Assembly (NCBI RefSeq): GCF_005222785.1
Contig: NZ_STGH01000005.1
Location: forward strand, 1 to 64,000
From: Rhodobacter sp. SY28-1
GTDB taxonomy: Bacteria > Pseudomonadota > Alphaproteobacteria > Rhodobacterales > Rhodobacteraceae
Reading direction: 5' to 3'
DNA: 64,000 bases
Position numbers and translations under genes: made by a program. Below, piece after piece: positions 1 to 64,000 of the stretch (positions within the stretch are counted from its first letter, which is position 1; each line of letters begins with the position of its first letter). The notes beneath the pieces are model-generated. The model saw nothing but the letters and a program-made list of their open reading frames with translations. It was not told the DNA's origin and did no database searches.

Positions 1-426
1 CTAGATCATCGGGCACCATCTCTCGATAGACACCCTACTAGGCCGATATGCTGCGATTACGACGCCGATGCGCCCAAACCGCCCGCATATCCCTTCATCT
101 TCCATCAATGTCAAAGAGCCATCGTCAGACAAAAAACGTGCGATCCGCCAACTTCTTGGCGTATCCCTTCGCGCCTTGCCTTCAGATTTTCCGAACTTTC
201 GCTTCCGTTCCCGTCCGCTTCCGTCCGTCACCGTCGCTGTTCCGCTTCGGTGAGGGGGTGTTTACGGATGGGGCGCGGAACCCGCAAGAGCAAAAAACAC
301 CTCTGTCGTAAAATTTTTGCAGTTATCCGAAAACGCCGCAAAATCTGGTGGTTGGCGCAAGAAACCCCACTACGGATGCGGCATTGCGGCAATTTTCTTG
401 CGGATGCAGCATCCACTGACCCGGGG
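1..426. other. 426-bp stretch with no recognisable gene
   Basis: Open frames cross this stretch on both strands but none has a recognisable protein signature or a convincing ribosome binding site. The bases are visibly richer in A and T around 295-360 than in the genes nearby. GGTGTTT at 257-263 can pair with AAACACC at 295-301, enclosing a smaller GCGG/CCGC hairpin, and is followed by an A/T-rich run. This could be a structured transcript or a terminator for a gene beyond the left edge. I cannot assign a function. Confidence 0.5.
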
Positions 427-1038
427 TCAGGCCGCGGCTGGACGCCGCAAACCTCCCCTCGGGATCAAGCGCACCGCCAGAAGGCCCAGCGTCAGGCCCA
501 GATAGACCAGAACTTCCGTAGTCCAGACCTTCGACAACAGCGCCAGATGCACCGCCCCGGCCAGAATCGCCACATAGGCCAGCTTGTGCAGCCGATTCCA
601 TGCCGCCGCGCCCAGCCGACGGATCGCGCCGTTCCACGAGGTCGCCGCCAGGGGAATCATCACCAGGAAACCGATCATGCCGACGATCACGAAGGGCCGC
701 TTCGTCAGGTCGGCCAGCATCTCGCCCCAGCGCAGGCCCATGTCCAGCCAGACCCAGGCCACCAGATGCAGCGTGACGTATATAAAGGACAGCAAACCCA
801 GCGCCCGCCGGAACCGCAGCAGGTTCAGCCCCACCCGCCGCAGCGGCGTGATCGCCAGCGAGGCCAGCAGGAACTGTAGCCCGCGTTCGCCCAGGCCCCG
901 CTCGATCGCCTTCACCGGGTCCGGGCCCAGTCCGCCGAAGATCGCGCCCCAGACCAGAAACCCCAGTGGCACCAGCCCCAGAAGATAAACCACCCAGGTC
1001 GGAACCTTTCGGGCCAGCGCGTTCACCCGGTCCATCAA
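427..1038 (-). CDS. msrQ: MsrQ haem-binding membrane subunit of methionine sulfoxide reductase
   Basis: MsrQ is the b-haem membrane partner that passes electrons to the periplasmic reductase MsrP, which repairs oxidised methionines in envelope proteins. The 203-residue product is almost wholly membrane-spanning (about five or six hydrophobic segments) and has histidines in helices typical of the ferric-reductase-like fold, for example in VTLHLVAW and RLHKLAYV. Length fits the family. The start overlaps the end of msrP by four bases (ATGA), so the two are translationally coupled. Confidence 0.93.
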
Positions 1039-1934
1039 TAGTCCTTCGCCAGATCCTGCCCCGCGTACATCGACGCCACCTCGGCCTCATAGCCGTTGAA
1101 CATCAGCGTGTCCTGCCGCCCGCCGAACAGGCCCGAACCGATCCGGCGTTCGGACGCCTGGCTCCAGCGCGGATGGTCCACCTTGGGGTTCACGTTGGAA
1201 TAGAAGCCGTACTCGTTCGGCTGCAGCATGTTCCAAGTCGTCTGCGGCATCGCGTCGACCAGGCTGATCTTCACGATGCTCTTGATCGACTTGAACCCGT
1301 ATTTCCACGGCACCACCAGCCGGATCGGCGCGCCGTTCTGCTTGGGCATCGGCTCGCCATACAACCCCGTCGCCAGGATCGTCAGCGGATGCATCGCCTC
1401 GTCCAGGCGCAACCCCTCACGATAGGGCCACTCAATGAAGGGCGAGGCCACGCCGGGCATCTCCTCGGGGCGGACCAGAGTCTCGAAGGCCACGAACTTC
1501 GCGGACGGCTGCACGCCAACCCGGTTCAACAGACCGGCGAGTTCAAACCCGATCCAGGGTATGACCATCGACCAGGCCTCGACGCAGCGGAACCGGTAGA
1601 TGCGTTCCTCCAGCGGCTGGCCCTGCATCACGTCCGCCAGATCATAGGTTCCGGGCTTGTCGACCAGCCCGTCGATCACGATCGACCAGGGATCCACCGT
1701 CAGCCCTCCGGCATATGCCGCCGGATCGCCCTTGCCGGTGCCGAACTCGTAAAAGTTGTTGTAGCTGGTGATGTCTTCCAGGCTGTTCGGCTCTTCCGTG
1801 GTGGAATAGGTGCTGGGCGCAGCCTCGATCCGGGCCAGCGCGGGGGTCGCCGTCAGGGCCGCAGCCCCGGCAAGCAACTGACGGCGGTTCAGCCACAGGG
1901 GCTTGGGCGTCACATCGGACCAATGCAGTTTCAT
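1035..1934 (-). CDS. msrP: MsrP molybdopterin methionine sulfoxide reductase, catalytic subunit
   Basis: This is the periplasmic Mo-cofactor enzyme that reduces protein methionine sulfoxide using electrons from MsrQ. The N-terminus carries a twin-arginine export signal ([20 protein letters not shown]). The sulfite-oxidase-type fold follows, with the cofactor-ligating cysteine in FRCVEAWSM and the later [10 protein letters not shown] segment typical of the family. The start at 1934 was chosen because AGGAAGG lies five bases upstream. An in-frame ATG at 1964 has no such site. The product is 299 residues. It is first gene of an msrP-msrQ operon. Confidence 0.95.
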
Positions 1935-2219
1935 CGCAACCTTCCTCTGGATGCCGTTCAACATGCGCCATACTGCATGAATCGCAATGAAATGCGCGTC
2001 ACGTGTGCGCCAAGGCCCTGAAACATTGCGTCAATCCGGTCACGTCGTCTGAACTTTGCTCACATAGGGTTTACTGGAAATCGAAAGACCCGGTGGCTTA
2101 GTGCGGCCGCCCTTTCCGTCAAGCGTGGATCACGCGATTTTAGGTCTGATCCATTGTCGCATCCCACCCCTATCACCTTTGCCAATGACGGCACACCGAT
2201 CATAACGGGAGTGACACCA

Positions 2220-2699
2220 ATGATCCGCAGAACTTTCCTGGCTCTGACCGCCGCCACCGCCTTTGCGATGCCTGCCTTCGCGCAGGACAAAGACATCGTC
2301 GACACCGCTGTCGCGGCCGGTTCGTTCAACACCCTCGCCGCCGCGCTGACGGCCGCGGGCCTGGTCGAGACGCTGAAGGGCGAAGGCCCGTTCACCGTCT
2401 TCGCGCCGACTGACGCCGCCTTCGCCGCGCTGCCCGCTGGCACCGTCGAGGACCTGCTGAAGCCCGAGAACAAGGACAAGCTGACCGCGATCCTCACCTA
2501 CCACGTTGTCCCGGGCAAGGTCATGTCGACCGACCTGACCGAAGGCATGACCGCCGCCACCGTGCAGGGCGCGAACGTGACCATCACCCTCGACGGCGGG
2601 CCGAAAGTGAACGGCGCCGTGATCTCGGGGCCGGACGTTGCCGCCTCGAACGGCGTGATCCACGTCATCGACTCGGTCATCCTGCCGCCGGAAGGCTAA
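2220..2699 (+). CDS. Secreted fasciclin-domain protein (copy 1)
   Basis: This 159-residue protein has a cleavable signal peptide ([21 protein letters not shown]) followed by one complete FAS1 domain. The FAS1 signatures are [15 protein letters not shown] in the first half and YHVVPG and [14 protein letters not shown] in the second. FAS1 domains act in adhesion or surface interaction, so a periplasmic or extracellular role is expected. The start has GGGAG upstream. It is followed by a strong terminator and then by a close paralogue at 2764, so the pair looks like a tandem duplication. A TTG-free longer reading frame upstream has no signal for initiation. Confidence 0.92.
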
Positions 2700-2712
2700 G
2701 GAACCAAGGCAA

Positions 2713-2737
2713 GGGGGCGCAATTCGCGCCCCCTTTT
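2713..2737 (+). terminator. Rho-independent terminator after fasciclin copy 1
   Basis: An 8-bp perfect G+C-rich stem (GGGGGCGC at 2713-2720 with GCGCCCCC at 2726-2733), a five-base loop and TTTT directly after. It separates the two fasciclin genes, so the second may have reduced or separate expression. Confidence 0.85.
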
Positions 2738-2763
2738 CCTTTCATCCAACAGGGACAATCAAC

Positions 2764-3255
2764 ATGAACCGCCGCTCTCTCTTCCGCCTCGCCGGGGCCG
2801 TTTCGCTCGCCAGCCTTATCGCCGCCTGCGTGCCTGCCGAAACCGAACCCGATATCGTCGACATCGCCTCCTCGAATGAAGATTTCTCGACCCTCGTCGC
2901 TGCCGTCAGCGCCGCCGGCCTGGTCGACACGCTGAAGGGCGATGGCCCCTTCACCGTCTTCGCCCCCACCAACGCGGCTTTCGCCGCTCTGCCTGCGGGA
3001 ACGGTCGAGAATCTGCTCAAGCCGGAAAACAAGGACCAGCTTATCAAGATCCTGACCTACCATGTCGTTCCGGGCGAAGTGACCTCGGACCAGCTGGCGG
3101 GCAAGCGCATGGACGTCGCCACCGTGCAGGGCCAGACCGTCCACATCGACGGCCGCAATGACGTCAAGGTCAACAAGTCGCGGGTGACCACGGCGGACAT
3201 CATGGCCTCGAACGGGGTGATCCATGTCATCGACAGGGTCCTCCTGCCGAAGTGA
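2764..3255 (+). CDS. Fasciclin-domain lipoprotein (copy 2)
   Basis: The 163-residue product begins with a lipoprotein signal peptide ending in the lipobox LIAAC, so it should be lipid-anchored at the envelope. One FAS1 domain follows and is closely similar to the protein encoded just upstream. It shares [36 protein letters not shown] and [10 protein letters not shown]. The difference is localisation: copy 1 is soluble and copy 2 is lipidated, which suggests duplication followed by split placement. AGGGA upstream serves as ribosome binding site. Confidence 0.92.
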
Positions 3256-3278
3256 TCCCGGCGCACCCTGACAGGACG

Positions 3279-3311
3279 AAGGGCCCCTGCACGGACAGTG
3301 CAGGGGCCCTT
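3279..3311. terminator. Bidirectional terminator between convergent genes
   Basis: A perfect 12-bp stem (GGGCCCCTGCAC at 3281-3292 with its complement at 3298-3309) with a five-base loop, flanked by AA on the left and TT on the right, so it can work in both directions. It sits between the fasciclin lipoprotein gene and the convergent PPOX gene. Confidence 0.88.
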
Positions 3312-3333
3312 TGCTTTCAGACGCTCGGCAGTG

Positions 3334-3864
3334 TCAGAGATCGACCTCGCCGCGCGCACCAAGATCCGGCGACCGGCCCTTCACCGCCGCCGACACGATG
3401 CTTGCAATCCCGCCCAGCAGGCCCGGACCGTCCCAGACATCGGCATGGCCCGGATCGATTTCCAGCACGACGACGTCATGCGCCTCGGGACCATCCGGCC
3501 AGAACAGCTGCGCACCGGGGTTCCACAGGTCCTTCACCAGACCCTTGTCCGGGTTGACGCGCGCCTTGCCTTGCAATGCAACGTGGTCGCCCCGCCCCTG
3601 ATAGGACAGGAAGACCGAGCCATCGACGCGGATGTCCTTGGCAGCGGCCGAATCTGTCTCGGTCAGGATGTAGATAAGGCCCTTTTCGGGCGTGGGGATC
3701 GTCGACATTGGCCGCCCGCGCAGGCCATCCGACCAGCGGGTCACCAGCATGGCGATGTCGATGGCGGTGATGATCTCCCAGACGCGGTCGGCCGAGACGG
3801 GCTCTCCCACGGGGTCGGACGGCGTCGGGTTCGGGGTATCCATGTGATCGCTGACAAGGGTCAT
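3334..3864 (-). CDS. PPOX-fold general stress protein (pyridoxamine-phosphate-oxidase-like)
   Basis: The 176-residue product matches the split-barrel flavin-binding family often labelled general stress protein 26. Visible family features are the early AMLVTRWSDGLRGRPMSTI strand pair, IYILTETDSAAAKDI, VFLSYQGRGDHVALQGKARV and the WNPGAQLFWPDGPE segment. It is cytoplasmic, with no signal peptide. The true ligand (FMN, F420 or haem) cannot be told from sequence. It lies alone between two terminators, downstream of clpB on the same strand. Confidence 0.85.
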   Translation of the reverse strand: MTLVSDHMDTPNPTPSDPVGEPVSADRVWEIITAIDIAMLVTRWSDGLRGRPMSTIPTPEKGLIYILTETDSAAAKDIRVDGSVFLSYQGRGDHVALQGKARVNPDKGLVKDLWNPGAQLFWPDGPEAHDVVVLEIDPGHADVWDGPGLLGGIASIVSAAVKGRSPDLGARGEVDL

Positions 3865-3956
3865 GGGGCTGTCCTTGGGTCATGGGGCGGATCGGGTCCG
3901 CGGTTGCAGGGTTCAAACGCCCCGCCCGGCCAGCCGGTTCCATGTCGTGGAAAGAC

Positions 3957-3985
3957 TTGCGCCGCCCGGATCAGGGGCGGCGCAA
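3957..3985 (-). terminator. Putative clpB terminator
   Basis: Ten to eleven base pairs (TTGCGCCGCC at 3957-3966 with GGCGGCGCAA at 3976-3985), just past the clpB stop. On the minus strand it is followed by GTCTTTCC, a weak U tract, so termination is probable but may be partial. Confidence 0.65.
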
Positions 3986-4069
3986 GGTGCAGATAGGGTT
4001 AACCGTCCATGACTCGGCGGGGCCAAGCCGTTGAAAAACCTGGCCCCGCGATTCTGTCCACGCCGGACG

Positions 4070-6685
4070 TCAGTGGACGACCGCCGACTGCGGCCGCTCA
4101 CGCCGACTTTGCACGACCCGGTCGCCGATGATAAGGCCCTCCGCCCCGGTCGTGACCTTGATGACCGACCCGTCCAGGATGTCCCCGGCCAGCAGCATCT
4201 CGGCCAGCGGGTCCTGCAGCTGCCGCTGGATCACCCGCTTTAGGGGCCGCGCGCCGAAGACCGGATCATAGCCTTCGTCGGCCAGCCAGGCCTTGGCCGT
4301 CGCATCCAGATCCAGCGTGATCTTCCGCGCTGCCAGACGGGCCTCCAGCCGCTCCAGCTGGATATCGACGATCCCGCTCATATCCGCCCGGTTCAGCCGG
4401 TCGAAGATGATCTGCTCGTCCAGTCGGTTCAGGAACTCGGGCCGGAAGTGCTGGCGAACGGCCTCCATCACCTCTGCCTTCGCCCCGCTGGCATCCACGC
4501 CTTCCGGCAACTCCGACAGCGCCCGCGCCCCGAGGTTCGAGGTCAGGATGATCAGCGTCTGCTTGAAGTCCACCGTCCGGCCCTGGCCATCGGTCAACCG
4601 CCCGTCGTCCAGCACTTGCAACAGCACGTTGAACACGTCCGGATGCGCCTTCTCGACCTCGTCGAACAGCACGACCTGATAGGGCCGCCGCCGCACAGCC
4701 TCAGTCAGCACCCCGCCCTCGTCATAACCGACATAGCCGGGCGGCGCCCCGATCAGACGCGAGACGGAATGCTTCTCCATGAACTCCGACATGTCGATGC
4801 GGACCATCGCCTGGTCGTCGTCGAACAGATACGCCGCCAGCGCCTTGGTCAGTTCCGTCTTGCCGACGCCGGTGGGCCCCAGGAACAGGAACGACCCCAG
4901 CGGCCGGTTCTCGTCCGACAGCCCGGCACGCGACCGGCGGACCGCACGGCTGACGGCTTCCACCGCCGCCCGCTGCCCCACGACGCGCTTCCCAAGCTCC
5001 TCTTCCATCTTGAGAAGCTTCTCCTTCTCGCCTTCCAGCATCTTCGTGGTCGGGATGCCGGTCCAGCGTTCCACAACCTCGGCAATCTGCTCCGGCCGGA
5101 CCGCTTCCGCAACCAAGGCCTGCCCTTCCTTGGCTTCCGCCTCGGCCAGTTCCTTTTCCAGCTGCGGGATGCGGCCATACTGCAGCTCACCCGCCTTGGC
5201 GAAGTTGCCCTCGCGCTTGGCCTGTTCCAATTCGGCCCTTGCGTGGTCCAGCTGTTCTTTCAGCGTCCGCGCCGCCTCCAGCGAGGCGCGCTCGTTCTGC
5301 CACTTCGCCGTCAGTTCCGCCGATTTCTGCTGCAGATCGGCCAACTCGCGTTCCAGCTTCTCCAGCCGATCCTTCGACGCCGCGTCGTCTTCCTTCTTCA
5401 AGGCCTCGGCCTCGATCTGGAACTGCAGCACCTGCCGGTCCAGCGCGTCCAGCTCCTCGGGCTTCGAATCCACCTCCATCCGCAGACGGCTGGCGGCTTC
5501 GTCCATCAGGTCGATGGCCTTGTCCGGCAGGAACCGGTCGGTGATGTACCGATGCGACAAGGTTGCCGCCGCCACCAACGCGGCGTCGGTGATCCGCACC
5601 CCGTGGTGCAGCTCATACTTCTCCTTGATGCCCCGGAGGATCGAGATCGAATCCTCGACCGTCGGCTCCTCGACAAACACCGGCTGGAAGCGACGGGCCA
5701 AGGCCGCGTCCTTCTCCACATGCTTGCGGTATTCATCCAGCGTCGTGGCACCAACGCAGTGCAGTTCACCGCGAGCCAAGGCCGGCTTGATGAGGTTCGC
5801 CGCATCCATCGCGCCTTCGGATTTGCCCGCGCCGACCAGCGTATGCATCTCGTCGATGAACAGGATAATCTCGCCCGAGGCCGCCTCGATCTCTTTCAGG
5901 ATCGCCTTAAGCCGCTCCTCGAACTCGCCGCGATACTTCGCGCCCGCGATCAGGGAGCCCATGTCCAGCGCCATCAGCTTCTTGTTCTTCAGGCTCTCCG
6001 GCACGTCGCCATTGACGATGCGCAGGGCAAGACCCTCGGCAATCGCGGTCTTGCCCACCCCCGGCTCGCCGATCAGCACCGGGTTGTTCTTGGTCCGGCG
6101 GGAGAGCACCTGCATCGCGCGGCGAATCTCTTCGTCCCGGCCGATGATCGGGTCGATCTTCCCGTCCCGCGCCGCCTCGGTCAGGTCGCGGGCGTATTTC
6201 TTCAGCGCCTCCATCGTATCTTCGCTGGAAGCCGAATCCGCCGTCCGACCCTTGCGAACCTCGTTGATCGCCGTGTTCAGCCCCTGGGCCGTCACCGCCC
6301 CCGCCGTCAGCGCATCCTTGGCCCGCGTGTTGACCAGGGCCAGTGCGGTCAGCAGACGCTCCACTGGAACGAACGAGTCCCCGGCCTTCTTCGCCACCGC
6401 CTCCGCCTCGTCCAGCACCCGGACAAGCTGAGGATCGACATAGGTCTGCGCATCGCCGCCCGTGACCTTGGGCAGCTTGGCAATCGCCGCATTCACCGCA
6501 GCGTTGACCTGTTCGGGCGACCCACCCGCCTTGCGGATCAGGTTCGCCGCCAGGCCCTGGTCATCATCCATCAAAGCCTTCAGCAGATGGTCGGGCAGCA
6601 CGCGCTGGTGGCTTTCCCGCATCGCGATGGTCTGGGCGGCCTGAAGGAAACCGCGCGACCGTTCCGTGAATTTCTCCAAATTCAT
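4070..6685 (-). CDS. clpB: ClpB ATP-dependent disaggregase
   Basis: ClpB is the hexameric AAA+ chaperone that pulls proteins out of aggregates together with DnaK. The 871-residue length is that of full ClpB. The order is an N-terminal Clp repeat domain (about 1-150), AAA1 with Walker A GEPGVGKT at 206-213, the long coiled-coil middle domain (about 400-530, rich in E, K, L and A) and AAA2 with GPTGVGKT at 603-610. The middle domain separates it from ClpA and ClpC. Upstream I could not find a clear heat-shock sigma promoter. Confidence 0.98.
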
Positions 6686-6980
6686 CGGTCATTCTCCTCA
6701 TGTGAAGCGCCCTGCCTGCAGTGCCCGGTTCTCCAGCACACCCCGTGAAGGCCTTGCCATTCATCTGGGCAGACCCCGAAAACTTTGCAATCCCCGCTTG
6801 CGCAAAAACCACAGCCCCGGAAAACCTGTCGCAGGCTTGGCCTGTCGGCCTTTCCTTGCCGATCCCGCTTCGGGTCATCGGCGGTATCGGGCCTGCCCCG
6901 CCGCCACGGCTCAACCTTCCCTTGCACAGGGCGACCCGGCCTCCCCATCCTTGTGGCTTCCGAACGAAAGGCCCAAGCCC

Positions 6981-7421
6981 ATGAGCGACGCCAAACTCCC
7001 CCTGATCCACAAGGCCCCTGTCGAGGGACTGGAAATCCACGTCGCCCGCACCGGCCTTGCCATCGGCGACAGCGCCCGGCTGGACCGGTTGTCAGACGGT
7101 CGCATCGGCGTCTTCGCACGGCTGCGGAAGCCGATCCTCGGCCTGATCCCCCATCACCGCGAGGGCCTTGTCGGCCATCTTGGCCCGGTGGCCGAGGAGA
7201 TCATTTCGCCCAGCCTCGCCCATGGCGACGACCTGCGGGTAAGGATCATCGACCTGACGCCGGAGCATCTGGCCAACGGCTACCCGCCCGAAGTCTACAT
7301 CTCGGTCTGGGGCGACCCGCGCCACCTGCAGCCGATCCTCGCCGCCGTGGACCTGCCGCAGCCAGTACCCGAACCGAAGGCCCGGACGCCGAAGGGCCTC
7401 AGCGGGTTGCGCCCGGCCTAG
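6981..7421 (+). CDS. Conserved hypothetical protein, 146 residues
   Basis: I do not recognise this family with certainty. The frame has typical codon use and starts at an ATG preceded by GAAAGG. The product is soluble, has no signal peptide and is divided into a compact first part (GLEIHVARTGLAIGDSARL, VFARLRKPILGLIPH) and a proline-rich tail. It is transcribed divergently from clpB. Its last four bases overlap the end of the convergent TolB-like gene. Confidence 0.7.
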   Translation: MSDAKLPLIHKAPVEGLEIHVARTGLAIGDSARLDRLSDGRIGVFARLRKPILGLIPHHREGLVGHLGPVAEEIISPSLAHGDDLRVRIIDLTPEHLANGYPPEVYISVWGDPRHLQPILAAVDLPQPVPEPKARTPKGLSGLRPA

Positions 7422-8242
7422 GGCTCGTACCGGACATAGGCAAAGGCGCTGCTGTCGGGCGCCCAGCACGGCACGTTGATCGACCCCTGCCCCCCGGTGA
7501 ACTCCCGCACCCGCCTACGGTTGCCGCCCTCGGGGTCGCACAGCACCAGCGCCACCTGCAGATCGGCCGGATGCCCCGTGGTCCTCGAAGGATAGGCGAG
7601 GTAGAGAAGCCGCTTCCCGTCCGGCGAAGGATGCGGGAACCAGTTGACGAACCCGTCCTCGAACAGCTGCCGCTGCCCTGCCCCATTCGCCGCCATCACC
7701 CAGATCTGGGCATGACCCGTCCGGTCGCAGTTGTAATAGATGCGGCTGCCGTCCGGGCTGAAATCCGGCCCGTCGCAATGCCCCTCGCCATGGGTCAGCC
7801 GCTTCTCCTCAGCTCCCGGCACCAAAGTATAGACGTCGATCACCCGGCTCCCGCCCCGCGCTGCGACATAGGTCAGGGTCCGCCCATCCGGCGAAATGCC
7901 GTGCCACCAGCTCGGGCTTTCCGGCGACACCTTCACTGGCTCGCCGCCCTGGACCGGCATCAGATAGACTTGGCTTCCGGCCCCTTCGTGATGCGAGGAC
8001 AGGATGATCAATGCCCCATCCGGGCTGATCCCGTGGTCGTTGTTGCACTTGACCGCAGCACCCGAAGGCACCGGCACCAGCACGGGCTTGTCGAGCGGCA
8101 CCCGGAACAACAACCCGTCGCCGTTAACCAGCAACCAGTCCCCGGACGGAGCCCAGTTCGGCGCCTCGATCCGCCCCTCGACCGCCAGCACCTCACGCAC
8201 CCGGCCCGTCGCAATTTCGTAGATCTCGATGATGCTGCGCAT
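7418..8242 (-). CDS. TolB/PD40-type beta-propeller protein
   Basis: The 274-residue product contains repeated propeller blades with the PD40 signature, seen as WAPSGDWLLVN, ISPDGALIILS, ISPDGRTLTYV, FSPDGSRIYYN and PSPDGKRLLYL. There is no signal peptide, unlike TolB itself, so it is probably cytoplasmic. Related stand-alone propellers include oligogalacturonate-lyase-like and prolyl-oligopeptidase-like proteins, and I cannot choose between them. The start at 8242 begins the first blade directly (MRSIIEIYEIATG). A longer frame upstream runs through repeat sequence and is not believed. Confidence 0.82.
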   Translation of the reverse strand: MRSIIEIYEIATGRVREVLAVEGRIEAPNWAPSGDWLLVNGDGLLFRVPLDKPVLVPVPSGAAVKCNNDHGISPDGALIILSSHHEGAGSQVYLMPVQGGEPVKVSPESPSWWHGISPDGRTLTYVAARGGSRVIDVYTLVPGAEEKRLTHGEGHCDGPDFSPDGSRIYYNCDRTGHAQIWVMAANGAGQRQLFEDGFVNWFPHPSPDGKRLLYLAYPSRTTGHPADLQVALVLCDPEGGNRRRVREFTGGQGSINVPCWAPDSSAFAYVRYEP

Positions 8243-8274
8243 GGCCCAACCCCTCCAACTCGATTCAAATTCTC

Positions 8275-8296
8275 TTTGCCCATGTCGCAAATACTC
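8275..8296 (-). repeat. Short dispersed repeat end motif (copy 1)
   Basis: Read on the minus strand this 22-base stretch is GAGTATTTGC followed by GACATGGGCAAA. The same sequence with one mismatch occurs at 57474-57495. It lies in the 118-bp gap upstream of the TolB-like gene. A shared intergenic repeat end is the simplest reading. Confidence 0.6.
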
Positions 8297-8360
8297 CGGG
8301 TGCGTCCGCGATTGCGCCATCGGTTCAAGAAACCGTGGACGTGGGGGCAGGACCTGGGCG

Positions 8361-9134
8361 CTACCCCCGGTCCTTGGCGACCAGCAGCTTCTTCGGCCGC
8401 AAAGCCTCGGCCGCCTTGAAGAGCGAAAACGTCTGGTTGACGTAATTGACCACGCCCGAGACCTTTTCCAGATAGGCCTGCAACTCTGCCGTCCGCTCGG
8501 CCTCCACCACCTGCACGGACCGCGCGGGGTCCATCCCCTCGAACTGCACATAGAACAACGGCTCGCCCCGGCGCAGGATCAGGTCCTTCTGCGGCTCATG
8601 CCACTCGAACGCCCACATCAACGGGCGCGGCCAGATCGAGATCGGGAACCGCCCGCCAAAGATCGTGCCGGGCAGGGGATCGGGCCGGTAATGCGCAAAG
8701 GCCGACAGCTGGCTCATGTAGACCATCTCGTCGGCGATGAAATAATACGGCAGGTGCAGCTGCACCGTGGGCCGGTCGGGAAAGCGCCACTCTGCCTCGC
8801 TGACCAAGGTCAGCACCTCGTTCAGCTTGGACGACCGGATGGGCGAGGCCGCCCCAGCCTTGTTCACCAGCACCGCCTTGCCCTTTTCATCGCGCTGAAA
8901 CCCGATGTGCAGGTCGAATGGGCATTTCACCATGAAATACCGGCTTTCCAGCTGGATCACCGCCGGGCAACGGCTGGCCGATTTGGCATGCGCCTTGTTC
9001 GGCGGGCGGATCATCACCCGCTCGGGGGGGTCATACATCACCGCACCCTTGTCGGCGGCCAGGAACCAGCCGACCGTCAGCGGGCCCGCCTCCGGCCCAT
9101 CCTCGGGGCGTTCGAAACTCAGGGTGATGTCCAT
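8361..9134 (-). CDS. Conserved hypothetical protein, 257 residues
   Basis: I do not recognise the family. The frame is convincing: GGAGCGGGAG precedes the ATG and codon use matches the neighbours. The protein is soluble, rich in W, F, P and Y, with no signal peptide. Visible segments include VGWFLAADKGAVMYDPPERV, ESRYFMVKCPFDLHIGF, PTVQLHLPYYFIADE and ISIWPRPLMWAFEW. It stands nine bases downstream of cutC on the same strand and may be co-transcribed with it and the ROK kinase. Confidence 0.72.
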   Translation of the reverse strand: MDITLSFERPEDGPEAGPLTVGWFLAADKGAVMYDPPERVMIRPPNKAHAKSASRCPAVIQLESRYFMVKCPFDLHIGFQRDEKGKAVLVNKAGAASPIRSSKLNEVLTLVSEAEWRFPDRPTVQLHLPYYFIADEMVYMSQLSAFAHYRPDPLPGTIFGGRFPISIWPRPLMWAFEWHEPQKDLILRRGEPLFYVQFEGMDPARSVQVVEAERTAELQAYLEKVSGVVNYVNQTFSLFKAAEALRPKKLLVAKDRG

Positions 9135-9143
9135 CTCCCGCTC

Positions 9144-9854
9144 CTATTCCAGGGCCCGTCGCAAGGCCCGCACCGCATCTGCATCGGTCTGCCGCATCAC
9201 TTGCGGCGCAAAGCCCATTTCCACCACCCGACCGCCAAGTGGGGTTGCCGCCGAACATGACGCGTGAATCTCGGTGATGCCAAGCCCCTTCAACATCGCG
9301 GCATTCTTCGGGCCGACCCCCGATCCCGGCATCACCGTGATCCGCCCCGCTGCCTGGGCGACCAGCGCCGCGATCCGCGCTGCCCCGGCCTCTGCCGTGG
9401 TTTCGCCTCCCGATGTCAGGATGCGCTGGAACCCCAGCCTCACCGCCTCTTCCAGCGCCTCGCTCATGTCGGGGGTCAGGTCGATGCAACGGTGCAGAAC
9501 CAGTTCCATGCCATGTGCCGCCGCCGCCAGTTGCCGCAGCACCGGCACGTCCAGCCGTCCGTCGGGCAGCGAGGCGCCCAGCACCACCCCCGCCAACCCG
9601 GCCGCCCGGACAGCCGCAATCTCTGCCTCCATCATCGCGACTTCGACCTCGGACCAGACGAAATCCCCCGCCCGTGGCCGGATCATCGCCGCCACTGGCA
9701 CCCCGCAGCCCGCCGCCAGAGCCATCAACCCGGCCGAGGGTGTGAGCCCGCCCACCGCCAAAGCCGCGCACAATTCGATCCGGTCTGCCCCGCCTGCCAC
9801 GGCCTGGGCCAGTCCTTCCGCCGTGTCGACGCAGACCTCCAGCGTCACGCCCAT
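9144..9854 (-). CDS. cutC: CutC family protein
   Basis: CutC proteins are small TIM-barrel proteins historically linked to copper tolerance, though the reaction is unknown. The 236-residue product starts with the family signature LEVCVDTAEGLAQAVAGGADRIELC and contains MIRPRAGDFVW, HRCIDLTPD, ILTSGGETTAEAG and MPGSGVGPKNA, all typical. The start codon lies ten bases inside the end of the upstream kinase gene, so the two are coupled. The same pairing with a sugar kinase suggests a role in sugar or cell-wall metabolism rather than copper, which is inference. Confidence 0.92.
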   Translation of the reverse strand: MGVTLEVCVDTAEGLAQAVAGGADRIELCAALAVGGLTPSAGLMALAAGCGVPVAAMIRPRAGDFVWSEVEVAMMEAEIAAVRAAGLAGVVLGASLPDGRLDVPVLRQLAAAAHGMELVLHRCIDLTPDMSEALEEAVRLGFQRILTSGGETTAEAGAARIAALVAQAAGRITVMPGSGVGPKNAAMLKGLGITEIHASCSAATPLGGRVVEMGFAPQVMRQTDADAVRALRRALE

Positions 9855-10717
9855 GCCGCAACCCCTGCCATCGCCGCGCCCAGCAACCCCGCATCCGCCC
9901 CACATTCCGCCGGGACCAGCAGCGGGCTGCGGGTCTTGCGCAGGATGCGGACCCGCACCGCCTCGTCCAGATAGGCCACCAGCCCCGGCGCGCGGGACAG
10001 GCCGCCGCCCACCGGCACCACCTCCGCGCCCACCACGTTCACCACCATCGCCAGTGGCCCCGCGACCAGGTCGCGCCACAGCGCCATCGTCTCGCCCGCC
10101 TCGGCCTCGCCCGCCATCCAGCCCGCGATGATCGCTTCCGACCCCAGAAGTTCCGCTGTCCGCTTGCGGTGCAGCCGCTCCAGCCCGCGCGCAGAGCCCA
10201 CGGTGTCCACGCACCCCACCTGACCGCAGCCACACTGGAAGGCGAACTCACCCCGGATCACCGGGCCATGCCCCCATTCCCCGGCATAGCCGCCCGCGCC
10301 GGTGACGACCTGTCCGTCGCGCACCAGCCCGCCGCCGACGCCCGAGCCAAGGATCACCCCGAACACCGAGTGATGCCCCCGCCCCGCGCCCTGCATGGCT
10401 TCGGCCAGCGCAAAACAGTCGGCGTCGTTCAGCACCAGCACCGGCAGGCCGGTTGCCGCTTCCAGCGCAGGGGCCAGCGACAGACCGTCAATCGCCGGAA
10501 TGTTCGCTACCTTGCCCACGCCCGTCGCCGGATCGACCACCCCGGCGATGGAAATCGCAATCCCCGTTTCCTTTCCCGTGACGAAACCCGCGATGGCCGT
10601 CTGGAAGGCCGTCCTGTCGCCAAGGGGTGTCGGCACCTCCCCAAGTGGCCGCAACGTGCCGTCCCACAGCGCCGCCTTGATCCGGCTGCCGCCGATGTCG
10701 AATGCCAGGATCATCAC
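9845..10717 (-). CDS. ROK family sugar kinase, probable N-acetylglucosamine kinase
   Basis: The 290-residue product is a ROK kinase. The phosphate-binding motif is DIGGSRIKAAL near the start. The second nucleotide motif is GVILGSGVGGGLV, and the substrate motif is GYAGEWGHGPV. The zinc site CGCGQVGCVDT follows, where the usual final E is D. The EWGH motif is found in GlcNAc and glucose kinases, so NagK is the best guess, but glucose or mannose is possible. The gene leads a unit with cutC and perhaps the next gene and is divergent from pyrF. Confidence 0.9.
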   Translation of the reverse strand: MMILAFDIGGSRIKAALWDGTLRPLGEVPTPLGDRTAFQTAIAGFVTGKETGIAISIAGVVDPATGVGKVANIPAIDGLSLAPALEAATGLPVLVLNDADCFALAEAMQGAGRGHHSVFGVILGSGVGGGLVRDGQVVTGAGGYAGEWGHGPVIRGEFAFQCGCGQVGCVDTVGSARGLERLHRKRTAELLGSEAIIAGWMAGEAEAGETMALWRDLVAGPLAMVVNVVGAEVVPVGGGLSRAPGLVAYLDEAVRVRILRKTRSPLLVPAECGADAGLLGAAMAGVAAWA

Positions 10718-10802
10718 GTCCCCGTCCCGCCCCTTTTCCGCCAGTCTTGACAGCCCTTCCCCGCCCCGTCAAACCGCCGCCTGTCCCGGACAGGAGCCCC
10801 CG

Positions 10803-11540
10803 ATGCCCGCAGATGACCGCCTGATCGTCGCCCTCGACGTCCCGAACGTGGTGCAGGGTCTCGACCTCGTCGCCCGGATCGGTGACGCCGCCAGCTTCTA
10901 CAAGATCGGCCTCGGCATGCTGACCGGCGGGGGGCTGGCGCTGGCCAACGAGCTGAAGCACGAACAGGGCAAGCGCATCTTCCTGGACATGAAGCTGTTC
11001 GACATCGGCGCCACGATCGAGGCCGCCGTCCGGGGCCTTGCGCAATACGACCTCGACTTCCTGACCGTCCACGGCGACCCGCAGGTCGTGAGCGCCGCCG
11101 CAACCGGCAAAGGCGCGACGGACCTCAAGATCCTTGCCGTCACCATCCTCACCTCGCTTGACCGCGCCGATCTGGACGCCAACCTCATCAGGCCCGGCGA
11201 CATCCACGACATCACCCTTGAACGCGCCGCCCGCGCCCTGCAAGCCGGGGCCGATGGCGTCATCGCCAGCCCGCAAGAGGCCGCGATGATCCGCGCCCTC
11301 CCCGAGGCAGCAGGCAAACTCATCGTCACCCCCGGTGTCCGCCCGTCCGGCAGCGCCACCGGCGACCAGAAGCGCATCGCCACCCCGCACCAGGCCATCG
11401 CCGACGGGGCCGATCACATCGTCGTCGGCCGTCCTGTCTGGCAAGCCAAGGACCCGGCCGCCGCCGCCCGCGCGATCATTGCCGAACTTCCAGCAGCGCA
11501 CGAAGACCGCGGTCACAACACGCTGCGAAAAGCCAAGTAA
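10803..11540 (+). CDS. pyrF: Orotidine 5'-phosphate decarboxylase
   Basis: PyrF catalyses the last step of UMP synthesis, decarboxylating OMP. The 245-residue product has the early LIVALDVPN strand, the catalytic DMKLFDIGATIEAA motif (Asp-x-Lys-x-x-Asp-Ile), TVHGDP and the phosphate-binding VTPGVRPSG and IVVGRPVW loops. Length matches the short bacterial class. GGAG in the run before the ATG acts as binding site. It stands alone, divergent from the ROK kinase. Confidence 0.97.
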   Translation: MPADDRLIVALDVPNVVQGLDLVARIGDAASFYKIGLGMLTGGGLALANELKHEQGKRIFLDMKLFDIGATIEAAVRGLAQYDLDFLTVHGDPQVVSAAATGKGATDLKILAVTILTSLDRADLDANLIRPGDIHDITLERAARALQAGADGVIASPQEAAMIRALPEAAGKLIVTPGVRPSGSATGDQKRIATPHQAIADGADHIVVGRPVWQAKDPAAAARAIIAELPAAHEDRGHNTLRKAK

Positions 11541-11571
11541 AAGAATCAGCCTTTACAAAGGCGACCAATTT

Positions 11572-11597
11572 AGTCAGACAATCTGGAAATCCTGACT
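11572..11597. promoter_or_regulatory. Inverted repeat upstream of imelysin 1, possible iron operator
   Basis: AGTCAG at 11572-11577 and CTGACT at 11592-11597 form a six-base inverted repeat with a 14-base A/T-rich spacer. It ends 14 bases before the imelysin start, where it would overlap the promoter or leader. Iron-uptake genes of this order are known to carry operators for iron regulators, but I cannot match this one to a named consensus from memory. Confidence 0.45.
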
Positions 11598-11611
11598 GAA
11601 AAGGTTTCCCG

Positions 11612-12862
<1,251 letters not shown>

Positions 12863-12866
12863 AATC

Positions 12867-13094
12867 ATGATCGTCTGCCACTGCCAGTCCATCTCTGACC
12901 ACGACATCCGCGCGGCGGTGGCCTGGATGCGCGCCGCCGATCCGCAAACGCTGATTACCCCCGGGAAGGTCTACCGCGCGCTTGGCAAACGGGCCGATTG
13001 CGGGGGGTGCATGCCCCTGTTTCTTGATACGCTGCGGCAGGTACCGGCCTTCCGAATCCCCGCTTCGCCCGATCCGGTCCGCAAGGTCGGCTAA
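12867..13094 (+). CDS. bfd: Bacterioferritin-associated ferredoxin
   Basis: Bfd is a small [2Fe-2S] protein that delivers electrons to bacterioferritin to release stored iron. The 75-residue product shows the four ligand cysteines at C4, C6, C45 and C48 (VCHCQ and DCGGC), the exact family pattern. It begins four bases after the imelysin 1 stop and is followed by bfr, its natural partner. The C-terminal tail after residue 55 is not conserved in the family. Confidence 0.95.
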   Translation: MIVCHCQSISDHDIRAAVAWMRAADPQTLITPGKVYRALGKRADCGGCMPLFLDTLRQVPAFRIPASPDPVRKVG

Positions 13095-13151
13095 GGGAAC
13101 CGCCCCCCGCACCTGGCCGTTGATTCGGCCCAAGGCACGAAAGGAACCGAC

Positions 13152-13637
13152 ATGAAGGGTGATGCAAAAGTCATCGACTACCTCAACGCAGCGCTGCGGT
13201 CCGAACTGACCGCCGTCAGCCAGTACTGGCTGCATTACCGGCTGCAGGAAGACTGGGGGGTCGGCCACCTTGCCGACAAGTCCCGGGCCGAGTCGATCGA
13301 GGAGATGCATCACGCCGACAAGCTGATCGCACGGATCATCTTCCTGGAAGGCCATCCGAACCTGCAGAAGCTCGACTCGCTGCGGATCGGCCAGACGGTG
13401 CGCGAGACGCTGGAGGCAGACCTTGCCGCCGAGCATGACGCACGCACCCTCTACATCGAGGCCCGCAAGCATTGCGATCAGGTCGGCGATTTCGTGACTC
13501 GCGCGCTGTTCGACGACCTTCTCGCCGACGAGGAAGGTCACATCGACTTTCTCGAAACCCAGCTGGGCCTGTTCGACACGCTGGGTGCCGACAAGTACAG
13601 CCTTCTGAACGCCAAGCCCGCCAGCAAGGCCGAGTGA
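13152..13637 (+). CDS. bfr: Bacterioferritin
   Basis: Bacterioferritin is the 24-subunit haem-containing iron store. The 161-residue product has all ferroxidase ligands in register: E18, E51, H54, E94, E127 and H130. Met52, the axial haem ligand, is also present, so this is a true haem-binding form. AAGGAA lies before the start. A hairpin terminator follows the stop. Its place after bfd fits a storage and release pair. Confidence 0.97.
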
Positions 13638-13662
13638 TCCAGCTCCGGTCCGGATCCTCTGC

Positions 13663-13696
13663 AAGTTCCCGCCCCGATCCCGCGGGTCGGGAACTT
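13663..13696 (+). terminator. Terminator after bfr
   Basis: Nine base pairs (AAGTTCCCG at 13663-13671 with CGGGAACTT at 13688-13696), followed by CTTCATTT. It closes the imelysin-bfd-bfr unit before lacI. Confidence 0.72.
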
Positions 13697-13716
13697 CTTC
13701 ATTTATCCAGGGCGCC

Positions 13717-13734
13717 TTTGACCATATAGTCAAA
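13717..13734. promoter_or_regulatory. Palindromic operator candidate upstream of orphan LacI gene
   Basis: TTTGACCATATAGTCAAA is an 18-bp near-perfect palindrome (only the pair at positions 7 and 12 mismatched). It is 55 bases upstream of the LacI start. It lacks the central CG of many LacI sites, so a different regulator is possible. Confidence 0.55.
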
Positions 13735-13788
13735 TCCTTCAGGTCGGCGCGACATCCGGTTCGCATCGACACTTGAAGGGCGACCAGG

Positions 13789-14805
13789 ATGGGCGGAAGG
13801 GATCCGAAAGCTGCGTCACCGCGACCGACGCTGAAGACCATCGCCGACCTTTGCGGTCTGGGGGTGCCCTCGGTCAGCCGTGCGCTGAACGATTCGCCCG
13901 AGATCGGCGAGGAAACCAAGCGCCGGGTTCGCCAGATCGCCGAGGAAGTGGGGTATGTCCCCGACCGTGCCGGCTTGCGCCTGCGCACCGGGCGCACCTT
14001 CACCATCAGCCTCGTCTTCCGCATCTCGCCCGACGACCAGATGAGCCGGTTGATCCCTTCGATTGCGCGGGCGCTGCTGTCGACAGGCTTCCAGATCACC
14101 ATCACTCCCGCCCTGTCGCATGAGGACGGGCTGCAGGCGATTCGGCAGGTGGTCGAAGGGCGCATGGCCGATGCGGTGATCTTCAATGAAACCCTGATCG
14201 ACGACCCGCGCACCGCCTATCTGCTGGATCGCCGCTTTCCCTTCGCCACGCACGGGCGCAGCAGGCTTTCGCATCTGCACCCGTACTACGATTTCGACAA
14301 CGGCGCCTTTGCCGAGCAGGCGGCGCAGCTTCTGCAGCACCGGGGGCGTCGGGGGCTGACGCTGTTTGGCCCGCCACATGACCGATACTACGGCCTCGAC
14401 ACGTTCCAGAAGGCGGCCGAAGCGGCCCGCGCGCTGGACCTGAACTTCGAGGAAATCGGCGAGGCGACAATCAGCAGCTCGCTTGAGGGCCTGCAGGCCG
14501 CCGCACGGCGCCATGTGGCCGCACGACCGGCCTGCGACGGCTTTGTCTGCTCGTCCGACATGGCCGCGCTTGCCGTGACCTCGGCCATGACCGAGGCGGG
14601 TCGCGTGATCGGCAGGGATTTCGACGTAATCGTCAAGGGTTCGCGCCGCCTTCTTGGGATGGTGAACCCCGGTATCATCGTGATCGATGAGGACACCCAG
14701 CGCGGGGCCGATTTCCTGGCCCGGGCGGTTTTGCAGGCGGTCCGCACCCCGGACCTGCCGCCCCTGCAAGACGTCGAGCAGCCGGACTTCTCGGGATTTC
14801 TGTAA
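13789..14805 (+). CDS. LacI-family transcriptional regulator (orphan)
   Basis: The 338-residue product has an N-terminal LacI helix-turn-helix (about 14-60: LKTIADLCGLGVPSVSRALN, then the hinge region) and a periplasmic-binding-protein-like ligand domain with DAVIFNETLIDD and CDGFVCSSDMAALAV. Such proteins respond to sugars. No sugar transport or catabolic gene adjoins it. It stands between bfr and a di-haem oxidase, both iron-related, so it either controls distant genes or was inserted here. A hairpin follows the stop. Confidence 0.93.
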   Translation: MGGRDPKAASPRPTLKTIADLCGLGVPSVSRALNDSPEIGEETKRRVRQIAEEVGYVPDRAGLRLRTGRTFTISLVFRISPDDQMSRLIPSIARALLSTGFQITITPALSHEDGLQAIRQVVEGRMADAVIFNETLIDDPRTAYLLDRRFPFATHGRSRLSHLHPYYDFDNGAFAEQAAQLLQHRGRRGLTLFGPPHDRYYGLDTFQKAAEAARALDLNFEEIGEATISSSLEGLQAAARRHVAARPACDGFVCSSDMAALAVTSAMTEAGRVIGRDFDVIVKGSRRLLGMVNPGIIVIDEDTQRGADFLARAVLQAVRTPDLPPLQDVEQPDFSGFL

Positions 14806-14817
14806 GCCCGCGCCTGA

Positions 14818-14847
14818 CTGGTCCGGCCGCAATCGCAGCCGGACCAG
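14818..14847 (+). terminator. Hairpin after orphan LacI gene
   Basis: Ten base pairs (CTGGTCCGGC at 14818-14827 with GCCGGACCAG at 14838-14847) with a ten-base loop, starting 13 bases after the lacI stop. There is no U tract, so it may be a weak or Rho-assisted terminator. Confidence 0.55.
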
Positions 14848-15079
14848 GGTGCAGGGATCAACCTGGAAACTCACCACGCGCACCGCACAGGCCTTCATGT
14901 TTGCAGTTTGGCGCGGAAAGGCGCAATCGTTTTCGTGAGCCCGATCAAAACCTTGACCTGCACCCTAGGACAAAGCCGCAAAGCCCTCCCTGTGCCCGCG
15001 CCCGCCGTGCTGCGTCGATTGGTCGTCCGACACCACGCCCGTCATTTTCCGATTGAAACAGTCAACATTGCAGGAGTAT

Positions 15080-15098
15080 GACTCCGTCAACCGGAGTC
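15080..15098 (+). promoter_or_regulatory. Hairpin covering the ribosome binding site of the DUF1111 gene
   Basis: GACTCCG at 15080-15086 pairs perfectly with CGGAGTC at 15092-15098 around a five-base loop. The GGAG used to start the gene at 15103 lies in the 3' arm, so folding would hide it. A second AGGAG at 15072-15076 leads to an out-of-frame ATG at 15078. This looks like a translational control element, possibly opened by upstream translation. Confidence 0.45.
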
Positions 15099-15102
15099 AG
15101 CC

Positions 15103-16608
15103 ATGCGTCTCGCCCTTCTCCTTGTCCTTGCTGCCGCGCCCGCCTTCGCCCAGGCCCTGGACGACCGCCACCTGCCCGTAATCCCCCGCACGCCCGAAGA
15201 CCAGGCCAAGATCGACACCGTCCTCGCCCCGCCCACCGACTTCTCCAAACCTGAACCCTTCGAGGCCAAATCCGCCGGGGCCGCCACCGTCCGCGCCATC
15301 GCCACCGCCGACGCCTTCTCGCAGCACTCCGCCAACATGCCCTTCAACCGCGAGATGGACTTCAAGCTGGGCAATGCGCTGTTCCGCAAGACCTGGGTCG
15401 CCGCCCCAGCCTCCACCAAGGCCTCCGACGGCCTTGGCCCTCTCTACAACGCGCGCGCCTGCCAGGACTGCCACCTGAAGGACGGCCGCGGCCACACGCC
15501 CCCCGATGCCGACGCCTCCCGCGTGTCGATGTTCCTCCGCCTCTCCGTCCCCGGCGGCCCCTCGCCCGAGGGCATCGCCGACTGGATCGCCACCCAGCCC
15601 GATCCCACCTACGGCGGCCAGCTCCAGGACCTCGCCGCCCCCGGCCATGCCGCCGAGGGCCGGATGAACATCACCTGGACCGAGACCCCCGTCACCCTTC
15701 CCGACGGCACCACCGTCTCCCTCCGCGCCCCTGCCTACAGCCTCAATGACCCCGCCTACGGCCCCCCCAGCGACGGCCTTATGCTCTCCCCCCGTGTCGC
15801 CCCCCAGATGATCGGCCTCGGCCTGCTGGAGGCGATCCCCACCGCCGACATCCTTGCCCTTGCCGACGAGGACGATGCCAACGGCGACGGCATCTCCGGT
15901 CGCCCGCAGATTGTCCCTTCCGTCGAGTTCGGCACCCCCATGTTGGGTCGCTTCGGCCTCAAGGCCGGCGCCCCCACCGTCCGCGAACAATCCGCCGGGG
16001 CTTTCGCGGGAGATATGGGCTTGTCCACCCCACTCCACCCGGACCCCTGGGGCGATTGCACCACCGGCCAGGCCGCTTGCCGCGACGCCCCGCACGGGCA
16101 AGAGCCCGGCACCCGCGACGGTCTGGAGGTCGACGGCCCAAGCCTTGACCTTGTCAGCTTCTATTCCCGCAATCTCGGCGTGCCCGAACGGCGCAACATC
16201 GACGACCCCCAGGTCCTGCGCGGCAAGGAGCTGTTCCACAGCCTGAACTGCACCGGCTGCCACACGCCAAAACACGTCACTCACCGACTCGACGGCCAGC
16301 CGGAGCAGAGCTTCCAGCTGATCTGGCCCTACACCGACCTGCTCCTGCACGACATGGGGCCGGGCCTTGCCGACAACCGCCCCGAGGGCCGCGCCACGGG
16401 CAGCGAATGGAAGACCCCTCCCCTCTGGGGCATCGGCCTGACCGCCCAGGTCTCAGGCCACACCGAATACCTGCATGACGGCCGCGCCCGCAGCCTCCTG
16501 GAGGCGATCCTCTGGCACGGTGGCGAGGCGCAATCCCAACGCGACGCCGTCGCCGCCATGTCCACCGAAGACCGCGAGGCCCTCCTCGCCTTCCTGGGAA
16601 GCCTCTGA
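15103..16608 (+). CDS. Di-haem oxidoreductase, DUF1111 (thiol-oxidoreductase-like)
   Basis: The 501-residue exported protein has a signal peptide (first 16 residues, cut after AFA) and two c-type haem sites, CQDCH at 120-124 and CTGCH at 383-387. This is the DUF1111 di-haem family that is regularly encoded with imelysins, where it is thought to supply redox chemistry for iron uptake in the periplasm. It is followed by imelysin 2 and a DUF1513 gene with overlapping stops and starts, making one operon. Codon choice is strikingly rich in C in the third position even for this genome. Confidence 0.92.
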   Translation: MRLALLLVLAAAPAFAQALDDRHLPVIPRTPEDQAKIDTVLAPPTDFSKPEPFEAKSAGAATVRAIATADAFSQHSANMPFNREMDFKLGNALFRKTWVAAPASTKASDGLGPLYNARACQDCHLKDGRGHTPPDADASRVSMFLRLSVPGGPSPEGIADWIATQPDPTYGGQLQDLAAPGHAAEGRMNITWTETPVTLPDGTTVSLRAPAYSLNDPAYGPPSDGLMLSPRVAPQMIGLGLLEAIPTADILALADEDDANGDGISGRPQIVPSVEFGTPMLGRFGLKAGAPTVREQSAGAFAGDMGLSTPLHPDPWGDCTTGQAACRDAPHGQEPGTRDGLEVDGPSLDLVSFYSRNLGVPERRNIDDPQVLRGKELFHSLNCTGCHTPKHVTHRLDGQPEQSFQLIWPYTDLLLHDMGPGLADNRPEGRATGSEWKTPPLWGIGLTAQVSGHTEYLHDGRARSLLEAILWHGGEAQSQRDAVAAMSTEDREALLAFLGSL

Positions 16609-17645
16609 TGACCGCGCACCCGACCAAACGGAACTCTGCCCTCCACCCCGCCTCCCCTCCCCCTGCCGGGGCAAGCGCCAGGGAGGGGGGCCACCTGCCC
16701 AAGATACTCTCGACGCTCGTGGCGCTCCTCACGGCTCCCGCTACCGCCGACACCGCCTCCGTCGTGCAGGACCACAGCCGACCCGGCTTCGCCGCCTTTG
16801 CCGAGGCCGCCCAGTCCCTCGCCGCCATTGAAAGCTGCGACCCCGCCGCCCTCCGCCCCGCGTTCAACGCTACCTTTGACGCCTGGATGCAGGTCGCCCA
16901 CCTCACACTCGGCCCCGCCGAGGAAGACGGACGCGGCCTTGCCGTCCTGTTCTGGCCCGACCCGAAAGGCTCTGGCTGGAAAGCGCAGCGCGCGCTTCTC
17001 GACTCCCCCCCGACGGCTGAAGACATGGCCCAGCACTCCGTTGCCGCCCGCGGCCTGCCAGCCCTCGAACGCCTGCTCTACCCGATCGAGACGCTGGCAA
17101 CCGACCCCTGCCCGCTGATCCGAGTCACCGCCGACGACCTCGCCACCACTGCCACTGCGCTCAACGCCGCCTGGGGCCCCTACGGCGACCTTCTCCTCAC
17201 CGCGGGACAGCCCGGTAACACCCGTTTCCTGAAGCCCGAAGAGGCCACCCAGGCCCTGTTCACCCAACTCGCCACCGGGCTTGAGGCTTTGGCAGACCGC
17301 CGCATCGGCCGCCCCTTGGGCACCTTCGATAAGCCGCGCCCCGACCTGGCCGAGGCCCATGCCTCTGCCCGCTCAGTCCGCAACATCGCCCTGTCGCTTG
17401 CCGCGCTGCGGGACCTTGCACTCACCCTCGACCCCGACAGCCCCAAAACTCTGGCCGCATTCGACCATGCCATCGCGCTGGCCGAAGGCCTGGACCCCGA
17501 CATCGACCGCATCACCGACCCGCAAGGCTGGCTGAAGCTGGAAATCCTGCAGCAGGCTGTCCGCAGCACCCGCGATACCGTCGTGGCCGAGCTTGGCCCG
17601 GCCCTTGGCGTGGAACTCGGCTTCAACTCGCAGGACGGGGACTGA
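16608..17645 (+). CDS. Imelysin-family protein (imelysin 2)
   Basis: A 345-residue exported imelysin-like protein, shorter than imelysin 1 and of the type found after DUF1111. It has FNATFDAWMQVAHLTLGPAEEDGRG and the RGLPALERLLYP segment in place of the GxHxxE core. The start overlaps the DUF1111 stop by one base (TGATG). The signal peptide (KILSTLVALLTAPATADT) is preceded by an unusual 30-residue, proline-rich leader encoded by repeat-like DNA. No other in-frame start lies closer to the signal peptide. Confidence 0.88.
   Translation: MTAHPTKRNSALHPASPPPAGASAREGGHLPKILSTLVALLTAPATADTASVVQDHSRPGFAAFAEAAQSLAAIESCDPAALRPAFNATFDAWMQVAHLTLGPAEEDGRGLAVLFWPDPKGSGWKAQRALLDSPPTAEDMAQHSVAARGLPALERLLYPIETLATDPCPLIRVTADDLATTATALNAAWGPYGDLLLTAGQPGNTRFLKPEEATQALFTQLATGLEALADRRIGRPLGTFDKPRPDLAEAHASARSVRNIALSLAALRDLALTLDPDSPKTLAAFDHAIALAEGLDPDIDRITDPQGWLKLEILQQAVRSTRDTVVAELGPALGVELGFNSQDGD
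16645..16712 (+). repeat. GC-rich imperfect hairpin repeat inside the 5' end of imelysin 2
   Basis: A C-rich arm (CCCCTCCCCCTG) and a G-rich arm (CAGGGAGGGGGG) flank GCCGGGGCAAGCGC, and the stretch ends in CCCAAGATACTC, which resembles the end of other intergenic repeats in this window (AAATACTC). It encodes the unusual leader before the imelysin signal peptide. Confidence 0.5.
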
Positions 17646-18691
17646 TGCAGCGCCGGACGTTTCTGGCCAGTCTGGCCGCAAGCCTCGCCCCGCGCCTGAC
17701 CTGGGCCGATGTCGGCGCCCCCGCCTTCCTTGCTGCCGGAAAGCGGGGAGAGGAGTTCTTCCTCCATGGCCTCACCACCACTGGCACCAGCCTCTTCCGC
17801 ATCCCTCTCCCGGGACGCGGCCACGCTGCCGCCGCCCATCCCATGCGGGCCGAGGCCGTGGCCTTTGCCCGTCGCCCCGGCACTTTCGCGCTGGTGATCG
17901 ACTGCGCCAGAGGAGCGATCCGCCACCGGCTGACCCCGCCCGAAGGGATGCAGTTCAACGGGCACGGCGCATATTCCGCGGACGGCAGCCTGCTGATGAC
18001 CTCCGAGGTCGTGGCCGAAACCTCCGAAGGCCGCGTCGGCCTGTGGGACACCGCGCGCTACTCCCGACTTACCGACTGGCCCAGCCACGGCATCGGCCCC
18101 CATGAAATCAAGCGCCTGCAAGATGGCCGCCTGGCCGTGGCGAACGGCGGCATCCGGACTGACCCTGTCGACCGGACCAAGCTCAACATCCCCGACATGC
18201 GACCCAATCTGACGCTGCTGGCCGAAGACGGTACCCTACTCGACCAGATCGAACTTCCCGACCTGCACCAGAATTCTATCCGCCACCTCGCGCTGTCGGG
18301 CGACCGGATCGCCTTCGCCATGCAATGGGAAGGCGACCCGGCCGAGCCCGTCCCGCAACTCGGCCTCTGGACCCCCGGCTCCGCCCCGATCCTCTGCACG
18401 CCGCCCGAGGCGCAGGCCTTCACGATGCAGGGCTATGCAGGGTCCGTCGCCGCAACAGGCGACCGCTTCCTCATCACCTCACCCAAGGGCGGCGCGCTGA
18501 TGCTGTTCGACGCGGGCGGAGCGCACATTGCCACTCATCACCGCCCCGACCTTTGCGGCGCGGCGACCGCAGGCGCTGGCTTCACCGTCACGGACGGTCA
18601 GGGCGCGGTCTGGTCCGCCAGCGACGATGGCCTCACCTCGCTTGCCACCGATAAAACCCAATGGGACAACCACCTCGTCGCGCTTGGCTGA
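17645..18691 (+). CDS. DUF1513 family protein, exported
   Basis: A 348-residue protein with a twin-arginine-like signal (MQRRTFLASLAASLAPRLTWA) and a predicted propeller-like body, including GHGAYSADGSLLMTSEVVAE, GRVGLWDT and HGIGPHEIKRL. DUF1513 proteins are the fourth member of the imelysin iron-uptake set. It starts on the last base of imelysin 2 (TGATG-type overlap), so all three genes from 15103 are translationally linked. Its biochemical job is unknown. Confidence 0.9.
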   Translation: MQRRTFLASLAASLAPRLTWADVGAPAFLAAGKRGEEFFLHGLTTTGTSLFRIPLPGRGHAAAAHPMRAEAVAFARRPGTFALVIDCARGAIRHRLTPPEGMQFNGHGAYSADGSLLMTSEVVAETSEGRVGLWDTARYSRLTDWPSHGIGPHEIKRLQDGRLAVANGGIRTDPVDRTKLNIPDMRPNLTLLAEDGTLLDQIELPDLHQNSIRHLALSGDRIAFAMQWEGDPAEPVPQLGLWTPGSAPILCTPPEAQAFTMQGYAGSVAATGDRFLITSPKGGALMLFDAGGAHIATHHRPDLCGAATAGAGFTVTDGQGAVWSASDDGLTSLATDKTQWDNHLVALG

Positions 18692-18703
18692 CCTGCATCG
18701 AAA

Positions 18704-18826
18704 CCTTTGGTCTTTCCCTTCGACAAGTATCCTCTGGGGGTTTGGGGGGCGAAGCGCCCCCATTGCCCGAGGAGGAGGCGAAGGCCGGCGACGAGACAAA
18801 AGGTGTTCGCGCGTCAGCGCTCAATT
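18704..18826 (-). repeat. About 120-bp dispersed repeat, copy 1
   Basis: This stretch aligns along its whole length with the reverse complement of 61052-61172. Shared blocks in order are GGGGGTTTGGGGG, CCGAGGAGGAGG, CGACGAGACAAAAGGT and CGCGCGTCAGCGCTCAATT. It lies between the ends of two convergent genes, just before a copy of the 70-bp element. Confidence 0.8.
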
Positions 18827-18862
18827 GGAAAACCGCCCCAATCCGCGCAGAATTCAGAGATT

Positions 18863-18932
18863 AAGAAACCCCTAACGCCCGCGACCAAGTCATTGCTTTC
18901 ATTGTCATTCTTGGTTTTGTCCACCGTGGACA
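18863..18932 (-). repeat. 70-bp palindrome-led element, copy A
   Basis: Read on the minus strand, the palindrome TGTCCACGGTGGACA (18918-18932) is followed by 40 bp and then by CGTTAGGGGTTTCTT, ending at 18863. It matches 36993-37062 without a gap. Here it is between the 3' ends of convergent genes, so it is not a promoter for either neighbour. Confidence 0.82.
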
Positions 18933-18935
18933 CTC

Positions 18936-20198
18936 TCACGCCAGAAGCCGCGTTCCATCCTGCCCGGTGACCCGAACCTCCAGGATCGCCCCCTCGGGCT
19001 GGTCCGCCGCGAAGGCCACCTCGGCGAAGCCTTCCGTCCGCCCGACCCGCGCTCCTTCGGTCAGCACCCGGTGGACCCGGCCCACTTGCGCCGCCAGATG
19101 CTCCCTCAGAACCCGGTCCCCCAAGGCCCGCAGCCGCGCCGCGCGTTCCTTGATTTCCGGCCCCCGGACCTGCGGCATCCGCGCCGCCGGGGTCCCCTTG
19201 CGGGGGCTGAACGGGAAGACGTGCAGGAAGGTCAGCCCACAGTCCTCGACCAAGTCCAGCGACCGCTGGAACATCGCCTCCGTTTCGGTCGGAAACCCCG
19301 CGATGATGTCGGCCCCGAAGACCATCTCCGGCCGCGACGCCCGGACTTCCTCACAGAACCGGATCGCATCATCCCGCAGATGGCGACGCTTCATCCGTTT
19401 CAGGATTAGGTCATCCCCCGCCTGCAGCGACAGGTGCAGGTGGGGCATCAACCGCGCCTGCGTCGCAATCGCCTCGATCAGCGCCGGGTCGGCCTCGATG
19501 GAATCGATGGACGATATCCGCAGCCGGGGCACGCTGGTCAGCTTCAAGATCCGCCGCACCAGATCGCCCAAGCGCGGCTCCCCCGGCAGGTCCGCGCCCC
19601 ATGAGGTCAGGTCCACCCCGGTCAGCACGACCTCGTTGAACCCGCGCTCCACCAGCCGGTTGATCTGCTCGACCACCACCCCCGCCGGGACCGAGCGGGA
19701 ATTCCCCCGGCCGTAAGGAATGATACAAAACGTGCAGCGGTGGTCGCAGCCGTTCTGGACCTGCACATAGGCCCGGTGCCGCCCAAACCCGTCGATCAGG
19801 TGCCCCGCCGTTTCGCGGACCGACATGATGTCGTCGACATGAACCTTCTCGGTCACTCCGATCAGGTCCGGGGCCGCAATGCCCTGCCAGGTCTCGGCTT
19901 GCATCTTCTCGTGGTTGCCCACGACCCGGGCGACCTCGGGCATCGCCGCGAAGGTCTCGGGTTCTGTCTGCGCCGCGCAGCCGGTCACGATGATCGCCGC
20001 GCACGGATTTTCCCGCGAGAGCCGCCGGATCTCCTGCTTGGCTTTGCGCACCGCCTCGCCCGTCACGGCGCAGGTGTTGACGATCACCGCACCCGACAGG
20101 CCGGCCGCCGCGGCAAGCTCTTTCATTGCCTCGGTCTCGTAGGCGTTCAGGCGACAACCCAGCGTCGCAAAGACCGGGGGTTTCTGCACAACGTTCAT
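18936..20198 (-). CDS. mtaB: MtaB tRNA methylthiotransferase (t6A37 to ms2t6A37)
   Basis: MtaB is a radical-SAM enzyme that adds a methylthio group to t6A at position 37 of tRNAs reading ANN codons. The 420-residue product has the N-terminal cluster cysteines in TLGCRLN, NTCAV and TGCAAQ and the radical-SAM motif CDHRCTFC. Next come PYGRGNSRS and the [13 protein letters not shown] block that is characteristic of this group. Its start overlaps the dapF stop by four bases (ATGA). Confidence 0.95.
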
Positions 20199-21034
20199 CT
20201 GTGCGCCGCGAGATAGTCGGGTGTCAGAATCCCGTCAAAGACCCGCGCCACAGGGCCAGTCAGCCAGACGCCGTCCTCACGCCAGTCGACTTCCAGCACC
20301 CCGCCGTCAACTTCCAGCGCGACCCGAGGCCCGATCATTCCCCGCAGATGTGCCGCCACCGCCGTGGCGCAAGCCCCAGAGCCGCAGGCGAGCGTGATGC
20401 CCGTTCCGCGTTCCCAGACACGCATCCGCATCCGGCAGGGCGAGAGAAGGGACGCGAACTCCACGTTCGTGCGCTGGGGAAACAGGGGGTCATGTTCGAT
20501 CTGCTGCCCGAGTGTCGCCAGATCCAATGCCTCGGCATCCGGCACGAAATGCACGCAGTGCGGATTGCCCATCCCGATGGCCACAGGATCGCCGGGCAGA
20601 GGCAGATGCAGATGGTCAACCTCGCGCGCAAGAGGGATCGACTGCCAGGTCAGCTGCGGCAGGCCCATGTTGACCCAGATGCGCCCATCCGCTGCCCGCT
20701 CTGCCCGCAGGCCGCCGCGCGCCGTCACCAATGAGACCTGGTCCAAACCCAGATCCTGCATCACATAGTCCGAGACACAGCGGGTCGCGTTGCCGCATGC
20801 CCCGGCCTGCGATCCGTCGCTGTTCCAGAAGGTCAGCGCGAAATCGGCGTCCGTGGAACTGGTGATCTCGGCCAACTGGTCAAATCCAACGCCGCGATTC
20901 CGGTCGCCCAGCGCCTGCGCCAGGCCAGCCGTCATCACCGGCCCGCGCCCGCGCGAGTCGATCACCACGAAATCATTGCCCGCGCCGTGCATTTTCATGA
21001 ACGGAAGGCCGGTTTGCGCCTGGGTATCCATCAT
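20195..21034 (-). CDS. dapF: Diaminopimelate epimerase
   Basis: DapF converts LL- to meso-diaminopimelate for lysine and peptidoglycan. The 279-residue product has both catalytic cysteine motifs, ACGNATRC in the first half and ACGSGACAT in the second, and the N-terminal [14 protein letters not shown]. The start was placed at the first of two adjacent ATGs. The other dap genes in the window (dapD, dapE) lie 34 kb away. Coupled with mtaB. Confidence 0.96.
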
Positions 21035-21129
21035 CGGAAGGCATATACGCCCCTGACCCAAGATTTGCCAGTACCACACGTTTTTGCCCTTGACCCCCGC
21101 CTGCGGCTTGCCTAATCAGCCGCCTCGTG

Positions 21130-21205
21130 GGGCCGGTAGCTCAGTTGGTAGAGCAGCTGACTTTTAATCAGCGGGTCACAGGTTCGAATCCTGTCCGGCT
21201 CACCA
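21130..21205 (+). tRNA. tRNA-Lys (anticodon TTT)
   Basis: A 76-base tRNA with acceptor stem GGGCCGG/CCGGCTC (one G-T pair), D arm GCTCAGTTGGTAGAGC, anticodon loop CTTTTAA in a GCTGA/TCAGC stem, T arm with GGTTCGAATCC and an encoded CCA end. The anticodon is TTT. Confidence 0.97.
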
Positions 21206-21299
21206 CAATTCCGTCAAATGCAGACGCAGGCACAAGCAGCCCTCCGGGCTGGATTTGACTTATCGGTGCGCCAAGCCGGGTTCGGCACGACAGGCGGCG

Positions 21300-22025
21300 C
21301 TACCGACCTTTCGCGCGCAGCCAATCCTCGATGATCTCGCGATGGCGCGCGCCCGAATAGCTTGGAAAGTGCCCGCCATGGACAACCCGCACCGGAAGAC
21401 GCAAGAGCCGTTCCATCGACACGATGTACTGCCAGCGTTCCAGATCGCTGGTGCCCTCGATCAACTCACCATCGTAAACGATATCCCCGGAAAACAGGAT
21501 TCCCGTCGCGGCCTCCCATAGCGCGATGCCACCGGGGGAATGGCCCGGGGTGTGGATCACCTCGAACTGCCGATCGCCAAGGTCGATGATGTCGGCATCC
21601 CAGAGGAGACGGCTCACCGGCGCGGCGTGGACGGTGTAGGTCTCGGATTGGTAAGGCTCGGGTGGCAGGGTGGTGAAGATGTCATCGGTGACGTATTTGT
21701 CGGCGAAGGTGTTTTCGCGCGTGGGAGCGCGGAGGAGATGCGCTTCGGCAGCGTGACAAAGGCGGCAGGGGAATTCGTGGTGCAGACCGACATGGTCAAA
21801 ATGGGTGTGGCTTGCCACAGCCTGCAGCGGGCGTTCGGTCACCAGCGGTACCTGGTCGCGCAGGCTGACCACGCCCATGCCGCTGTCGACCAGCATGTCG
21901 GTGTCGCGGCCCCGGACATGCCAGACGTTGCAACGGTAGAATTCGCGGATGTGCGGCTCGTCGATATGGGTGACGCCGTCGCCCACGCTGCGGACACGCC
22001 ACCAGTCTTCGGGCTTTGCTCTCAT
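21300..22025 (-). CDS. Metallo-beta-lactamase fold hydrolase
   Basis: The 241-residue product has the metal-binding signature SHTHFDHVG (H-x-H-x-D-H), the later HTPGHSPGGIALW histidine and the GILFSGDIVYDGEL aspartate, then VHGGHFPSY. No signal peptide, so cytoplasmic. The start overlaps the stop of the ABC ATPase gene by four bases (ATGA), placing it last in the importer operon. It may hydrolyse a product of the imported compound, but the substrate cannot be read from the sequence. Confidence 0.88.
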   Translation of the reverse strand: MRAKPEDWWRVRSVGDGVTHIDEPHIREFYRCNVWHVRGRDTDMLVDSGMGVVSLRDQVPLVTERPLQAVASHTHFDHVGLHHEFPCRLCHAAEAHLLRAPTRENTFADKYVTDDIFTTLPPEPYQSETYTVHAAPVSRLLWDADIIDLGDRQFEVIHTPGHSPGGIALWEAATGILFSGDIVYDGELIEGTSDLERWQYIVSMERLLRLPVRVVHGGHFPSYSGARHREIIEDWLRAKGR

Positions 22026-23020
22026 TCGGTCAGCACCACCCAGGTTTCGGCTCCAAGATCCAGCACCCCGCCATGCTCTACCGATTGAGACTGCGGCAGA
22101 TGCACAATCAAGCGCAAGTCCGTGGCTGCCAGGGGCGAGACGTGCACGCGGATGTGGGCGCCGAAGAACGCTGCATCTTCTACCTTGCACGGGCCGATGC
22201 GAAGCGCCCCGGCCGGGGTGATCGCCTCGGGCCGGATGCAGAGCGTGCCGTCCGGGACATCGACCGGTCCAAAGGGCGCGCGCCCCCCGGCGACCGGAAT
22301 GCGGTTGATCTCACCCATGAAGCCTGCGGTGAAAAGGGTTTTCGGCTGCAGGTAGACCTCACGCGGCGGGCCAACATGTTCGATGTGGCCTGCGTTCATC
22401 ACCACGATTCGGTCGGCGATGGCCATGGCTTCCTCCTGGTCATGGGTGACATGCACGAAAGTCGTCCCGACCCGGCGCTGGATCGCCTTCAACTCGTCCT
22501 GCATCTGGCGGCGAAGCTTGAGGTCCAGCGCACCCAATGGTTCGTCGAGGAGAAGGACATCGGGTTCGACGGCAAGCGCACGGGCCAAGGCGACACGTTG
22601 GCGCTGACCGCCGGAAAGCTCATGCGGACGGCGGTCGCCCCGGCCTTCAAGGCCCACGAGTGCCAGCATCTGGTCGGCCTTCGCAGCGCGCTTGCCGCGA
22701 TCAATCCCTCGCATCCGCAGCCCGAAGGCCACGTTGTCGCGCAGCGACATGTGGGGGAATAGGGCATAGTCCTGAAACACGGTTGTCGTAGGCCGGTCCT
22801 TCGGCGCGACGCCCGCCATGTCGCGGCCCCCGATCAGGATCGCGCCCTCCGTCGGTTCGGTGAACCCGCCGATCAGGTTCAGAAGCGTGGTCTTCCCACA
22901 GCCCGAGGGGCCGAGGAGGACGACGAACTCGCCCGCCTCGATCTCCAGGCTGACCCGGTCCAGCGCGGTGGCCTGCCCGTAGCGTTGTGAGACGGCTTGG
23001 ATCGACACAGCGGCGGTCAT
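22022..23020 (-). CDS. ABC importer ATP-binding protein, PotA-like
   Basis: The 332-residue ATPase has Walker A GPSGCGKTT near residue 37, signature LSGGQRQRVALARAL, Walker B VLLLDEPLGALD and the H-loop VTHDQEEAM. A C-terminal TOBE-type regulatory domain (about 240-332) marks it as the polyamine/iron/sugar class (PotA, FbpC). The neighbouring PotD-like binding protein points to polyamine-like substrates. It overlaps both flanking genes by four bases. Confidence 0.93.
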   Translation of the reverse strand: MTAAVSIQAVSQRYGQATALDRVSLEIEAGEFVVLLGPSGCGKTTLLNLIGGFTEPTEGAILIGGRDMAGVAPKDRPTTTVFQDYALFPHMSLRDNVAFGLRMRGIDRGKRAAKADQMLALVGLEGRGDRRPHELSGGQRQRVALARALAVEPDVLLLDEPLGALDLKLRRQMQDELKAIQRRVGTTFVHVTHDQEEAMAIADRIVVMNAGHIEHVGPPREVYLQPKTLFTAGFMGEINRIPVAGGRAPFGPVDVPDGTLCIRPEAITPAGALRIGPCKVEDAAFFGAHIRVHVSPLAATDLRLIVHLPQSQSVEHGGVLDLGAETWVVLTE

Positions 23021-23787
23021 GGGCGTTTCCGGAAGACGGTGAGTTCAAGGAGGATGACGAGGGTGACCGAAACGAGGAAGACCAGCGAGCCCACGGCATT
23101 GGTGGCGGGCGAGAGGCCGGATTTCAGCATCGACCAGATTTCCACGGGCAGGGTGACGTCGAAGCGGGTGAGGAGGAAGGCGATGATGAACTCGTCCCAG
23201 GAGAAGGTGACGGACAGGAAGAAGGCAGCGGCAAGGGGGACGGCGAGCATCGGCGCGGAGATGAGGGTCACCACCTTCCATTCGGGCGCGCCAAGATCGC
23301 GGGCGGCGCGTTCGGCGGATCGCTGGTGGTCGCCCATGGCGGCGTAGGTGATGGCAAAGCAGAGCGGGAGGTTGACGACGACATGGCCAATGCCTGCGGT
23401 GAGAAGCGAGAGGCGGAGGCCAGTCAGGTTGAAGAGGTTCAGCAGACCAAGCGCGACAATCAGGTAGCTGACGGTCATGGGCGCGATGAGCACGCCACGC
23501 ATCAGGGCCGACCCGGGGAGGCGGACCCGCGCCAGCGCATGGGCGGCGAGGAAGCCGAGAATCAGCGCGACAAGCGAGGAGACGACGGCGACGAGGAGCG
23601 AGTTCAGGAGGGCCGCCGTCAGGTCGTCATTCCCCAGCACCTTGGCATACCAGTCCAGCGTCACGCCCTTGAAGGGCGGTACCGGCAGTCGCCCGTCCTG
23701 AAAGCTGAAGGCGACCAACACGGCGACGGGGAGGAAGACGAAGGCATAGGCGACGGCAAGGTATGCCCAGGAAAGAGTGCGTATCAT
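23017..23787 (-). CDS. ABC importer permease, PotC-like
   Basis: A 256-residue inner-membrane permease with about six hydrophobic segments, starting SWAYLAVAYAFVFLPVAVLVAFSF. The coupling-helix EAA motif is visible as AERAARDLGAPEWKVVTLI, where the ATPase docks. Overlaps the ATPase gene start by four bases. An 82-base gap separates it from the other permease gene upstream, the only gap of any size in this operon. Confidence 0.92.
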   Translation of the reverse strand: MIRTLSWAYLAVAYAFVFLPVAVLVAFSFQDGRLPVPPFKGVTLDWYAKVLGNDDLTAALLNSLLVAVVSSLVALILGFLAAHALARVRLPGSALMRGVLIAPMTVSYLIVALGLLNLFNLTGLRLSLLTAGIGHVVVNLPLCFAITYAAMGDHQRSAERAARDLGAPEWKVVTLISAPMLAVPLAAAFFLSVTFSWDEFIIAFLLTRFDVTLPVEIWSMLKSGLSPATNAVGSLVFLVSVTLVILLELTVFRKRP

Positions 23788-23869
23788 CCGGATGGCCTCC
23801 CCGTGCGCCGTCGGCTTCTCGTCGGTGGTGGCGAAGCGAGGAATGACGCAGTCATCGACAAGCGCCCCC

Positions 23870-24724
23870 TCACACCCGGTCCAGCCGAAGCCAGCGGCTG
23901 CTGGCGAAATAGGCCAGCGTCACCACGGCCATCAACACCACCGACAGGGCCGAGGCGAGCGGAAAATTTCCGCTGCGGCCCAGTTGCAGCATGATGAGTT
24001 GCGGCAAGGTCAGTTCGGTGTTCCCGCCCAGGATCTGCGGCGTGATGTAGTCGCCGATGCAGAGAACAAACGTCAGGAAGGCCCCGGTGATGACGCCCGG
24101 CAGGGTCAGGGGCAGGATGACATGGGTGAAGCACTGCCAGCGGCTTGCGCCGAGGTCCTGCGCCGCGCGGGCGTAGTTCGGGGACAACTGGATCAGGTTC
24201 GCATAGATCGTCAAAGTCAACAGCATGACAAAGAAGTGGACGAAGCCGATCACCGTGGCTGCCCGGGTCGAGGCGATCTCCAACGGCTCGGCGATAAGGC
24301 CCAGGCCCAAAAGCGTCTTGTTCACCACCCCGTTCTGTCCCAGCACCAGAAGCCATGAATAGGACCGCACGACATAGGAGGTCCAGAACGGCAGCACTGC
24401 CAGCAGAAGCGCAAGCCGTTGCCAACAGGCAGGAACCCGGAAGGCGATGATCGCGGCCAGGGGGTAGGCGAGGACGATGGAAATCACCGTGACGACGACC
24501 GTGATCTCCAGGCTGTTCCGCAGCGCCTCAAGCATCACAGGGTCGGTGAAGATGCGGGTGTAATTACCGGGGTCGAAACCGCGGACGATCTCGCGCCCTT
24601 CCATGTGCGCGAACGAAAGCGCGATCATCGCGAAAAAGGGCAGGATGAAAAAGGCCGCCGTCCAGACCAGGGCCGGGGCCAGAAGGCCCCAGGCCTGGCG
24701 GCGGTCCTTTGCCGCGAGGCTCAC
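23870..24724 (-). CDS. ABC importer permease, PotB-like
   Basis: The 284-residue permease begins at GTG 24724, one base after the TAG stop of the binding-protein gene. An ATG 57 bases further upstream would lie inside that gene and give an implausible arginine-rich leader. There are about six transmembrane segments, with an EAA motif ARAAQDLGASRWQCFTHVIL. It pairs with the PotC-like permease to form the channel. Confidence 0.92.
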   Translation of the reverse strand: MSLAAKDRRQAWGLLAPALVWTAAFFILPFFAMIALSFAHMEGREIVRGFDPGNYTRIFTDPVMLEALRNSLEITVVVTVISIVLAYPLAAIIAFRVPACWQRLALLLAVLPFWTSYVVRSYSWLLVLGQNGVVNKTLLGLGLIAEPLEIASTRAATVIGFVHFFVMLLTLTIYANLIQLSPNYARAAQDLGASRWQCFTHVILPLTLPGVITGAFLTFVLCIGDYITPQILGGNTELTLPQLIMLQLGRSGNFPLASALSVVLMAVVTLAYFASSRWLRLDRV

Positions 24725-24725
24725 G

Positions 24726-25775
24726 CTATTGCGCCAGCATCTCGGTCCAGAGGTCCTGCATCGCGGTATCCAGCGCGGCATCCGGGATCGGATACAGCTG
24801 CGCGCGCTTCAGGAAATCTGGCTGCTGATCCCAGCGCAGCACAGCCTTCTGTTCGGGCGTCAGCGCGTCGCCTGCCTTGGCATTCGCGGGCATCCCCCAG
24901 TAGCAGGACGAGGTCGCCAGCCGCGCCTGACCTTCGGGAGAGGTGATGTAGTTCACGAACTCCAGCGCGAGGTCGGGCTGCGTCGATCCCGCCACCACGC
25001 CAATAGATTGCGCCCAGCGAAGGCCGCCCTGCTTGGGGATCGTCCAGTCGAGGTTCGGGTTCTCGGCGGCCAGCACCGCCGTCAGCCATTCGCCCCCGCC
25101 GACGACGATGTCGACCTCTCCCGTCGCCAGCGCCGTCTGGGCCGAGACCACGTCGGATACCTGCTTCGACGCCTTGCGCAGCGCCATCAGCGGGTCGCGC
25201 AGCGCGGGCAGGTTCTCGGCAGTGATGTCGGCAGTGTTGGTCCCCTGCCCCAGCGCCACCAACCCGAGGACCGGCAGGTAGTAGTCGTAGATGCCGATCC
25301 GACCGTCATACTTGCCGCCGGTCAGCGCGGCCATGTCCTCCATGTCCGCCGGGTCGACCTTGGTCTTGTCGTAGCTGATCGTGTTGTAGCCGAACTTCTC
25401 GGACACGGCGTAGGTCTTGCCGTCGATCACGTTGTTCTCGGCCATCACCAACTCGGGGAAGAAATCCGCAGTCGCCAGCTTGTCGGCCGGGAGCTCTGCC
25501 ATGTGTCCAGCCTCCACGGCCCGCTTCACGTCGACCGCGTCGATCACCAGCACGTCCCAGTCTCCCGGCTGCGACTGGTCAAGGATCGCCAGACCTGCTG
25601 CGGTGCCTTCGTATTCCTTGAGGTTCACCTTGACCCCGAACTTTTCCTCGAACGGTTCGATCAGCGCCGGGTCGGTGTGGTCGCACCAGACAAGGGCGTT
25701 CAGTTCCTGCGCAAGGCCCGGGGTGGCGGTCAGCAGCAGGGCAAGCGAGGTGGCGGAAAGACGGTTCGCGGTCAT
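24726..25775 (-). CDS. ABC importer substrate-binding protein, PotD-like
   Basis: A 349-residue periplasmic binding protein with a signal peptide (ATSLALLLTATPGLAQ). The first strand ELNALVWCDHTDPALIEPFEEKFGVKVN and the YDYYLPVLGLVALG and VVGGGEWLTAVL regions fit the polyamine-binding class. The start at 25775 was preferred because GGAG lies seven bases upstream, although two upstream in-frame ATGs exist. It is the first gene of the importer operon and is divergent from the TetR regulator. Confidence 0.92.
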   Translation of the reverse strand: MTANRLSATSLALLLTATPGLAQELNALVWCDHTDPALIEPFEEKFGVKVNLKEYEGTAAGLAILDQSQPGDWDVLVIDAVDVKRAVEAGHMAELPADKLATADFFPELVMAENNVIDGKTYAVSEKFGYNTISYDKTKVDPADMEDMAALTGGKYDGRIGIYDYYLPVLGLVALGQGTNTADITAENLPALRDPLMALRKASKQVSDVVSAQTALATGEVDIVVGGGEWLTAVLAAENPNLDWTIPKQGGLRWAQSIGVVAGSTQPDLALEFVNYITSPEGQARLATSSCYWGMPANAKAGDALTPEQKAVLRWDQQPDFLKRAQLYPIPDAALDTAMQDLWTEMLAQ

Positions 25776-25841
25776 CGAAATCTCCATGTCGGGTGGTGGC
25801 CTCTGCTGGGCCCTGAACAAAAGGATTGAGTTCATTCATTT

Positions 25842-25863
25842 TTGAAGTCAACGTCAAATTCAA
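25842..25863. promoter_or_regulatory. TTGAA-N12-TTCAA operator candidate for the TetR regulator
   Basis: TTGAA (25842-25846) and TTCAA (25859-25863) are inverted around 12 bases that contain GTCAACGTCAA. The site lies in the divergent promoter between the importer operon and the tetR gene, so binding would control both. Confidence 0.45.
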
Positions 25864-25882
25864 GAAACGGCAGGGGCTGAGA

Positions 25883-26509
25883 GTGGGACTGCGGGAACGG
25901 CACAAGGAAGACCGGCGGCTGCGTATTTTGCAGGCAGCATCCGCCCTGTTTCGCGCGCAGGGATATGACGCCGTACGGATCGAGGACATCGCCGCGCAGG
26001 CCGATGTCTCGGCCGGGACCTGCTACAACTACTTCACGACCAAGGGCGACATTCTGCTTTCGATCGTGACACTGGAAGTGGAGGAGGTCATCGACGCTGG
26101 ACGCGCGGTGGTTGCCCGCCCACCGGAAGACGTGGCTTCGGCGCTGGATGGGCTGATCCACATCTACTACGACCATTCGCTGATGTACCTGTCGAAAGCG
26201 ATGTGGCGCATCGCGATCTCGCTGACCATCTCGGCCCCGGAAACACCCTTTTCGCAGCGCTATTCGGGTCTGGATGCAAAGCTTGCTGCCCAGGTCGGCG
26301 ATCTGTTGGTTGCCTTGCAGCACCGTGGCCGGGTCCGTGCGGACTTCGATCCCGGATTGATCGGAAGGGTCATCTTCAACCAATTGAACCAGGCCTTCAT
26401 CGACTTCTGTAAGGATGAAGCGATGTCGCTGGAAACGTTGCGCGCGGAAAGCGGGCAGATGACCGCGCAGCTGGCCCGCCTGCTCTCACCCCGCGTGGCC
26501 GCGGAGTGA
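25883..26509 (+). CDS. TetR-family regulator of the polyamine-type importer
   Basis: The 208-residue product has an N-terminal TetR helix-turn-helix (RILQAASALFRAQGYDAVRI then EDIAAQADVSAGTCYNYFTTKGDILL). The ligand-binding helices follow. The start at GTG 25883 was chosen because the frame upstream is A/T-rich promoter DNA, although a TTG at 25826 is also in frame. Its position, divergent from the importer operon, makes that operon its likely target. Confidence 0.88.
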   Translation: MGLRERHKEDRRLRILQAASALFRAQGYDAVRIEDIAAQADVSAGTCYNYFTTKGDILLSIVTLEVEEVIDAGRAVVARPPEDVASALDGLIHIYYDHSLMYLSKAMWRIAISLTISAPETPFSQRYSGLDAKLAAQVGDLLVALQHRGRVRADFDPGLIGRVIFNQLNQAFIDFCKDEAMSLETLRAESGQMTAQLARLLSPRVAAE

Positions 26510-26542
26510 AAGCGAAGCAATTGTTGCTGGCCGACGCGAGGT

Positions 26543-27607
26543 TCAGGTTACCGGAAAGAGGTGGACGCGATCGGGATCGAAGTCGAGGTGCACCTGCGAG
26601 CCGACATCGAAGACGGCATCGTGGGCAAGGGCGGCAATCAGCGGGTTCCCGTCCTTCAACGTGACCTCTACGACTGTCTCAGCCCCAAGCCGTTCGGTCA
26701 GCGCGACCGTGCCGTGCAGCTTGCCGCTGCCTGGTGCCACCGAAAGATACTGCGGACGCAGGCCAAGGATCGCCTGATCGCCCACCCGGAACGGCCCACG
26801 CTTGCCCGAAACCTCCACCGGGTCCAGGGCACCGTTCGATACCAGCACCTTGCCGCCATTCACGCCCTGCACGGTGACCTTGAGAAAGTTCATCGAGGGC
26901 GCCCCCAGGAAGCCCGCGACGAACAGGTTCGCCGGATCGTGATACAGGTCCATCGGCGCTCCGATCTGCATGACCTGACCGTCCTTCAGCACGACGATCT
27001 TGTCGGCGAGCGTCATCGCCTCGACCTGGTCGTGGGTGACGTAGATCATCGTTGCACCCAGTTGCTGGTGCAGCTTGCCGATCTCCATCCGCATGTCCAT
27101 CCGCAGCGCGGCGTCGAGGTTCGACAGCGGTTCGTCGAACAGGAACACCTGCGGCTTTCGGACGATGGCGCGGCCGATGGCGACACGCTGGCGCTGGCCG
27201 CCTGAGAGCTGCGAGGGACGGCGGTCCAGAAGATGCTCCATCTGCAGGATGCGCGCGGCCTCTGCGACCTTGGCGTCCTTTTCCTCTTTCGACGCGCCAG
27301 AGATCGTCAGCCCGAAGGCCACGTTCTCGCGCACCGTCATGTGCGGGAAGATCGCGTAGGACTGGAACACCATCGCCACGCCCCGGTCTTTCGGTGGCAG
27401 GTCGTTGACCACCGTCTCGCCGATCTGAAGCTGACCCGAGGTGATGTCCTCCAGCCCCGCGATCATGCGCAGCAGGGTGGATTTCCCGCAGCCGGAGGGA
27501 CCGACGAAGACGCAGAACTCACCGTCCTCGATCTCGATGTCGACGCCCTTGATGACATGGGTGGCGCCGTAGCTTTTCTTGACGTTCTTCAGCGAAATCC
27601 GTGCCAT
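26543..27607 (-). CDS. Sugar ABC importer ATP-binding protein, UgpC/MalK-like
   Basis: The 354-residue ATPase shows Walker A GPSGCGKSTLL, signature LSGGQRQRVAIGRA, Walker B VFLFDEPLSNLDAALR and the H-loop VTHDQVEAM. The C-terminal domain (about 240-354) is of the MalK/UgpC type used by carbohydrate importers. It closes the operon with the solute-binding protein, two permeases and a glycosidase. Such ATPases are often shared between several importers. Confidence 0.95.
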   Translation of the reverse strand: MARISLKNVKKSYGATHVIKGVDIEIEDGEFCVFVGPSGCGKSTLLRMIAGLEDITSGQLQIGETVVNDLPPKDRGVAMVFQSYAIFPHMTVRENVAFGLTISGASKEEKDAKVAEAARILQMEHLLDRRPSQLSGGQRQRVAIGRAIVRKPQVFLFDEPLSNLDAALRMDMRMEIGKLHQQLGATMIYVTHDQVEAMTLADKIVVLKDGQVMQIGAPMDLYHDPANLFVAGFLGAPSMNFLKVTVQGVNGGKVLVSNGALDPVEVSGKRGPFRVGDQAILGLRPQYLSVAPGSGKLHGTVALTERLGAETVVEVTLKDGNPLIAALAHDAVFDVGSQVHLDFDPDRVHLFPVT

Positions 27608-27610
27608 GCG

Positions 27611-28606
27611 TTACTCTGCCGCCTGTGCGAGGGGTTGAACGTGAAGGAGACCGTCGCGGTCGATCACGACCGGTTCGGGGTCCATGACATAGCCGCCGAA
27701 GGTGGCCTTGCCGCTGTCGGCGAAGCCGAGGATCACAAGACCCTGGGGTCCGTCAACGATGCGGGCGGCGTAGCGGCGGCAGGGCTCGGCGCCGTCAAGG
27801 AAGGGACCCGGCGCGATGCGCCAGGGGCCGCGAGGATGGTCGGCGATCAGGTAGTGGGTGCCGGTCACCGGGGTCTCCGGGTTGTCGCGACGATATTGCT
27901 CCGACCAGTGGTGGGAGGAGGTGCAGAACAGGCAGTACCAGTGTTGGCCCACTTGGAAGACCTGCGGCACTTCCAGCTGACCAAAGCCGCCGTGGAAGAC
28001 CGGGGGCTGCAGGGTCCAGGTCATCAGGTCGGGCGAGGTGGCAAAGCCAATGGCCCCGCCGGCGTTGGGCTCCGGAACGCCCGGCACGCGGGCGGTAAAA
28101 TACATCAGCCAGCCATTGCCGTCCGGGTCCTTCATCACCCAAGGGTCGCGCATGGCCCGGTCGTGCCAGTGGCCGATGGCATGGTCCTTCTCGTAGCAGT
28201 CGGCGTTCGGGCCGGTCATGTCCAGCGCCAGCCCGTCACCGACGCGGGTCCAGTTGTGCAGGTCGCGCGAGGTCGCATGACCGATGCGTTGATACAGCGA
28301 CTGCTCAGAAAGCGTGGTGCCAGTGTAGAACAGATGCCACAGCCCGTCGTCGCCCTTCAGGACCGACCCGGTCCAGGTCGTGCTGTCGTCCCAGGCCGCG
28401 CCATTGCGCTGCGGCTCGAACGTCGTGCCCATGTCAGTCCAGTTGACCAGGTCCTTCGAGGTCGCATGGCGCTGCGTCGCGTTCAGGTGCCGCGCGTCGG
28501 GGTCGATCAGCGATTTCGGGGCCTGCAGGAAATAGCCGTGCCAGATGTCGCCATCCTGGACATACCAGCTGTCCCAGAACCAGAGGTCTTTGTGTTTGAA
28601 CGACAT
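27611..28606 (-). CDS. Cytoplasmic five-bladed beta-propeller glycoside hydrolase (GH32/68/43-like)
   Basis: The 331-residue product resembles the beta-fructosidase-type propeller hydrolases. Visible motifs are WDSWYVQDGDIWHGYFLQAP with the probable nucleophile region, MRDPWVMKD (the conserved R-D-P) and QLEVPQVFQVGQHWYCLF with the probable acid/base glutamate. There is no signal peptide, so it cleaves an imported oligosaccharide inside the cell. Substrate is not certain: fructosides or arabinosides are both possible. It lies between the permease and ATPase genes of the importer. Confidence 0.82.
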   Translation of the reverse strand: MSFKHKDLWFWDSWYVQDGDIWHGYFLQAPKSLIDPDARHLNATQRHATSKDLVNWTDMGTTFEPQRNGAAWDDSTTWTGSVLKGDDGLWHLFYTGTTLSEQSLYQRIGHATSRDLHNWTRVGDGLALDMTGPNADCYEKDHAIGHWHDRAMRDPWVMKDPDGNGWLMYFTARVPGVPEPNAGGAIGFATSPDLMTWTLQPPVFHGGFGQLEVPQVFQVGQHWYCLFCTSSHHWSEQYRRDNPETPVTGTHYLIADHPRGPWRIAPGPFLDGAEPCRRYAARIVDGPQGLVILGFADSGKATFGGYVMDPEPVVIDRDGLLHVQPLAQAAE

Positions 28607-28617
28607 TTTGGTCTCCG

Positions 28618-29496
28618 TTAGCCCTTCACGCCGGTCGAGGCGATCGACGCGATGAAGGCTTTCTGCAGGTAAAGGTAGAAGGCGAGGACGGGGACGGTGA
28701 TGAGGCTCAGGTAGGCCATCACCTCGCCCCAGGCGACGTTGAGCTGGAAGAAGTACTGCAGGCCGACCATGACCGGGCGGTAGCCTTCTTCCTGCGTGAC
28801 CATCAGCGGCCAGAGGTACTGGTTGTACATCACCAGGAACTTCAGGATCGCCGCCGTGGCGAAGATCGGGCCCGAGAGCGGCATGACGATCTTGCGGTAG
28901 ATCTGGAACCAGCTGGCACCCTCGACCCGGGCGGCTTCGATCAGCTCGCCCGGCAGATCCTTGAAGTACTGCACGAACAGGAAGACCGTCAGGCCGTCGG
29001 CGATGAAGGGGATGATCTGGACATGATAGCTATTCAGCCAGCCCCAGATCAGACCCTCCATCCCCAGCCAGGGCAGGTACGCGACCATCATCAGAAGCGG
29101 GATGGCGATGGTCTCGAACGGGAGGATCAGTGTGGCGAGGAGGAGCGCGAGGAGCGTGTTGCGGCCCTTCCAGTTCACGAAGACGAAGGCGAAGCCTGCG
29201 GCCGAGCAGAGGAGGAGCGACAGCACCACGGTCACCCCGGTGACAAGGACCGAGTTGAAGACGAAGGTCGCCACGGGCGCGCGCTTGAAAGCGTCCCAGT
29301 AGTTCTGCAGGCTGATGTCACCCACCGGCAGGAACGCGCGGAGGTTGCCCGAATCCTCCAGAAGCTGCTGGTCGGGCTTCAGGCTAGACATCAGCATGAA
29401 GACCAGCGGGAAGACGAAGATGATGGCGATCAGGACCAGGACGGCGTAGCGGGTCGCCAGTCGCAGGCCGCGGTTCTCGGCGGAAATCATGGCCAT
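28618..29496 (-). CDS. Sugar ABC importer permease, MalG-like
   Basis: The 292-residue inner-membrane protein has about six segments, beginning ATRYAVLVLIAIIFVFPLVFMLMSSLKP. The EAA motif is ELIEAARVEGASWFQIYRKIVMP. The start at 29496 overlaps the stop of the MalF-like gene by one base. A longer frame upstream is inside that gene and is not believed. Confidence 0.93.
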   Translation of the reverse strand: MAMISAENRGLRLATRYAVLVLIAIIFVFPLVFMLMSSLKPDQQLLEDSGNLRAFLPVGDISLQNYWDAFKRAPVATFVFNSVLVTGVTVVLSLLLCSAAGFAFVFVNWKGRNTLLALLLATLILPFETIAIPLLMMVAYLPWLGMEGLIWGWLNSYHVQIIPFIADGLTVFLFVQYFKDLPGELIEAARVEGASWFQIYRKIVMPLSGPIFATAAILKFLVMYNQYLWPLMVTQEEGYRPVMVGLQYFFQLNVAWGEVMAYLSLITVPVLAFYLYLQKAFIASIASTGVKG

Positions 29497-30569
29497 CAGG
29501 TCTTCTCCCGCGTCAGCCAGCGTTGGATCAGGGATATCGAAAGGACGATGATGAACAGGATCACCGAAATCGCCGAGCCGCCCGAGATGTCCTGCTTGCC
29601 ATAGCCGCGCTCGATGGCCTGGAACACGATGGTCTGGGTGCTGTCCAAAGGCCCGCCGTTCGTCATCACGTCGATCTGGGCGAACAGCCCGAAGGCCTGC
29701 ATGGTGATGACGATCAGGATCAGGACGGCGGTGTTCCGCAGCCCCGGCCAGGTGATGTATCGGAAGACCTGCCACTTCGACGCGCCCTCGATGGCGGCGG
29801 CCTCATAGAGGGTGGGGGAGATGGTCTGCAGGCCGGAAAGCCAGATGACCATGTGGAAACCCACCGCCTGCCAGATCGACATCGCGATGATCGACCCCAA
29901 CGCTGTCGAGGGGTTCCCCAGCCAGTCTATGGGCGGAATCAGGCCGAAGCTGATCGCGCCGAGGAGATTGTTCAGAAGGCCGGACTGTCCGTCATAGATT
30001 AGCCGCCACAAAAGGGAGACGACGACGATCGAGACGACGACCGGCATGAAGTAGATCGCGCGGAAGACGTTGATGCCTTTCAGGCGCTGGTTGATGAGAA
30101 GGGCGAGGCCAAGGGCGAGGCCCGCCTGCACCGGGGCGACGATCAGGACGAAGATGAAGGTGTTGACCACGGCCTTCATGAACACCACGTCGCGGGCCAG
30201 GACGAAGGTCTTGCTGTCCCCGCCAAGCGAGAAGCTGAACCATTCGCGCATCCCGGCAAGGTCAGGCCGGTCGGGGTTGTTGCGGGTGATTGTGCGAAGC
30301 GAGGGATACTCCGGCTCGCCATCCTTCATCACCACCGCCCCGCTATCGTCGCGTACGGGATCGAGCGTCAGCGTCGTCACGCCCAGAAGCTGGCGGTAGT
30401 TCGACATGCCCACGAACTCGGTCGCATTGGGGCTGACGAGGCGTTGGTTTGTGAAGGAGAAGTAGAAAGCCAGGAAGAAGGGCAGGATCACGAACCCGGC
30501 GATCAGCAGGACCGCAGGTCCCGCCATCAGCCAGCCCGTCCGGTTGGACACGGTGAACTTCGACGCCAT
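29496..30569 (-). CDS. Sugar ABC importer permease, MalF-like
   Basis: A 357-residue permease with an N-terminal segment (GWLMAGPAVLLIAGFVILPFFLAFYFSF), a large periplasmic loop (about 45-120) and five further hydrophobic segments. The EAA motif is TLYEAAAIEGASKWQVFRYITWP. It pairs with the MalG-like permease. The extended first loop is a known trait of MalF-type permeases, although this one is shorter than E. coli MalF. Confidence 0.93.
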   Translation of the reverse strand: MASKFTVSNRTGWLMAGPAVLLIAGFVILPFFLAFYFSFTNQRLVSPNATEFVGMSNYRQLLGVTTLTLDPVRDDSGAVVMKDGEPEYPSLRTITRNNPDRPDLAGMREWFSFSLGGDSKTFVLARDVVFMKAVVNTFIFVLIVAPVQAGLALGLALLINQRLKGINVFRAIYFMPVVVSIVVVSLLWRLIYDGQSGLLNNLLGAISFGLIPPIDWLGNPSTALGSIIAMSIWQAVGFHMVIWLSGLQTISPTLYEAAAIEGASKWQVFRYITWPGLRNTAVLILIVITMQAFGLFAQIDVMTNGGPLDSTQTIVFQAIERGYGKQDISGGSAISVILFIIVLSISLIQRWLTREKT

Positions 30570-30637
30570 GATCGCCTCGCTCGCGGGAAGGAAAGGACTG
30601 GCGGCAGTGACCGCCAGCCGAAGGTTCTGGGGAGAAC

Positions 30638-30665
30638 CTGGCCCCGGAGCGGACCCCGGGGCCAG
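30638..30665 (-). terminator. Intergenic hairpin between binding protein and permease genes
   Basis: Ten base pairs (CTGGCCCCGG at 30638-30647 with CCGGGGCCAG at 30656-30665) in the gap after the binding-protein gene. No U tract. Such hairpins commonly stabilise the upstream message so that binding protein is made in excess over the membrane parts. Confidence 0.6.
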
Positions 30666-30671
30666 ACAGCC

Positions 30672-31922
30672 TTAGTGGCCGTAGCCGCCGTTCTTCTCGA
30701 TGTCGGCGTTGATCTCGTCGACAGCCGCGTCCAGCGTTGCCGCCACGTCGGCGCCGTTTGCGATGTCGGCCAAGGCCTTTTCGAACACTTTGGCCTGCAC
30801 GACGTAGCCCGGGGTCACCGGACGGACGAGCGCCAGTTTCGACGAATACTCGCCGTACACCGCAAGCGGGCCGCCGGCCTTGTAGTTGTCGACCATTTCA
30901 GAGGCCGAAGCGGTGGCCGGGATCAGGCCGATACCGTTCGAGAAGGCGGCCAGGTACTTGTCCTGCAGCGCGAACTCGATGAAGGCCGCCGCCCCTTCCG
31001 GGTGCTTCGAGGTGGCCGAGACGCCGAACTGCCAGCTTGCGCCGCCGATCTTCGGACCCGCGCCGAAATCCGGCGGCGGCAGGAAGACGGTGTCCGGGAA
31101 GGCCGACAGAGCACCGAGCGCAGCCCAGTTGCCGTTCCACGAGAAGGCGTACTTGCCGGCCGCAAAGCCGCCATCGCGGTCAGCGGGGTCCTGCGTCGCC
31201 TGGGCGTAGCCGTTGGTGAAGAGGCCCTGCCACCATTCGCCGAAAGCAATCGCCGCCTCGCCGTTCAGGGCGCCTTCCGCGGTCTTGTAGGTCGTCCGGT
31301 CAACGATGTCGCCGCCGAAGGACTGCAGGAAGGGCGAGAAGGCGTAGGGGTACCATTCCCCGGTCCAGGCCATGCCCAGGTCAAGCGGGAATTCCCACTT
31401 GCCGCTGGCCTTCGCCGCGTCAAGCGCCGCCATGAATTCGTCCTTGGTCCAGGGCTGGTCGACCGTGGGGGTACGCAGGCCCAGTTCGTCCAGGGTCGAC
31501 TGACGGGTGACCAGCGCGACGGCGGCATCCCAGAGACCGATGGAGTAAAGCTGGCCGTTCCAGACGCCCTTGGTGCCGGGCAGGAAGCCCTCGATCTTCG
31601 ATTCGTCGATCTTCAGGGGCTGCATGTAGCCCGCCCAGGCCCAGTTCGGCATGTTCGGCCCGTCGACGTCCAGAATGTCGGGCAGGTTGCCGGCCAGAGC
31701 GCCTGCGACGACGGAATCGTTGTAGGCGGCTTGCGGGAAGCTCTGCAGCTCGACCTTCCAGTCGGCCTGGCTGCCATTGAAGTCGGTAATCAGCTCGTTG
31801 ATGAGCTTCAGCTCAACTTCATTGCCCGCGCCATGATACCACATGGTCAGCGTTTCCTGCGCCTGGGCGACCGAGGCCCAGCTCAGGATCGCGGCGGATG
31901 CCGCGAAGGTGAACATCTTCAT
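30672..31922 (-). CDS. Sugar ABC importer substrate-binding protein
   Basis: The 416-residue exported protein has a signal peptide (MKMFTFAASAAILSWASVAQA) and the carbohydrate-binding class 1 fold. Features are LTMWYHGAGNEVELKLINELITDFN, the DILDVDGPNMPNWAWAGYM hinge and GKYAFSWNGNWAALGAL in the second lobe. Tryptophans are abundant, as usual for sugar sites. The start overlaps the LacI stop by four bases. Expected role: capture of an oligosaccharide for cleavage by the co-encoded cytoplasmic glycosidase. Confidence 0.94.
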   Translation of the reverse strand: MKMFTFAASAAILSWASVAQAQETLTMWYHGAGNEVELKLINELITDFNGSQADWKVELQSFPQAAYNDSVVAGALAGNLPDILDVDGPNMPNWAWAGYMQPLKIDESKIEGFLPGTKGVWNGQLYSIGLWDAAVALVTRQSTLDELGLRTPTVDQPWTKDEFMAALDAAKASGKWEFPLDLGMAWTGEWYPYAFSPFLQSFGGDIVDRTTYKTAEGALNGEAAIAFGEWWQGLFTNGYAQATQDPADRDGGFAAGKYAFSWNGNWAALGALSAFPDTVFLPPPDFGAGPKIGGASWQFGVSATSKHPEGAAAFIEFALQDKYLAAFSNGIGLIPATASASEMVDNYKAGGPLAVYGEYSSKLALVRPVTPGYVVQAKVFEKALADIANGADVAATLDAAVDEINADIEKNGGYGH

Positions 31923-33007
31923 TTGGTTTCCTCCCTCAAGGGTTTGAAGCTCAGCACATTCTCCGGTCGCACTTCGTTGACCGAGGCGCGCCAGTGGACA
32001 GGCCCGGCCACGCGGACCGGGCTGTGGTCATCCCGGCCTTCGCCGGAAATCAGTTGCAACAGTCGCTCGCCCGCACGGGCGCCGATGGCGTTGTAGGGCA
32101 GGTCTACTGTCGTCAATGGCGGGTACAGCGTTTCGGCGATGGCGCGGTAGTTGTCGAAGCCCGCCACCCCGATCTCGTCCGGGACCTTGCGACCCATGCT
32201 GCGCAGGATGCCGTAGACCATCATCGCCATCTGGTCGTTGCCGCAGCACAGAACCGTCGGCGGCGCGTCAAGCTGCAGCATCCGGTCGATGCTGTCCCAC
32301 AGAAGCTGGGGGCCGATCTCGGGCTGGTCAAAGTCGACATGCTGCAGCAGCGCCGGATCGAAGGGCAGCCCCGCCTCTTGCAGCGCATCGCGATAGCCCA
32401 GCGGTCGCAACCGGCCCGCCACCATGTCCGGCCGCAGCGACAGATAGGCGATCCGTCTGTGTCCCGCGGCGATCAGCCTGCGCACGAGGTCTGCCTGCAG
32501 GCGGCGATCATCCGGAACGACCGACGGCGTGCCATGCGCATCGTAACAGTTGGCCAGGACCAGGGGCGTATTGTCCTGAATCCGTGGCAGCGTCACTTCC
32601 TGATGGTATTCGGCCACATAGATCAGCCCCTCGACCCGGTGCGACAGGAAGGTGCTGAAGAGGTGCGGCACCCGATCCTGACGACCGGCCGTGTCCGCGA
32701 TCATCAGCGTCATGCCGGAGGATTCCAGCGCTCGCTGGATGCCTTGCACGATGAAGAGGTCTGGCAGGCCCTGCTGGGTCGAGGGCTGGTTCTTCGTCGA
32801 GATCGCGCCGGTGATAAGGCCCACTATCCCCGACTTCTGCGCCCGCATCATCCGCGCCGCGTTCGAGCGGACATAGCCAAGCTCACGCATCGCCTCTTCG
32901 ACGTGCTGGCGGGTCTGCTCACCGACGGGGCCGTCGCCGTTCAGCACACGGCTTACGGTTTTCGGAGAGACCCCGGCGCGCCGGGCCACATCGTAGATTG
33001 TCGACAT
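31919..33007 (-). CDS. LacI-family regulator of the sugar importer operon
   Basis: The 362-residue regulator starts with a classic LacI helix-turn-helix (STIYDVARRAGVSPKTVSRVLN) and has a ligand domain (GIVGLITGAISTKN, CCGNDQMAMMVYGILRSMG, IGVAGFDNY). GGGGGA lies before the start. It is the first gene of the operon it probably controls, and its stop overlaps the start of the binding-protein gene. A double palindromic operator lies 54 bases upstream, so autoregulation of the whole operon is likely. Confidence 0.95.
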   Translation of the reverse strand: MSTIYDVARRAGVSPKTVSRVLNGDGPVGEQTRQHVEEAMRELGYVRSNAARMMRAQKSGIVGLITGAISTKNQPSTQQGLPDLFIVQGIQRALESSGMTLMIADTAGRQDRVPHLFSTFLSHRVEGLIYVAEYHQEVTLPRIQDNTPLVLANCYDAHGTPSVVPDDRRLQADLVRRLIAAGHRRIAYLSLRPDMVAGRLRPLGYRDALQEAGLPFDPALLQHVDFDQPEIGPQLLWDSIDRMLQLDAPPTVLCCGNDQMAMMVYGILRSMGRKVPDEIGVAGFDNYRAIAETLYPPLTTVDLPYNAIGARAGERLLQLISGEGRDDHSPVRVAGPVHWRASVNEVRPENVLSFKPLREETK

Positions 33008-33060
33008 TCCCCCACCCTGCTGCCGCAGTCCCGTCCCATGCCGCAACGCCCCTCTACGTC

Positions 33061-33089
33061 ATGACATCGGTGTCATGTCACCGATGTCA
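33061..33089. promoter_or_regulatory. Double LacI-type operator
   Basis: A long inverted repeat, TGACATCGGTG (33062-33072) and CACCGATGTCA (33079-33089) with a six-base spacer. Within it ATGACA-TCGG-TGTCAT (33061-33076) is itself a 16-bp palindrome around a central CG, and a weaker one is centred 14 bases further on. It sits upstream of the lacI-led sugar operon. Confidence 0.75.
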
Positions 33090-33234
33090 CAAGCTTGCGA
33101 TTCGGTCAAGACCGCTTTCGCGTCACATGGTGCCGCGCAGACGCAAGCCGTGTGTCATCGATTGAAAACGTAGCTATGCCGCGCCAAGGACGCTGCCTGG
33201 CCTGACCGTGAAGCCGTGCCATCCGGCAGGCCGG

Positions 33235-33939
33235 TCAGATCATCCGGATCGTGTCCTTGCCCACAGCCAGCATGTAGCCCCGGCGGGCAATGGTCTTGAC
33301 CAGAAGTTCGGATACCAACTGGTTGCCCAGCGTATCCCGCAGCCGCTTGACCCGGGTCGCCCCGGCGGCTTCGTCGCAGTCGGCCTCGTTCCGACCGGAA
33401 ATCACCGCTTCGATCTGCGCGCCGGTCAGCACTTCGTCGTCCATCCGCGCCTCGGCAAGCACCGACAGGGTCTCAAGCGCGGCCTCGGTCAGCTGGAATT
33501 CAAGGTCGTTGATGTAGACCGCCCGCGCCTCGCGGCTGATCATCAGGCTGGCGACCTGGATGCCCGACCGCTGGATCGCCGAGATGCGGCGGTTCAGCGC
33601 GATAATCATCACCAGAAAGACCAGCGCGGCGATCAGCAGGGCGGTCGAAAAGACCAGAAGGACGAAGATCACCGACCGGTAGCTGGTCAGAACCTCTGAA
33701 AACGACGTCCCCGACTGGGCAAGGATTTCCAGAAGCTTGATCTGCGTATTCGACGTCAGATCGTTGTTCTCGACAAAGATCCGCTCGACCCGCGCGTTAA
33801 ACGCGTTTGCATCCGGCAGGTTCAGGAACAAGAACAGCGCCGCACCCAGCAGGATGAGGACGATGGCAGCAATTCCGAAGGCGACGACGCGGTTGCCGGC
33901 TTTCAGGCTTTCAGTAACGGAGGAAGTAGTCTCCGGCAC
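33235..33939 (-). CDS. Membrane protein with C-terminal winged-helix-like domain
   Basis: The 234-residue product has two hydrophobic segments (about 19-41 and 88-113) flanking a helical periplasmic stretch. Its cytoplasmic C-terminus (about 145-230) resembles the OmpR/PhoB winged helix: YINDLEFQLTEAALETLSVLAE at the start and TIARRGYMLAV at the end, where RxGYxL is typical of that fold. ToxR-type regulators have the same parts in reverse order. It could be a membrane-bound regulator. It overlaps the upstream exported-protein gene by 29 bases. Confidence 0.72.
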   Translation of the reverse strand: MPETTSSVTESLKAGNRVVAFGIAAIVLILLGAALFLFLNLPDANAFNARVERIFVENNDLTSNTQIKLLEILAQSGTSFSEVLTSYRSVIFVLLVFSTALLIAALVFLVMIIALNRRISAIQRSGIQVASLMISREARAVYINDLEFQLTEAALETLSVLAEARMDDEVLTGAQIEAVISGRNEADCDEAAGATRVKRLRDTLGNQLVSELLVKTIARRGYMLAVGKDTIRMI

Positions 33940-34195
33940 TCGCTTTCCTTTCCTCGAGACCTTCGGGCCCGAATGTGGACAGAACGTTCAACAGCGTCCA
34001 GCCATCGGCCGCCAGTCTCGGCGCCAATTCGCCTTCGGCCGCGCCGGGGCTGCAGTTGCCATCCGACACCTGCGCGACACCGTAGTGCAGTTGCAGCGGT
34101 TCGTCACGCTTGGCCTTGTAGTCCGCATAGCACTCCGCCGCAGCCGGTCCCGCGAGGGCCAGCGCAAGGGCGGCAGAGGTGATCAGTCTTTTCAT
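33911..34195 (-). CDS. Small exported protein, 94 residues
   Basis: A signal peptide (MKRLITSAALALALAGPAAA) precedes a short domain with two cysteines (ECYADYKAKRDEPLQLHYGVA and SDGNCSP) and the segment APRLAADGWTLLNVLSTFG. The family is not one I can name. Its 3' end overlaps the start of the membrane winged-helix-like gene by 29 bases, so the two are co-expressed and might form a sensor and partner pair. Confidence 0.8.
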   Translation of the reverse strand: MKRLITSAALALALAGPAAAECYADYKAKRDEPLQLHYGVAQVSDGNCSPGAAEGELAPRLAADGWTLLNVLSTFGPEGLEERKASAGDYFLRY

Positions 34196-34234
34196 TTTCC
34201 TGCTCCGGAAAGGAGGCTGCTCGATTGCTGTCGG

Positions 34235-34289
34235 ACAATGCGCATGCGCGCGTTGCTATTCAATATCATCCGGGATTCTGGCGCATTGT
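34235..34289. promoter_or_regulatory. Inverted pair ACAATGCGC / GCGCATTGT in divergent promoter
   Basis: ACAATGCGC (34235-34243) and GCGCATTGT (34281-34289) are identical in inverted orientation, 46 bases centre to centre. They lie between the exported-protein gene (minus) and the exported-protein gene at 34445 (plus). Flanking bases also agree in part (TCGG before the first, and TCCGAT before the second when inverted). Confidence 0.5.
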
Positions 34290-34444
34290 TATCGGATAGC
34301 AAGTCAGTTTTCCCGCACCGCTATACCCTAGCAGGCAGGCGATATTGCTTACGCCACGGGCTGGCGGCGAGGGTTGGTCATCGGGGTCGCAAGGCACGGA
34401 ACGGCGGCCCGACAAGATCAAGACATCCGCTCCAGGAGGCAGCC

Positions 34445-34927
34445 ATGACCGTCGAATTCAGAAGCCAGTCGCGTCGCATCAGCTCGCAGGGAATTTCGGA
34501 AACCAACCTCTCGGGCCGCCGGTTCGCGGCCATGCTGACCGGTGGGGCCGCGGCCTTGGCCCTGGTGCTGGCCACCGCAATCCCGGCCAAGGCCGACAAG
34601 AAGGACGACCTGGCAAAGGCCCTGATCGCTGCGCTGGTCGTGGGCGCTATTGCCCACGAGTTGAAGGACAACAAGAAACCTGCCCCGGCCCCTCTGCCTG
34701 AACCCGAGCCGGTCAGATCCAAGCGCGTCCCTTCGGTCTGCGCGATCTCGATCGACGGGGCGGACCGTTCGGTGACGCTCTATTCCGAAGGCTGCCTGCG
34801 CGAGGAAGGCTTCGACTACCGCCTGCCGCGCGGCTGCGCGAACAGCGCCACGATCTTCGGCGAACGCGACCGTGTCTATTCGGCGCAATGCCTGCGCGAC
34901 GCCGGTTTCCGGGTGACCGGCCGTTAA
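34445..34927 (+). CDS. Exported protein of unknown function, 160 residues
   Basis: The start follows CAGGAGG. A long N-terminal region precedes the hydrophobic stretch (RRFAAMLTGGAAALALVLATAIPAKA). A lysine-rich segment and a proline-rich linker (PAPAPLPEPEP) follow, and then a C-terminal domain with four cysteines (VCAISI, GCLREEGFDY, RGCANSA, QCLRDAGFRV), likely two disulfides in the periplasm. I do not recognise the family. It is divergent from the 94-residue exported protein. Confidence 0.8.
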   Translation: MTVEFRSQSRRISSQGISETNLSGRRFAAMLTGGAAALALVLATAIPAKADKKDDLAKALIAALVVGAIAHELKDNKKPAPAPLPEPEPVRSKRVPSVCAISIDGADRSVTLYSEGCLREEGFDYRLPRGCANSATIFGERDRVYSAQCLRDAGFRVTGR

Positions 34928-35001
34928 GACAACAGTCTACAGGCAAGGGCCGCCAAGGCAGCCCTGACCGAAGCGGGTTCGCCCTGACCCGCTTCCGCTG
35001 A

Positions 35002-35037
35002 GGGGGTGGGAGGGTGAGCAGCTCCCACCCCCTTTTT
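35002..35037 (+). terminator. Strong terminator after exported protein gene
   Basis: Ten base pairs (GGGGGTGGGA at 35002-35011 with TCCCACCCCC at 35023-35032) followed by five T. It ends transcription before rnhB. Confidence 0.9.
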
Positions 35038-35068
35038 CCGTCGGCATATCCGGGGTAGTCCGGGGCGC

Positions 35069-35701
35069 ATGACAGGCATCCTTCCCGACTTCTGGCATGA
35101 GCAGGCCGCGTTCGACCGCGGCGAACTTCGCGTGGTCGGGGTCGATGAAGTCGGCCGTGGGCCACTGGCAGGCCCGGTGACGGCCTGTGCGGCGCTTTTG
35201 TCTCCGGACCGGATCCCAAAAGGATTGCGCGATTCAAAGATGCTGAGCGCCGCGCGGCGCGACGCCTTGTTTGATGAGATCATGGACCTCGCCGAGGTGT
35301 CAGTCGCGCATGCGACAGTCGAGGAGATCGACACGCTGAACATCCTCCGCGCCAGCCACCTTGCGATGGAGCGCGCTGTGGCCGGGCTACGGGCCGACCA
35401 TGCGCTGATCGACGGAAATCTCATTCCCCGCGGACTTGGCTGCGCTGCGACCCCAATCGTGAAAGGCGACGCAAAGTGCCTGTCGATCGCTGCGGCGTCC
35501 ATCGTTGCCAAGGTCACGCGGGACCGGATCATGGTGGATTTGGCGCAACAGCACCCCGGCTACGGCTGGGAAGCCAATGCAGGCTACCCGACAAAGGCAC
35601 ATCTTGAGGCACTGCAAAATCTAGGCGTGACCCCTTGGCATAGACGTTCCTTCAAACCTGTCCACAACATATTGTATCAAGGGAATTCTATAAGCTCTTG
35701 A
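35069..35701 (+). CDS. rnhB: Ribonuclease HII
   Basis: RNase HII removes ribonucleotides from DNA. The 210-residue product has the N-terminal VVGVDEVGRGPLAGPV with catalytic D and E, the later DSKMLS, ALIDGN and the KGDAKCLSIAAASIVAKVTRD block that includes the remaining metal ligands. Length is typical. It is followed by the GANTC-rich ccrM promoter. Confidence 0.97.
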   Translation: MTGILPDFWHEQAAFDRGELRVVGVDEVGRGPLAGPVTACAALLSPDRIPKGLRDSKMLSAARRDALFDEIMDLAEVSVAHATVEEIDTLNILRASHLAMERAVAGLRADHALIDGNLIPRGLGCAATPIVKGDAKCLSIAAASIVAKVTRDRIMVDLAQQHPGYGWEANAGYPTKAHLEALQNLGVTPWHRRSFKPVHNILYQGNSISS

Positions 35702-35745
35702 TTCAAAAAAGAATTTGACGGCGAATCGGCTCTGACTCATGATTC
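35700..35745 (+). promoter_or_regulatory. ccrM promoter with four GANTC methylation sites
   Basis: Four GANTC sites lie within 46 bp: GATTC 35700, GAATC 35723, GACTC 35734 and GATTC 35741. A -35-like TTGACG is at 35715-35720, and 17 bases further CATGAT could serve as -10, overlapped by two of the sites. GANTC is the CcrM target, so methylation could feed back on its own gene, as known for Caulobacter. Confidence 0.7.
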
Positions 35746-35768
35746 TGACAACACCGGTACACCAATGA

Positions 35769-36911
<1,143 letters not shown>

Positions 36912-36927
36912 GATTCAGGAACACGCC

Positions 36928-36988
36928 TGTCCCCCGGACCGCCTGGGGGACACCTTTACCCCGCCGGGATGTCCTGGCGGGTTTTTTT
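36928..36988 (+). terminator. Tandem hairpins and T-run after ccrM
   Basis: First hairpin TGTCCCCC (36928-36935) with GGGGGACA (36945-36952). Second hairpin CCCGCC (36960-36965) with GGCGGG (36976-36981), extended inward by three further pairs, directly followed by seven T. The second is a strong terminator. Confidence 0.88.
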
Positions 36989-36992
36989 CATG

Positions 36993-37062
36993 TGTCCACG
37001 GTGGACAAAGTCTGATGGTCATTTGAAATCAATCGCTTGGCCGCGAACGTTAGGGGTTTCTT
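36993..37062 (+). repeat. 70-bp palindrome-led element, copy B
   Basis: TGTCCACGGTGGACA at 36993-37007, 40 bp, then CGTTAGGGGTTTCTT at 37048-37062. It starts a few bases after the ccrM terminator T-run and ends 80 bases before the next gene. It aligns base for base in spacing with copies A and C. Confidence 0.82.
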
Positions 37063-37142
37063 TACCCGCGGTTTTTGGCCCTTTCGGGTTGTGCGCAAGC
37101 CCCGAATCCGGTCTTCTGGACCCCCAGAAGACGGAGGCGGAT

Positions 37143-38687
37143 ATGAACGGCGCAGAGACTTTGGTGGAGACGCTCCTTGCCTCGGGCGTGACCGTCTGCT
37201 TTGCCAATCCCGGCACGTCGGAGATGCACTTTGTCCATGCACTCGACCAGCACCCGGAAATGCGCTGTATCCTTTGCCTGTTCGAGGGCGGCGTGTCCGG
37301 CGCGGCGGATGGGTATTTCAGGATGAAAGGGGAGGTGGCGGCGACGCTTCTGCACCTGGCCCCCGGCTTCGGCAATGCCTTTGCAAACCTGCACAATGCC
37401 CGAAAGGCGCAGTCGGGCGTCCTGAACATCATGGGCGACCATGCGGATTACCATCTGCGGTTCGAGGCCCCACTGAAGGGCGACACGATGGGGATCGCCC
37501 AGGCTGTGTCCCATTGGACGCGGGTCTCCTCGTCCTCGACCAAGGTCAGCGGCGACGCGGCCGAGGCAATCCAGGCGGCGCGGGCCAAAGGCGGACAGAT
37601 CGCAACGCTGATCCTGCCCGCCAACACGGCCTGGGAGGAGGCGTCGAGCTTTGCCGTCGCGGCCCCGCCCCCTGCCCTGCGGCGTCCGTCGCGGGAGGAG
37701 GTCACGGCGGCGGCCAATGCCCTGCGCCAGCCTGGGGCAATCCTGATGATCGACGGACCGGCGCTGTTCACCGATCTGGGGCATCTGGCCACGCGCCTGA
37801 CCAAGGCCTGCGGCGCGCGGCTGATGCAGCCCTTCTTCGTCAGCCGCTTCCGGCGCGGAGCGGGCTCGGTGAAGATCGAACGGATGGCCTACAGGATCGA
37901 GGACAACCGCAAGCTTCTGGCCGGGGTGCCATCGCTGGTCCTGTGCGGGACTGCCCGACCGGCGGGGTTCTTCGCCTATCCCGGCCTGCCCTCGACCCCC
38001 GACGATCCGGAGACGCGGCTGATCGAGCTGTGCAGCCGCGAGATGGACATCGAATGGACCCTGCAGGCACTGGCCGCGGAGTTGGGCGAGGCGGAGCTTG
38101 GCCCCGAGGATTTCGTCAGCCTCGACTTGCCCGCCCTCCCCGAGGGCGCTTTGACCGTGACCAAGGTCGGCGAGGCGATTGCTGCGCTGATGCCCGAGAA
38201 CGCGGTGGTGGTGGATGAGGGGATTTCAGCGTCCTACTACCTGGCGCCGGGGCTGAAGCGGGCGCGGGGGCATGACGCGCTGACGATCACGGGGGGGTCC
38301 ATCGGGTTCGGCCTGCCGAACGCGGTGGGCGCGGCGGTCGCCTGCCCGGACCGCAAGGTCGTGGTGCTGGAGGGCGACGGGTCGGGGATGTACACGCTGC
38401 AGTCGTTGTGGACGATGGCCCGCGAAGGGCTGGACGTGACCACGGTGATCTTCGCCAACCGCGGCTACCAGATCCTGCGCGACGAGCTGGCGGCGATGGG
38501 GGTGAACGAGGTCGGCCACAATGCGCAGCGGATGTTTGACGTGGAAGGGCCGAACCTGGACTGGGTTGCATTGGCGCAGGGGCATGGCGTTCAGGCGGTG
38601 CAGGTGAAAGATATGGCCGGGTTCAACGCGGCGTTTGCCGAGGCGATGGGGCAACGCGGTCCGAGGTTGATCGAAGTGGTCTGCTGA
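37143..38687 (+). CDS. Acetolactate-synthase-like thiamine diphosphate enzyme
   Basis: The 514-residue product has the three-domain architecture of the thiamine-diphosphate superfamily. The N-terminal part has VTVCFANPGTSEMHFVHALD and FEGGVSGAADGYFRM, with the catalytic glutamate region. The C-terminal cofactor motif is GDGSGMYTLQSLWTMAREGLDVTTVIFANRGY (GDG followed about 30 residues later by N). It is shorter than acetolactate synthase and lacks the FAD features. Known relatives decarboxylate 2-keto acids. The substrate is not clear. Transcription could start in the preceding gap that holds repeat copy B. Confidence 0.88.
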   Translation: MNGAETLVETLLASGVTVCFANPGTSEMHFVHALDQHPEMRCILCLFEGGVSGAADGYFRMKGEVAATLLHLAPGFGNAFANLHNARKAQSGVLNIMGDHADYHLRFEAPLKGDTMGIAQAVSHWTRVSSSSTKVSGDAAEAIQAARAKGGQIATLILPANTAWEEASSFAVAAPPPALRRPSREEVTAAANALRQPGAILMIDGPALFTDLGHLATRLTKACGARLMQPFFVSRFRRGAGSVKIERMAYRIEDNRKLLAGVPSLVLCGTARPAGFFAYPGLPSTPDDPETRLIELCSREMDIEWTLQALAAELGEAELGPEDFVSLDLPALPEGALTVTKVGEAIAALMPENAVVVDEGISASYYLAPGLKRARGHDALTITGGSIGFGLPNAVGAAVACPDRKVVVLEGDGSGMYTLQSLWTMAREGLDVTTVIFANRGYQILRDELAAMGVNEVGHNAQRMFDVEGPNLDWVALAQGHGVQAVQVKDMAGFNAAFAEAMGQRGPRLIEVVC

Positions 38688-38760
38688 GGACGATTTCTTG
38701 ACCGGCGACGGAGGACCGGAGTTGTGAGATAATCCTTCCGGGCCTGGGGAGGACTTCGTC

Positions 38761-39204
38761 ATGACAATCGCGCATTTCAACGTTGCCCGGCTTCTGCATC
38801 CACCAGGCGATCCGAGGGTTGCCGAGTTCACCAACAACACCATTCGCGTCAATGCTGTTGCGGACCGCAGTCCGGGTTTTGTCTGGCGCTGGACGGATGA
38901 GGGGAGCACGGTCGAAGGCAGCGGTGGGTATCAGGCAGCCGATGCCGATCCCTGTCTGGCCATCAGCCTTTCAGTCTGGGAAACGACCGAGGCGCTTCGC
39001 TTCTTCGTAGAGCGCACAGTGCCTGGTGCCTATCTGCGTCGCCGCCAAGAATGGTTCGGCCCTTGGGACGGGCCGAACTATGTGATCTGGCCCTGGCACT
39101 CGGAAGGAGTTCCGACAGTGGCAGAGGGCTGGGCCCGGTTGGACAGGTTGAAGCGCGAGGGAGACTCGGCGGAGGTACATGGTTTTCACTGGACGGGCCA
39201 ATGA
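38761..39204 (+). CDS. DUF3291 family protein
   Basis: The 147-residue product fits DUF3291: start IAHFNVARLL, the FTNNTIRVNAVADRSPGFVWRW stretch, AISLSVWETTEALRFFV and the RRRQEWFGPW ending. The fold is ferredoxin-like and resembles antibiotic-biosynthesis monooxygenases. No partner gene adjoins it. GGGGAGG precedes the start. Confidence 0.85.
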   Translation: MTIAHFNVARLLHPPGDPRVAEFTNNTIRVNAVADRSPGFVWRWTDEGSTVEGSGGYQAADADPCLAISLSVWETTEALRFFVERTVPGAYLRRRQEWFGPWDGPNYVIWPWHSEGVPTVAEGWARLDRLKREGDSAEVHGFHWTGQ

Positions 39205-39289
39205 GCGCCGGTCGGCAGCTTCGGGGCAATGATCCTTGAAGCAGGGTTCTGCCACCTTTTCCGAGCAGGACCCGTTACCCTTGCTACTG

Positions 39290-39913
39290 CTAGCCCGCTG
39301 TCTTCGTCAGCCCTGCGAAGGGATCGCGCCAAGCTTCGATCTGGTTCAGTTGATCCGCCAGCCTTTGAACTTGCGGGTAATCGCTGATCGGCAAACCAGC
39401 GGCTTCGGCGAAGGGGAAGCAGGTTGCGACGCGGAAGTCGGCATAGGACAGGCGGTCATCGACCAGCCATGTCCGCCCCTGCAGCTGCCCATCGAGAACG
39501 CCCATGAACTGCCGCCAGTCGCCCATCGCCTCGTCGAAGACCGACTGTTCGGGCTGGAAGTCCATGAAGCTCGGCGCGATCAGTTTCCAGAAGTAGAAGA
39601 CATCGCCTGCCCGGTTCAGGTGATGCGTGGCCCAGGATATCCACATCACCATCTCGGGCTGGCTGTCGCCGGTGCGCCAGAAGTCCGACCCGGCCAGCGC
39701 CGAGAGCTTGCAGGCGATGGCGTCGGCTTCCCAGTAGTTGCGGGCGTCCGTGGTCAGGACGGGCACGCGGGTGTTCGGATTGATCGGGCGGAAGGCCTCC
39801 TGATGGTCTGGGTGCATCGGTGAGGCAGCGACATAGTCGACCGGCGACTTCAGATGGCGCGCGACAGCCACGGCAACCCGGGGATTCAGGTTGGGCGAAT
39901 AGTAGAGCTTCAT
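39290..39913 (-). CDS. Glutathione S-transferase family protein
   Basis: A 207-residue GST with the N-terminal thioredoxin-like part (MKLYYSPNLNPRVAVAVARHL, NPNTRVPVL, then YWEADAIACKLS in place of the usual E-S-x-A-I) and the all-helical C-terminal part with WLVDDRLSYADFRVA. GSTs conjugate or bind glutathione, often in detoxification. A perfect palindrome lies 30-47 bases upstream of the start, suggesting control by a small-ligand regulator. It lies downstream of alkB on the same strand. Confidence 0.92.
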   Translation of the reverse strand: MKLYYSPNLNPRVAVAVARHLKSPVDYVAASPMHPDHQEAFRPINPNTRVPVLTTDARNYWEADAIACKLSALAGSDFWRTGDSQPEMVMWISWATHHLNRAGDVFYFWKLIAPSFMDFQPEQSVFDEAMGDWRQFMGVLDGQLQGRTWLVDDRLSYADFRVATCFPFAEAAGLPISDYPQVQRLADQLNQIEAWRDPFAGLTKTAG

Positions 39914-39942
39914 GGCGGCCTCCCGTGGGTGAGGCCGAAATT

Positions 39943-39960
39943 ACATACCATTTGGTATGT
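39943..39960. promoter_or_regulatory. Palindrome upstream of the GST gene
   Basis: ACATACCATTTGGTATGT: arms ACATACCA and TGGTATGT are perfect, with a two-base TT centre. It ends three bases before the alkB stop and is 30 bases from the gst start. The shape is that of TetR- or MarR-type operators. No such regulator gene is within 13 kb. Confidence 0.8.
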
Positions 39961-39963
39961 TTG

Positions 39964-41097
39964 TCAAGCTGTGACCGGGTTCAGCGCCTTGTTGTAGGGG
40001 TGCCAGTCGGTGATGTCGGGATAGTGGAAGCGCCGCCAGTCCTTTACCCGGCGGTTCATCACCCGTTTCCACAGGGGCGGGACCATGGCGATGAAGACCA
40101 TGATCGGATAGCCGAGCGGCAGTTGCGGCGCCTCGTCCTGGGAATAGGTCTGCAGCAGCGGGAAGCGGCGGTCGGGCTTGTAGTGGTGGTCCGAGTGGCG
40201 CTGCAGGTTGATGAGAAGCCAGTTTGACGCGGTATGCGCGGCGTTCCAGCTGTGATGCGGGCGGACGTGTTCGTATTTGCCGTCGCCAAGGTGGCGGCGG
40301 GTCAGGCCGTAGTGTTCGACGTAGTTCACCGCCTCTAGCTGCCAGATCGCGACCAGCGCCTGGTAGAGGAAGAGCAGAAGGCCAAGCCAGCCGCCAAGGG
40401 CTGCGGCCAGTGCCAGCATCCCCGCCTGCAGCGCGGCATAAAGCCAGAACGGGTTCGACAGGTGCCACCAGGGCAGGGCCTTGCGGGCCAGCATTGCGGC
40501 CTCGGCCCTGAAGGCGGATTGCGGGCACTGGCACAGGACACGGGGGAAGAACCGGTGGAAGCCTTCGTTGTAACGCGCGGTCACCGGGTCGCGTGGGGTG
40601 CCGACATGCAGGTGATGCACTCGCAGGTGCTCGGACCGGAAGTGGGAATAAAGGACCGAGGCGAGGAGGAGATCGCCCAGCCAGCGTTCCAGCCGCGATT
40701 TCTGGTGCATGAGTTCGTGGCTGTAGTTGATGCCGACGGTCCCGGTCAGGATGCCGATGCCGAAGAAGAGGACTCCCAATTCCAGGGTGCCAAGGTGATC
40801 GGCGCGGGTGGCGTACCAGATCGTCCAGAACAGGATGACAAACTGGATCGGGAACCAGATCAGGGTCAGAAGGCGGTACCAGAACAGGCTTTCGGTGGAC
40901 TGCGGGTCGGCGTTGTCCTGATCCAGCCCGGTCACCGCGTCGAGGATCGAGTAGAAGATGATCGAGCAGCCGGGGACCAGTGCCGTATACCAGCCGCCTT
41001 GCGTGGCTCCGATCACCGCCAGGGGCACCATGCCCAGCGCGAACCAGAAGGGGAGAGCTTGCAGGAACCCGAGGGTCTTGGTGGGTGCGTTGGGCAT
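39964..41097 (-). CDS. alkB: Alkane 1-monooxygenase, AlkB family
   Basis: AlkB is the membrane di-iron hydroxylase that starts n-alkane breakdown. The 377-residue product has the histidine boxes HELMHQ, HLRVHHLHVGTPRDP, EAVNYVEHYGLTR (the AlkB signature) and LQRHSDHHY, plus about six hydrophobic segments. Rubredoxin and rubredoxin reductase genes are not nearby, so electrons must come from elsewhere. The gst operator lies next to its stop. Confidence 0.95.
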   Translation of the reverse strand: MPNAPTKTLGFLQALPFWFALGMVPLAVIGATQGGWYTALVPGCSIIFYSILDAVTGLDQDNADPQSTESLFWYRLLTLIWFPIQFVILFWTIWYATRADHLGTLELGVLFFGIGILTGTVGINYSHELMHQKSRLERWLGDLLLASVLYSHFRSEHLRVHHLHVGTPRDPVTARYNEGFHRFFPRVLCQCPQSAFRAEAAMLARKALPWWHLSNPFWLYAALQAGMLALAAALGGWLGLLLFLYQALVAIWQLEAVNYVEHYGLTRRHLGDGKYEHVRPHHSWNAAHTASNWLLINLQRHSDHHYKPDRRFPLLQTYSQDEAPQLPLGYPIMVFIAMVPPLWKRVMNRRVKDWRRFHYPDITDWHPYNKALNPVTA

Positions 41098-41148
41098 CGG
41101 TCACCATGGCTGACGGTGGCGGAAGTATGCTGTGGAACCCGGGGGGCT

Positions 41149-42192
41149 TCAATCGCCGAGCGTATGGCGGGCGAGGTCCCAGGCCTTGCGCATGACGGTG
41201 GGCAGGTCGGCGGGGCGGAAGTGCTGGCGGGGGATGAGGTCGCCCCGGGTGGGCGGGCCGTCAAGGCGGGCGGTGAGGACGGTCAGGACCAGGTGGAAAT
41301 GGGTGAAGGTGTGGCGGACCTCGCCGATCTCCTGCCAGGCGGCGACCGCCGGGGCGGGGCCGCCCTGCCCGTCCCAGCCGTCGCCGGGGATGCCAAGCAT
41401 GCCGCCGAGGAGGCCCTTCTCGGGACGGCGTTCAAGGAGAATCGCCCCGTCGCTGTGACCAAGCCAGAGTGTGCCGCGGCGGGTGGGTTTGTCAGGCTTG
41501 GGGGATTTGCGGGGGAGATCGGCCTGGAGGCCTTCGGCGCGCGCGGCGCATGCATGGGACCAAGGGCAGATGCCGCAGGCCGGGGAGCGCGGAGTGCAGA
41601 TCGTCGCGCCGAGGTCCATGATCGCCTGGGCGTAGTCGCCGGGGCGCTGGGTGGGGGTCAGTTCTGCGGCCAGCGCGGTCAACTCTGCCTTGGCAGCGGG
41701 TAAGGGCGTTTCGACCAGGCGGAGGCGGGAGATCACCCGCTCCACGTTGCCGTCAACCACGGTGGCGGGTTCGTCGAAGGCGATAGCGGCGATGGCGCTG
41801 GCAGTGTAGGGGCCAATGCCGGGGAGGGTCAGGAGGCCCTCTCGGCTGGTCGGGAACTTGCCGCCATGGTCGGCGACAACGGCGCGGGCGCATTTCAGCA
41901 GGTTCCGGGCGCGGGCGTAGTAGCCGAGGCCCGCCCATTCGCCCATCACTTGCGCGTCCTCGGCGGCGGCGAGGTCGGCAACCGTCGGCCAGCGGGCCGT
42001 GAAGCGGTGGAAGTAGTCCCTCACGGCGGCCACGGTTGTCTGCTGCAGCATCACCTCGGACAGCCAGACGCGGTAGGGGTCGGGGCGGACGCCCTCGACC
42101 CGGTCCTGCGGCGACACGCGCCAGGGCATGACGCGGGCGTGGCGGTCATACCAGAACAAGAGCTGCGCACAGAGGGATTCGGGGTCCAGCAT
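41149..42192 (-). CDS. mutY: Adenine DNA glycosylase
   Basis: MutY removes adenine from A:8-oxoG pairs. The 347-residue product has SEVMLQQTTV with the catalytic Glu, helix-hairpin-helix LPGIGPYTASAIAAIAF, VVDGNVERV with the catalytic Asp and the iron-sulfur loop C-x6-C-x2-C-x5-C (CTPRSPACGICPWSHAC). A C-terminal NUDIX-like domain follows (GILERRPEKGLLGGMLGIP-like). The start at 42192 was chosen by family length, though an upstream in-frame start exists. Confidence 0.95.
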   Translation of the reverse strand: MLDPESLCAQLLFWYDRHARVMPWRVSPQDRVEGVRPDPYRVWLSEVMLQQTTVAAVRDYFHRFTARWPTVADLAAAEDAQVMGEWAGLGYYARARNLLKCARAVVADHGGKFPTSREGLLTLPGIGPYTASAIAAIAFDEPATVVDGNVERVISRLRLVETPLPAAKAELTALAAELTPTQRPGDYAQAIMDLGATICTPRSPACGICPWSHACAARAEGLQADLPRKSPKPDKPTRRGTLWLGHSDGAILLERRPEKGLLGGMLGIPGDGWDGQGGPAPAVAAWQEIGEVRHTFTHFHLVLTVLTARLDGPPTRGDLIPRQHFRPADLPTVMRKAWDLARHTLGD

Positions 42193-42344
42193 CGCGGCGA
42201 AGATAGCGGGCACACCGCCGGTGGCCAGCAGAATGCAGAAATGACCCGGTAACCAGGGCATAACACAATGTTTATTCCTGTTTCAGCCTAGCCACTGGCG
42301 GGTGCGGCCCCTTGCGATAGAATAAGCGGCAAGGACAGGAGCAA

Positions 42345-42869
42345 ATGGCGCGCAAACCCCTTCCCTCACCCAATGCCGAGCACCGCATGCGCGGATTCGA
42401 ACCGGCGTTCGGGTTGATGAAGGACGCGGTCCGCACCGCCGGGGAATCGCGTGGCTTTGCCGTGACGCGGCTCTTGACCCATTGGGCCGAAGTCGCGGGT
42501 GAGGAGATGGCCCGCAAGACCCGGCCAGTGAAGATCGGCTATGGCAAGGGCGGCATGGGCGCGACGCTGACGCTGCTGGTCAAGGCCAGTGAGGCGCCGA
42601 TGGTGCAGATGGCGCTGCCGGTGCTGAAGGAACGCGTGAACGCCGTCTACGGCTATGCCGCCGTAAACCATATCCACCTGACCCAGACGGCGGCCACCGG
42701 CTTTGCCGAGGGCCAGGCCGAGTTCACCCCGGCCCCCAAGGCCGCGAAGGCCCCCGATCCTGCCACAACCGCCAAGGCGCAGGCCGTGGCCGAGAGCGTG
42801 GCCGACCCAAGCTTGCGCAGCGCGCTTGAACAGCTGGCGCAAAACATCTTAACTCGCCCCCGATCTTGA
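42345..42869 (+). CDS. DUF721 / DciA-like protein
   Basis: The 174-residue product has the DUF721 domain at about 20-105 (MKDAVRTAGESRGFAVTRLLTHWAEVAGEEMARKTRPVKI, then VNAVYGY). DciA-type proteins help load the replicative helicase in bacteria lacking DnaC. The C-terminal third is A/P-rich and probably disordered. It is divergent from mutY and precedes the DsbA-like gene. Confidence 0.88.
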   Translation: MARKPLPSPNAEHRMRGFEPAFGLMKDAVRTAGESRGFAVTRLLTHWAEVAGEEMARKTRPVKIGYGKGGMGATLTLLVKASEAPMVQMALPVLKERVNAVYGYAAVNHIHLTQTAATGFAEGQAEFTPAPKAAKAPDPATTAKAQAVAESVADPSLRSALEQLAQNILTRPRS

Positions 42870-42896
42870 ATTCGGGCTGACAAAGGACGCCGACCC

Positions 42897-43526
42897 ATGA
42901 TGAAACTGAACCGCCGGGCGATGATTGCCCTTGCCGCCGCCGCCACTGCGGCGATGACGCCCGCCCTGGCACAGGAAACCACGACGGCCACGACCGCGCC
43001 TGCGGTGACCGACTATTCGATGGGCTCGGCCGATGCCAAGGTGAAGATCGTCGAGTATGCAAGCTTTACTTGCCCGCACTGCGCGAACTTCCACGCCACG
43101 ACCTTCAAGGATCTGAAGCGGGACTACATCGACACTGGCAAGGTGCATTTCACCCTGCGCGAGGTCTATTTCGACCGCTATGGTCTGTGGGCCGCGCTGA
43201 TCGCCCGCTGCGGCGGCGAGATGAAGTATTTCGGCATTCATGACATGCTGTTCGACAAGCAGACCGAATGGGCCGCTTCGGAGAATCCGCAACAGGTGGT
43301 CGAGAACCTGAAAACCATCGGTCGCGCGGCAGGACTTGAGGATGCCGCGATGGATGCCTGCCTGAACGACACGGCAAATGCCGAGGCGCTGATCAAGCAG
43401 TTTCAGACCAACTTCGAAGCCGATGGTGTCGAGGGGACTCCGACCCTGTTCATCAATGGGGCCAAACACGGCAACATGGGCTTCGAGGACCTGAAGACCA
43501 TCATCGAAGCCGAACTGGCGAAGTAA
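42897..43526 (+). CDS. DsbA-family periplasmic thiol-disulfide protein
   Basis: The 209-residue exported protein has a signal peptide (RRAMIALAAAATAAMTPALA) and a DsbA-type thioredoxin fold. The active site is CPHC in IVEYASFTCPHCANFHATTF, the cis-proline loop is GVEGTPTLFINGA and the helical insertion lies between. It probably makes or isomerises disulfides in exported proteins. In related genomes it commonly follows a DUF721 gene, as here. Confidence 0.94.
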   Translation: MMKLNRRAMIALAAAATAAMTPALAQETTTATTAPAVTDYSMGSADAKVKIVEYASFTCPHCANFHATTFKDLKRDYIDTGKVHFTLREVYFDRYGLWAALIARCGGEMKYFGIHDMLFDKQTEWAASENPQQVVENLKTIGRAAGLEDAAMDACLNDTANAEALIKQFQTNFEADGVEGTPTLFINGAKHGNMGFEDLKTIIEAELAK

Positions 43527-43527
43527 C

Positions 43528-44664
43528 ATGGCTGCACCGCTGGACGGCATCCGCGTCATCGAACTGGCGCGGATTCTGGCGGGCCCCTGGGCCGGTCAGA
43601 CGCTGGCTGATCTGGGTGCCGATGTGATCAAGGTCGAGGCCCCCGAAGGCGACGATACGCGGCGCTGGGGGCCTCCGTTCATCGAGGCGGGGGGCGAGCG
43701 GACCGCCGCCTATTTCCATTCGGCGAACCGGGGCAAGCGCGGGATCACCTGCGATTTCCGCACGGCCGAGGGGCAGGAGACGGTGCGACGGCTGGTGGCC
43801 GATGCCGATGTGGTGATCGAGAACTTCAAGGTCGGCGGGCTGGCGAAGTATGGTCTCGACTGGGAGTCGCTTCGCAAGCTGAACCCCAGGCTGATCTATT
43901 GTTCGATCACAGGGTTCGGGCAGGACGGGCCTTATGCGCATCGCGCCGGGTATGACTTCATCATCCAGGGAATGTCGGGTTTGATGTCGGTCACGGGTCC
44001 TGCGGATGGTCAGCCACAGAAGGTTGGCGTGGCGGTCACGGACATCTTTACCGGGGTCTATGCGGCCACGGCGATTCTGGCGGCGCTGGTGCAGCGCGGG
44101 AGGACGGGCGAGGGCCAGCAGATCGACATGGCGCTTCTGGACGTGGCGACCAGCGTGATGGCGAACCAGGCGATGAACTATCTGGCCTCGGGCAAGGCCC
44201 CTGGCCTGATGGGCAACGCGCATCCGAACCTGGCGCCTTACGCGGTGTTCGACTGCAAGGATGGCTGGCTGATCCTGGCCACCGGGAATGACGGGCAGTA
44301 CCAGCGACTGTGCAAGATTCTGGGGTTGGAGGCGATGGCGACCGAGCCTGCCTTCCTGACCAACGCCGACCGGATCGCGAACCGGGCGGCGATGACTGAA
44401 CGGCTGACGGCGGCCACGAAAACCTGGGCCAAGGCGGACCTTCTGGCGGCCTGCGAGGCCGAGGGCGTTCCCGCCGGGCCGATCAACAATCTGGCCGAGG
44501 TCTTTGCCGACCCGCAGGTCGTGGCGCGGGGGTTGCAGATCGCGCCCGAAGGCGTGCCGGGGGTGCGCAGCCCGATGACCTTCTCGGGTGCCGAGTTGGC
44601 GCTGGACCGGCCCGCGCCGAGGCTGGGCCAGCACCAGGACGAAGTTCTGGGCCCGAAGGGTTAG
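43528..44664 (+). CDS. CaiB/BaiF family CoA-transferase
   Basis: The 378-residue class III CoA-transferase has the family start LDGIRVIELARILAGPWAGQTLADLGADVIKVE and the catalytic Asp in VAVTDIFTGVYAATAI. The GHAPFA-like N-P segment is seen as AHPNLAPYAVFDCKDGW. Such enzymes move CoA between acids, or epimerise or racemise CoA esters. The substrate cannot be told. It starts two bases after the DsbA-like gene stop, and its end overlaps the convergent XRE gene by four bases. Confidence 0.93.
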   Translation: MAAPLDGIRVIELARILAGPWAGQTLADLGADVIKVEAPEGDDTRRWGPPFIEAGGERTAAYFHSANRGKRGITCDFRTAEGQETVRRLVADADVVIENFKVGGLAKYGLDWESLRKLNPRLIYCSITGFGQDGPYAHRAGYDFIIQGMSGLMSVTGPADGQPQKVGVAVTDIFTGVYAATAILAALVQRGRTGEGQQIDMALLDVATSVMANQAMNYLASGKAPGLMGNAHPNLAPYAVFDCKDGWLILATGNDGQYQRLCKILGLEAMATEPAFLTNADRIANRAAMTERLTAATKTWAKADLLAACEAEGVPAGPINNLAEVFADPQVVARGLQIAPEGVPGVRSPMTFSGAELALDRPAPRLGQHQDEVLGPKG

Positions 44665-44879
44665 GGGGCGGGTTCCGCCTCCAGGATGTCACCGGGTTGG
44701 CAGTCCAGCGCGGTGCAGATGGCAGCAAGGGTGTCGAATCGGATGCCCTTGACCTTGCCCGACTTCAACAGGCTGAGGTTCTGTTCGGTGATGCCGATCC
44801 GTTCCGCCAACTCACGCGACCGCATCTTGCGCCGGGCGAGCATGACGTCCAGGCGGACCACGATTTGCAGGGTCGACAT
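44661..44879 (-). CDS. XRE-family regulator (YozG-like)
   Basis: A 72-residue protein that is nearly all helix-turn-helix: DVMLARRKMRSRELAERIGITEQNLSLLKSGKVKGIRFDTLAAICTALDCQPGDIL. This short Cro-like form is regularly coupled to DUF2975 membrane proteins, as here. Its ATG overlaps the stop of the DUF2975 gene by one base. It probably represses the pair through the palindrome near 45427. Confidence 0.92.
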   Translation of the reverse strand: MSTLQIVVRLDVMLARRKMRSRELAERIGITEQNLSLLKSGKVKGIRFDTLAAICTALDCQPGDILEAEPAP

Positions 44880-45409
44880 CAGACGAACCCCGCGTTCTCG
44901 GCCTTGAGGGCGGCGGCCTCGCGCATGGCCCAGCCGATGACGGTCATCAGCCCGGCCGCCATCAGGAAGCCGAGAGTGCCGCTGTCGAGGCCGACAGACA
45001 GGGTCCGTTCTGGCGCGTTCCAGCTGAGGATCAGGGCCTGCAGGGTGGGGGTCAGGATGGTGAAAACCGCGACCAGCACCAGCGCGCGGCCGATCTGCAG
45101 GATCGTCTCGGCGTTCTCGGCGGACAGGACATCGCCCTCGCGATAGCGGGCGAACAGCCGGACCATGCCGCGCAGGGCGGACACCATCGGCAGGACCGAG
45201 ACGAGGGCGACGGCGGCAACAAGGCCTGCCTGGGTGGGGGTTACCCTTGTCTCAGCCGGAAGGCCGGGCGCGCGGGGCAGGAGCGAGGCGGGGTCGGTCA
45301 CCCATTTCCCGGCGTAGACAAGGACAAGAAGCGGCAGGGCGACCGACAGGACAAGGGCCACCCAGTAGAGGATGCCGGACAAGGACTGCAGGCGGGATTG
45401 GTCTTGCAT
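44879..45409 (-). CDS. DUF2975 membrane protein
   Basis: The 176-residue product has four hydrophobic segments (about 12-33, 60-85, 105-130, 142-165) separated by short loops, with FARYREGDVLSAENAETIL in the central loop typical of DUF2975. The function is unknown. It is the partner of the small XRE regulator in a two-gene unit. Confidence 0.9.
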   Translation of the reverse strand: MQDQSRLQSLSGILYWVALVLSVALPLLVLVYAGKWVTDPASLLPRAPGLPAETRVTPTQAGLVAAVALVSVLPMVSALRGMVRLFARYREGDVLSAENAETILQIGRALVLVAVFTILTPTLQALILSWNAPERTLSVGLDSGTLGFLMAAGLMTVIGWAMREAAALKAENAGFV

Positions 45410-45426
45410 GATTGCCTCTTTTCACG

Positions 45427-45441
45427 ACGATAATTTATCGT
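45427..45441. promoter_or_regulatory. Palindromic operator of the DUF2975/XRE pair
   Basis: ACGATAA-T-TTATCGT, a perfect 15-bp palindrome, in the 67-bp gap between the DUF2975 gene (minus) and the lipoprotein gene (plus). A further half-site TATCGT follows at about 45454. Suits the short XRE regulator as an autoregulatory site and could control both directions. Confidence 0.75.
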
Positions 45442-45476
45442 ATTACAGCCAAATATCGTTGTCAAAGGAGAATCAG

Positions 45477-46034
45477 ATGCGCCCGACCCCCGCCCTGCTG
45501 ACCAGCCTTGCGCTGGCCGCCTGTTCCGCCATAATGCCCTCGACAGCCGCGCGGCTGGCGACGCTTGACCCCCTGACGGCCGACCCTGCAGCGATCGAAC
45601 TGGTGGTGATATTGCCTCCCGGCCTTGCGATCAGCCCGGGGAAGGCGGAACTGAAGCTGGGGGCCAGCCGGGGCGCGGAGCAAATGGGCGAGACCTTCCG
45701 CCTTGAGGATCGTCCGGTGGCGAGCGGAATCGACCTGCCCAAAGACGCAACGGCGCGGCATTTTGCGCTTGGCGAGCCCGACGTTGCGCGGATGCGGGAG
45801 GTGCAGGCCGAGATTGCCGCCTGGAAGCAAGAGGGCAACGCCAGGGGGTCGTTGGGGCTTGGCATTGGCGGTTGTGCCATAGGCGCGGGTCCCGCACCGG
45901 ATGCGCGGGGGTCGGTGCTGATCCGCATGGCAAAGGATGCGCCCTTCCTGCCCTTGATCGCGGACGGCAGGCTGTCGGACCTGCTTGGCCCCGAGACCCT
46001 GGCCGCGATCAAGCCTTGCCAAGGCGCGGAATAA
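45477..46034 (+). CDS. Putative lipoprotein, 185 residues
   Basis: The lipobox LALAACS follows a short signal (MRPTPALLTS). The mature part is hydrophilic and rich in A, G and L, with no motif I can name. AAGGAG precedes the ATG. It diverges from the DUF2975/XRE pair and shares its promoter region, so it may be under the same regulator. Confidence 0.8.
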   Translation: MRPTPALLTSLALAACSAIMPSTAARLATLDPLTADPAAIELVVILPPGLAISPGKAELKLGASRGAEQMGETFRLEDRPVASGIDLPKDATARHFALGEPDVARMREVQAEIAAWKQEGNARGSLGLGIGGCAIGAGPAPDARGSVLIRMAKDAPFLPLIADGRLSDLLGPETLAAIKPCQGAE

Positions 46035-46154
46035 GGCGTACCCGCCCGCCTTCGGTTGAGATTGCCCCGCCCGGGTGCTAGTCTGGGACCATGGCCCGGC
46101 GCGGGGGCCTGTCGTCTGCCTTCCTGCCCGCGCTTGTCTCTGGAGGACCCGGTC

Positions 46155-46595
46155 CTGTCGCATTCTGATCCCGCCACCGGTCTGCCGACCGGTCCGCGCC
46201 CGACGCCCGCCGAGGGCGCTGCCAGTCCCGAAGCGCACAGTTCGCAAGCCGTTCTGGACCTTGTCCTGAAATCGGTCGACGACGACAAGGCCGAGGACAT
46301 CGTCGAGATCGACCTGCGCGGTCGGTCGGACGTGGCCGATTACATGGTCATCTGCTCGGGCAGGTCATCGCGTCAGGTGGCGGCCATCTCGGAAAAGCTC
46401 GCTGACCGGCTGAAGCAGGAGATGCGGATTTCCGTCCGCATGGAAGGCAAGGAGACCGGCGACTGGGTGCTGATCGACGCGGGCGACGTGATCGTCCATG
46501 TCTTCCGCCCCGAAGTGCGCGACTTCTACCAGCTGGAAAAGATGTGGCTGCCGATGGGCGCTGCGGCGGGCGCGGCCCGCACTGCCAAGGCCTGA
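46155..46595 (+). CDS. rsfS: Ribosome silencing factor RsfS
   Basis: RsfS binds uL14 and keeps ribosomal subunits apart in slow growth. The conserved domain is clear: VLDLVLKSVDDDKAEDIVEI, LRGRSDVADYMVICSGRSSRQVAAI, VLIDAGDVIVHVF and FYQLEKMW. No in-frame ATG or GTG is available before the domain. I placed the start at CTG 46155, seven bases after a strong GGAGGA (46142-46147). A TTG at 46134 has no such site. The stop overlaps rlmH. Confidence 0.9.
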   Translation: MSHSDPATGLPTGPRPTPAEGAASPEAHSSQAVLDLVLKSVDDDKAEDIVEIDLRGRSDVADYMVICSGRSSRQVAAISEKLADRLKQEMRISVRMEGKETGDWVLIDAGDVIVHVFRPEVRDFYQLEKMWLPMGAAAGAARTAKA

Positions 46596-47065
46596 TGCGA
46601 CTGCACCTCTGCGCCGTGGGCCGCCTGCGGGCGGGACCCGAGCGCGACCTGGTCGACGATTATCTGCAACGGCTTGACCGCACCGGGCGACCCTTGGGCC
46701 TTGGCCCGGTGACCGAACATGAGGTCGAGGACAAGAAGGGTGGCGGGATGGTGGCGGAAGCGGTGCTTCTGTCCCGCGCGATTCCCGAAGGCGCCGCGCT
46801 GTGCGTGCTGGATGAACGGGGCAAGACACTCTCCAGCCCCGAGTTCGCTCAGACCCTGGCGCAGTGGCGCGATGGCGGGCGGCAGGACGCGGCCTTTGTC
46901 ATCGGCGGGGCCGACGGAATCGACCCCAGCTTGCGCGCGCGGGCCGATCTGGCGATCAGCTTTGGCCGCATGGTCTGGCCGCACATGCTGGTGCGAGTGA
47001 TGCTTGCCGAACAGCTTTACCGGGCCGCGACGATCCTTGCAGGATTGCCCTACCACCGGGTCTAG
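46595..47065 (+). CDS. rlmH: RlmH 23S rRNA pseudouridine-1915 N3-methyltransferase
   Basis: The 156-residue SPOUT methyltransferase has the glycine-rich knot loop FVIGGADGIDPSLRARADLAISFGRMVWPHMLVRVMLAEQLYRA, which is the family hallmark. Its start overlaps the rsfS stop by one base, the usual pairing of these ribosome genes. Its end overlaps the convergent amidase gene by four bases. Confidence 0.97.
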   Translation: MRLHLCAVGRLRAGPERDLVDDYLQRLDRTGRPLGLGPVTEHEVEDKKGGGMVAEAVLLSRAIPEGAALCVLDERGKTLSSPEFAQTLAQWRDGGRQDAAFVIGGADGIDPSLRARADLAISFGRMVWPHMLVRVMLAEQLYRAATILAGLPYHRV

Positions 47066-48393
47066 AGCAGCGCGCGTTCCGCCGCCGCACCCAGCCGCAG
47101 AAGCCGCGCTTCCTCGCCCGGCCGGGCCATCAGCGTGATGCCGCAGGACGGCTGCGATGTCGGCAGGGTCAGGGCACACAGCCCCAGCATGTTGCCGATC
47201 CGGGTATTGCGCAACGCCAGCAGGTTTTCCGAAACGTAATAGGCGTCATCGGTCATCAGTCGGTTCGCATCCGGCGGCAGAATGGGTGACGTCGGCAGCA
47301 ACACAGCATCGTAGCCCGCGACCCGATCAGCCCAGTTAGCTCGAATCTCATGCAGCCGCCGCCAGCCCGCGACATAGTCCACCGCGCTGATCTGCGCGCC
47401 TGACCGGAAACGCTCCAGAATACGCGGGAACATCTTTTCTGGCGCACGTTCAATGGTTTCTCGCCAGGTTCCGTAGGCCTCCGCGGTGCATAGGATCCCG
47501 GCAAGCGCCACTGCCTCGGCCGTTTCAGGGACCGAAACGCGTTCAATCCGCGCCCCCGCACGTGCCAACCGCTGGGTGGAATCGTCGAAGCCTTGACCTG
47601 GCCGATCCCGAACGTCTTCCAGTGCGACCGTCTCAAGTATCGCTAGCCGCATACCCGACAGGCTGGCCCCGGCAAGGTCGGCGGCCTGATGCCCGCCAAG
47701 CGCGGCAAACAGGAGATTGCAGTCCTCAACCGAGTGGGCCAGCGGCCCGATGGTGTCAAACGCCTCGAACAGTGGGACCACGCCGGTCAAAGGCAGGCTG
47801 CCCGCTGTGGTCTTGAGACCGACCAAGTCGTTCCATGCCGCCGGGATGCGAACTGATCCCCCAGAATCCGACCCGATGGCCGCAGGGGCGAGGCCGAAGG
47901 CAACCGAGGCCGCAGCGCCTGAGGACGAGCCGCCCGGCACTGCCTTGTCGTCGTTCAGGTTCGGCGGGGTGGCTGTCACCGGGTTCAGACCCAGGCCCGA
48001 GAAGGCCAGCTCTGACATATGCGTCTTGCCGAGGCACACGAGGCCCTGCAGCGTCGCGGTTTCCAGCACCGTCGCATCCCGGTCGGGCGTGCGACCCTTC
48101 AGCAGGGCCGATCCCGCCTCGGTTGCCACGCCTGCCGTGTCGAACAGGTCCTTCCAGCTGAGCGGCACCCCGTCCAGCAACCCCTTGCGCAGGCCCGCCT
48201 TGGCGCGGGCGGCGGCGGCCATCGCCTCGCCTCGCGCCCGGGCGGCGGTGGCGCGCGCGTAGATGCGGGGGGAGAGGGGATGCGTCTCGATCCGGTCCAG
48301 GAAGAACTCGGTCAGTTCGACGGGGTGGATGCGGCCCTTGCCGATCTCGCGCCCAAGGTCGGCGGCCGTCATATGCGCCCAGGTTCCGGTCAT
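47062..48393 (-). CDS. Amidase signature family protein
   Basis: The 443-residue product has the Ser-cisSer-Lys catalytic layout: Lys in VPLSWKDLFDTAG, PGGSSSGAAASVAFGLAPAAIGSDSGGSVRIPAAWN with both serines and the glycine-rich nucleophile loop. The family hydrolyses amides, and GatA is a member. A GatB/GatC pair is absent here, so this is probably a free amidase. The start at 48393 was preferred because GGGGGA lies just upstream. Another in-frame ATG is at 48405. Confidence 0.9.
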   Translation of the reverse strand: MTGTWAHMTAADLGREIGKGRIHPVELTEFFLDRIETHPLSPRIYARATAARARGEAMAAAARAKAGLRKGLLDGVPLSWKDLFDTAGVATEAGSALLKGRTPDRDATVLETATLQGLVCLGKTHMSELAFSGLGLNPVTATPPNLNDDKAVPGGSSSGAAASVAFGLAPAAIGSDSGGSVRIPAAWNDLVGLKTTAGSLPLTGVVPLFEAFDTIGPLAHSVEDCNLLFAALGGHQAADLAGASLSGMRLAILETVALEDVRDRPGQGFDDSTQRLARAGARIERVSVPETAEAVALAGILCTAEAYGTWRETIERAPEKMFPRILERFRSGAQISAVDYVAGWRRLHEIRANWADRVAGYDAVLLPTSPILPPDANRLMTDDAYYVSENLLALRNTRIGNMLGLCALTLPTSQPSCGITLMARPGEEARLLRLGAAAERALL

Positions 48394-48470
48394 CTGATCC
48401 CCCATGTTGCAGGGAAGGTAGCGGCTTGGCGACGCATGGACAATCCGCCCGCGCGGGGTATGTAAGGCGC

Positions 48471-49700
48471 ATGACACGCGATGCGGATATTCTGATCGTG
48501 GGCGGCGGGCTGAACGGCCCCGCGCTGGCCCTGGCCCTGGCGCAGGGCGGATTCCGGGTGACGGTGGTGGATGCGCGACCGGCGCCCGCGCGTGCGGAGG
48601 CCGGGTTCGACGGGCGGGCCTATGCGCTGGCCATCGCCTCGGTCCGTCTGCTGACCGCAATCGGGGTCTGGGGCGGGCTGGCCGACAAGGCGCAGCCGAT
48701 GCTGGAGATCAAGGCCAGCGACGGGCGGGCGGGCGAAGGGGCCGCGCCCTTCTTCCTGCATTTCGACCATGCCGAGATCGAGGAAGGCCCGATGGGCTTC
48801 ATGCTGGAGGACCGTCACCTGTATGCGGCCTTCCTGCAGGCGATGGCGGCCACGCCGGGGGTGACGCTTCTGTCCGGCGAGACCGTGGTGGCGCAAGAGG
48901 TCGGGCCGTCGGACGTGACGGTCACGCTGGCGTCTGGCAAGACCCTGACGGCGGGGCTTCTTGTCGGCTGCGACGGGCGCGGGTCTGCGACGGCGGCGCG
49001 GGCCGGAATCCGGCGGGTGGGTTGGGGTTATGGCCAGACCGCGCTGGTCACGGCGATCCGGCATGAGAAGGACCACCAAGGTGTGGCGCAGCAGTTCTTC
49101 ATGCCTGCGGGGCCGCTCGCGATCCTGCCGCTGAAGGGCGGCCACCATTCCAGCATCGTCTGGAGCGAGACGGATGAGACCGCCGCGGCGATCCAGGCCC
49201 TGCCGGATGCCGAGTATCTGGAGGCCCTGCGGCCCCGGTTCGGCGATTTCCTGGGCGAGATTGCCCTGGCCGGGGACCGGTTCACCTATCCCTTGTCACT
49301 GTCGCTGGCGGAACGGTTCATCGCGCCGCGCGTCGCGCTGGTGGGGGATGCGGCGCATGGGGTGCACCCGATTGCCGGGCAAGGGCTGAACCTTGGTCTG
49401 CGCGACGTGGCGGCACTTGCCGAGGTGCTGATCCTGGCCCGCCGCCGTGGCGAAGATCCTGGCAGCCCCACAGCACTTGAGGAGTATCAGCGCTGGCGGC
49501 GCTTCGATGCCACAGCGCTGGCTCTGGGGATGGACACGGTCAACCGGGTGTTTTCCAGCGACAACCCGATTCTCCGGCTGGGCCGCGACCTTGGGATGGG
49601 CGTGGTCAACGCCCTTCCTGGCCTGCGCCGTGGTTTCATCCGGCAGGCGGCGGGCTTGACGGGAGAGCTGCCGAAACTGCTGCAGGGTCGGGCGATCTGA
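48471..49700 (+). CDS. FAD-dependent ubiquinone-pathway hydroxylase (UbiH/UbiF/Coq6 family)
   Basis: A 409-residue flavoprotein monooxygenase with the dinucleotide motif ILIVGGGLNGPALALALA, the DG motif VGCDGRGS and the second FAD motif VALVGDAAHGVHPIAGQGLNLGLRD that is specific for the ubiquinone-hydroxylase group. The exact ring position it hydroxylates cannot be told. Its last 65 bases overlap the convergent antiporter gene. Confidence 0.93.
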   Translation: MTRDADILIVGGGLNGPALALALAQGGFRVTVVDARPAPARAEAGFDGRAYALAIASVRLLTAIGVWGGLADKAQPMLEIKASDGRAGEGAAPFFLHFDHAEIEEGPMGFMLEDRHLYAAFLQAMAATPGVTLLSGETVVAQEVGPSDVTVTLASGKTLTAGLLVGCDGRGSATAARAGIRRVGWGYGQTALVTAIRHEKDHQGVAQQFFMPAGPLAILPLKGGHHSSIVWSETDETAAAIQALPDAEYLEALRPRFGDFLGEIALAGDRFTYPLSLSLAERFIAPRVALVGDAAHGVHPIAGQGLNLGLRDVAALAEVLILARRRGEDPGSPTALEEYQRWRRFDATALALGMDTVNRVFSSDNPILRLGRDLGMGVVNALPGLRRGFIRQAAGLTGELPKLLQGRAI

Positions 49701-51000
49701 CCGACGGCTCGCCTGTGCTGGCGTCGCTCGACGGACCTGCCTCGCTGGCGGGTGCCACCGGAGCGGCGGCCTTGCGCGCATCGCGCCGGTCGAGAAGGTG
49801 GAACAACAGCGGGTTGGCGAGGATCGAGATCATCGCGCCTGCCACCACCAGATCGCGCGCCTCGGTCGGGACGATGTCGAGCGTGACGCCCATACTGATC
49901 AGGATGAACGAGAATTCCCCGATCTGCGCAAGGCTGGCCGCGATGGTCAGGGCCTTGTCGTGGCCGTGCCCGAACCCGCGCACGATGTAATAGGCGGCCA
50001 CCGATTTGACGATGACGATGATGACGACGGTTCCGATCAGGGCCAACGGCGAGGCCAGGATGACACCCGGGTTGAACAGCATGCCGACCGACACGAAGAA
50101 CAGCACGGCAAAGGCGTCGCGCAGGGGCAGTGTCTCGCGCATGGCCTGCTGCGAAAGCGTCGAGGACGACATCACCATTCCGGCGAAAAACGCGCCCAGC
50201 GCGAAGGAGACGCCGAAGAAATAGGTCGCCCCGTAGGCGACGCCCAGCGCGATGGCGAGCACAGACAACCGGAACAGTTCGCGCGATTTCGTCTGCGCCA
50301 CGAAGTGCAGGATCCAGGGCACCACCCTTTGTCCGACGACCAGCATCAGCGCCACGAAGGCGGCAGCTTTTGCCAGCGTTATCAGCACGGTGGCCGCAAT
50401 CGGACCGATGCCGATGTTGCGGGTCACTTCGGCAACCGCCTCGGCCTCTTCGGCCACCGGCATTGCTGTGCCACCAAGCAGGCCAGCGAGCGGCGGTATC
50501 AGAACCAGCGAGATGACCATCACCAGGTCCTCGACAATCAGCCAGCCGACGGCAACCTTGCCCTTGTCGGTGGTGACAAGATCGCGGTCCTGCAGCGCGC
50601 GCAGCAGCACGACGGTGGAGGCGACCGACAGCGCCAGACCGAAGATCAAGGAGGCACCGAGGCCCCAGCTCATGGCCCAGCCCATCGCCGTCCCGAAAAG
50701 GGTCGCAACCGCTATCTGGCCAATCGCCCCGGGCACCGCGATCGCCTTGACGGCCATCAGATCGCGCGGCGAGAAATGCAGCCCGACGCCGAACATCAGG
50801 AGGATCACGCCGAGTTCGGCCAGTTCGGTGGCCAGCCCCATGTCCGCGACATAGCCCGGGGTGAACGGACCGATCACCACACCGGCAAGTAGGTAACCGG
50901 CAATCAGCGGCAGCTTCAGGCGCTGCGCCAGAAGTCCGAAGACGAAGGCAAGCCCGAAGCCGGTTACCAGCGTGGTGATCAGGGGCGTGTCGTGAACCAA
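49636..51000 (-). CDS. CPA2 monovalent cation:proton antiporter (KefB/YbaL-like)
   Basis: The 454-residue protein has about 12 hydrophobic segments. Motifs include LIAGYLLAGVVIGPF, LLMFGVGLHFSP and GALFAGMVMSSS-like LGAFFAGMVMSSSTLSQ, the KefB/YbaL core. It lacks the C-terminal TrkA-N nucleotide-binding domain of those proteins and instead ends with about 45 S/P/A-rich residues. It overlaps the 3' end of the ubiquinone hydroxylase gene by 65 bases on the opposite strand. Start ATG 51000 by family length. Confidence 0.9.
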   Translation of the reverse strand: MVHDTPLITTLVTGFGLAFVFGLLAQRLKLPLIAGYLLAGVVIGPFTPGYVADMGLATELAELGVILLMFGVGLHFSPRDLMAVKAIAVPGAIGQIAVATLFGTAMGWAMSWGLGASLIFGLALSVASTVVLLRALQDRDLVTTDKGKVAVGWLIVEDLVMVISLVLIPPLAGLLGGTAMPVAEEAEAVAEVTRNIGIGPIAATVLITLAKAAAFVALMLVVGQRVVPWILHFVAQTKSRELFRLSVLAIALGVAYGATYFFGVSFALGAFFAGMVMSSSTLSQQAMRETLPLRDAFAVLFFVSVGMLFNPGVILASPLALIGTVVIIVIVKSVAAYYIVRGFGHGHDKALTIAASLAQIGEFSFILISMGVTLDIVPTEARDLVVAGAMISILANPLLFHLLDRRDARKAAAPVAPASEAGPSSDASTGEPSVRSPDPAAVSAALPSSPPPAG

Positions 51001-51182
51001 TGCTCTACAGTCCTTTCCGGCACACGTCCGGAGGTCCGGGCGTCGCCAAGGTGTTTCGGTGTCATCTGTGAGGAGACTGAACGATAGTATTCACCGATTC
51101 GCCCGCTGCAATCGCCGCAGCGGCGTTCTGTGGTCACAAATCCTCCATTTGCCGAAATACTTTGCAATGTTAGGGGTTGGGG

Positions 51183-52385
51183 ATGCTTCCGCTGATCCCG
51201 AACCCCCGCGCCCGCCGCCTGTTTCTTGACCGCCACGCCCTTGCCGAAGCCCCGGTCGGCCCGGCCTCGGGGCAGGCCTTGCACGACCTGATCGAGCGGA
51301 TCGGCTTCGTGCAGGTGGACAGCATCAACACGGTCGCCCGGGCGCATGACATGATCCTGTGGTCGCGGCGGCAGTCCTATCGGCCCCCGGCGCTGAAGCG
51401 GCTTCTGGAGCGGGACCGGAGCCTTTGGGAGCATTGGACGCATGACGCCTCGATCCTGCCGACGCGGTTGCACGGGGTCTGGCAGCACCGGTTCCAGCGC
51501 GACGCGGTGCGGTTGGAGGCGAACTGGCGCAGCTGGTTCAGGGATGGGTATGTCGATCAATTCGACAGCATTCTCAACCGGATAGCCAAGGACGGCCCGG
51601 TGGGCACCGCAGATGTCGGCGAGGGCGAGGTGCGGGGCAAGGGGGGCTGGTGGGACTGGCATCCGTCGAAGACCGCGCTGGAATGGCTGTGGCGGACGGG
51701 CAAGCTGGCCATCACGCGGCGGGACGGGTTCGCCAAGATCTACGACTTGACAGAACGGGTGATCCCCGAGGTTCACCGGGCGCCCGTGCCGGAGGCTGAG
51801 GTCAGCGACTGGGCTTGCCGCACGGCCCTGCGGCATCTGGGTTTCGGAACCTCGGGCGAGATCGCAGCCTATTGGAAGGCGGTCGGGCCGGAAGCGGCGA
51901 AGGACTGGTGCCGGACGGCTTTGGCGCGGGGAGAGATTATCGAAGCCGAGGTCGAAGGCGTGCTGGGCCAGCGCCGCAAGGTCTTCATCTTCCCCGAAAT
52001 TCTGGAGGAGGAGCCGCCCGAGCCGACCCCCCGCCTGCGCATCCTGTCGCCCTTCGATCCTGCGCTGCGCGACCGGAACCGGGCGGAATTCCTGTTCGGC
52101 TTCTTCTACCGGATCGAGGTCTTCGTGCCTGAACCGAAACGGGTCTGGGGCTACTATGTCTTCCCGGTGATGGAGGGGGACCGGCTGGTGGGCCGCATTG
52201 ACGTGAAGGCCTTCCGCGATGTGGGTGCGCTTCGGGTCAAGGGGTTCTGGCCGGAGGTTGGGGTGAAACTGACCAAGGGCAGACGGGCAAAGCTGGAGGC
52301 GGAGTTGGGGCGTCTGGCGGTGTTTGCCGGGTGTGACAGGGTGGAGTTCCTGGACGGATGGGAGCGGGAGACCGCAAACCCCTGA
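51183..52385 (+). CDS. YcaQ-family (HTH_42) DNA glycosylase-like protein
   Basis: The 400-residue product has the family signature near the start, FVQVDSINTVARAHDMILWSR, and the winged-helix arrangement (IAKDGPVGTADVGEG then KGGWWDWHPSKTALEWLWRTG). YcaQ opens DNA interstrand crosslinks by base excision. The second key QxD or QxQ is present as QVDS. The start is an ATG after GGGGTTGGGG. The preceding 182-bp gap shows a possible decayed 70-bp element. Confidence 0.88.
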   Translation: MLPLIPNPRARRLFLDRHALAEAPVGPASGQALHDLIERIGFVQVDSINTVARAHDMILWSRRQSYRPPALKRLLERDRSLWEHWTHDASILPTRLHGVWQHRFQRDAVRLEANWRSWFRDGYVDQFDSILNRIAKDGPVGTADVGEGEVRGKGGWWDWHPSKTALEWLWRTGKLAITRRDGFAKIYDLTERVIPEVHRAPVPEAEVSDWACRTALRHLGFGTSGEIAAYWKAVGPEAAKDWCRTALARGEIIEAEVEGVLGQRRKVFIFPEILEEEPPEPTPRLRILSPFDPALRDRNRAEFLFGFFYRIEVFVPEPKRVWGYYVFPVMEGDRLVGRIDVKAFRDVGALRVKGFWPEVGVKLTKGRRAKLEAELGRLAVFAGCDRVEFLDGWERETANP

Positions 52386-52635
52386 GAACGCTGGGCTAAT
52401 TCAGGACATTTCGAACAGGTTAACGGTATGGCATCCGTCGGGCATGCGTCAGGTATCTGTCCCGACGTCGGGATGGCTCGGGTGGCGTTAACCAAAGGGT
52501 GCGAATCGGGGGCACGTGATGCGTGAGATCGCGCTGGTTTCGGCGGCGGAGGTGTTCGGCGGGGGGTGAGGCGATGTTTTCAACCCTTCGCAAATCGGCT
52601 TTGCCTTCGCGCAAAGTTTCGGGAAAACTGGCCGC

Positions 52636-53283
52636 ATGTTCGGTCTTCCGCTTTTGCAACAGTTCATTTCAGCACCGAAAGCCCCGGCGCAGGAGCTGAT
52701 GGTGGACTCCATGTCGATCGGCATCGTTGTAGCGCTGCTGGTGCTGGGCCTTCTGGTGCTTGGTGTCATAGTACTGAGGCAACCGCCCCGCACGCCCCCG
52801 CGCGGCAAGCGTGGCGGGAATCGACAGCGGCGGGCCTTGGCTGCGCCGCAGGCGGGTGACGACCGGCAGATCGTGTTGATCGACGGGTCGAACGTGATGC
52901 ACTGGATGGACAACACGCCGCAGTTGAACCCGCTGTTGCAGGTCGTGCATGACCTGTCGCGGCGCGGGATGAAGCCCGGCGTCGTCTTCGATGCCAATGT
53001 CGGCTACAAGCTTATGGGCAAGTTCATGGGCGAACGGGACCTGTCGCGGCTGTTGTCCCTGCCCCTGGATCAGATCCTGGTCGTGCCGACGGGCAAGCAA
53101 GCTGACCCTTTCCTGCTGGAGACCGCGCGCGATTTGAAGGCGCGCATCGTCACGAATGACCGCTTTCGTGACTGGACCGACCAGTTTCCCGACGTGGCAA
53201 CGCCTGACAAGCTGGTCACGGGCGAGATGCGGGACGGCAGGGTGTGGTTGAAGGGCATGACGGCGAAGGATGGTGCGCTGTAA
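52636..53283 (+). CDS. Membrane-anchored Regnase/Zc3h12a-like NYN nuclease
   Basis: The 215-residue product has a hydrophobic N-terminal segment (about 26-47), a basic R/K/P-rich linker (51-70) and a C-terminal PIN-like NYN domain. The metal-binding aspartates sit in VLIDGSNVMHW, GVVFDANVGYKLM and ADPFLLETARDLKARIVTNDRFRDW. This is the Zc3h12a/Regnase fold of endoribonucleases, here tethered to the inner membrane. The start at 52636 is the longest. Starts at 52699 or 52711 would still keep the anchor. Confidence 0.85.
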   Translation: MFGLPLLQQFISAPKAPAQELMVDSMSIGIVVALLVLGLLVLGVIVLRQPPRTPPRGKRGGNRQRRALAAPQAGDDRQIVLIDGSNVMHWMDNTPQLNPLLQVVHDLSRRGMKPGVVFDANVGYKLMGKFMGERDLSRLLSLPLDQILVVPTGKQADPFLLETARDLKARIVTNDRFRDWTDQFPDVATPDKLVTGEMRDGRVWLKGMTAKDGAL

Positions 53284-53300
53284 CACACCCTGCGCCAGCG

Positions 53301-54122
53301 TCAGGCGGGGACTGTCCAGCCGTCGATCACCGACACCGCCTCTTCCGCCGTTTCGACCATTGCGAACAGGGACAGGTCCTCGGGGCTGATGACCCCGGCC
53401 TCTGCCAGATGGTTCCAGTTCACCACCTTTTCCCACCAGTCCCGCCCGAAGAGGAGGAAGGGAATCTGCTTCATCCGGCCGGTCTGGATCAGGGTGAGCG
53501 ATTCAAACATCTCGTCCATCGTGCCGAAACCGCCGGGGAAGACGCAGACGGCCTTGGCGCGCATCAGGAAGTGCATTTTGCGGATCGCGAAGTAGTGGAA
53601 GTTGAACGACAGGTCCGGGGTGACATAGGCGTTCGGGGCCTGTTCATGCGGCAGGACGATGTTGAGACCGATGCTTTGTCCCCCGGCCTCGTCCGCGCCG
53701 CGGTTGCCGGCCTCCATCACGCCGGGGCCGCCGCCGGTGCAGATCACGTCCTCGCGCCCGTAGCTGGCCAGGGACCGTTCGGTCATCATCTTCGCAAAGC
53801 GCCGCGCCTCGTCATAGTAGTGCGACAGGTCGGCCAGCGTCTTGGTCCGGGCGGTGTCGCGGTGTTCGGGCGCGGGGATGCGGGCGCCGCCGAACATGAC
53901 GATGGTGGATTCGATGCCGCGTTCGTCCATGATGAGCTGGGGTTTCAGAAGTTCCAGCTGCAGGCGGACAGGGCGCAGTTCGTCCCGGGTCATGAAATCG
54001 CGGTCGGCGAAGGCAAGGCGATAGGCCGGCGCACGGGTCTGCGGCGTATCGGGGATGCGCTTGGCGGCGGCGATATCCTCGACTGAATCGCGGAAGGGAT
54101 GGCTGCGGGGTTCGTCTTTCAT
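53301..54122 (-). CDS. LOG-family (TIGR00730-type) nucleotide hydrolase
   Basis: The 273-residue product has the LOG signatures GGGPGVMEAGNRGADEAGG and PGGFGTMDEMFE, which mark phosphoribohydrolases that release adenine from AMP or cytokinin nucleotides. It has an N-terminal extension of about 75 residues, so it belongs to the longer LOG class. The start at 54122 sits 82 bases from dapD, which runs the other way. Confidence 0.93.
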   Translation of the reverse strand: MKDEPRSHPFRDSVEDIAAAKRIPDTPQTRAPAYRLAFADRDFMTRDELRPVRLQLELLKPQLIMDERGIESTIVMFGGARIPAPEHRDTARTKTLADLSHYYDEARRFAKMMTERSLASYGREDVICTGGGPGVMEAGNRGADEAGGQSIGLNIVLPHEQAPNAYVTPDLSFNFHYFAIRKMHFLMRAKAVCVFPGGFGTMDEMFESLTLIQTGRMKQIPFLLFGRDWWEKVVNWNHLAEAGVISPEDLSLFAMVETAEEAVSVIDGWTVPA

Positions 54123-54203
54123 CGGGGCACTCGGGAATTGCGTGGGTCTTGGGCAAGCCTTATAGGGTCGCCTGCCCCATGACCAACCGAAAAGGGAAAT
54201 CCC

Positions 54204-55028
54204 ATGAGCCATGCCGCGCTTGAAGCCGCCATCGAAGCCGCCTGGGAGGCGCGGGACGGGATTTCTCCGGCCACGAAGGGCGAGGTGCGGGACGCCATCG
54301 AGGCGACGCTGACGGCGCTGGATTCGGGGTCGCTGCGGGTGGCGGAAAAGCGCGGGAACGACTGGCATGTCAACCAGTGGGCCAAAAAGGCAGTCCTTCT
54401 GTCGTTCCGTCTGACCGACATGTACGAGATTTCCGGGTCGAATGGCGGGTCGAACTGGTGGGACAAGGTCCCATCGAAATGGCAGGGGTGGGGCGCGAAC
54501 CAGTGGCGTGACGCCGGGTTCCGTGCCGTTCCCGGGTCGATCGTGCGGCGGTCGGCCTATATCGCCAAGGGCGTGGTGCTGATGCCGTCCTTCGTCAACA
54601 TCGGGGCCTATGTCGATGAAGGCTCGATGGTGGACGGCTGGGCCACCGTGGGGTCCTGCGCGCAGATCGGGAAGAACGTGCACCTGTCGGGGGGCGTCGG
54701 AATCGGCGGGGTGCTGGAGCCGATGCAGGCGGGGCCGACGATCATCGAGGACAACTGCTTCATCGGCGCGCGGTCCGAGGTGGTCGAGGGATGCATCGTC
54801 CGCGAAGGCTCGGTCCTGGGGATGGGGGTCTTCATCGGCAAGTCCACCAAGATCGTCGACCGGGAAACCGGGGAAGTCATGTATGGCGAGGTCCCGGCGG
54901 GGTCGGTGGTCGTGGCGGGGTCCATGCCGTCGAAGGGCGGGATCAACCTTTACTGCGCGGTGATCGTGAAGAAGGTCGATGCGCAGACCCGGTCGAAGAC
55001 CAGCATCAACGAACTCTTGAGGGCCTGA
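54204..55028 (+). CDS. dapD: Tetrahydrodipicolinate N-succinyltransferase
   Basis: DapD makes N-succinyl-2-amino-6-ketopimelate in the succinylase route to lysine and DAP. The 274-residue product has the N-terminal helical domain (residues 1-100) and the hexapeptide-repeat left-handed helix ([55 protein letters not shown]). GGGAAA precedes the start. Two small genes and dapE follow. Confidence 0.97.
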
Positions 55029-55030
55029 GG

Positions 55031-55378
55031 ATGCGCAGCTTCGGGGCTTTCCTGTTTCTGGCAGTTTCGGCGACATCGCTTGCCGCCGGGCCGTTCGACG
55101 GACTTTACCGGCCGGATGGGCTGGAGGGCTGGGACTGCACGTCCGTCGGCCAGGATGGCGGCGCGCTGGCGGTGCAGGACGACGTGTATTACGGCGTCGA
55201 AAGCGCCTGCCAGCTGACCAATCCCGTGGCGGTGAACGGTATGTCGGCGGTGCTGTATGACGGCGAATGCAACGGCGAGGGTGAGTCTTATTCCAAACGC
55301 ATCATGATGATGCGGGTGCCGGAGGGGCTTGCGGTGATCCAGGATGGTTATGTGAACCTGTTGAGGTCCTGCCAATGA
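55031..55378 (+). CDS. Small exported protein, 115 residues
   Basis: A signal peptide (MRSFGAFLFLAVSATSLA) precedes a short domain with four cysteines (WDCTSVG, ESACQLT, GECNGEG and RSCQ at the very end), so two disulfides are likely in the periplasm. I do not know the family. It starts two bases after dapD stops and overlaps the next gene by four bases, so it belongs to the dapD-dapE unit by position, not by function as far as I can tell. Confidence 0.8.
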   Translation: MRSFGAFLFLAVSATSLAAGPFDGLYRPDGLEGWDCTSVGQDGGALAVQDDVYYGVESACQLTNPVAVNGMSAVLYDGECNGEGESYSKRIMMMRVPEGLAVIQDGYVNLLRSCQ

Positions 55379-55719
55379 GTGACGCTCCGGAGGACGGCGG
55401 CAAACCCAAGCGCCCGCAGCAGGTCTACTCCCTGATCGTCGAGGTCGGCCGCAAGGAGGGCGACGGGTTGCCGCCCAAGGCTACGGGCGCGGCGCTCTTG
55501 TGCTATGCCTCGGGCGTCGACGAGGCCGAGGCGGTGCGCGAGACGGTGGCGATCCTGAAAGAGGCCGACCTGTCGCCACTGGAGGTGCAGGGTCTGGGCA
55601 ATCTGGAAGAACGGCTGAAGTCGGGCGAGGAAATTGACGACGAGGAACGCTTCCTGATGGAGCGGGCCTTGAAGGAGAACTCGGTCATCGTGGCCGAGAT
55701 CACGCCGTTCTTCGACTGA
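55375..55719 (+). CDS. Conserved hypothetical protein between dapD and dapE
   Basis: The 114-residue soluble acidic product (VYSLIVEVGRKEGDG, ATGAALLCYASGVDEAEAVRETVAILKEADLSPLEV, EERLKSG) has no domain I can name. It overlaps the upstream gene by four bases and lies 81 bases before dapE. The pattern of alternating charge suggests a small mixed alpha/beta fold. Confidence 0.8.
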   Translation: MSDAPEDGGKPKRPQQVYSLIVEVGRKEGDGLPPKATGAALLCYASGVDEAEAVRETVAILKEADLSPLEVQGLGNLEERLKSGEEIDDEERFLMERALKENSVIVAEITPFFD

Positions 55720-55800
55720 CCCCACGCCACGGTCGCCTTGCGGTTGCAGGCTTGACCGCTAGCCGCTAGGGATGCCTTCCTTGCCCGAACTGTGGACCAG

Positions 55801-56955
55801 ATGATGCCTTTCGATCCTTTAGACCCTGTCGACCTGACTGCGCGGCTGATCCGGTGCCCGTCGGTGACTCCGGCCGAGGGCGGGGCGATTGCGCTGTTGG
55901 CCGAGGTGCTGGGCGAGGCGGGCTTTGCCTGCACGCGGGTCGACCGGGGCGGGATTGCCAACCTTTATGCGCGCTGGGGCAAGCAGGGGGCGAACAAGGC
56001 GTTCGGGTTCAACGGGCATACCGACGTGGTGCCGGTAGGAGACGTGGCGGCCTGGCGGCATGATCCGTTCGGGGCCGAGGTGAAGGACGGGGTGATGTAT
56101 GGCCGGGGCGCCTGCGACATGAAGTCGGGGGTGGCGGCCTTTGTCGCGGCGGCTGTGGATTTCGTGCGCGAGACGCCCCCCGACGGCGCGGTGATCCTGG
56201 CGATCACCGGCGACGAGGAAGGCGAGGGCAAGGACGGCACGGTGGCGATCCTGGACTGGATGGCGTTCAACGGCGAGCGGATGACGCATTGCCTGGTGGG
56301 CGAGCCGACCTGCCCGAACGAGATGGGCGAGATGATGAAGATCGGCCGTCGCGGCAGCATGACGGCGCGGATCACGGTGACGGGGGTGCAGGGGCATTCG
56401 GCCTATCCGCACCGGGCGAAGAACCCCCTGTCAGCGCTGGTGAAGTTGCTGGCCAAGCTTGACGCCGAGCCGCTGGACCGGGGGACGCAGCATTTCGACC
56501 CCTCGACGCTTGCGATCACCACGATCGACTGCGGCAACCCGGCCTCGAACGTGATTCCGGCGCAGGCGACGGCCACGGTGAACATCCGGTTCAACGATAC
56601 CCATTCCGGCGACACGCTGTCGGCCTGGCTGCGGCATGAGGCCGAAGCGGTGGCCGAGGCTTCGGGCTGCGAGATCGGGCTGAAGATTTCCGTGTCGGGC
56701 GAGGCGTTCCTGACCCCGCCGGGTGAGTTGTCGGCGCTGGTGGCGCGCGCTGTGCAGGCCGAGACGGGGAAGAAGCCGGTCGCCTCGACCAGCGGCGGGA
56801 CATCGGATGCGCGGTTCGTCAAGGACCATTGCCCGGTGATCGAGTTCGGCCTGGTCGGCAAAACCATGCACCAGGTCGATGAGCGGGTGGAAATCGCGCA
56901 TATCCAGCAGCTGAAGTCGATCTATGGCCGCATCCTGCGGGAGTATTTCGCATGA
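55801..56955 (+). CDS. dapE: Succinyl-diaminopimelate desuccinylase
   Basis: DapE is a two-zinc deacylase of the lysine/DAP route. The 384-residue product has the metal motifs [33 protein letters not shown] and the later HCLVGEPT and dimer-domain [10 protein letters not shown]. The start codon is the first of two adjacent ATGs. A GTG nine bases upstream is also possible. It overlaps the GNAT gene by four bases. Confidence 0.96.
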
Positions 56956-57386
56956 GCCTTTCCGATACCCTGAAGATCGAGGTGACGCAGGACATCCCGA
57001 CCTGCCAGGCCCTGCGCCGGGTGGTGTTCATCGACGAACAGGGCGTCAGCGAGGCGGATGAGGTCGACGGGCTGGATGGCCGGGCGATCCATCTTCTGGC
57101 CTGGGACGGGGAGTGTCCGGTGGGCACGGCGCGACTGCTGGTCAAGGGTGCTGTCGGCAAGATCGGCCGGGTCTGCGTGCTGCCCGAGGCACGGGGGCTG
57201 GGCCTGGGTGCGGCGCTGATCCGGTCGGCGCTGGAGGAGCTGGGGCGGATCCCGGGAGTGTCCGAGGCCTATCTGGGCTCGCAGTCGCATGCGACCGGGT
57301 TCTACGAAAAGTTGGGCTTTCAGGTCGAGGGCGAGGAGTTCCTGGACGCAGGGATTCCCCACCGGCACATGCGTCTCGCCCTTTGA
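56952..57386 (+). CDS. GNAT-family N-acetyltransferase
   Basis: The 144-residue product has the acetyl-CoA binding core [21 protein letters not shown] and the C-terminal [27 protein letters not shown] typical of the ElaA-like or YjcF-like GNAT group. The acceptor cannot be told. It is coupled to dapE by a four-base overlap. After it lies a decayed copy of a dispersed repeat. Confidence 0.92.
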
Positions 57387-57396
57387 ACGGCGGTTT

Positions 57397-57495
57397 TCAA
57401 GCGGAGCGCTGACGCGCAAGTCCTTTGTCTCTCGGCTTTGCGTGAAGGACGCAAATCCGCTCGGGCCGAAGGTGAGTATTTGGGACATGGGCAAA
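57397..57495 (+). repeat. Dispersed repeat, decayed copy 3, with end motif
   Basis: Begins with GAGCGCTGACGCGC and CCTTTGTCTC, matching the start of the 61052-61172 copy. It ends (57474-57495) with GAGTATTTGG followed by GACATGGGCAAA, matching 8275-8296 on the other strand with one mismatch. The middle does not align. It fills the gap before rnr. Confidence 0.6.
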
Positions 57496-57542
57496 TACGG
57501 GTCGGGTAGTCTTGCGCCGGTTGGCGTGCTAGGTCTGCGGGC

Positions 57543-59774
57543 ATGAAACCTTTGCCCTCCAAGGATGAAATCCGTCAGTGGATTTCCGAGAACCCCGGCC
57601 TTTCGGCCAAGCGTGACATTGCCAAGGCCTTCGGCATCAAGGGCGATGCGCGGATCGAGTTGAAAGCCCTGTTGCGCGAGCTGGAGAGCGAAGGCGTGGT
57701 CGAGAAATCCGGCCGTCGCTTTCGCGAGCCAGGGGTGTTGCCGCCTGTGGCGGTGCTGCAGGTGCTGCCGCCGGATGCGCAGGGCGATCTTTATGCCAAG
57801 CCGCTGGAGGAGGGGGTGGACGACAGCCCCCGCATCCTCATCATCCCGAAGAAGGGCGATCCGGCGCTTGGCGCGGGCGACCGGATCCTCGCGCGGCTGG
57901 CGAAGGTCGATCTGGACGATTACGCCTATGAAGCGCGGCTGATCCGGGCGCTGGGGTCGAACCCCAGGAAGGTGCTGGGAATCTTCCGGCTGGGCGCCGA
58001 GGGCGGGCGGGTCGTGCCGACCGAGAAGGGCTCGGACAAGGAATGGCGCGTGGCCGCCGACATGACCGGCGGCGCGCGGGATGGCGAGCTGGTCGAGGCC
58101 GAAGCGGTGGGCGCGCGGCGTCTGGGGCTGCCGGCAGCGCGGGTCACGGTCCGGCTGGGCGACCCCGCGGGGCCGCGGGCGGCGTCTCTGATCGCGATCC
58201 ATCAGCATGGCATCCCGGATGTCTTCCCTGATGCGGTGATCGCCGAGGCGGATCGGGCGGAACCTGTCGGGATGACGGGACGTGAGGATCTGCGCGAGGT
58301 GCCGCTGCTGACCATCGACCCGGTCGATGCGCGGGACCGGGACGATGCGGTCTATGCGGAAGCGGATACGGACCTTGGCAATGTGGGCGGCTTCGTGATC
58401 TGGGTCGCGATTGCCGATGTGGCGCATTATGTGACGCCGGGGTCAGCCCTGGACCGCGAGGCGCGCAAGCGGGGGAATTCGACCTATTTCCCCGACCGGG
58501 TGGTGCCGATGCTGCCGGACATCCTGTCGGGCGATCTGTGTTCCCTGCATGAAGGCGTGGACCGGGCCTGTCTGGCGGTGCGGATGGTGATCGACGCGGG
58601 CGGGCACAAGCGGGGACATCGCTTTGTCCGCGGCATGATGCGGTCGGTGGGATCCCTGCATTACGCGCAGGTGCAGGCGGCGGTGGATGGGGCGCCGGAT
58701 GAGAAGACCGCGCCGCTGGTCGAGCCGGTGCTGAAGCCCCTGTACGCCGCCTATGCCGCGTTGAAACGCGCGCGGGAGGGGCGGCAGCCTTTGGACCTGG
58801 AGCTGCCGGAGCGGAAGATCGAGCTGGACGCCGAGGGCAAGGTCGTCTCGGTCGCCTTCAAGGAGCGGCTGGAGGCGCACAAGCTGATCGAGGAGTTCAT
58901 GATCCTCGCCAATGTCGCGGCGGCGGAGGAGTTGATCCGGCTGAAGCGGCCCTTGCTGTTCCGGGTGCATGAGGAACCCTCGCCGCTGAAGCTGGAGGGC
59001 TTACGCGAGGTGGCGGAAGGCGCGGGGATGACGCTGGCCAAGGGGCAGGTGTTGCAGACGAAGCACCTGAACCGGCTTTTGTCCCAGGCGCAGGGGACGG
59101 AGTTTGATGAGCTGATCAACCTGTCCACATTGAGGTCGATGACGCAGGCCTATTACCACCCGGAGAATTTCGGGCATTTCGGGCTGGCGCTGCGGAACTA
59201 TGCCCACTTCACCAGTCCAATCCGGCGCTATTCCGACCTGATCGTCCACCGAGCGCTGATTTCGGCGCATGGCTGGGGGAAGGACGGACTGAGCCAATGG
59301 GACGAGGAGAACCTGGAGGAGACGGGGAAGCTTATTTCCGAGGCCGAACGGCGGAGCATGGCGGCGGAGCGGGACACGACGGATCGCTACCTGGCGGCCT
59401 ATCTTGCGGATCGGGTCGGGGCGGAGTTCGCCGGGCGGATCTCGGGCGTGCAGCGGTTCGGGGTCTTCGTGCGGCTGGACGAGACCGGGGCGGACGGACT
59501 GATCCCTGTGCGGGCTTTGGGCCGGGAATACTTCAACTATGACGAAGGCAGCCAGACGCTGATGGGATCAGAGACGGGGCTGGTCTTGGGGATCGGGCAG
59601 AAGGTCATGGTGCGGCTGGCCGAGGCGGTGCCAGTGACGGGCGGGTTGATCCTGGACCTGTTGTCGGTCGAAGGCGCGGTGGTGCGGCCCCCGCGACGGA
59701 AGGGGGGGAAGTATCACCCCCGGAAGCCCGCGCAGGCGGCGGCGAAGCGGCGGCTGGTGCGGAAGCGGCGATGA
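57543..59774 (+). CDS. rnr: Ribonuclease R
   Basis: RNase R is the 3'-5' exoribonuclease of structured RNA decay. The 743-residue product has the N-terminal helix-turn-helix-like region (about 10-65), two cold-shock-type domains and the RNB catalytic domain. The catalytic acids are seen in PVDARDRDDAVY. The middle region FTSPIRRYSDLIVHRAL is family-typical. An S1 domain (FAGRISGVQRFGVFVRLDETGADG) and a short K/R tail close it. The stop overlaps the transglycosylase start by four bases. Confidence 0.97.
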   Translation: MKPLPSKDEIRQWISENPGLSAKRDIAKAFGIKGDARIELKALLRELESEGVVEKSGRRFREPGVLPPVAVLQVLPPDAQGDLYAKPLEEGVDDSPRILIIPKKGDPALGAGDRILARLAKVDLDDYAYEARLIRALGSNPRKVLGIFRLGAEGGRVVPTEKGSDKEWRVAADMTGGARDGELVEAEAVGARRLGLPAARVTVRLGDPAGPRAASLIAIHQHGIPDVFPDAVIAEADRAEPVGMTGREDLREVPLLTIDPVDARDRDDAVYAEADTDLGNVGGFVIWVAIADVAHYVTPGSALDREARKRGNSTYFPDRVVPMLPDILSGDLCSLHEGVDRACLAVRMVIDAGGHKRGHRFVRGMMRSVGSLHYAQVQAAVDGAPDEKTAPLVEPVLKPLYAAYAALKRAREGRQPLDLELPERKIELDAEGKVVSVAFKERLEAHKLIEEFMILANVAAAEELIRLKRPLLFRVHEEPSPLKLEGLREVAEGAGMTLAKGQVLQTKHLNRLLSQAQGTEFDELINLSTLRSMTQAYYHPENFGHFGLALRNYAHFTSPIRRYSDLIVHRALISAHGWGKDGLSQWDEENLEETGKLISEAERRSMAAERDTTDRYLAAYLADRVGAEFAGRISGVQRFGVFVRLDETGADGLIPVRALGREYFNYDEGSQTLMGSETGLVLGIGQKVMVRLAEAVPVTGGLILDLLSVEGAVVRPPRRKGGKYHPRKPAQAAAKRRLVRKRR

Positions 59775-61033
59775 GGGGCGGGGCAAAACTTTTCGAAAAG
59801 TTTTGCAGAATCCTTCGAAGGATTTTGGTCGCACTTTCGGTCGGTGGAGTGCCCGGCCTGGCAGCGGCGCAGACGATCCTGCCCGATCCGGTGGCGGGGG
59901 TGGAGGAGAAGATGGGCTCTCAGGCCGGGCTGGACGCGTGGATCGAGGGCTTCCGCACCCGGGCGCTGGAGGCTGGCATTCCGGCGGCGACCTTCGACGC
60001 AGCAATGCAAGGGGTGGAGTTCAACCCGAAGGTCGTGGAGCGCGACCGGAACCAGAACGAGTTCACCAAGACGATCTGGGATTACCTGGATACCGCCGTG
60101 TCGGAGGACCGGGTGGCTTTGGGACTGAAGGCCATCGAGAAGAACCGCGACCTGCTGGAGCGGATCGAGGCGGAGTATGGCGTCGAAAAGGAGGTCGTTG
60201 CGGCGGTCTGGGGCCTGGAGAGCGCCTACGGAACCTATCGGGGCGATCTGTCAGTTCTGGGGTCCTTGGCGACGCTGGCCTATGAGGGGCGGCGGGGGGC
60301 GTTCTTCGAGGCAGAGCTGATCGCGGCCTTGCGGATTGTTCAGGGCGGGCATGTGGAGCGGTTCGCAGGGTCCTGGGCAGGGGCAAGCGGGCACACGCAG
60401 TTCATGCCGTCGTCCTGGGAGAAGTTCGCGGTCGATTTCGACGGGGACGGCAAGAAGAACCTCTGGGGCGATGATCCGGCGGATGCGCTGGCCTCCACCG
60501 CGAATTACCTGCGGCACTGGGGTTGGACGAAGGGGCAACCCTGGGGGGTGGAGGTGCGGCTCCCTGCGGGGTTCGACTATGACCAGACGACCGAGCGGGT
60601 GGTGAAGCCTGTGGCCGAATGGCAGGCGATGGGGGTGCGGACGATCCTTGGCGGCGACCTGCCGGACCATGGGCCGGGGTCGATCCTGCTGCCGGGGGGG
60701 CACCGGGGGGCGGCGTTCCTGATCTGGCCGAACTTCCAGGTGATCGAGAAATACAACACGGCGGATGCCTATGTGGTGGCGATCGGCTCGCTGTCAGACC
60801 GGCTGGCCGGGGGGCAGGCGATCCAGTCAGGCTGGCCGCGGGAGTTGCGCGCGCTGACGCTGGAGGAGCGGCGGGAGTTGCAGGACCTGCTGACCAAGGC
60901 CGGGTTCGATGCGGGCGGGGTCGACGGGCGGATGGGACCGAAGACGGTTGCCGCCGTGAAGGCCTTCCAGAAGGCGAAGGGCATGGTGCCGGACGGGTAT
61001 CCAAGCCTTGAGGTGCTGGACCTCTTGCGCTGA
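59771..61033 (+). CDS. Lytic murein transglycosylase, MltB family with peptidoglycan-binding domain
   Basis: The 420-residue exported enzyme cleaves peptidoglycan. The MltB-type catalytic Glu is in VWGLESAYGTYRGD, with GHTQFMPSSWEKFAVDFDGDG later. A C-terminal peptidoglycan-binding domain (ELQDLLTKAGFDAGGVDGRMGPKTVAAVKAFQ, about 350-415) follows. The start ATG overlaps the rnr stop (ATGA). The positive n-region of the signal peptide (KLFEKFCRILRR) is encoded by two palindromes. Confidence 0.95.
   Translation: MRGGAKLFEKFCRILRRILVALSVGGVPGLAAAQTILPDPVAGVEEKMGSQAGLDAWIEGFRTRALEAGIPAATFDAAMQGVEFNPKVVERDRNQNEFTKTIWDYLDTAVSEDRVALGLKAIEKNRDLLERIEAEYGVEKEVVAAVWGLESAYGTYRGDLSVLGSLATLAYEGRRGAFFEAELIAALRIVQGGHVERFAGSWAGASGHTQFMPSSWEKFAVDFDGDGKKNLWGDDPADALASTANYLRHWGWTKGQPWGVEVRLPAGFDYDQTTERVVKPVAEWQAMGVRTILGGDLPDHGPGSILLPGGHRGAAFLIWPNFQVIEKYNTADAYVVAIGSLSDRLAGGQAIQSGWPRELRALTLEERRELQDLLTKAGFDAGGVDGRMGPKTVAAVKAFQKAKGMVPDGYPSLEVLDLLR
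59783..59806. repeat. 24-bp perfect palindrome in transglycosylase signal-peptide codons
   Basis: GCAAAACTTTTC joined to GAAAAGTTTTGC. It encodes part of the positive region of the signal peptide and lies three bases before a second palindrome. It is AT-rich, unlike the flanking genes. Confidence 0.75.
59809..59824. repeat. 16-bp perfect palindrome, second of a pair
   Basis: AATCCTTCGAAGGATT, directly following the first palindrome. The TTCGAA core is shared by both. Together they look like a short palindromic pair absorbed at the 5' end of the transglycosylase gene. Confidence 0.72.
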
Positions 61034-61051
61034 TTCTTCGTGCGGGAACGG

Positions 61052-61172
61052 AATTGAGCGCTGACGCGCGACGACCTTTTGTCTCGTCGTCGGGGCCTGG
61101 CACCCCTCCTCCTCGGTGGAAAGGGGTTTCACCCCCAAACCCCCAAGATGTTTCCAGAAGAGAAAGCCTTGG
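61052..61172 (+). repeat. About 120-bp dispersed repeat, copy 2
   Basis: Reverse complement aligns with 18704-18826 across its length, with nearly equal size (121 and 123 bp). It fills the gap between the transglycosylase gene and the convergent rsmB gene, the same convergent position as copy 1. Confidence 0.8.
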
Positions 61173-61174
61173 GG

Positions 61175-62407
61175 TTAGCTCGGCTTGTGCAGGCGGGCCA
61201 TGAAGAAGCCGTCCATGCCGCCGCGATCGGCCCAATAGTCCGGGCGGAGGCGGAGGGCACCTTCCTGGGTCCACCAGCCTGGGTCGATACCGTCGAGGGT
61301 CGGGCGTTCGACAGTCAAGGTGGGGTTGCGGCTCAGGGCTGCGGTGAGTTGCGCCTCGCCTTCCTCGGGAAAGAGCGAGCAGGTGGAGAAGACCAGGCGG
61401 CCGCCGGGTTTCAGCCAGGTGAGGGCGCGGTCGAGGAGTCGGGATTGGAGGGCGGTGAGGGAGGGAAGCTCGGAGCCGTCCTTGACGAAGGGGAGGTCGG
61501 GGTGGCGGCGGATGGTGCCAGTGGCGGAGCAGGGGGCGTCGAGGAGAATCGCGTCGAAGGGGGCCTCGGGCTGCCAATGGAGGGCGTCGGCGGTGACGAG
61601 GGTGGCTGTCAGGCCGGTGCGGGTGAGGTTGGCTTCGACCCGGGCCATGCGGGGGGCGGAGATGTCGAGGGCGGTGACCTGGGCCCCGTTGGCGGCGAGT
61701 TGCAGGGTCTTCCCGCCGGGGGCGGCGCAGAGGTCGAGGATGCGTTCGCCGGGCTGCGGGGCGAGGAGTTTCGCAGGGAGGGCGGCGGCGGTGTCCTGGA
61801 CCCACCAGCCGCCTTCGGCGTAGCCCGGCAGGGTGGAAAGCTGTCCGGGGGAGCGGAGGCGGAGGCTGCCGGTGGGGAGGATCTCGCCCTCGGGGTGGGG
61901 GAAGCCGTCACGGAGGGTGAGGTCGAGCGGGGGCTCCTGGGACTGGACGGCCTCAATGGCGGTGACGGCGTCGCGGCCGTAGCTGTGGACGAGGGCTTGG
62001 CGGATCCAGCGGGGGAGTTTCTGGACCGGCAGGGTGACGGGGTCGGGCAGCGCGCGGAGGACGGCATTGACGAGGCCGGTCAGGTGGGCGGTGCGCTTGC
62101 CGCCCTGGCGGGTGATCTCCACCGCCGCGTTGACGGTGCCGTGGGCCGGGGCGCCTTGCTCACGTTCCACTACGGCTAGGCGGAGGGTGTTGCGGACGGT
62201 CAGGGGCGGGGATTTGCGGAGGTGTTTCTCCAGCAGTTTGTCCGCCGGTTCCAGGTGGCGGAGCACGGTCTCGGCGAGCCGCAGGGCGCGGGCGCGGTCG
62301 GCGGGGGCGAGGTGGTCTCCGGAGAAATCGGACAGCATCCGGCCTTCGCCGAGGACGCCGTCCAGGATTGCGACTGCGGTGGCGCGTGCGGTGACCCCTT
62401 CGGCCAT
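61175..62407 (-). CDS. rsmB: RsmB 16S rRNA m5C967 methyltransferase
   Basis: The 410-residue product has an N-terminal NusB-like domain (about 1-140) and a C-terminal SAM methyltransferase domain with LDLCAAPGGKTLQL, the two catalytic cysteines in LDAPCSATGT and STCSLFPEE, and DPGWW near the end. The GGKT loop and two-cysteine pattern are diagnostic of RsmB. The start at 62407 faces the small SdhAF4-like gene. Confidence 0.96.
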   Translation of the reverse strand: MAEGVTARATAVAILDGVLGEGRMLSDFSGDHLAPADRARALRLAETVLRHLEPADKLLEKHLRKSPPLTVRNTLRLAVVEREQGAPAHGTVNAAVEITRQGGKRTAHLTGLVNAVLRALPDPVTLPVQKLPRWIRQALVHSYGRDAVTAIEAVQSQEPPLDLTLRDGFPHPEGEILPTGSLRLRSPGQLSTLPGYAEGGWWVQDTAAALPAKLLAPQPGERILDLCAAPGGKTLQLAANGAQVTALDISAPRMARVEANLTRTGLTATLVTADALHWQPEAPFDAILLDAPCSATGTIRRHPDLPFVKDGSELPSLTALQSRLLDRALTWLKPGGRLVFSTCSLFPEEGEAQLTAALSRNPTLTVERPTLDGIDPGWWTQEGALRLRPDYWADRGGMDGFFMARLHKPS

Positions 62408-62478
62408 GTCCGTCCTCTTGCTGGTTCCGGGGGCGGGGTTATATCAGGTGGGAGGGCCACACAAGGAAAGGGTCTGTC

Positions 62479-62649
62479 ATGGACGACGATCTGCCCCCCG
62501 CGGCGAAGCGGGCGCTGGCCGAGGCCGAGGAGCGGCGAAAGGCGGCGGCCTTGAAGGAACCCCTGCCGAAAGAGCTGGGGGGTCGGGACGGGCCGGAGCC
62601 GGTCAGGTACGGGGACTGGGAGAAGAAGGGGCTGGCGGTCGATTTCTGA
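62479..62649 (+). CDS. DUF1674 / SdhAF4-like succinate dehydrogenase assembly factor
   Basis: This 56-residue protein is small but clear. It ends with the DUF1674 signature ELGGRDGPEPVRYGDWEKKG and LAVDF, the C-terminus of SdhAF4 (Sdh8). The N-terminal half is charged and A/E/R-rich (PPAAKRALAEAEERRKAAALKE). In mitochondria and alphaproteobacteria SdhAF4 protects flavinated SdhA during complex II assembly. AAGGAAAGGG precedes the ATG. It diverges from rsmB. Confidence 0.88.
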   Translation: MDDDLPPAAKRALAEAEERRKAAALKEPLPKELGGRDGPEPVRYGDWEKKGLAVDF

Positions 62650-62696
62650 GGGCGGCCTGGGGCCGCTCCTCGTTCGACTTCGTCTCCTCGTCGCTT

Positions 62697-62766
62697 TGTC
62701 CACGGTGGGTATTTGCGGATTGCTGTTTGAATTCAGTCTCTTGCCTGTGGGCGTTAGGGATTTGGA
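62697..62766 (+). repeat. 70-bp palindrome-led element, copy C (partly decayed)
   Basis: TGTCCACGGTGGGTA at 62697-62711 (last bases of the palindrome changed), then 40 bp, then CGTTAGGGATTTGGA at 62752-62766. Internal blocks TTTGAA and CTTG-like TCTTG also fall at the same offsets as in copies A and B. It lies between convergent genes (SdhAF4-like and cupin). Confidence 0.72.
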
Positions 62767-62920
62767 AAGGTGTTTTGGGGGGACTGAAGTCAGCCAGACC
62801 TCGGGCCGGGGTGGCGGCCTGCCGATGGGACCCCCCTCCACCATCCCCTCCAGAGGGGAGGTACAGGATGGACGCTTGGCGCAAGGGGCCCGGTGGGGCG
62901 GTGTTCTCAGGCTAGTCCGT

Positions 62921-63328
<408 letters not shown>

Positions 63329-63444
63329 GGGTGGCTCCCTTGGGGTTTGGCGGGAGCGTAGCAGGGAATTGGGGGGATTGGGGGGCTTCTCGTGCGCCTT
63401 CGGCTTCCCGTCGCTGGGAGGTGAGTGCGGATTGAGAAGATGGG

Positions 63445-63462
63445 CCCCCGCTTGCGCGGGGG
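63445..63462. repeat. REP-like hairpin CCCCCGC/GCGGGGG
   Basis: CCCCCGC (63445-63451), loop TTGC and GCGGGGG (63456-63462). It lies in the 232-bp gap between the cupin gene and the last gene. Palindromes of this kind are common intergenic repeats in alphaproteobacteria. Confidence 0.6.
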
Positions 63463-63560
63463 TGACAAGGCGCGCAAAGGTGACTGGTGCAGTCACGTGT
63501 AGAAGGCCGCGAGGAGTGACGAAGTTTTCGTCGAGCCGGCCTTAACGCAGGCGAGAGCCC

Positions 63561-63929
63561 TTAACGCAGCCGGAAGGTCGCGCTGTCGCCCCTGCCCTGG
63601 TCGACGGTGAAGCGGAGTTTCTCGGCCCCCTGCGCCTCGACCAGCTGGCAGTTGTAGTCGATTTCCATGCCGCTCCAATCCATCTCGCGGCAGAAGTAGC
63701 CGTCTTTCCAGGTCCACTGACCGGTGATGCCCCAGCCCATCGCCGAGCCGTCGATGCGGCCGTCGGGCAGGACGTTGAGCGAGAGGTTGTAGAGACCGAT
63801 CCGCAGCTCGCGGTCCTTGATGAGATCAAGGAAGCGGTCTTTGTCTTTCACAGGTTCGAAGTCCTCGGCCGCGGCCAGTGGCGGCGCGGCGAGCGTGAGG
63901 ATGGAAAGCAAGGCAATCTGGCGCAGCAT
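63561..63929 (-). CDS. Exported protein of unknown function, 122 residues
   Basis: The ATG at 63929 is preceded by GGGGGACC. A signal peptide (MLRQIALLSILTLAAPPLAAA) is followed by a small domain with IGLYNLSLNVLPDGRIDGSAMGWGITGQWTWKDGYFCREMDWSG. The family may be like a secreted stress or envelope protein, but I cannot name it. One CREMD and one NCQLV cysteine suggest a disulfide. A start at 63986 is in frame but lacks a binding site. Confidence 0.82.
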   Translation of the reverse strand: MLRQIALLSILTLAAPPLAAAEDFEPVKDKDRFLDLIKDRELRIGLYNLSLNVLPDGRIDGSAMGWGITGQWTWKDGYFCREMDWSGMEIDYNCQLVEAQGAEKLRFTVDQGRGDSATFRLR

Positions 63930-64000
63930 GAGGTCCCCCGACGTCAGTCTGACGACTGATACGCAGGCGGCTCGCTGCCGGATCACCGGTCAGATGCCGA

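Follow-up and report, generated by a model that had tools for sequence, protein, structure and literature searches.

A Repeated Intergenic Element with an IHF-Type Core and a Changing Palindrome behind Genes of Rhodobacteraceae

Comparison of its copies reveals a 72-bp intergenic element in which a palindrome, a central block of integration host factor (IHF) type and a TTA[AG]-N7-TTAA block follow one another at fixed spacing, and which lies 3' of genes in the orientation of the upstream gene. The same layout recurs in eight genera (the genus of origin counted), and the palindrome turns over among them. Regarding its role, we infer IHF binding and bending, a protein that binds the palindrome and a boundary function in termination or insulation. 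The reading that we favor, at a probability of only about one half (0.52), is therefore a DNA-level, IHF-bent nucleoprotein element at gene 3' ends, with the palindrome binder as one of its parts. IHF would bind the central WATCARNNNNTTR site and bend the 72-bp element back on itself in a U-turn, so that the two flanking recognition modules meet. The palindrome directly past the stop codon would be read by a lineage-specific DNA-binding protein, and the TTA[AG]-N7-TTAA block by CtrA or some other protein. Such a complex would most likely act as a boundary at the end of the upstream gene, either through transcription termination or a roadblock, or through topological insulation. An earlier sequence-only reading had offered a mobile non-coding repeat, a protein-bound chromosome site and a small RNA as possibilities; the IHF-type central block makes the protein-bound site the best supported of the three.

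Copies in the Window and in the Genome

The window, a stretch of 64,000 nucleotides from Rhodobacter sp. SY28-1, contains three copies (Table 1). They are ungapped and located where the sequence-only reading had placed them, with exactly 40 bp from the 15-bp palindrome to CGTTAGGG in all three, and the third palindrome, reading TGTCCACGGTGGGTA, is indeed degraded. Their intergenic location was also correctly described. Copies 1 and 3 occupy convergent gaps, mtaB facing the DUF1513 gene and the 56-aa gene facing the cupin gene, and copy 2 follows the ccrM intrinsic terminator ahead of the co-oriented gene of a thiamine-pyrophosphate enzyme. The best NCBIfam match of the ccrM-type gene is CcrM, with 638 bits under a curated cut-off of 830, and its Pfam methylase and RAMA matches both exceed their cut-offs. 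The 56-aa gene upstream of copy 3 is presumably DUF1674-like.

Table 1. Element copies, their modules and the neighboring genes in the window.
Feature	Position	Strand	Remark
DUF1513 gene	17645..18691	+	convergent with mtaB
Element copy 1 (columns 1-72)	18861..18932	-	3 nt past mtaB stop codon
Copy 1, right block	18861-18877		
Copy 1, IHF-like core	18886-18898		AAGCAATGACTTG
Copy 1, palindrome	18918-18932		
mtaB, tRNA t6A37 methylthiotransferase	18936..20198	-	upstream gene of copy 1
ccrM-type DNA methyltransferase	35790..36911	+	upstream gene of copy 2
Element copy 2	36993..37064	+	adjoins T-run of ccrM intrinsic terminator, on its 3' side
Copy 2, palindrome	36993-37007		
Copy 2, exact IHF consensus	37027-37039		AATCAATCGCTTG
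Copy 2, right block	37048-37064		
Thiamine-pyrophosphate enzyme, acetolactate synthase large subunit family	37143..38687	+	co-oriented, downstream of copy 2
56-aa gene	62479..62649	+	upstream gene of copy 3
Element copy 3	62697..62768	+	47 nt past stop of 56-aa gene
Copy 3, degraded palindrome	62697-62711		
Copy 3, IHF-like core	62731-62743		ATTCAGTCTCTTG
Copy 3, right block	62752-62768		GGAAAGG subtype
Cupin-domain gene	62921..63328	-	convergent with copy 3

The observation of three copies was correct but understated. With the best 150 of 1,501 first-look candidates scored, a sequence-only model of the 72-bp element gave at least 114 matches at E ≤ 0.001 in the 4.28-Mb Rhodobacteraceae genome, at least 119 at E ≤ 0.01 and at least 128 at E ≤ 1, 4 of these 128 being opposite-strand readings of copies already counted. 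Model R1 was built from palindrome-anchored copies and favors the palindrome type of its own genome; R1 searches score the best 150 candidates per genome and family-scale R2 searches the best 31, which makes the copy numbers and the spread minimum values. Simple pattern counts add to this picture. If up to three mismatches are allowed, the palindrome matches 8 times in the window (2.9 expected); CGTTAGGGNTTT, with up to one mismatch allowed, matches 3 times (0.34 expected), and genome-wide there are 70 exact occurrences of TGTCCACNGTGGACA and none of the reversed, uncomplemented control. When GTGG and GTTAGGGNTTT were sought genome-wide with a variable gap, 15 of the 17 matches had the 59-bp form and 2 were one base shorter. 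The sequence-only reading had proposed a search of the genome and its relatives for further copies with the same spacing. Such copies exist in both, the model giving matches in each of the nine congeners to which it was applied, and the spacing is not random, since 67 of 72 own copies have their best IHF-core score at one and the same offset.

Anatomy of the Element

Across 72 copies, the 15-bp palindrome is followed by the IHF consensus WATCARNNNNTTR at columns 35-47 and by TTA[AG]-N7-TTAA at columns 58-72. Pairwise identity is 0.80 at these functional columns versus 0.40 at linker columns. The published IHF consensus is given as WATCAANNNNTTR, with a 'CA' and 'TT' core (PMC10380432). The only invariant columns among 61 right blocks from six species, C10, A11, T17 and T18, match this core and thereby point to an IHF-type site. 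This clue, an IHF-type sequence in the central block, had escaped the sequence-only reading.

The IHF score reaches 8-9 of 9 in 53/72 own copies and 38/48 copies from relatives, versus about 0.2% at flanking offsets, for copies found with a model that itself includes the IHF columns. A palindrome-anchored sample was taken from G069 (genus g40), comprising 13 palindromes in 20 regularly placed 20-kb stretches. Eleven of them are accompanied by a strict IHF core where the spacing predicts it, on one side and not the other, and the remaining two are one base off it; the control gave 6 in 20,000 windows. Among the first 15 palindromes listed in the own genome, the strict pattern is present at 7 and CA-N5-TT is kept at 11; the 4 that lack CA-N5-TT count against an IHF-based boundary.

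The majority consensus of the 61 right blocks is exactly TTAA-N7-TTAA, which is the full CtrA site (PMC6180460). The likeness to a CtrA site pointed out in the sequence-only reading thus holds across six species, but the own genome departs from it in the left half, where TTAG is commoner than TTAA, and a CtrA identity of the block is only a resemblance. Genus g40 (G069) has the spacer CTTGGAC in all copies listed, the block having been part of the search pattern.

Placement Relative to Genes and Chromosome

Of the 51 copies that follow a co-oriented gene, 46 have the start of their palindrome 0-14 nt past its stop codon, where uniform placement would give 11.2. Gene context was counted for 66 scorable copies, leaving out matches above E 1e-4, spans shorter than 45 model positions, duplicate sequences and 5 locus-edge copies. 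Fourteen of the 66 lie on the strand opposite both neighbors; the gene calls come from a simple codon-usage script that misses small genes, for example at copy 3, and the '--' context class is probably inflated. Were the element a promoter or operator acting on a gene or small RNA downstream of it, under the control of CtrA and IHF, it could make use of the full CtrA site described above. Such a role is very improbable given that 33 of the 66 copies face a convergent gene and so have no gene in front, that a single one lies in a divergent gap and that inspection by eye revealed no -10/-35 pair.

The position right past the stop codon, in the orientation of the upstream gene, would equally suit an element acting in the RNA. 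The palindrome would then form a 3'-UTR hairpin, serving as a REP-like mRNA stabilizer or a Rho-dependent terminator, and the blocks downstream would be processing or Rho-related sequence. From species to species the stem persists although its sequence is altered, the loop varies in length, and the mixed stems of three species described below fit a requirement for structure. On the other hand, a hairpin 0-5 nt past a stop codon lies beneath the terminating ribosome, and no T-run comes after it in the copies read. A simple hairpin would need no single palindrome, yet 57 of 72 copies share one, and columns 35 and 36 are A/T in 89% and 99% of copies without a pairing role. Rfam covariance models at gathering thresholds matched only a tRNA in the window and nothing at the element. 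In a 25-row alignment of own-genome copies, the palindrome alone formed a hairpin, of 6 bp, and no base pair changed on both sides. The small RNA suggested in the sequence-only reading finds no backing in these results, and a function at the RNA level is improbable. Copies at ccrM and at locus L011 lie past an intrinsic terminator, which would make a second terminator redundant and counts against a terminator role.

Distances between copies were tested on a hand-picked list of 97 stronger matches in the own genome and are not significantly more regular than random (P 0.055 for contig C1, 0.38 for C2 and 0.46 for C3). Those in G069 are no more regular either (P 0.97) and, if anything, clustered; a chromosome ruler hence finds no support. 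A chromosome site of the ParB, Noc, SlmA or MatP type would be expected to spread non-randomly or to avoid a macrodomain; one 536-kb stretch of G069 lacks the exact block, though a palindrome lies inside it. Replication polarity in G069 was likewise dismissed because the strands are mixed (29 + versus 42 -), although the G069 rows of one listing were all +.

Palindrome Turnover and Mobility

Palindromes are nearly uniform within the own genome, G001, G007 and G069. The dominant form is exact in 57/72 own copies, a proportion partly selected by the preference of R1 for the own palindrome, in 25/30 copies of G069 and in 9/16 of G001; 7 of 8 copies of G007 have one stem in common. The palindromes of G003, G004 and G012 are mixed, one exact form occurring in at most 2-3 of 16 copies among those counted. 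The copies of G001 and G012, and part of those of G004, were picked from right-block-only matches. At orthologous sites, the palindrome is replaced in place. Its forms include TGTCCACGGTGGACA and GCGCCGCGCGCGGCGC, each with carriers of its own. Its length ranges from 15 to 18 bp, a variation that suits a hairpin no less than a single fixed dimer. With other palindromes, the layout recurs in seven other genera, represented by G197, G075, G069, G058, G082, G172 (a single copy) and, weakly, G162, whose weak palindrome occurs in both orientations.

Palindromes that are nearly uniform within each of four genomes and replaced at orthologous sites, while the linkers differ, suggest a specific trans-acting factor. 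Mixed palindromes, as in G003, G004 and G012, are not expected from a strict species-wide binder, and their occurrence in three of the six species read of the genus lowers confidence both in the nucleoprotein boundary and in the following extension of it. The palindrome reader might be a fast-evolving DNA-binding protein, and a switch in its specificity would rewrite about a hundred palindromes in place, leaving the IHF site, the spacing and the right block as they are; species with mixed palindromes would have been caught mid-change. We regard this as a tentative idea, with the odds clearly against it.

Doubtful as well is a MITE-like, non-autonomous element with IHF at its end that would insert beside gene 3' ends, the palindrome and right block being the ends recognized by a lineage-dependent transposase or recombinase. 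The ccrM site varies in the way this would predict, as 6 of 30 loci read by eye, own included, carry the element, and in G003 and G035 the downstream gene is present but the element is missing. A right-block HMM gave no match at E ≤ 0.1 on 80 named ccrM loci, each of about 3 kb or less. Moreover, 26 of 2,556 own pairs are at least 75% alike in the first linker, as against 3, 0 and 3 pairs after column shuffling in three sets; many G069 copies have the palindrome half GTCCGAG once more at their right end; and the Correia MITEs of Neisseria contain IHF sites (PMC2229807). Against mobility, most copies are old, since their linkers mostly bear no relation to one another in the genome, and 19 of 29 readable mtaB loci (by eye, own included) hold the element. 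In Rhodobacter sp. YIM 73028, of the same genus, no copy was seen past mtaB or ccrM. The Y1/RAYT transposase (PF01797), matched in the E. coli and Caulobacter controls, exceeds the cut-off in 0/31 genomes of the genus, weaker matches being present in two (G026, E 5e-4; G031, E 7e-4). Carriage by phages or plasmids was set aside, with one match on viral contigs (own palindrome type and IHF-like core), none of the g40 type and none on plasmids. As for the mobile repeat of the sequence-only reading, presence and absence at the ccrM site speak for it; the own copies, mostly not recent duplicates, do not.

Comparison with Known Repeat Families

Four palindrome strings occur in none of the papers searched, and the titles and abstract openings of the listed work on Rhodobacter and Rhodobacteraceae repeats do not describe the element. 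Like the REP/REPIN repeats, it is intergenic, palindromic and present in high copy number, with lineage-specific palindromes. REPs have a conserved tetranucleotide adjoining the stem, which the logo of 72 copies lacks, and in the genus PF01797 stays below the cut-off or is absent in 31/31 genomes; a REP/RAYT identity was consequently dropped. The Caulobacter CIR (CerM-associated intergenic repeats) are also intergenic repeats of alphaproteobacteria (PMC2229807), but their descriptions center on a GANTC methylation motif, and no GANTC is conserved in the logo. Correia/NEMIS repeats of Neisseria share a short length and an IHF site, which is reported to bind IHF in vitro there (PMC2229807) and is predicted from sequence here; they differ in measuring 105-155 bp, versus 72 bp, and in their terminal inverted repeats, of which none is visible in the logo.

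The closest likeness is to the RIB/RIP elements of E. coli (BIME-1: REP - IHF site - REP), BIME-1 being associated with IHF (PMC2817692). Both are short intergenic repeats at gene 3' ends with an IHF motif beside a palindrome; here the IHF consensus lies inside the repeat as a motif, and 3' ends are represented by gene ends. Two opposed REP palindromes flank the IHF site of RIB/RIP, whereas the present element has one, on the left, with a half-palindrome on the right only in G069, and carries the additional TTA[AG]-N7-TTAA block. Its palindrome, moreover, changes between species and in place, and no Y1 transposase over the cut-off accompanies it in the genus. By analogy, the best reading is an element that works like RIB/RIP but lacks one of their defining features. 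Boccard and Prentki (1993) reportedly found RIB elements with IHF at the 3' ends of transcription units in E. coli, and to our knowledge the purpose of such IHF-containing repeats behind genes is still unsettled. A similar layout is present here in alphaproteobacteria seemingly devoid of a REP transposase. If its palindrome is read by a switching protein as proposed above, the element would be a RAYT-free and independently arisen analogue of RIB/RIP and, among bacteria, a parallel to PRDM9 hotspots and other genome-wide binding systems that switch rapidly. With one module varying between species and the rest kept, these genomes offer a natural experiment on which protein, if any, reads the palindrome and on the effect of the complex on transcription at gene ends.

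Architecture and Abundance of the Element

The sequence-only reading had recognized three copies of a repeat with a fixed internal layout in the window, and direct reading agrees with it at every base: in all three, the palindrome TGTCCACGGTGGACA (TGTCCACGGTGGGTA in copy 3) is followed, after 40 bp, by CGTTAGGG. The palindrome and the CGTTAGGG-type block each exceed chance expectation already inside the window. Further copies do exist beyond it; the exact palindrome occurs 70 times in the 4.28-Mb genome, and its reversed but not complemented control not at all. A model built from 25 copies returned from the same genome at least 128 rows at E≤1, at least 119 at E≤0.01 and at least 114 at E≤0.001 among the best 150 of 1,501 candidates, which were those scored; four of the 128 rows are the opposite strand of a copy already counted.

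Across 72 own-genome copies, the element has sharp edges at columns 1 and 72, and the right end reads ATTTGGAAAGG in a minority of them. The columns outside the three blocks listed in the table are linker, with a pairwise identity within the genome of 0.40 versus 0.80 at the functional columns.

Features of the element (columns 1-72), of the window and of genomes of other genera (G-numbers)
Feature	Position	Sequence	Remark
Palindrome	columns 1-15		exact in 57/72 own-genome copies
IHF-type core	columns 35-47	W(89%)-W(99%)-T(72)-C(91)-A(93)-A/G(73/22)-N4-T(93)-T(95)-G(88)	72 own-genome copies
Right block	TTA at columns 58-60, TTAA at 69-72	TTA[AG]-N7-TTAA	halves one helical turn apart
Copy 1	window 18861-18932 (-)		preceded by mtaB
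Copy 2	window 36993-37064 (+)		preceded by ccrM
Copy 3	window 62697-62768 (+)
ccrM 3′ region	window 36912-36990	CACGCCTGTCCCC...GGGGACACC...	then intrinsic terminator
tRNA gene	window 21130-21202		sole Rfam match in window
Stretch without exact TTG-N10-TTAACTTGGACTTAA	G069:C1 3,280,426-3,816,348		536 kb; mean gap 55 kb
Palindrome, G197		GCGTCCCACCGTGGGACGC	plus one variant
Palindromes, G075		GTCCCACGCGTGGGAC and GCGTCCCATGCATGGGACG
Palindrome, G069		GCGTCCGAGCTCGGACGC
Palindrome, G058		TGTCCACGGTGGACA	plus two related forms
Palindrome, G162		CTGTGTTACAG type	weak

The IHF-Type Site

An excerpt of PMC10380432 gives the IHF consensus as WATCAANNNNTTR, with CA and TT as its core. An alignment of 61 right blocks, drawn from six species, has no invariant columns other than the C, A, T and T of this core, correctly spaced. 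Eight or nine of the nine specified IHF positions are matched in 53/72 own-genome copies and 38/48 from relatives (0.2% at flank offsets), these copies having been recovered with models that include the columns concerned. Two checks anchored on the palindrome alone sidestep this dependence. In G069, a genome of another genus, the 12-bp palindrome core TCCGAGCTCGGA was sought in 20 regularly placed 20-kb stretches; a strict IHF core lies where the spacing predicts, on one side and not the other, for 11 of the 13 palindromes found and is one base off for the other two, the control rate being 6 per 20,000 windows. Among the first 15 palindromes listed for the own genome, seven show the strict pattern, and CA-N5-TT is at the expected place in 11 and absent from four.

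Palindrome Turnover within the Genus

The sequence-only model of the whole element (R1) has matches in all nine congeners searched, from at least 19 to at least 128 each at E≤0.01. Rhodobacter sp. YIM 73028, of the Rhodobacteraceae, belongs to this genus: over 3,119 bp, its ccrM locus is identical to the one in congener G034. The palindrome is near-uniform in some species and mixed in others. Exact TGTCCACNGTGGACA occurs 78-108 times in four of 12 congeners, 0-3 times in the remaining eight and never in eight genomes of other genera. Congener G001 carries GCGCCGCGCGCGGCGC in 9 of 16 copies read, and 13 of the 16 have a similar GC-rich stem; the stem in G007 is GTCCC/GGGAC (7/8 copies); G004 has TGTCCACGCGTGGACA in 3/16 and the own-genome form in 2/16, G003 the own-genome form and TGTCCACGCTGGACA in 2/16 each, and G012 the GC-rich form in 2/16. 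In each of these five congeners, stems are on average longer than in shuffled letters.

Of the 29 loci that could be read at the mtaB site, the own one among them, 19 carry the element by eye; CA-N5-TT is kept in 18 of the 19, and the palindrome takes at least six forms. The two-gene tree (mtaB and ccrM), as drawn, places the GC-rich form at two separate points, G001/G029 and G012. At a second orthologous site with matching flanks (own genome, G007 and G012), the linker and right block are near-identical and the palindromes are TGTCCACGCAGGACA, TGTCCCGGGCAGGGACA and GCGCCGCGCGCGGCGC. The palindrome has thus been swapped in place.

In several species the palindrome is near-uniform while the linkers are unrelated, which speaks for selection through a factor acting in trans rather than for recent copying. 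There are exceptions to this pattern: the species with mixed palindromes, a few related linker pairs in the own genome (26/2,556) and the absences at ccrM indicate that some movement or loss also takes place.

A subfamily with the unusually conserved linker GGCCGCAAGGGATTCCAATGGGTTAGCTGTGGGCG is found at loci L101 (element at 2052), L052, L271, L048, L281 and L282; the first three are orthologous and lie behind what we take to be an alcohol-dehydrogenase-like gene.

Occurrence in Other Genera

The right-block model (R2), applied with stricter filters and the best 31 candidates scored per genome, found matches outside the genus in 8 of 197 genomes, with at least 1-4 places each; a local HMM re-found 14 of 15 places fetched. 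Palindromes accompany several of them (table), and none was seen at the matched places read in G064 and G235. Among 199 genomes, the IHF core plus right-block pattern occurs 79 times in G069, 29 in the own genome, 28 in G001, 11 in G162, 9 in G082 and 4 in G197; one or two occurrences in 13 further genomes are at control level (10 across the 199), and 180 have none. G082 and G172 (single copy) each again have a palindrome of their own.

In G069, TTAACTTGGACTTAA with TTG ten bases upstream occurs 71 times, on both strands. The exact 18-bp palindrome precedes 25 of the 30 copies read, and the half-palindrome is found again at the right end of many of these 30. The long stretch devoid of exact matches holds at least one element with a palindrome (L395). 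Close to the right-hand end of this stretch, the GC skew, as sampled, changes sign, being negative at 3.70 Mb and positive at 3.95 Mb. In G162, palindrome-like CTCCCTGTGTTACAG and CTTGTAACACAGGGGG (loci L342 and L331) can face either way with respect to the IHF site, so this block behaves like an exchangeable module.

Placement and Possible Function

A simple codon-usage gene finder called both neighbours for 66 of 71 own-genome copies: 33 are convergent, 18 co-oriented, 14 opposite to both and one divergent. Where the upstream gene is co-oriented (51 copies), 46 begin 0-14 nt past its stop codon (11.2 would be expected if copies fell uniformly within those gaps), so the left end usually adjoins the 3′ end of that gene; by eye, copy 2 and locus L011 instead lie right after the T-run of an intrinsic terminator. 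The right side follows no comparable positional rule, the convergent half has no gene ahead that could be promoted, and the spacing of copies along the genome is not significantly more regular than chance. The ccrM 3′ region is strongly conserved in most of 30 loci, to a degree that we find surprising for an ordinary 3′ UTR, and includes a separate GTCC/GGAC hairpin.

No Rfam family matches the element in the window. Viral contigs hold hardly any trace (one contig) and the plasmids searched none. A RAYT-driven REP/REPIN family is unlikely, because no Y1 transposase passes the cut-off in 31 genus genomes (two weaker matches), while the E. coli and Caulobacter controls are positive.

The simplest reading is a DNA complex at gene 3′ ends in which putative IHF binding would bend the element, and the bent complex would bring a protein that binds the palindrome next to a second one. 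It may halt RNA polymerase, may, as we infer, insulate supercoils, or may chiefly serve the element's own spread. Boccard & Prentki (1993) reportedly described RIB elements at the 3′ ends of transcription units. An excerpt of PMC2817692 covers BIME-1, IHF, gyrase and Rho-dependent termination by REPs. The proposed complex would work much like the E. coli RIB/RIP elements (BIME-1), which likewise have an IHF site and sit where transcription units end, the likeness here being read from the motif and the gene ends.
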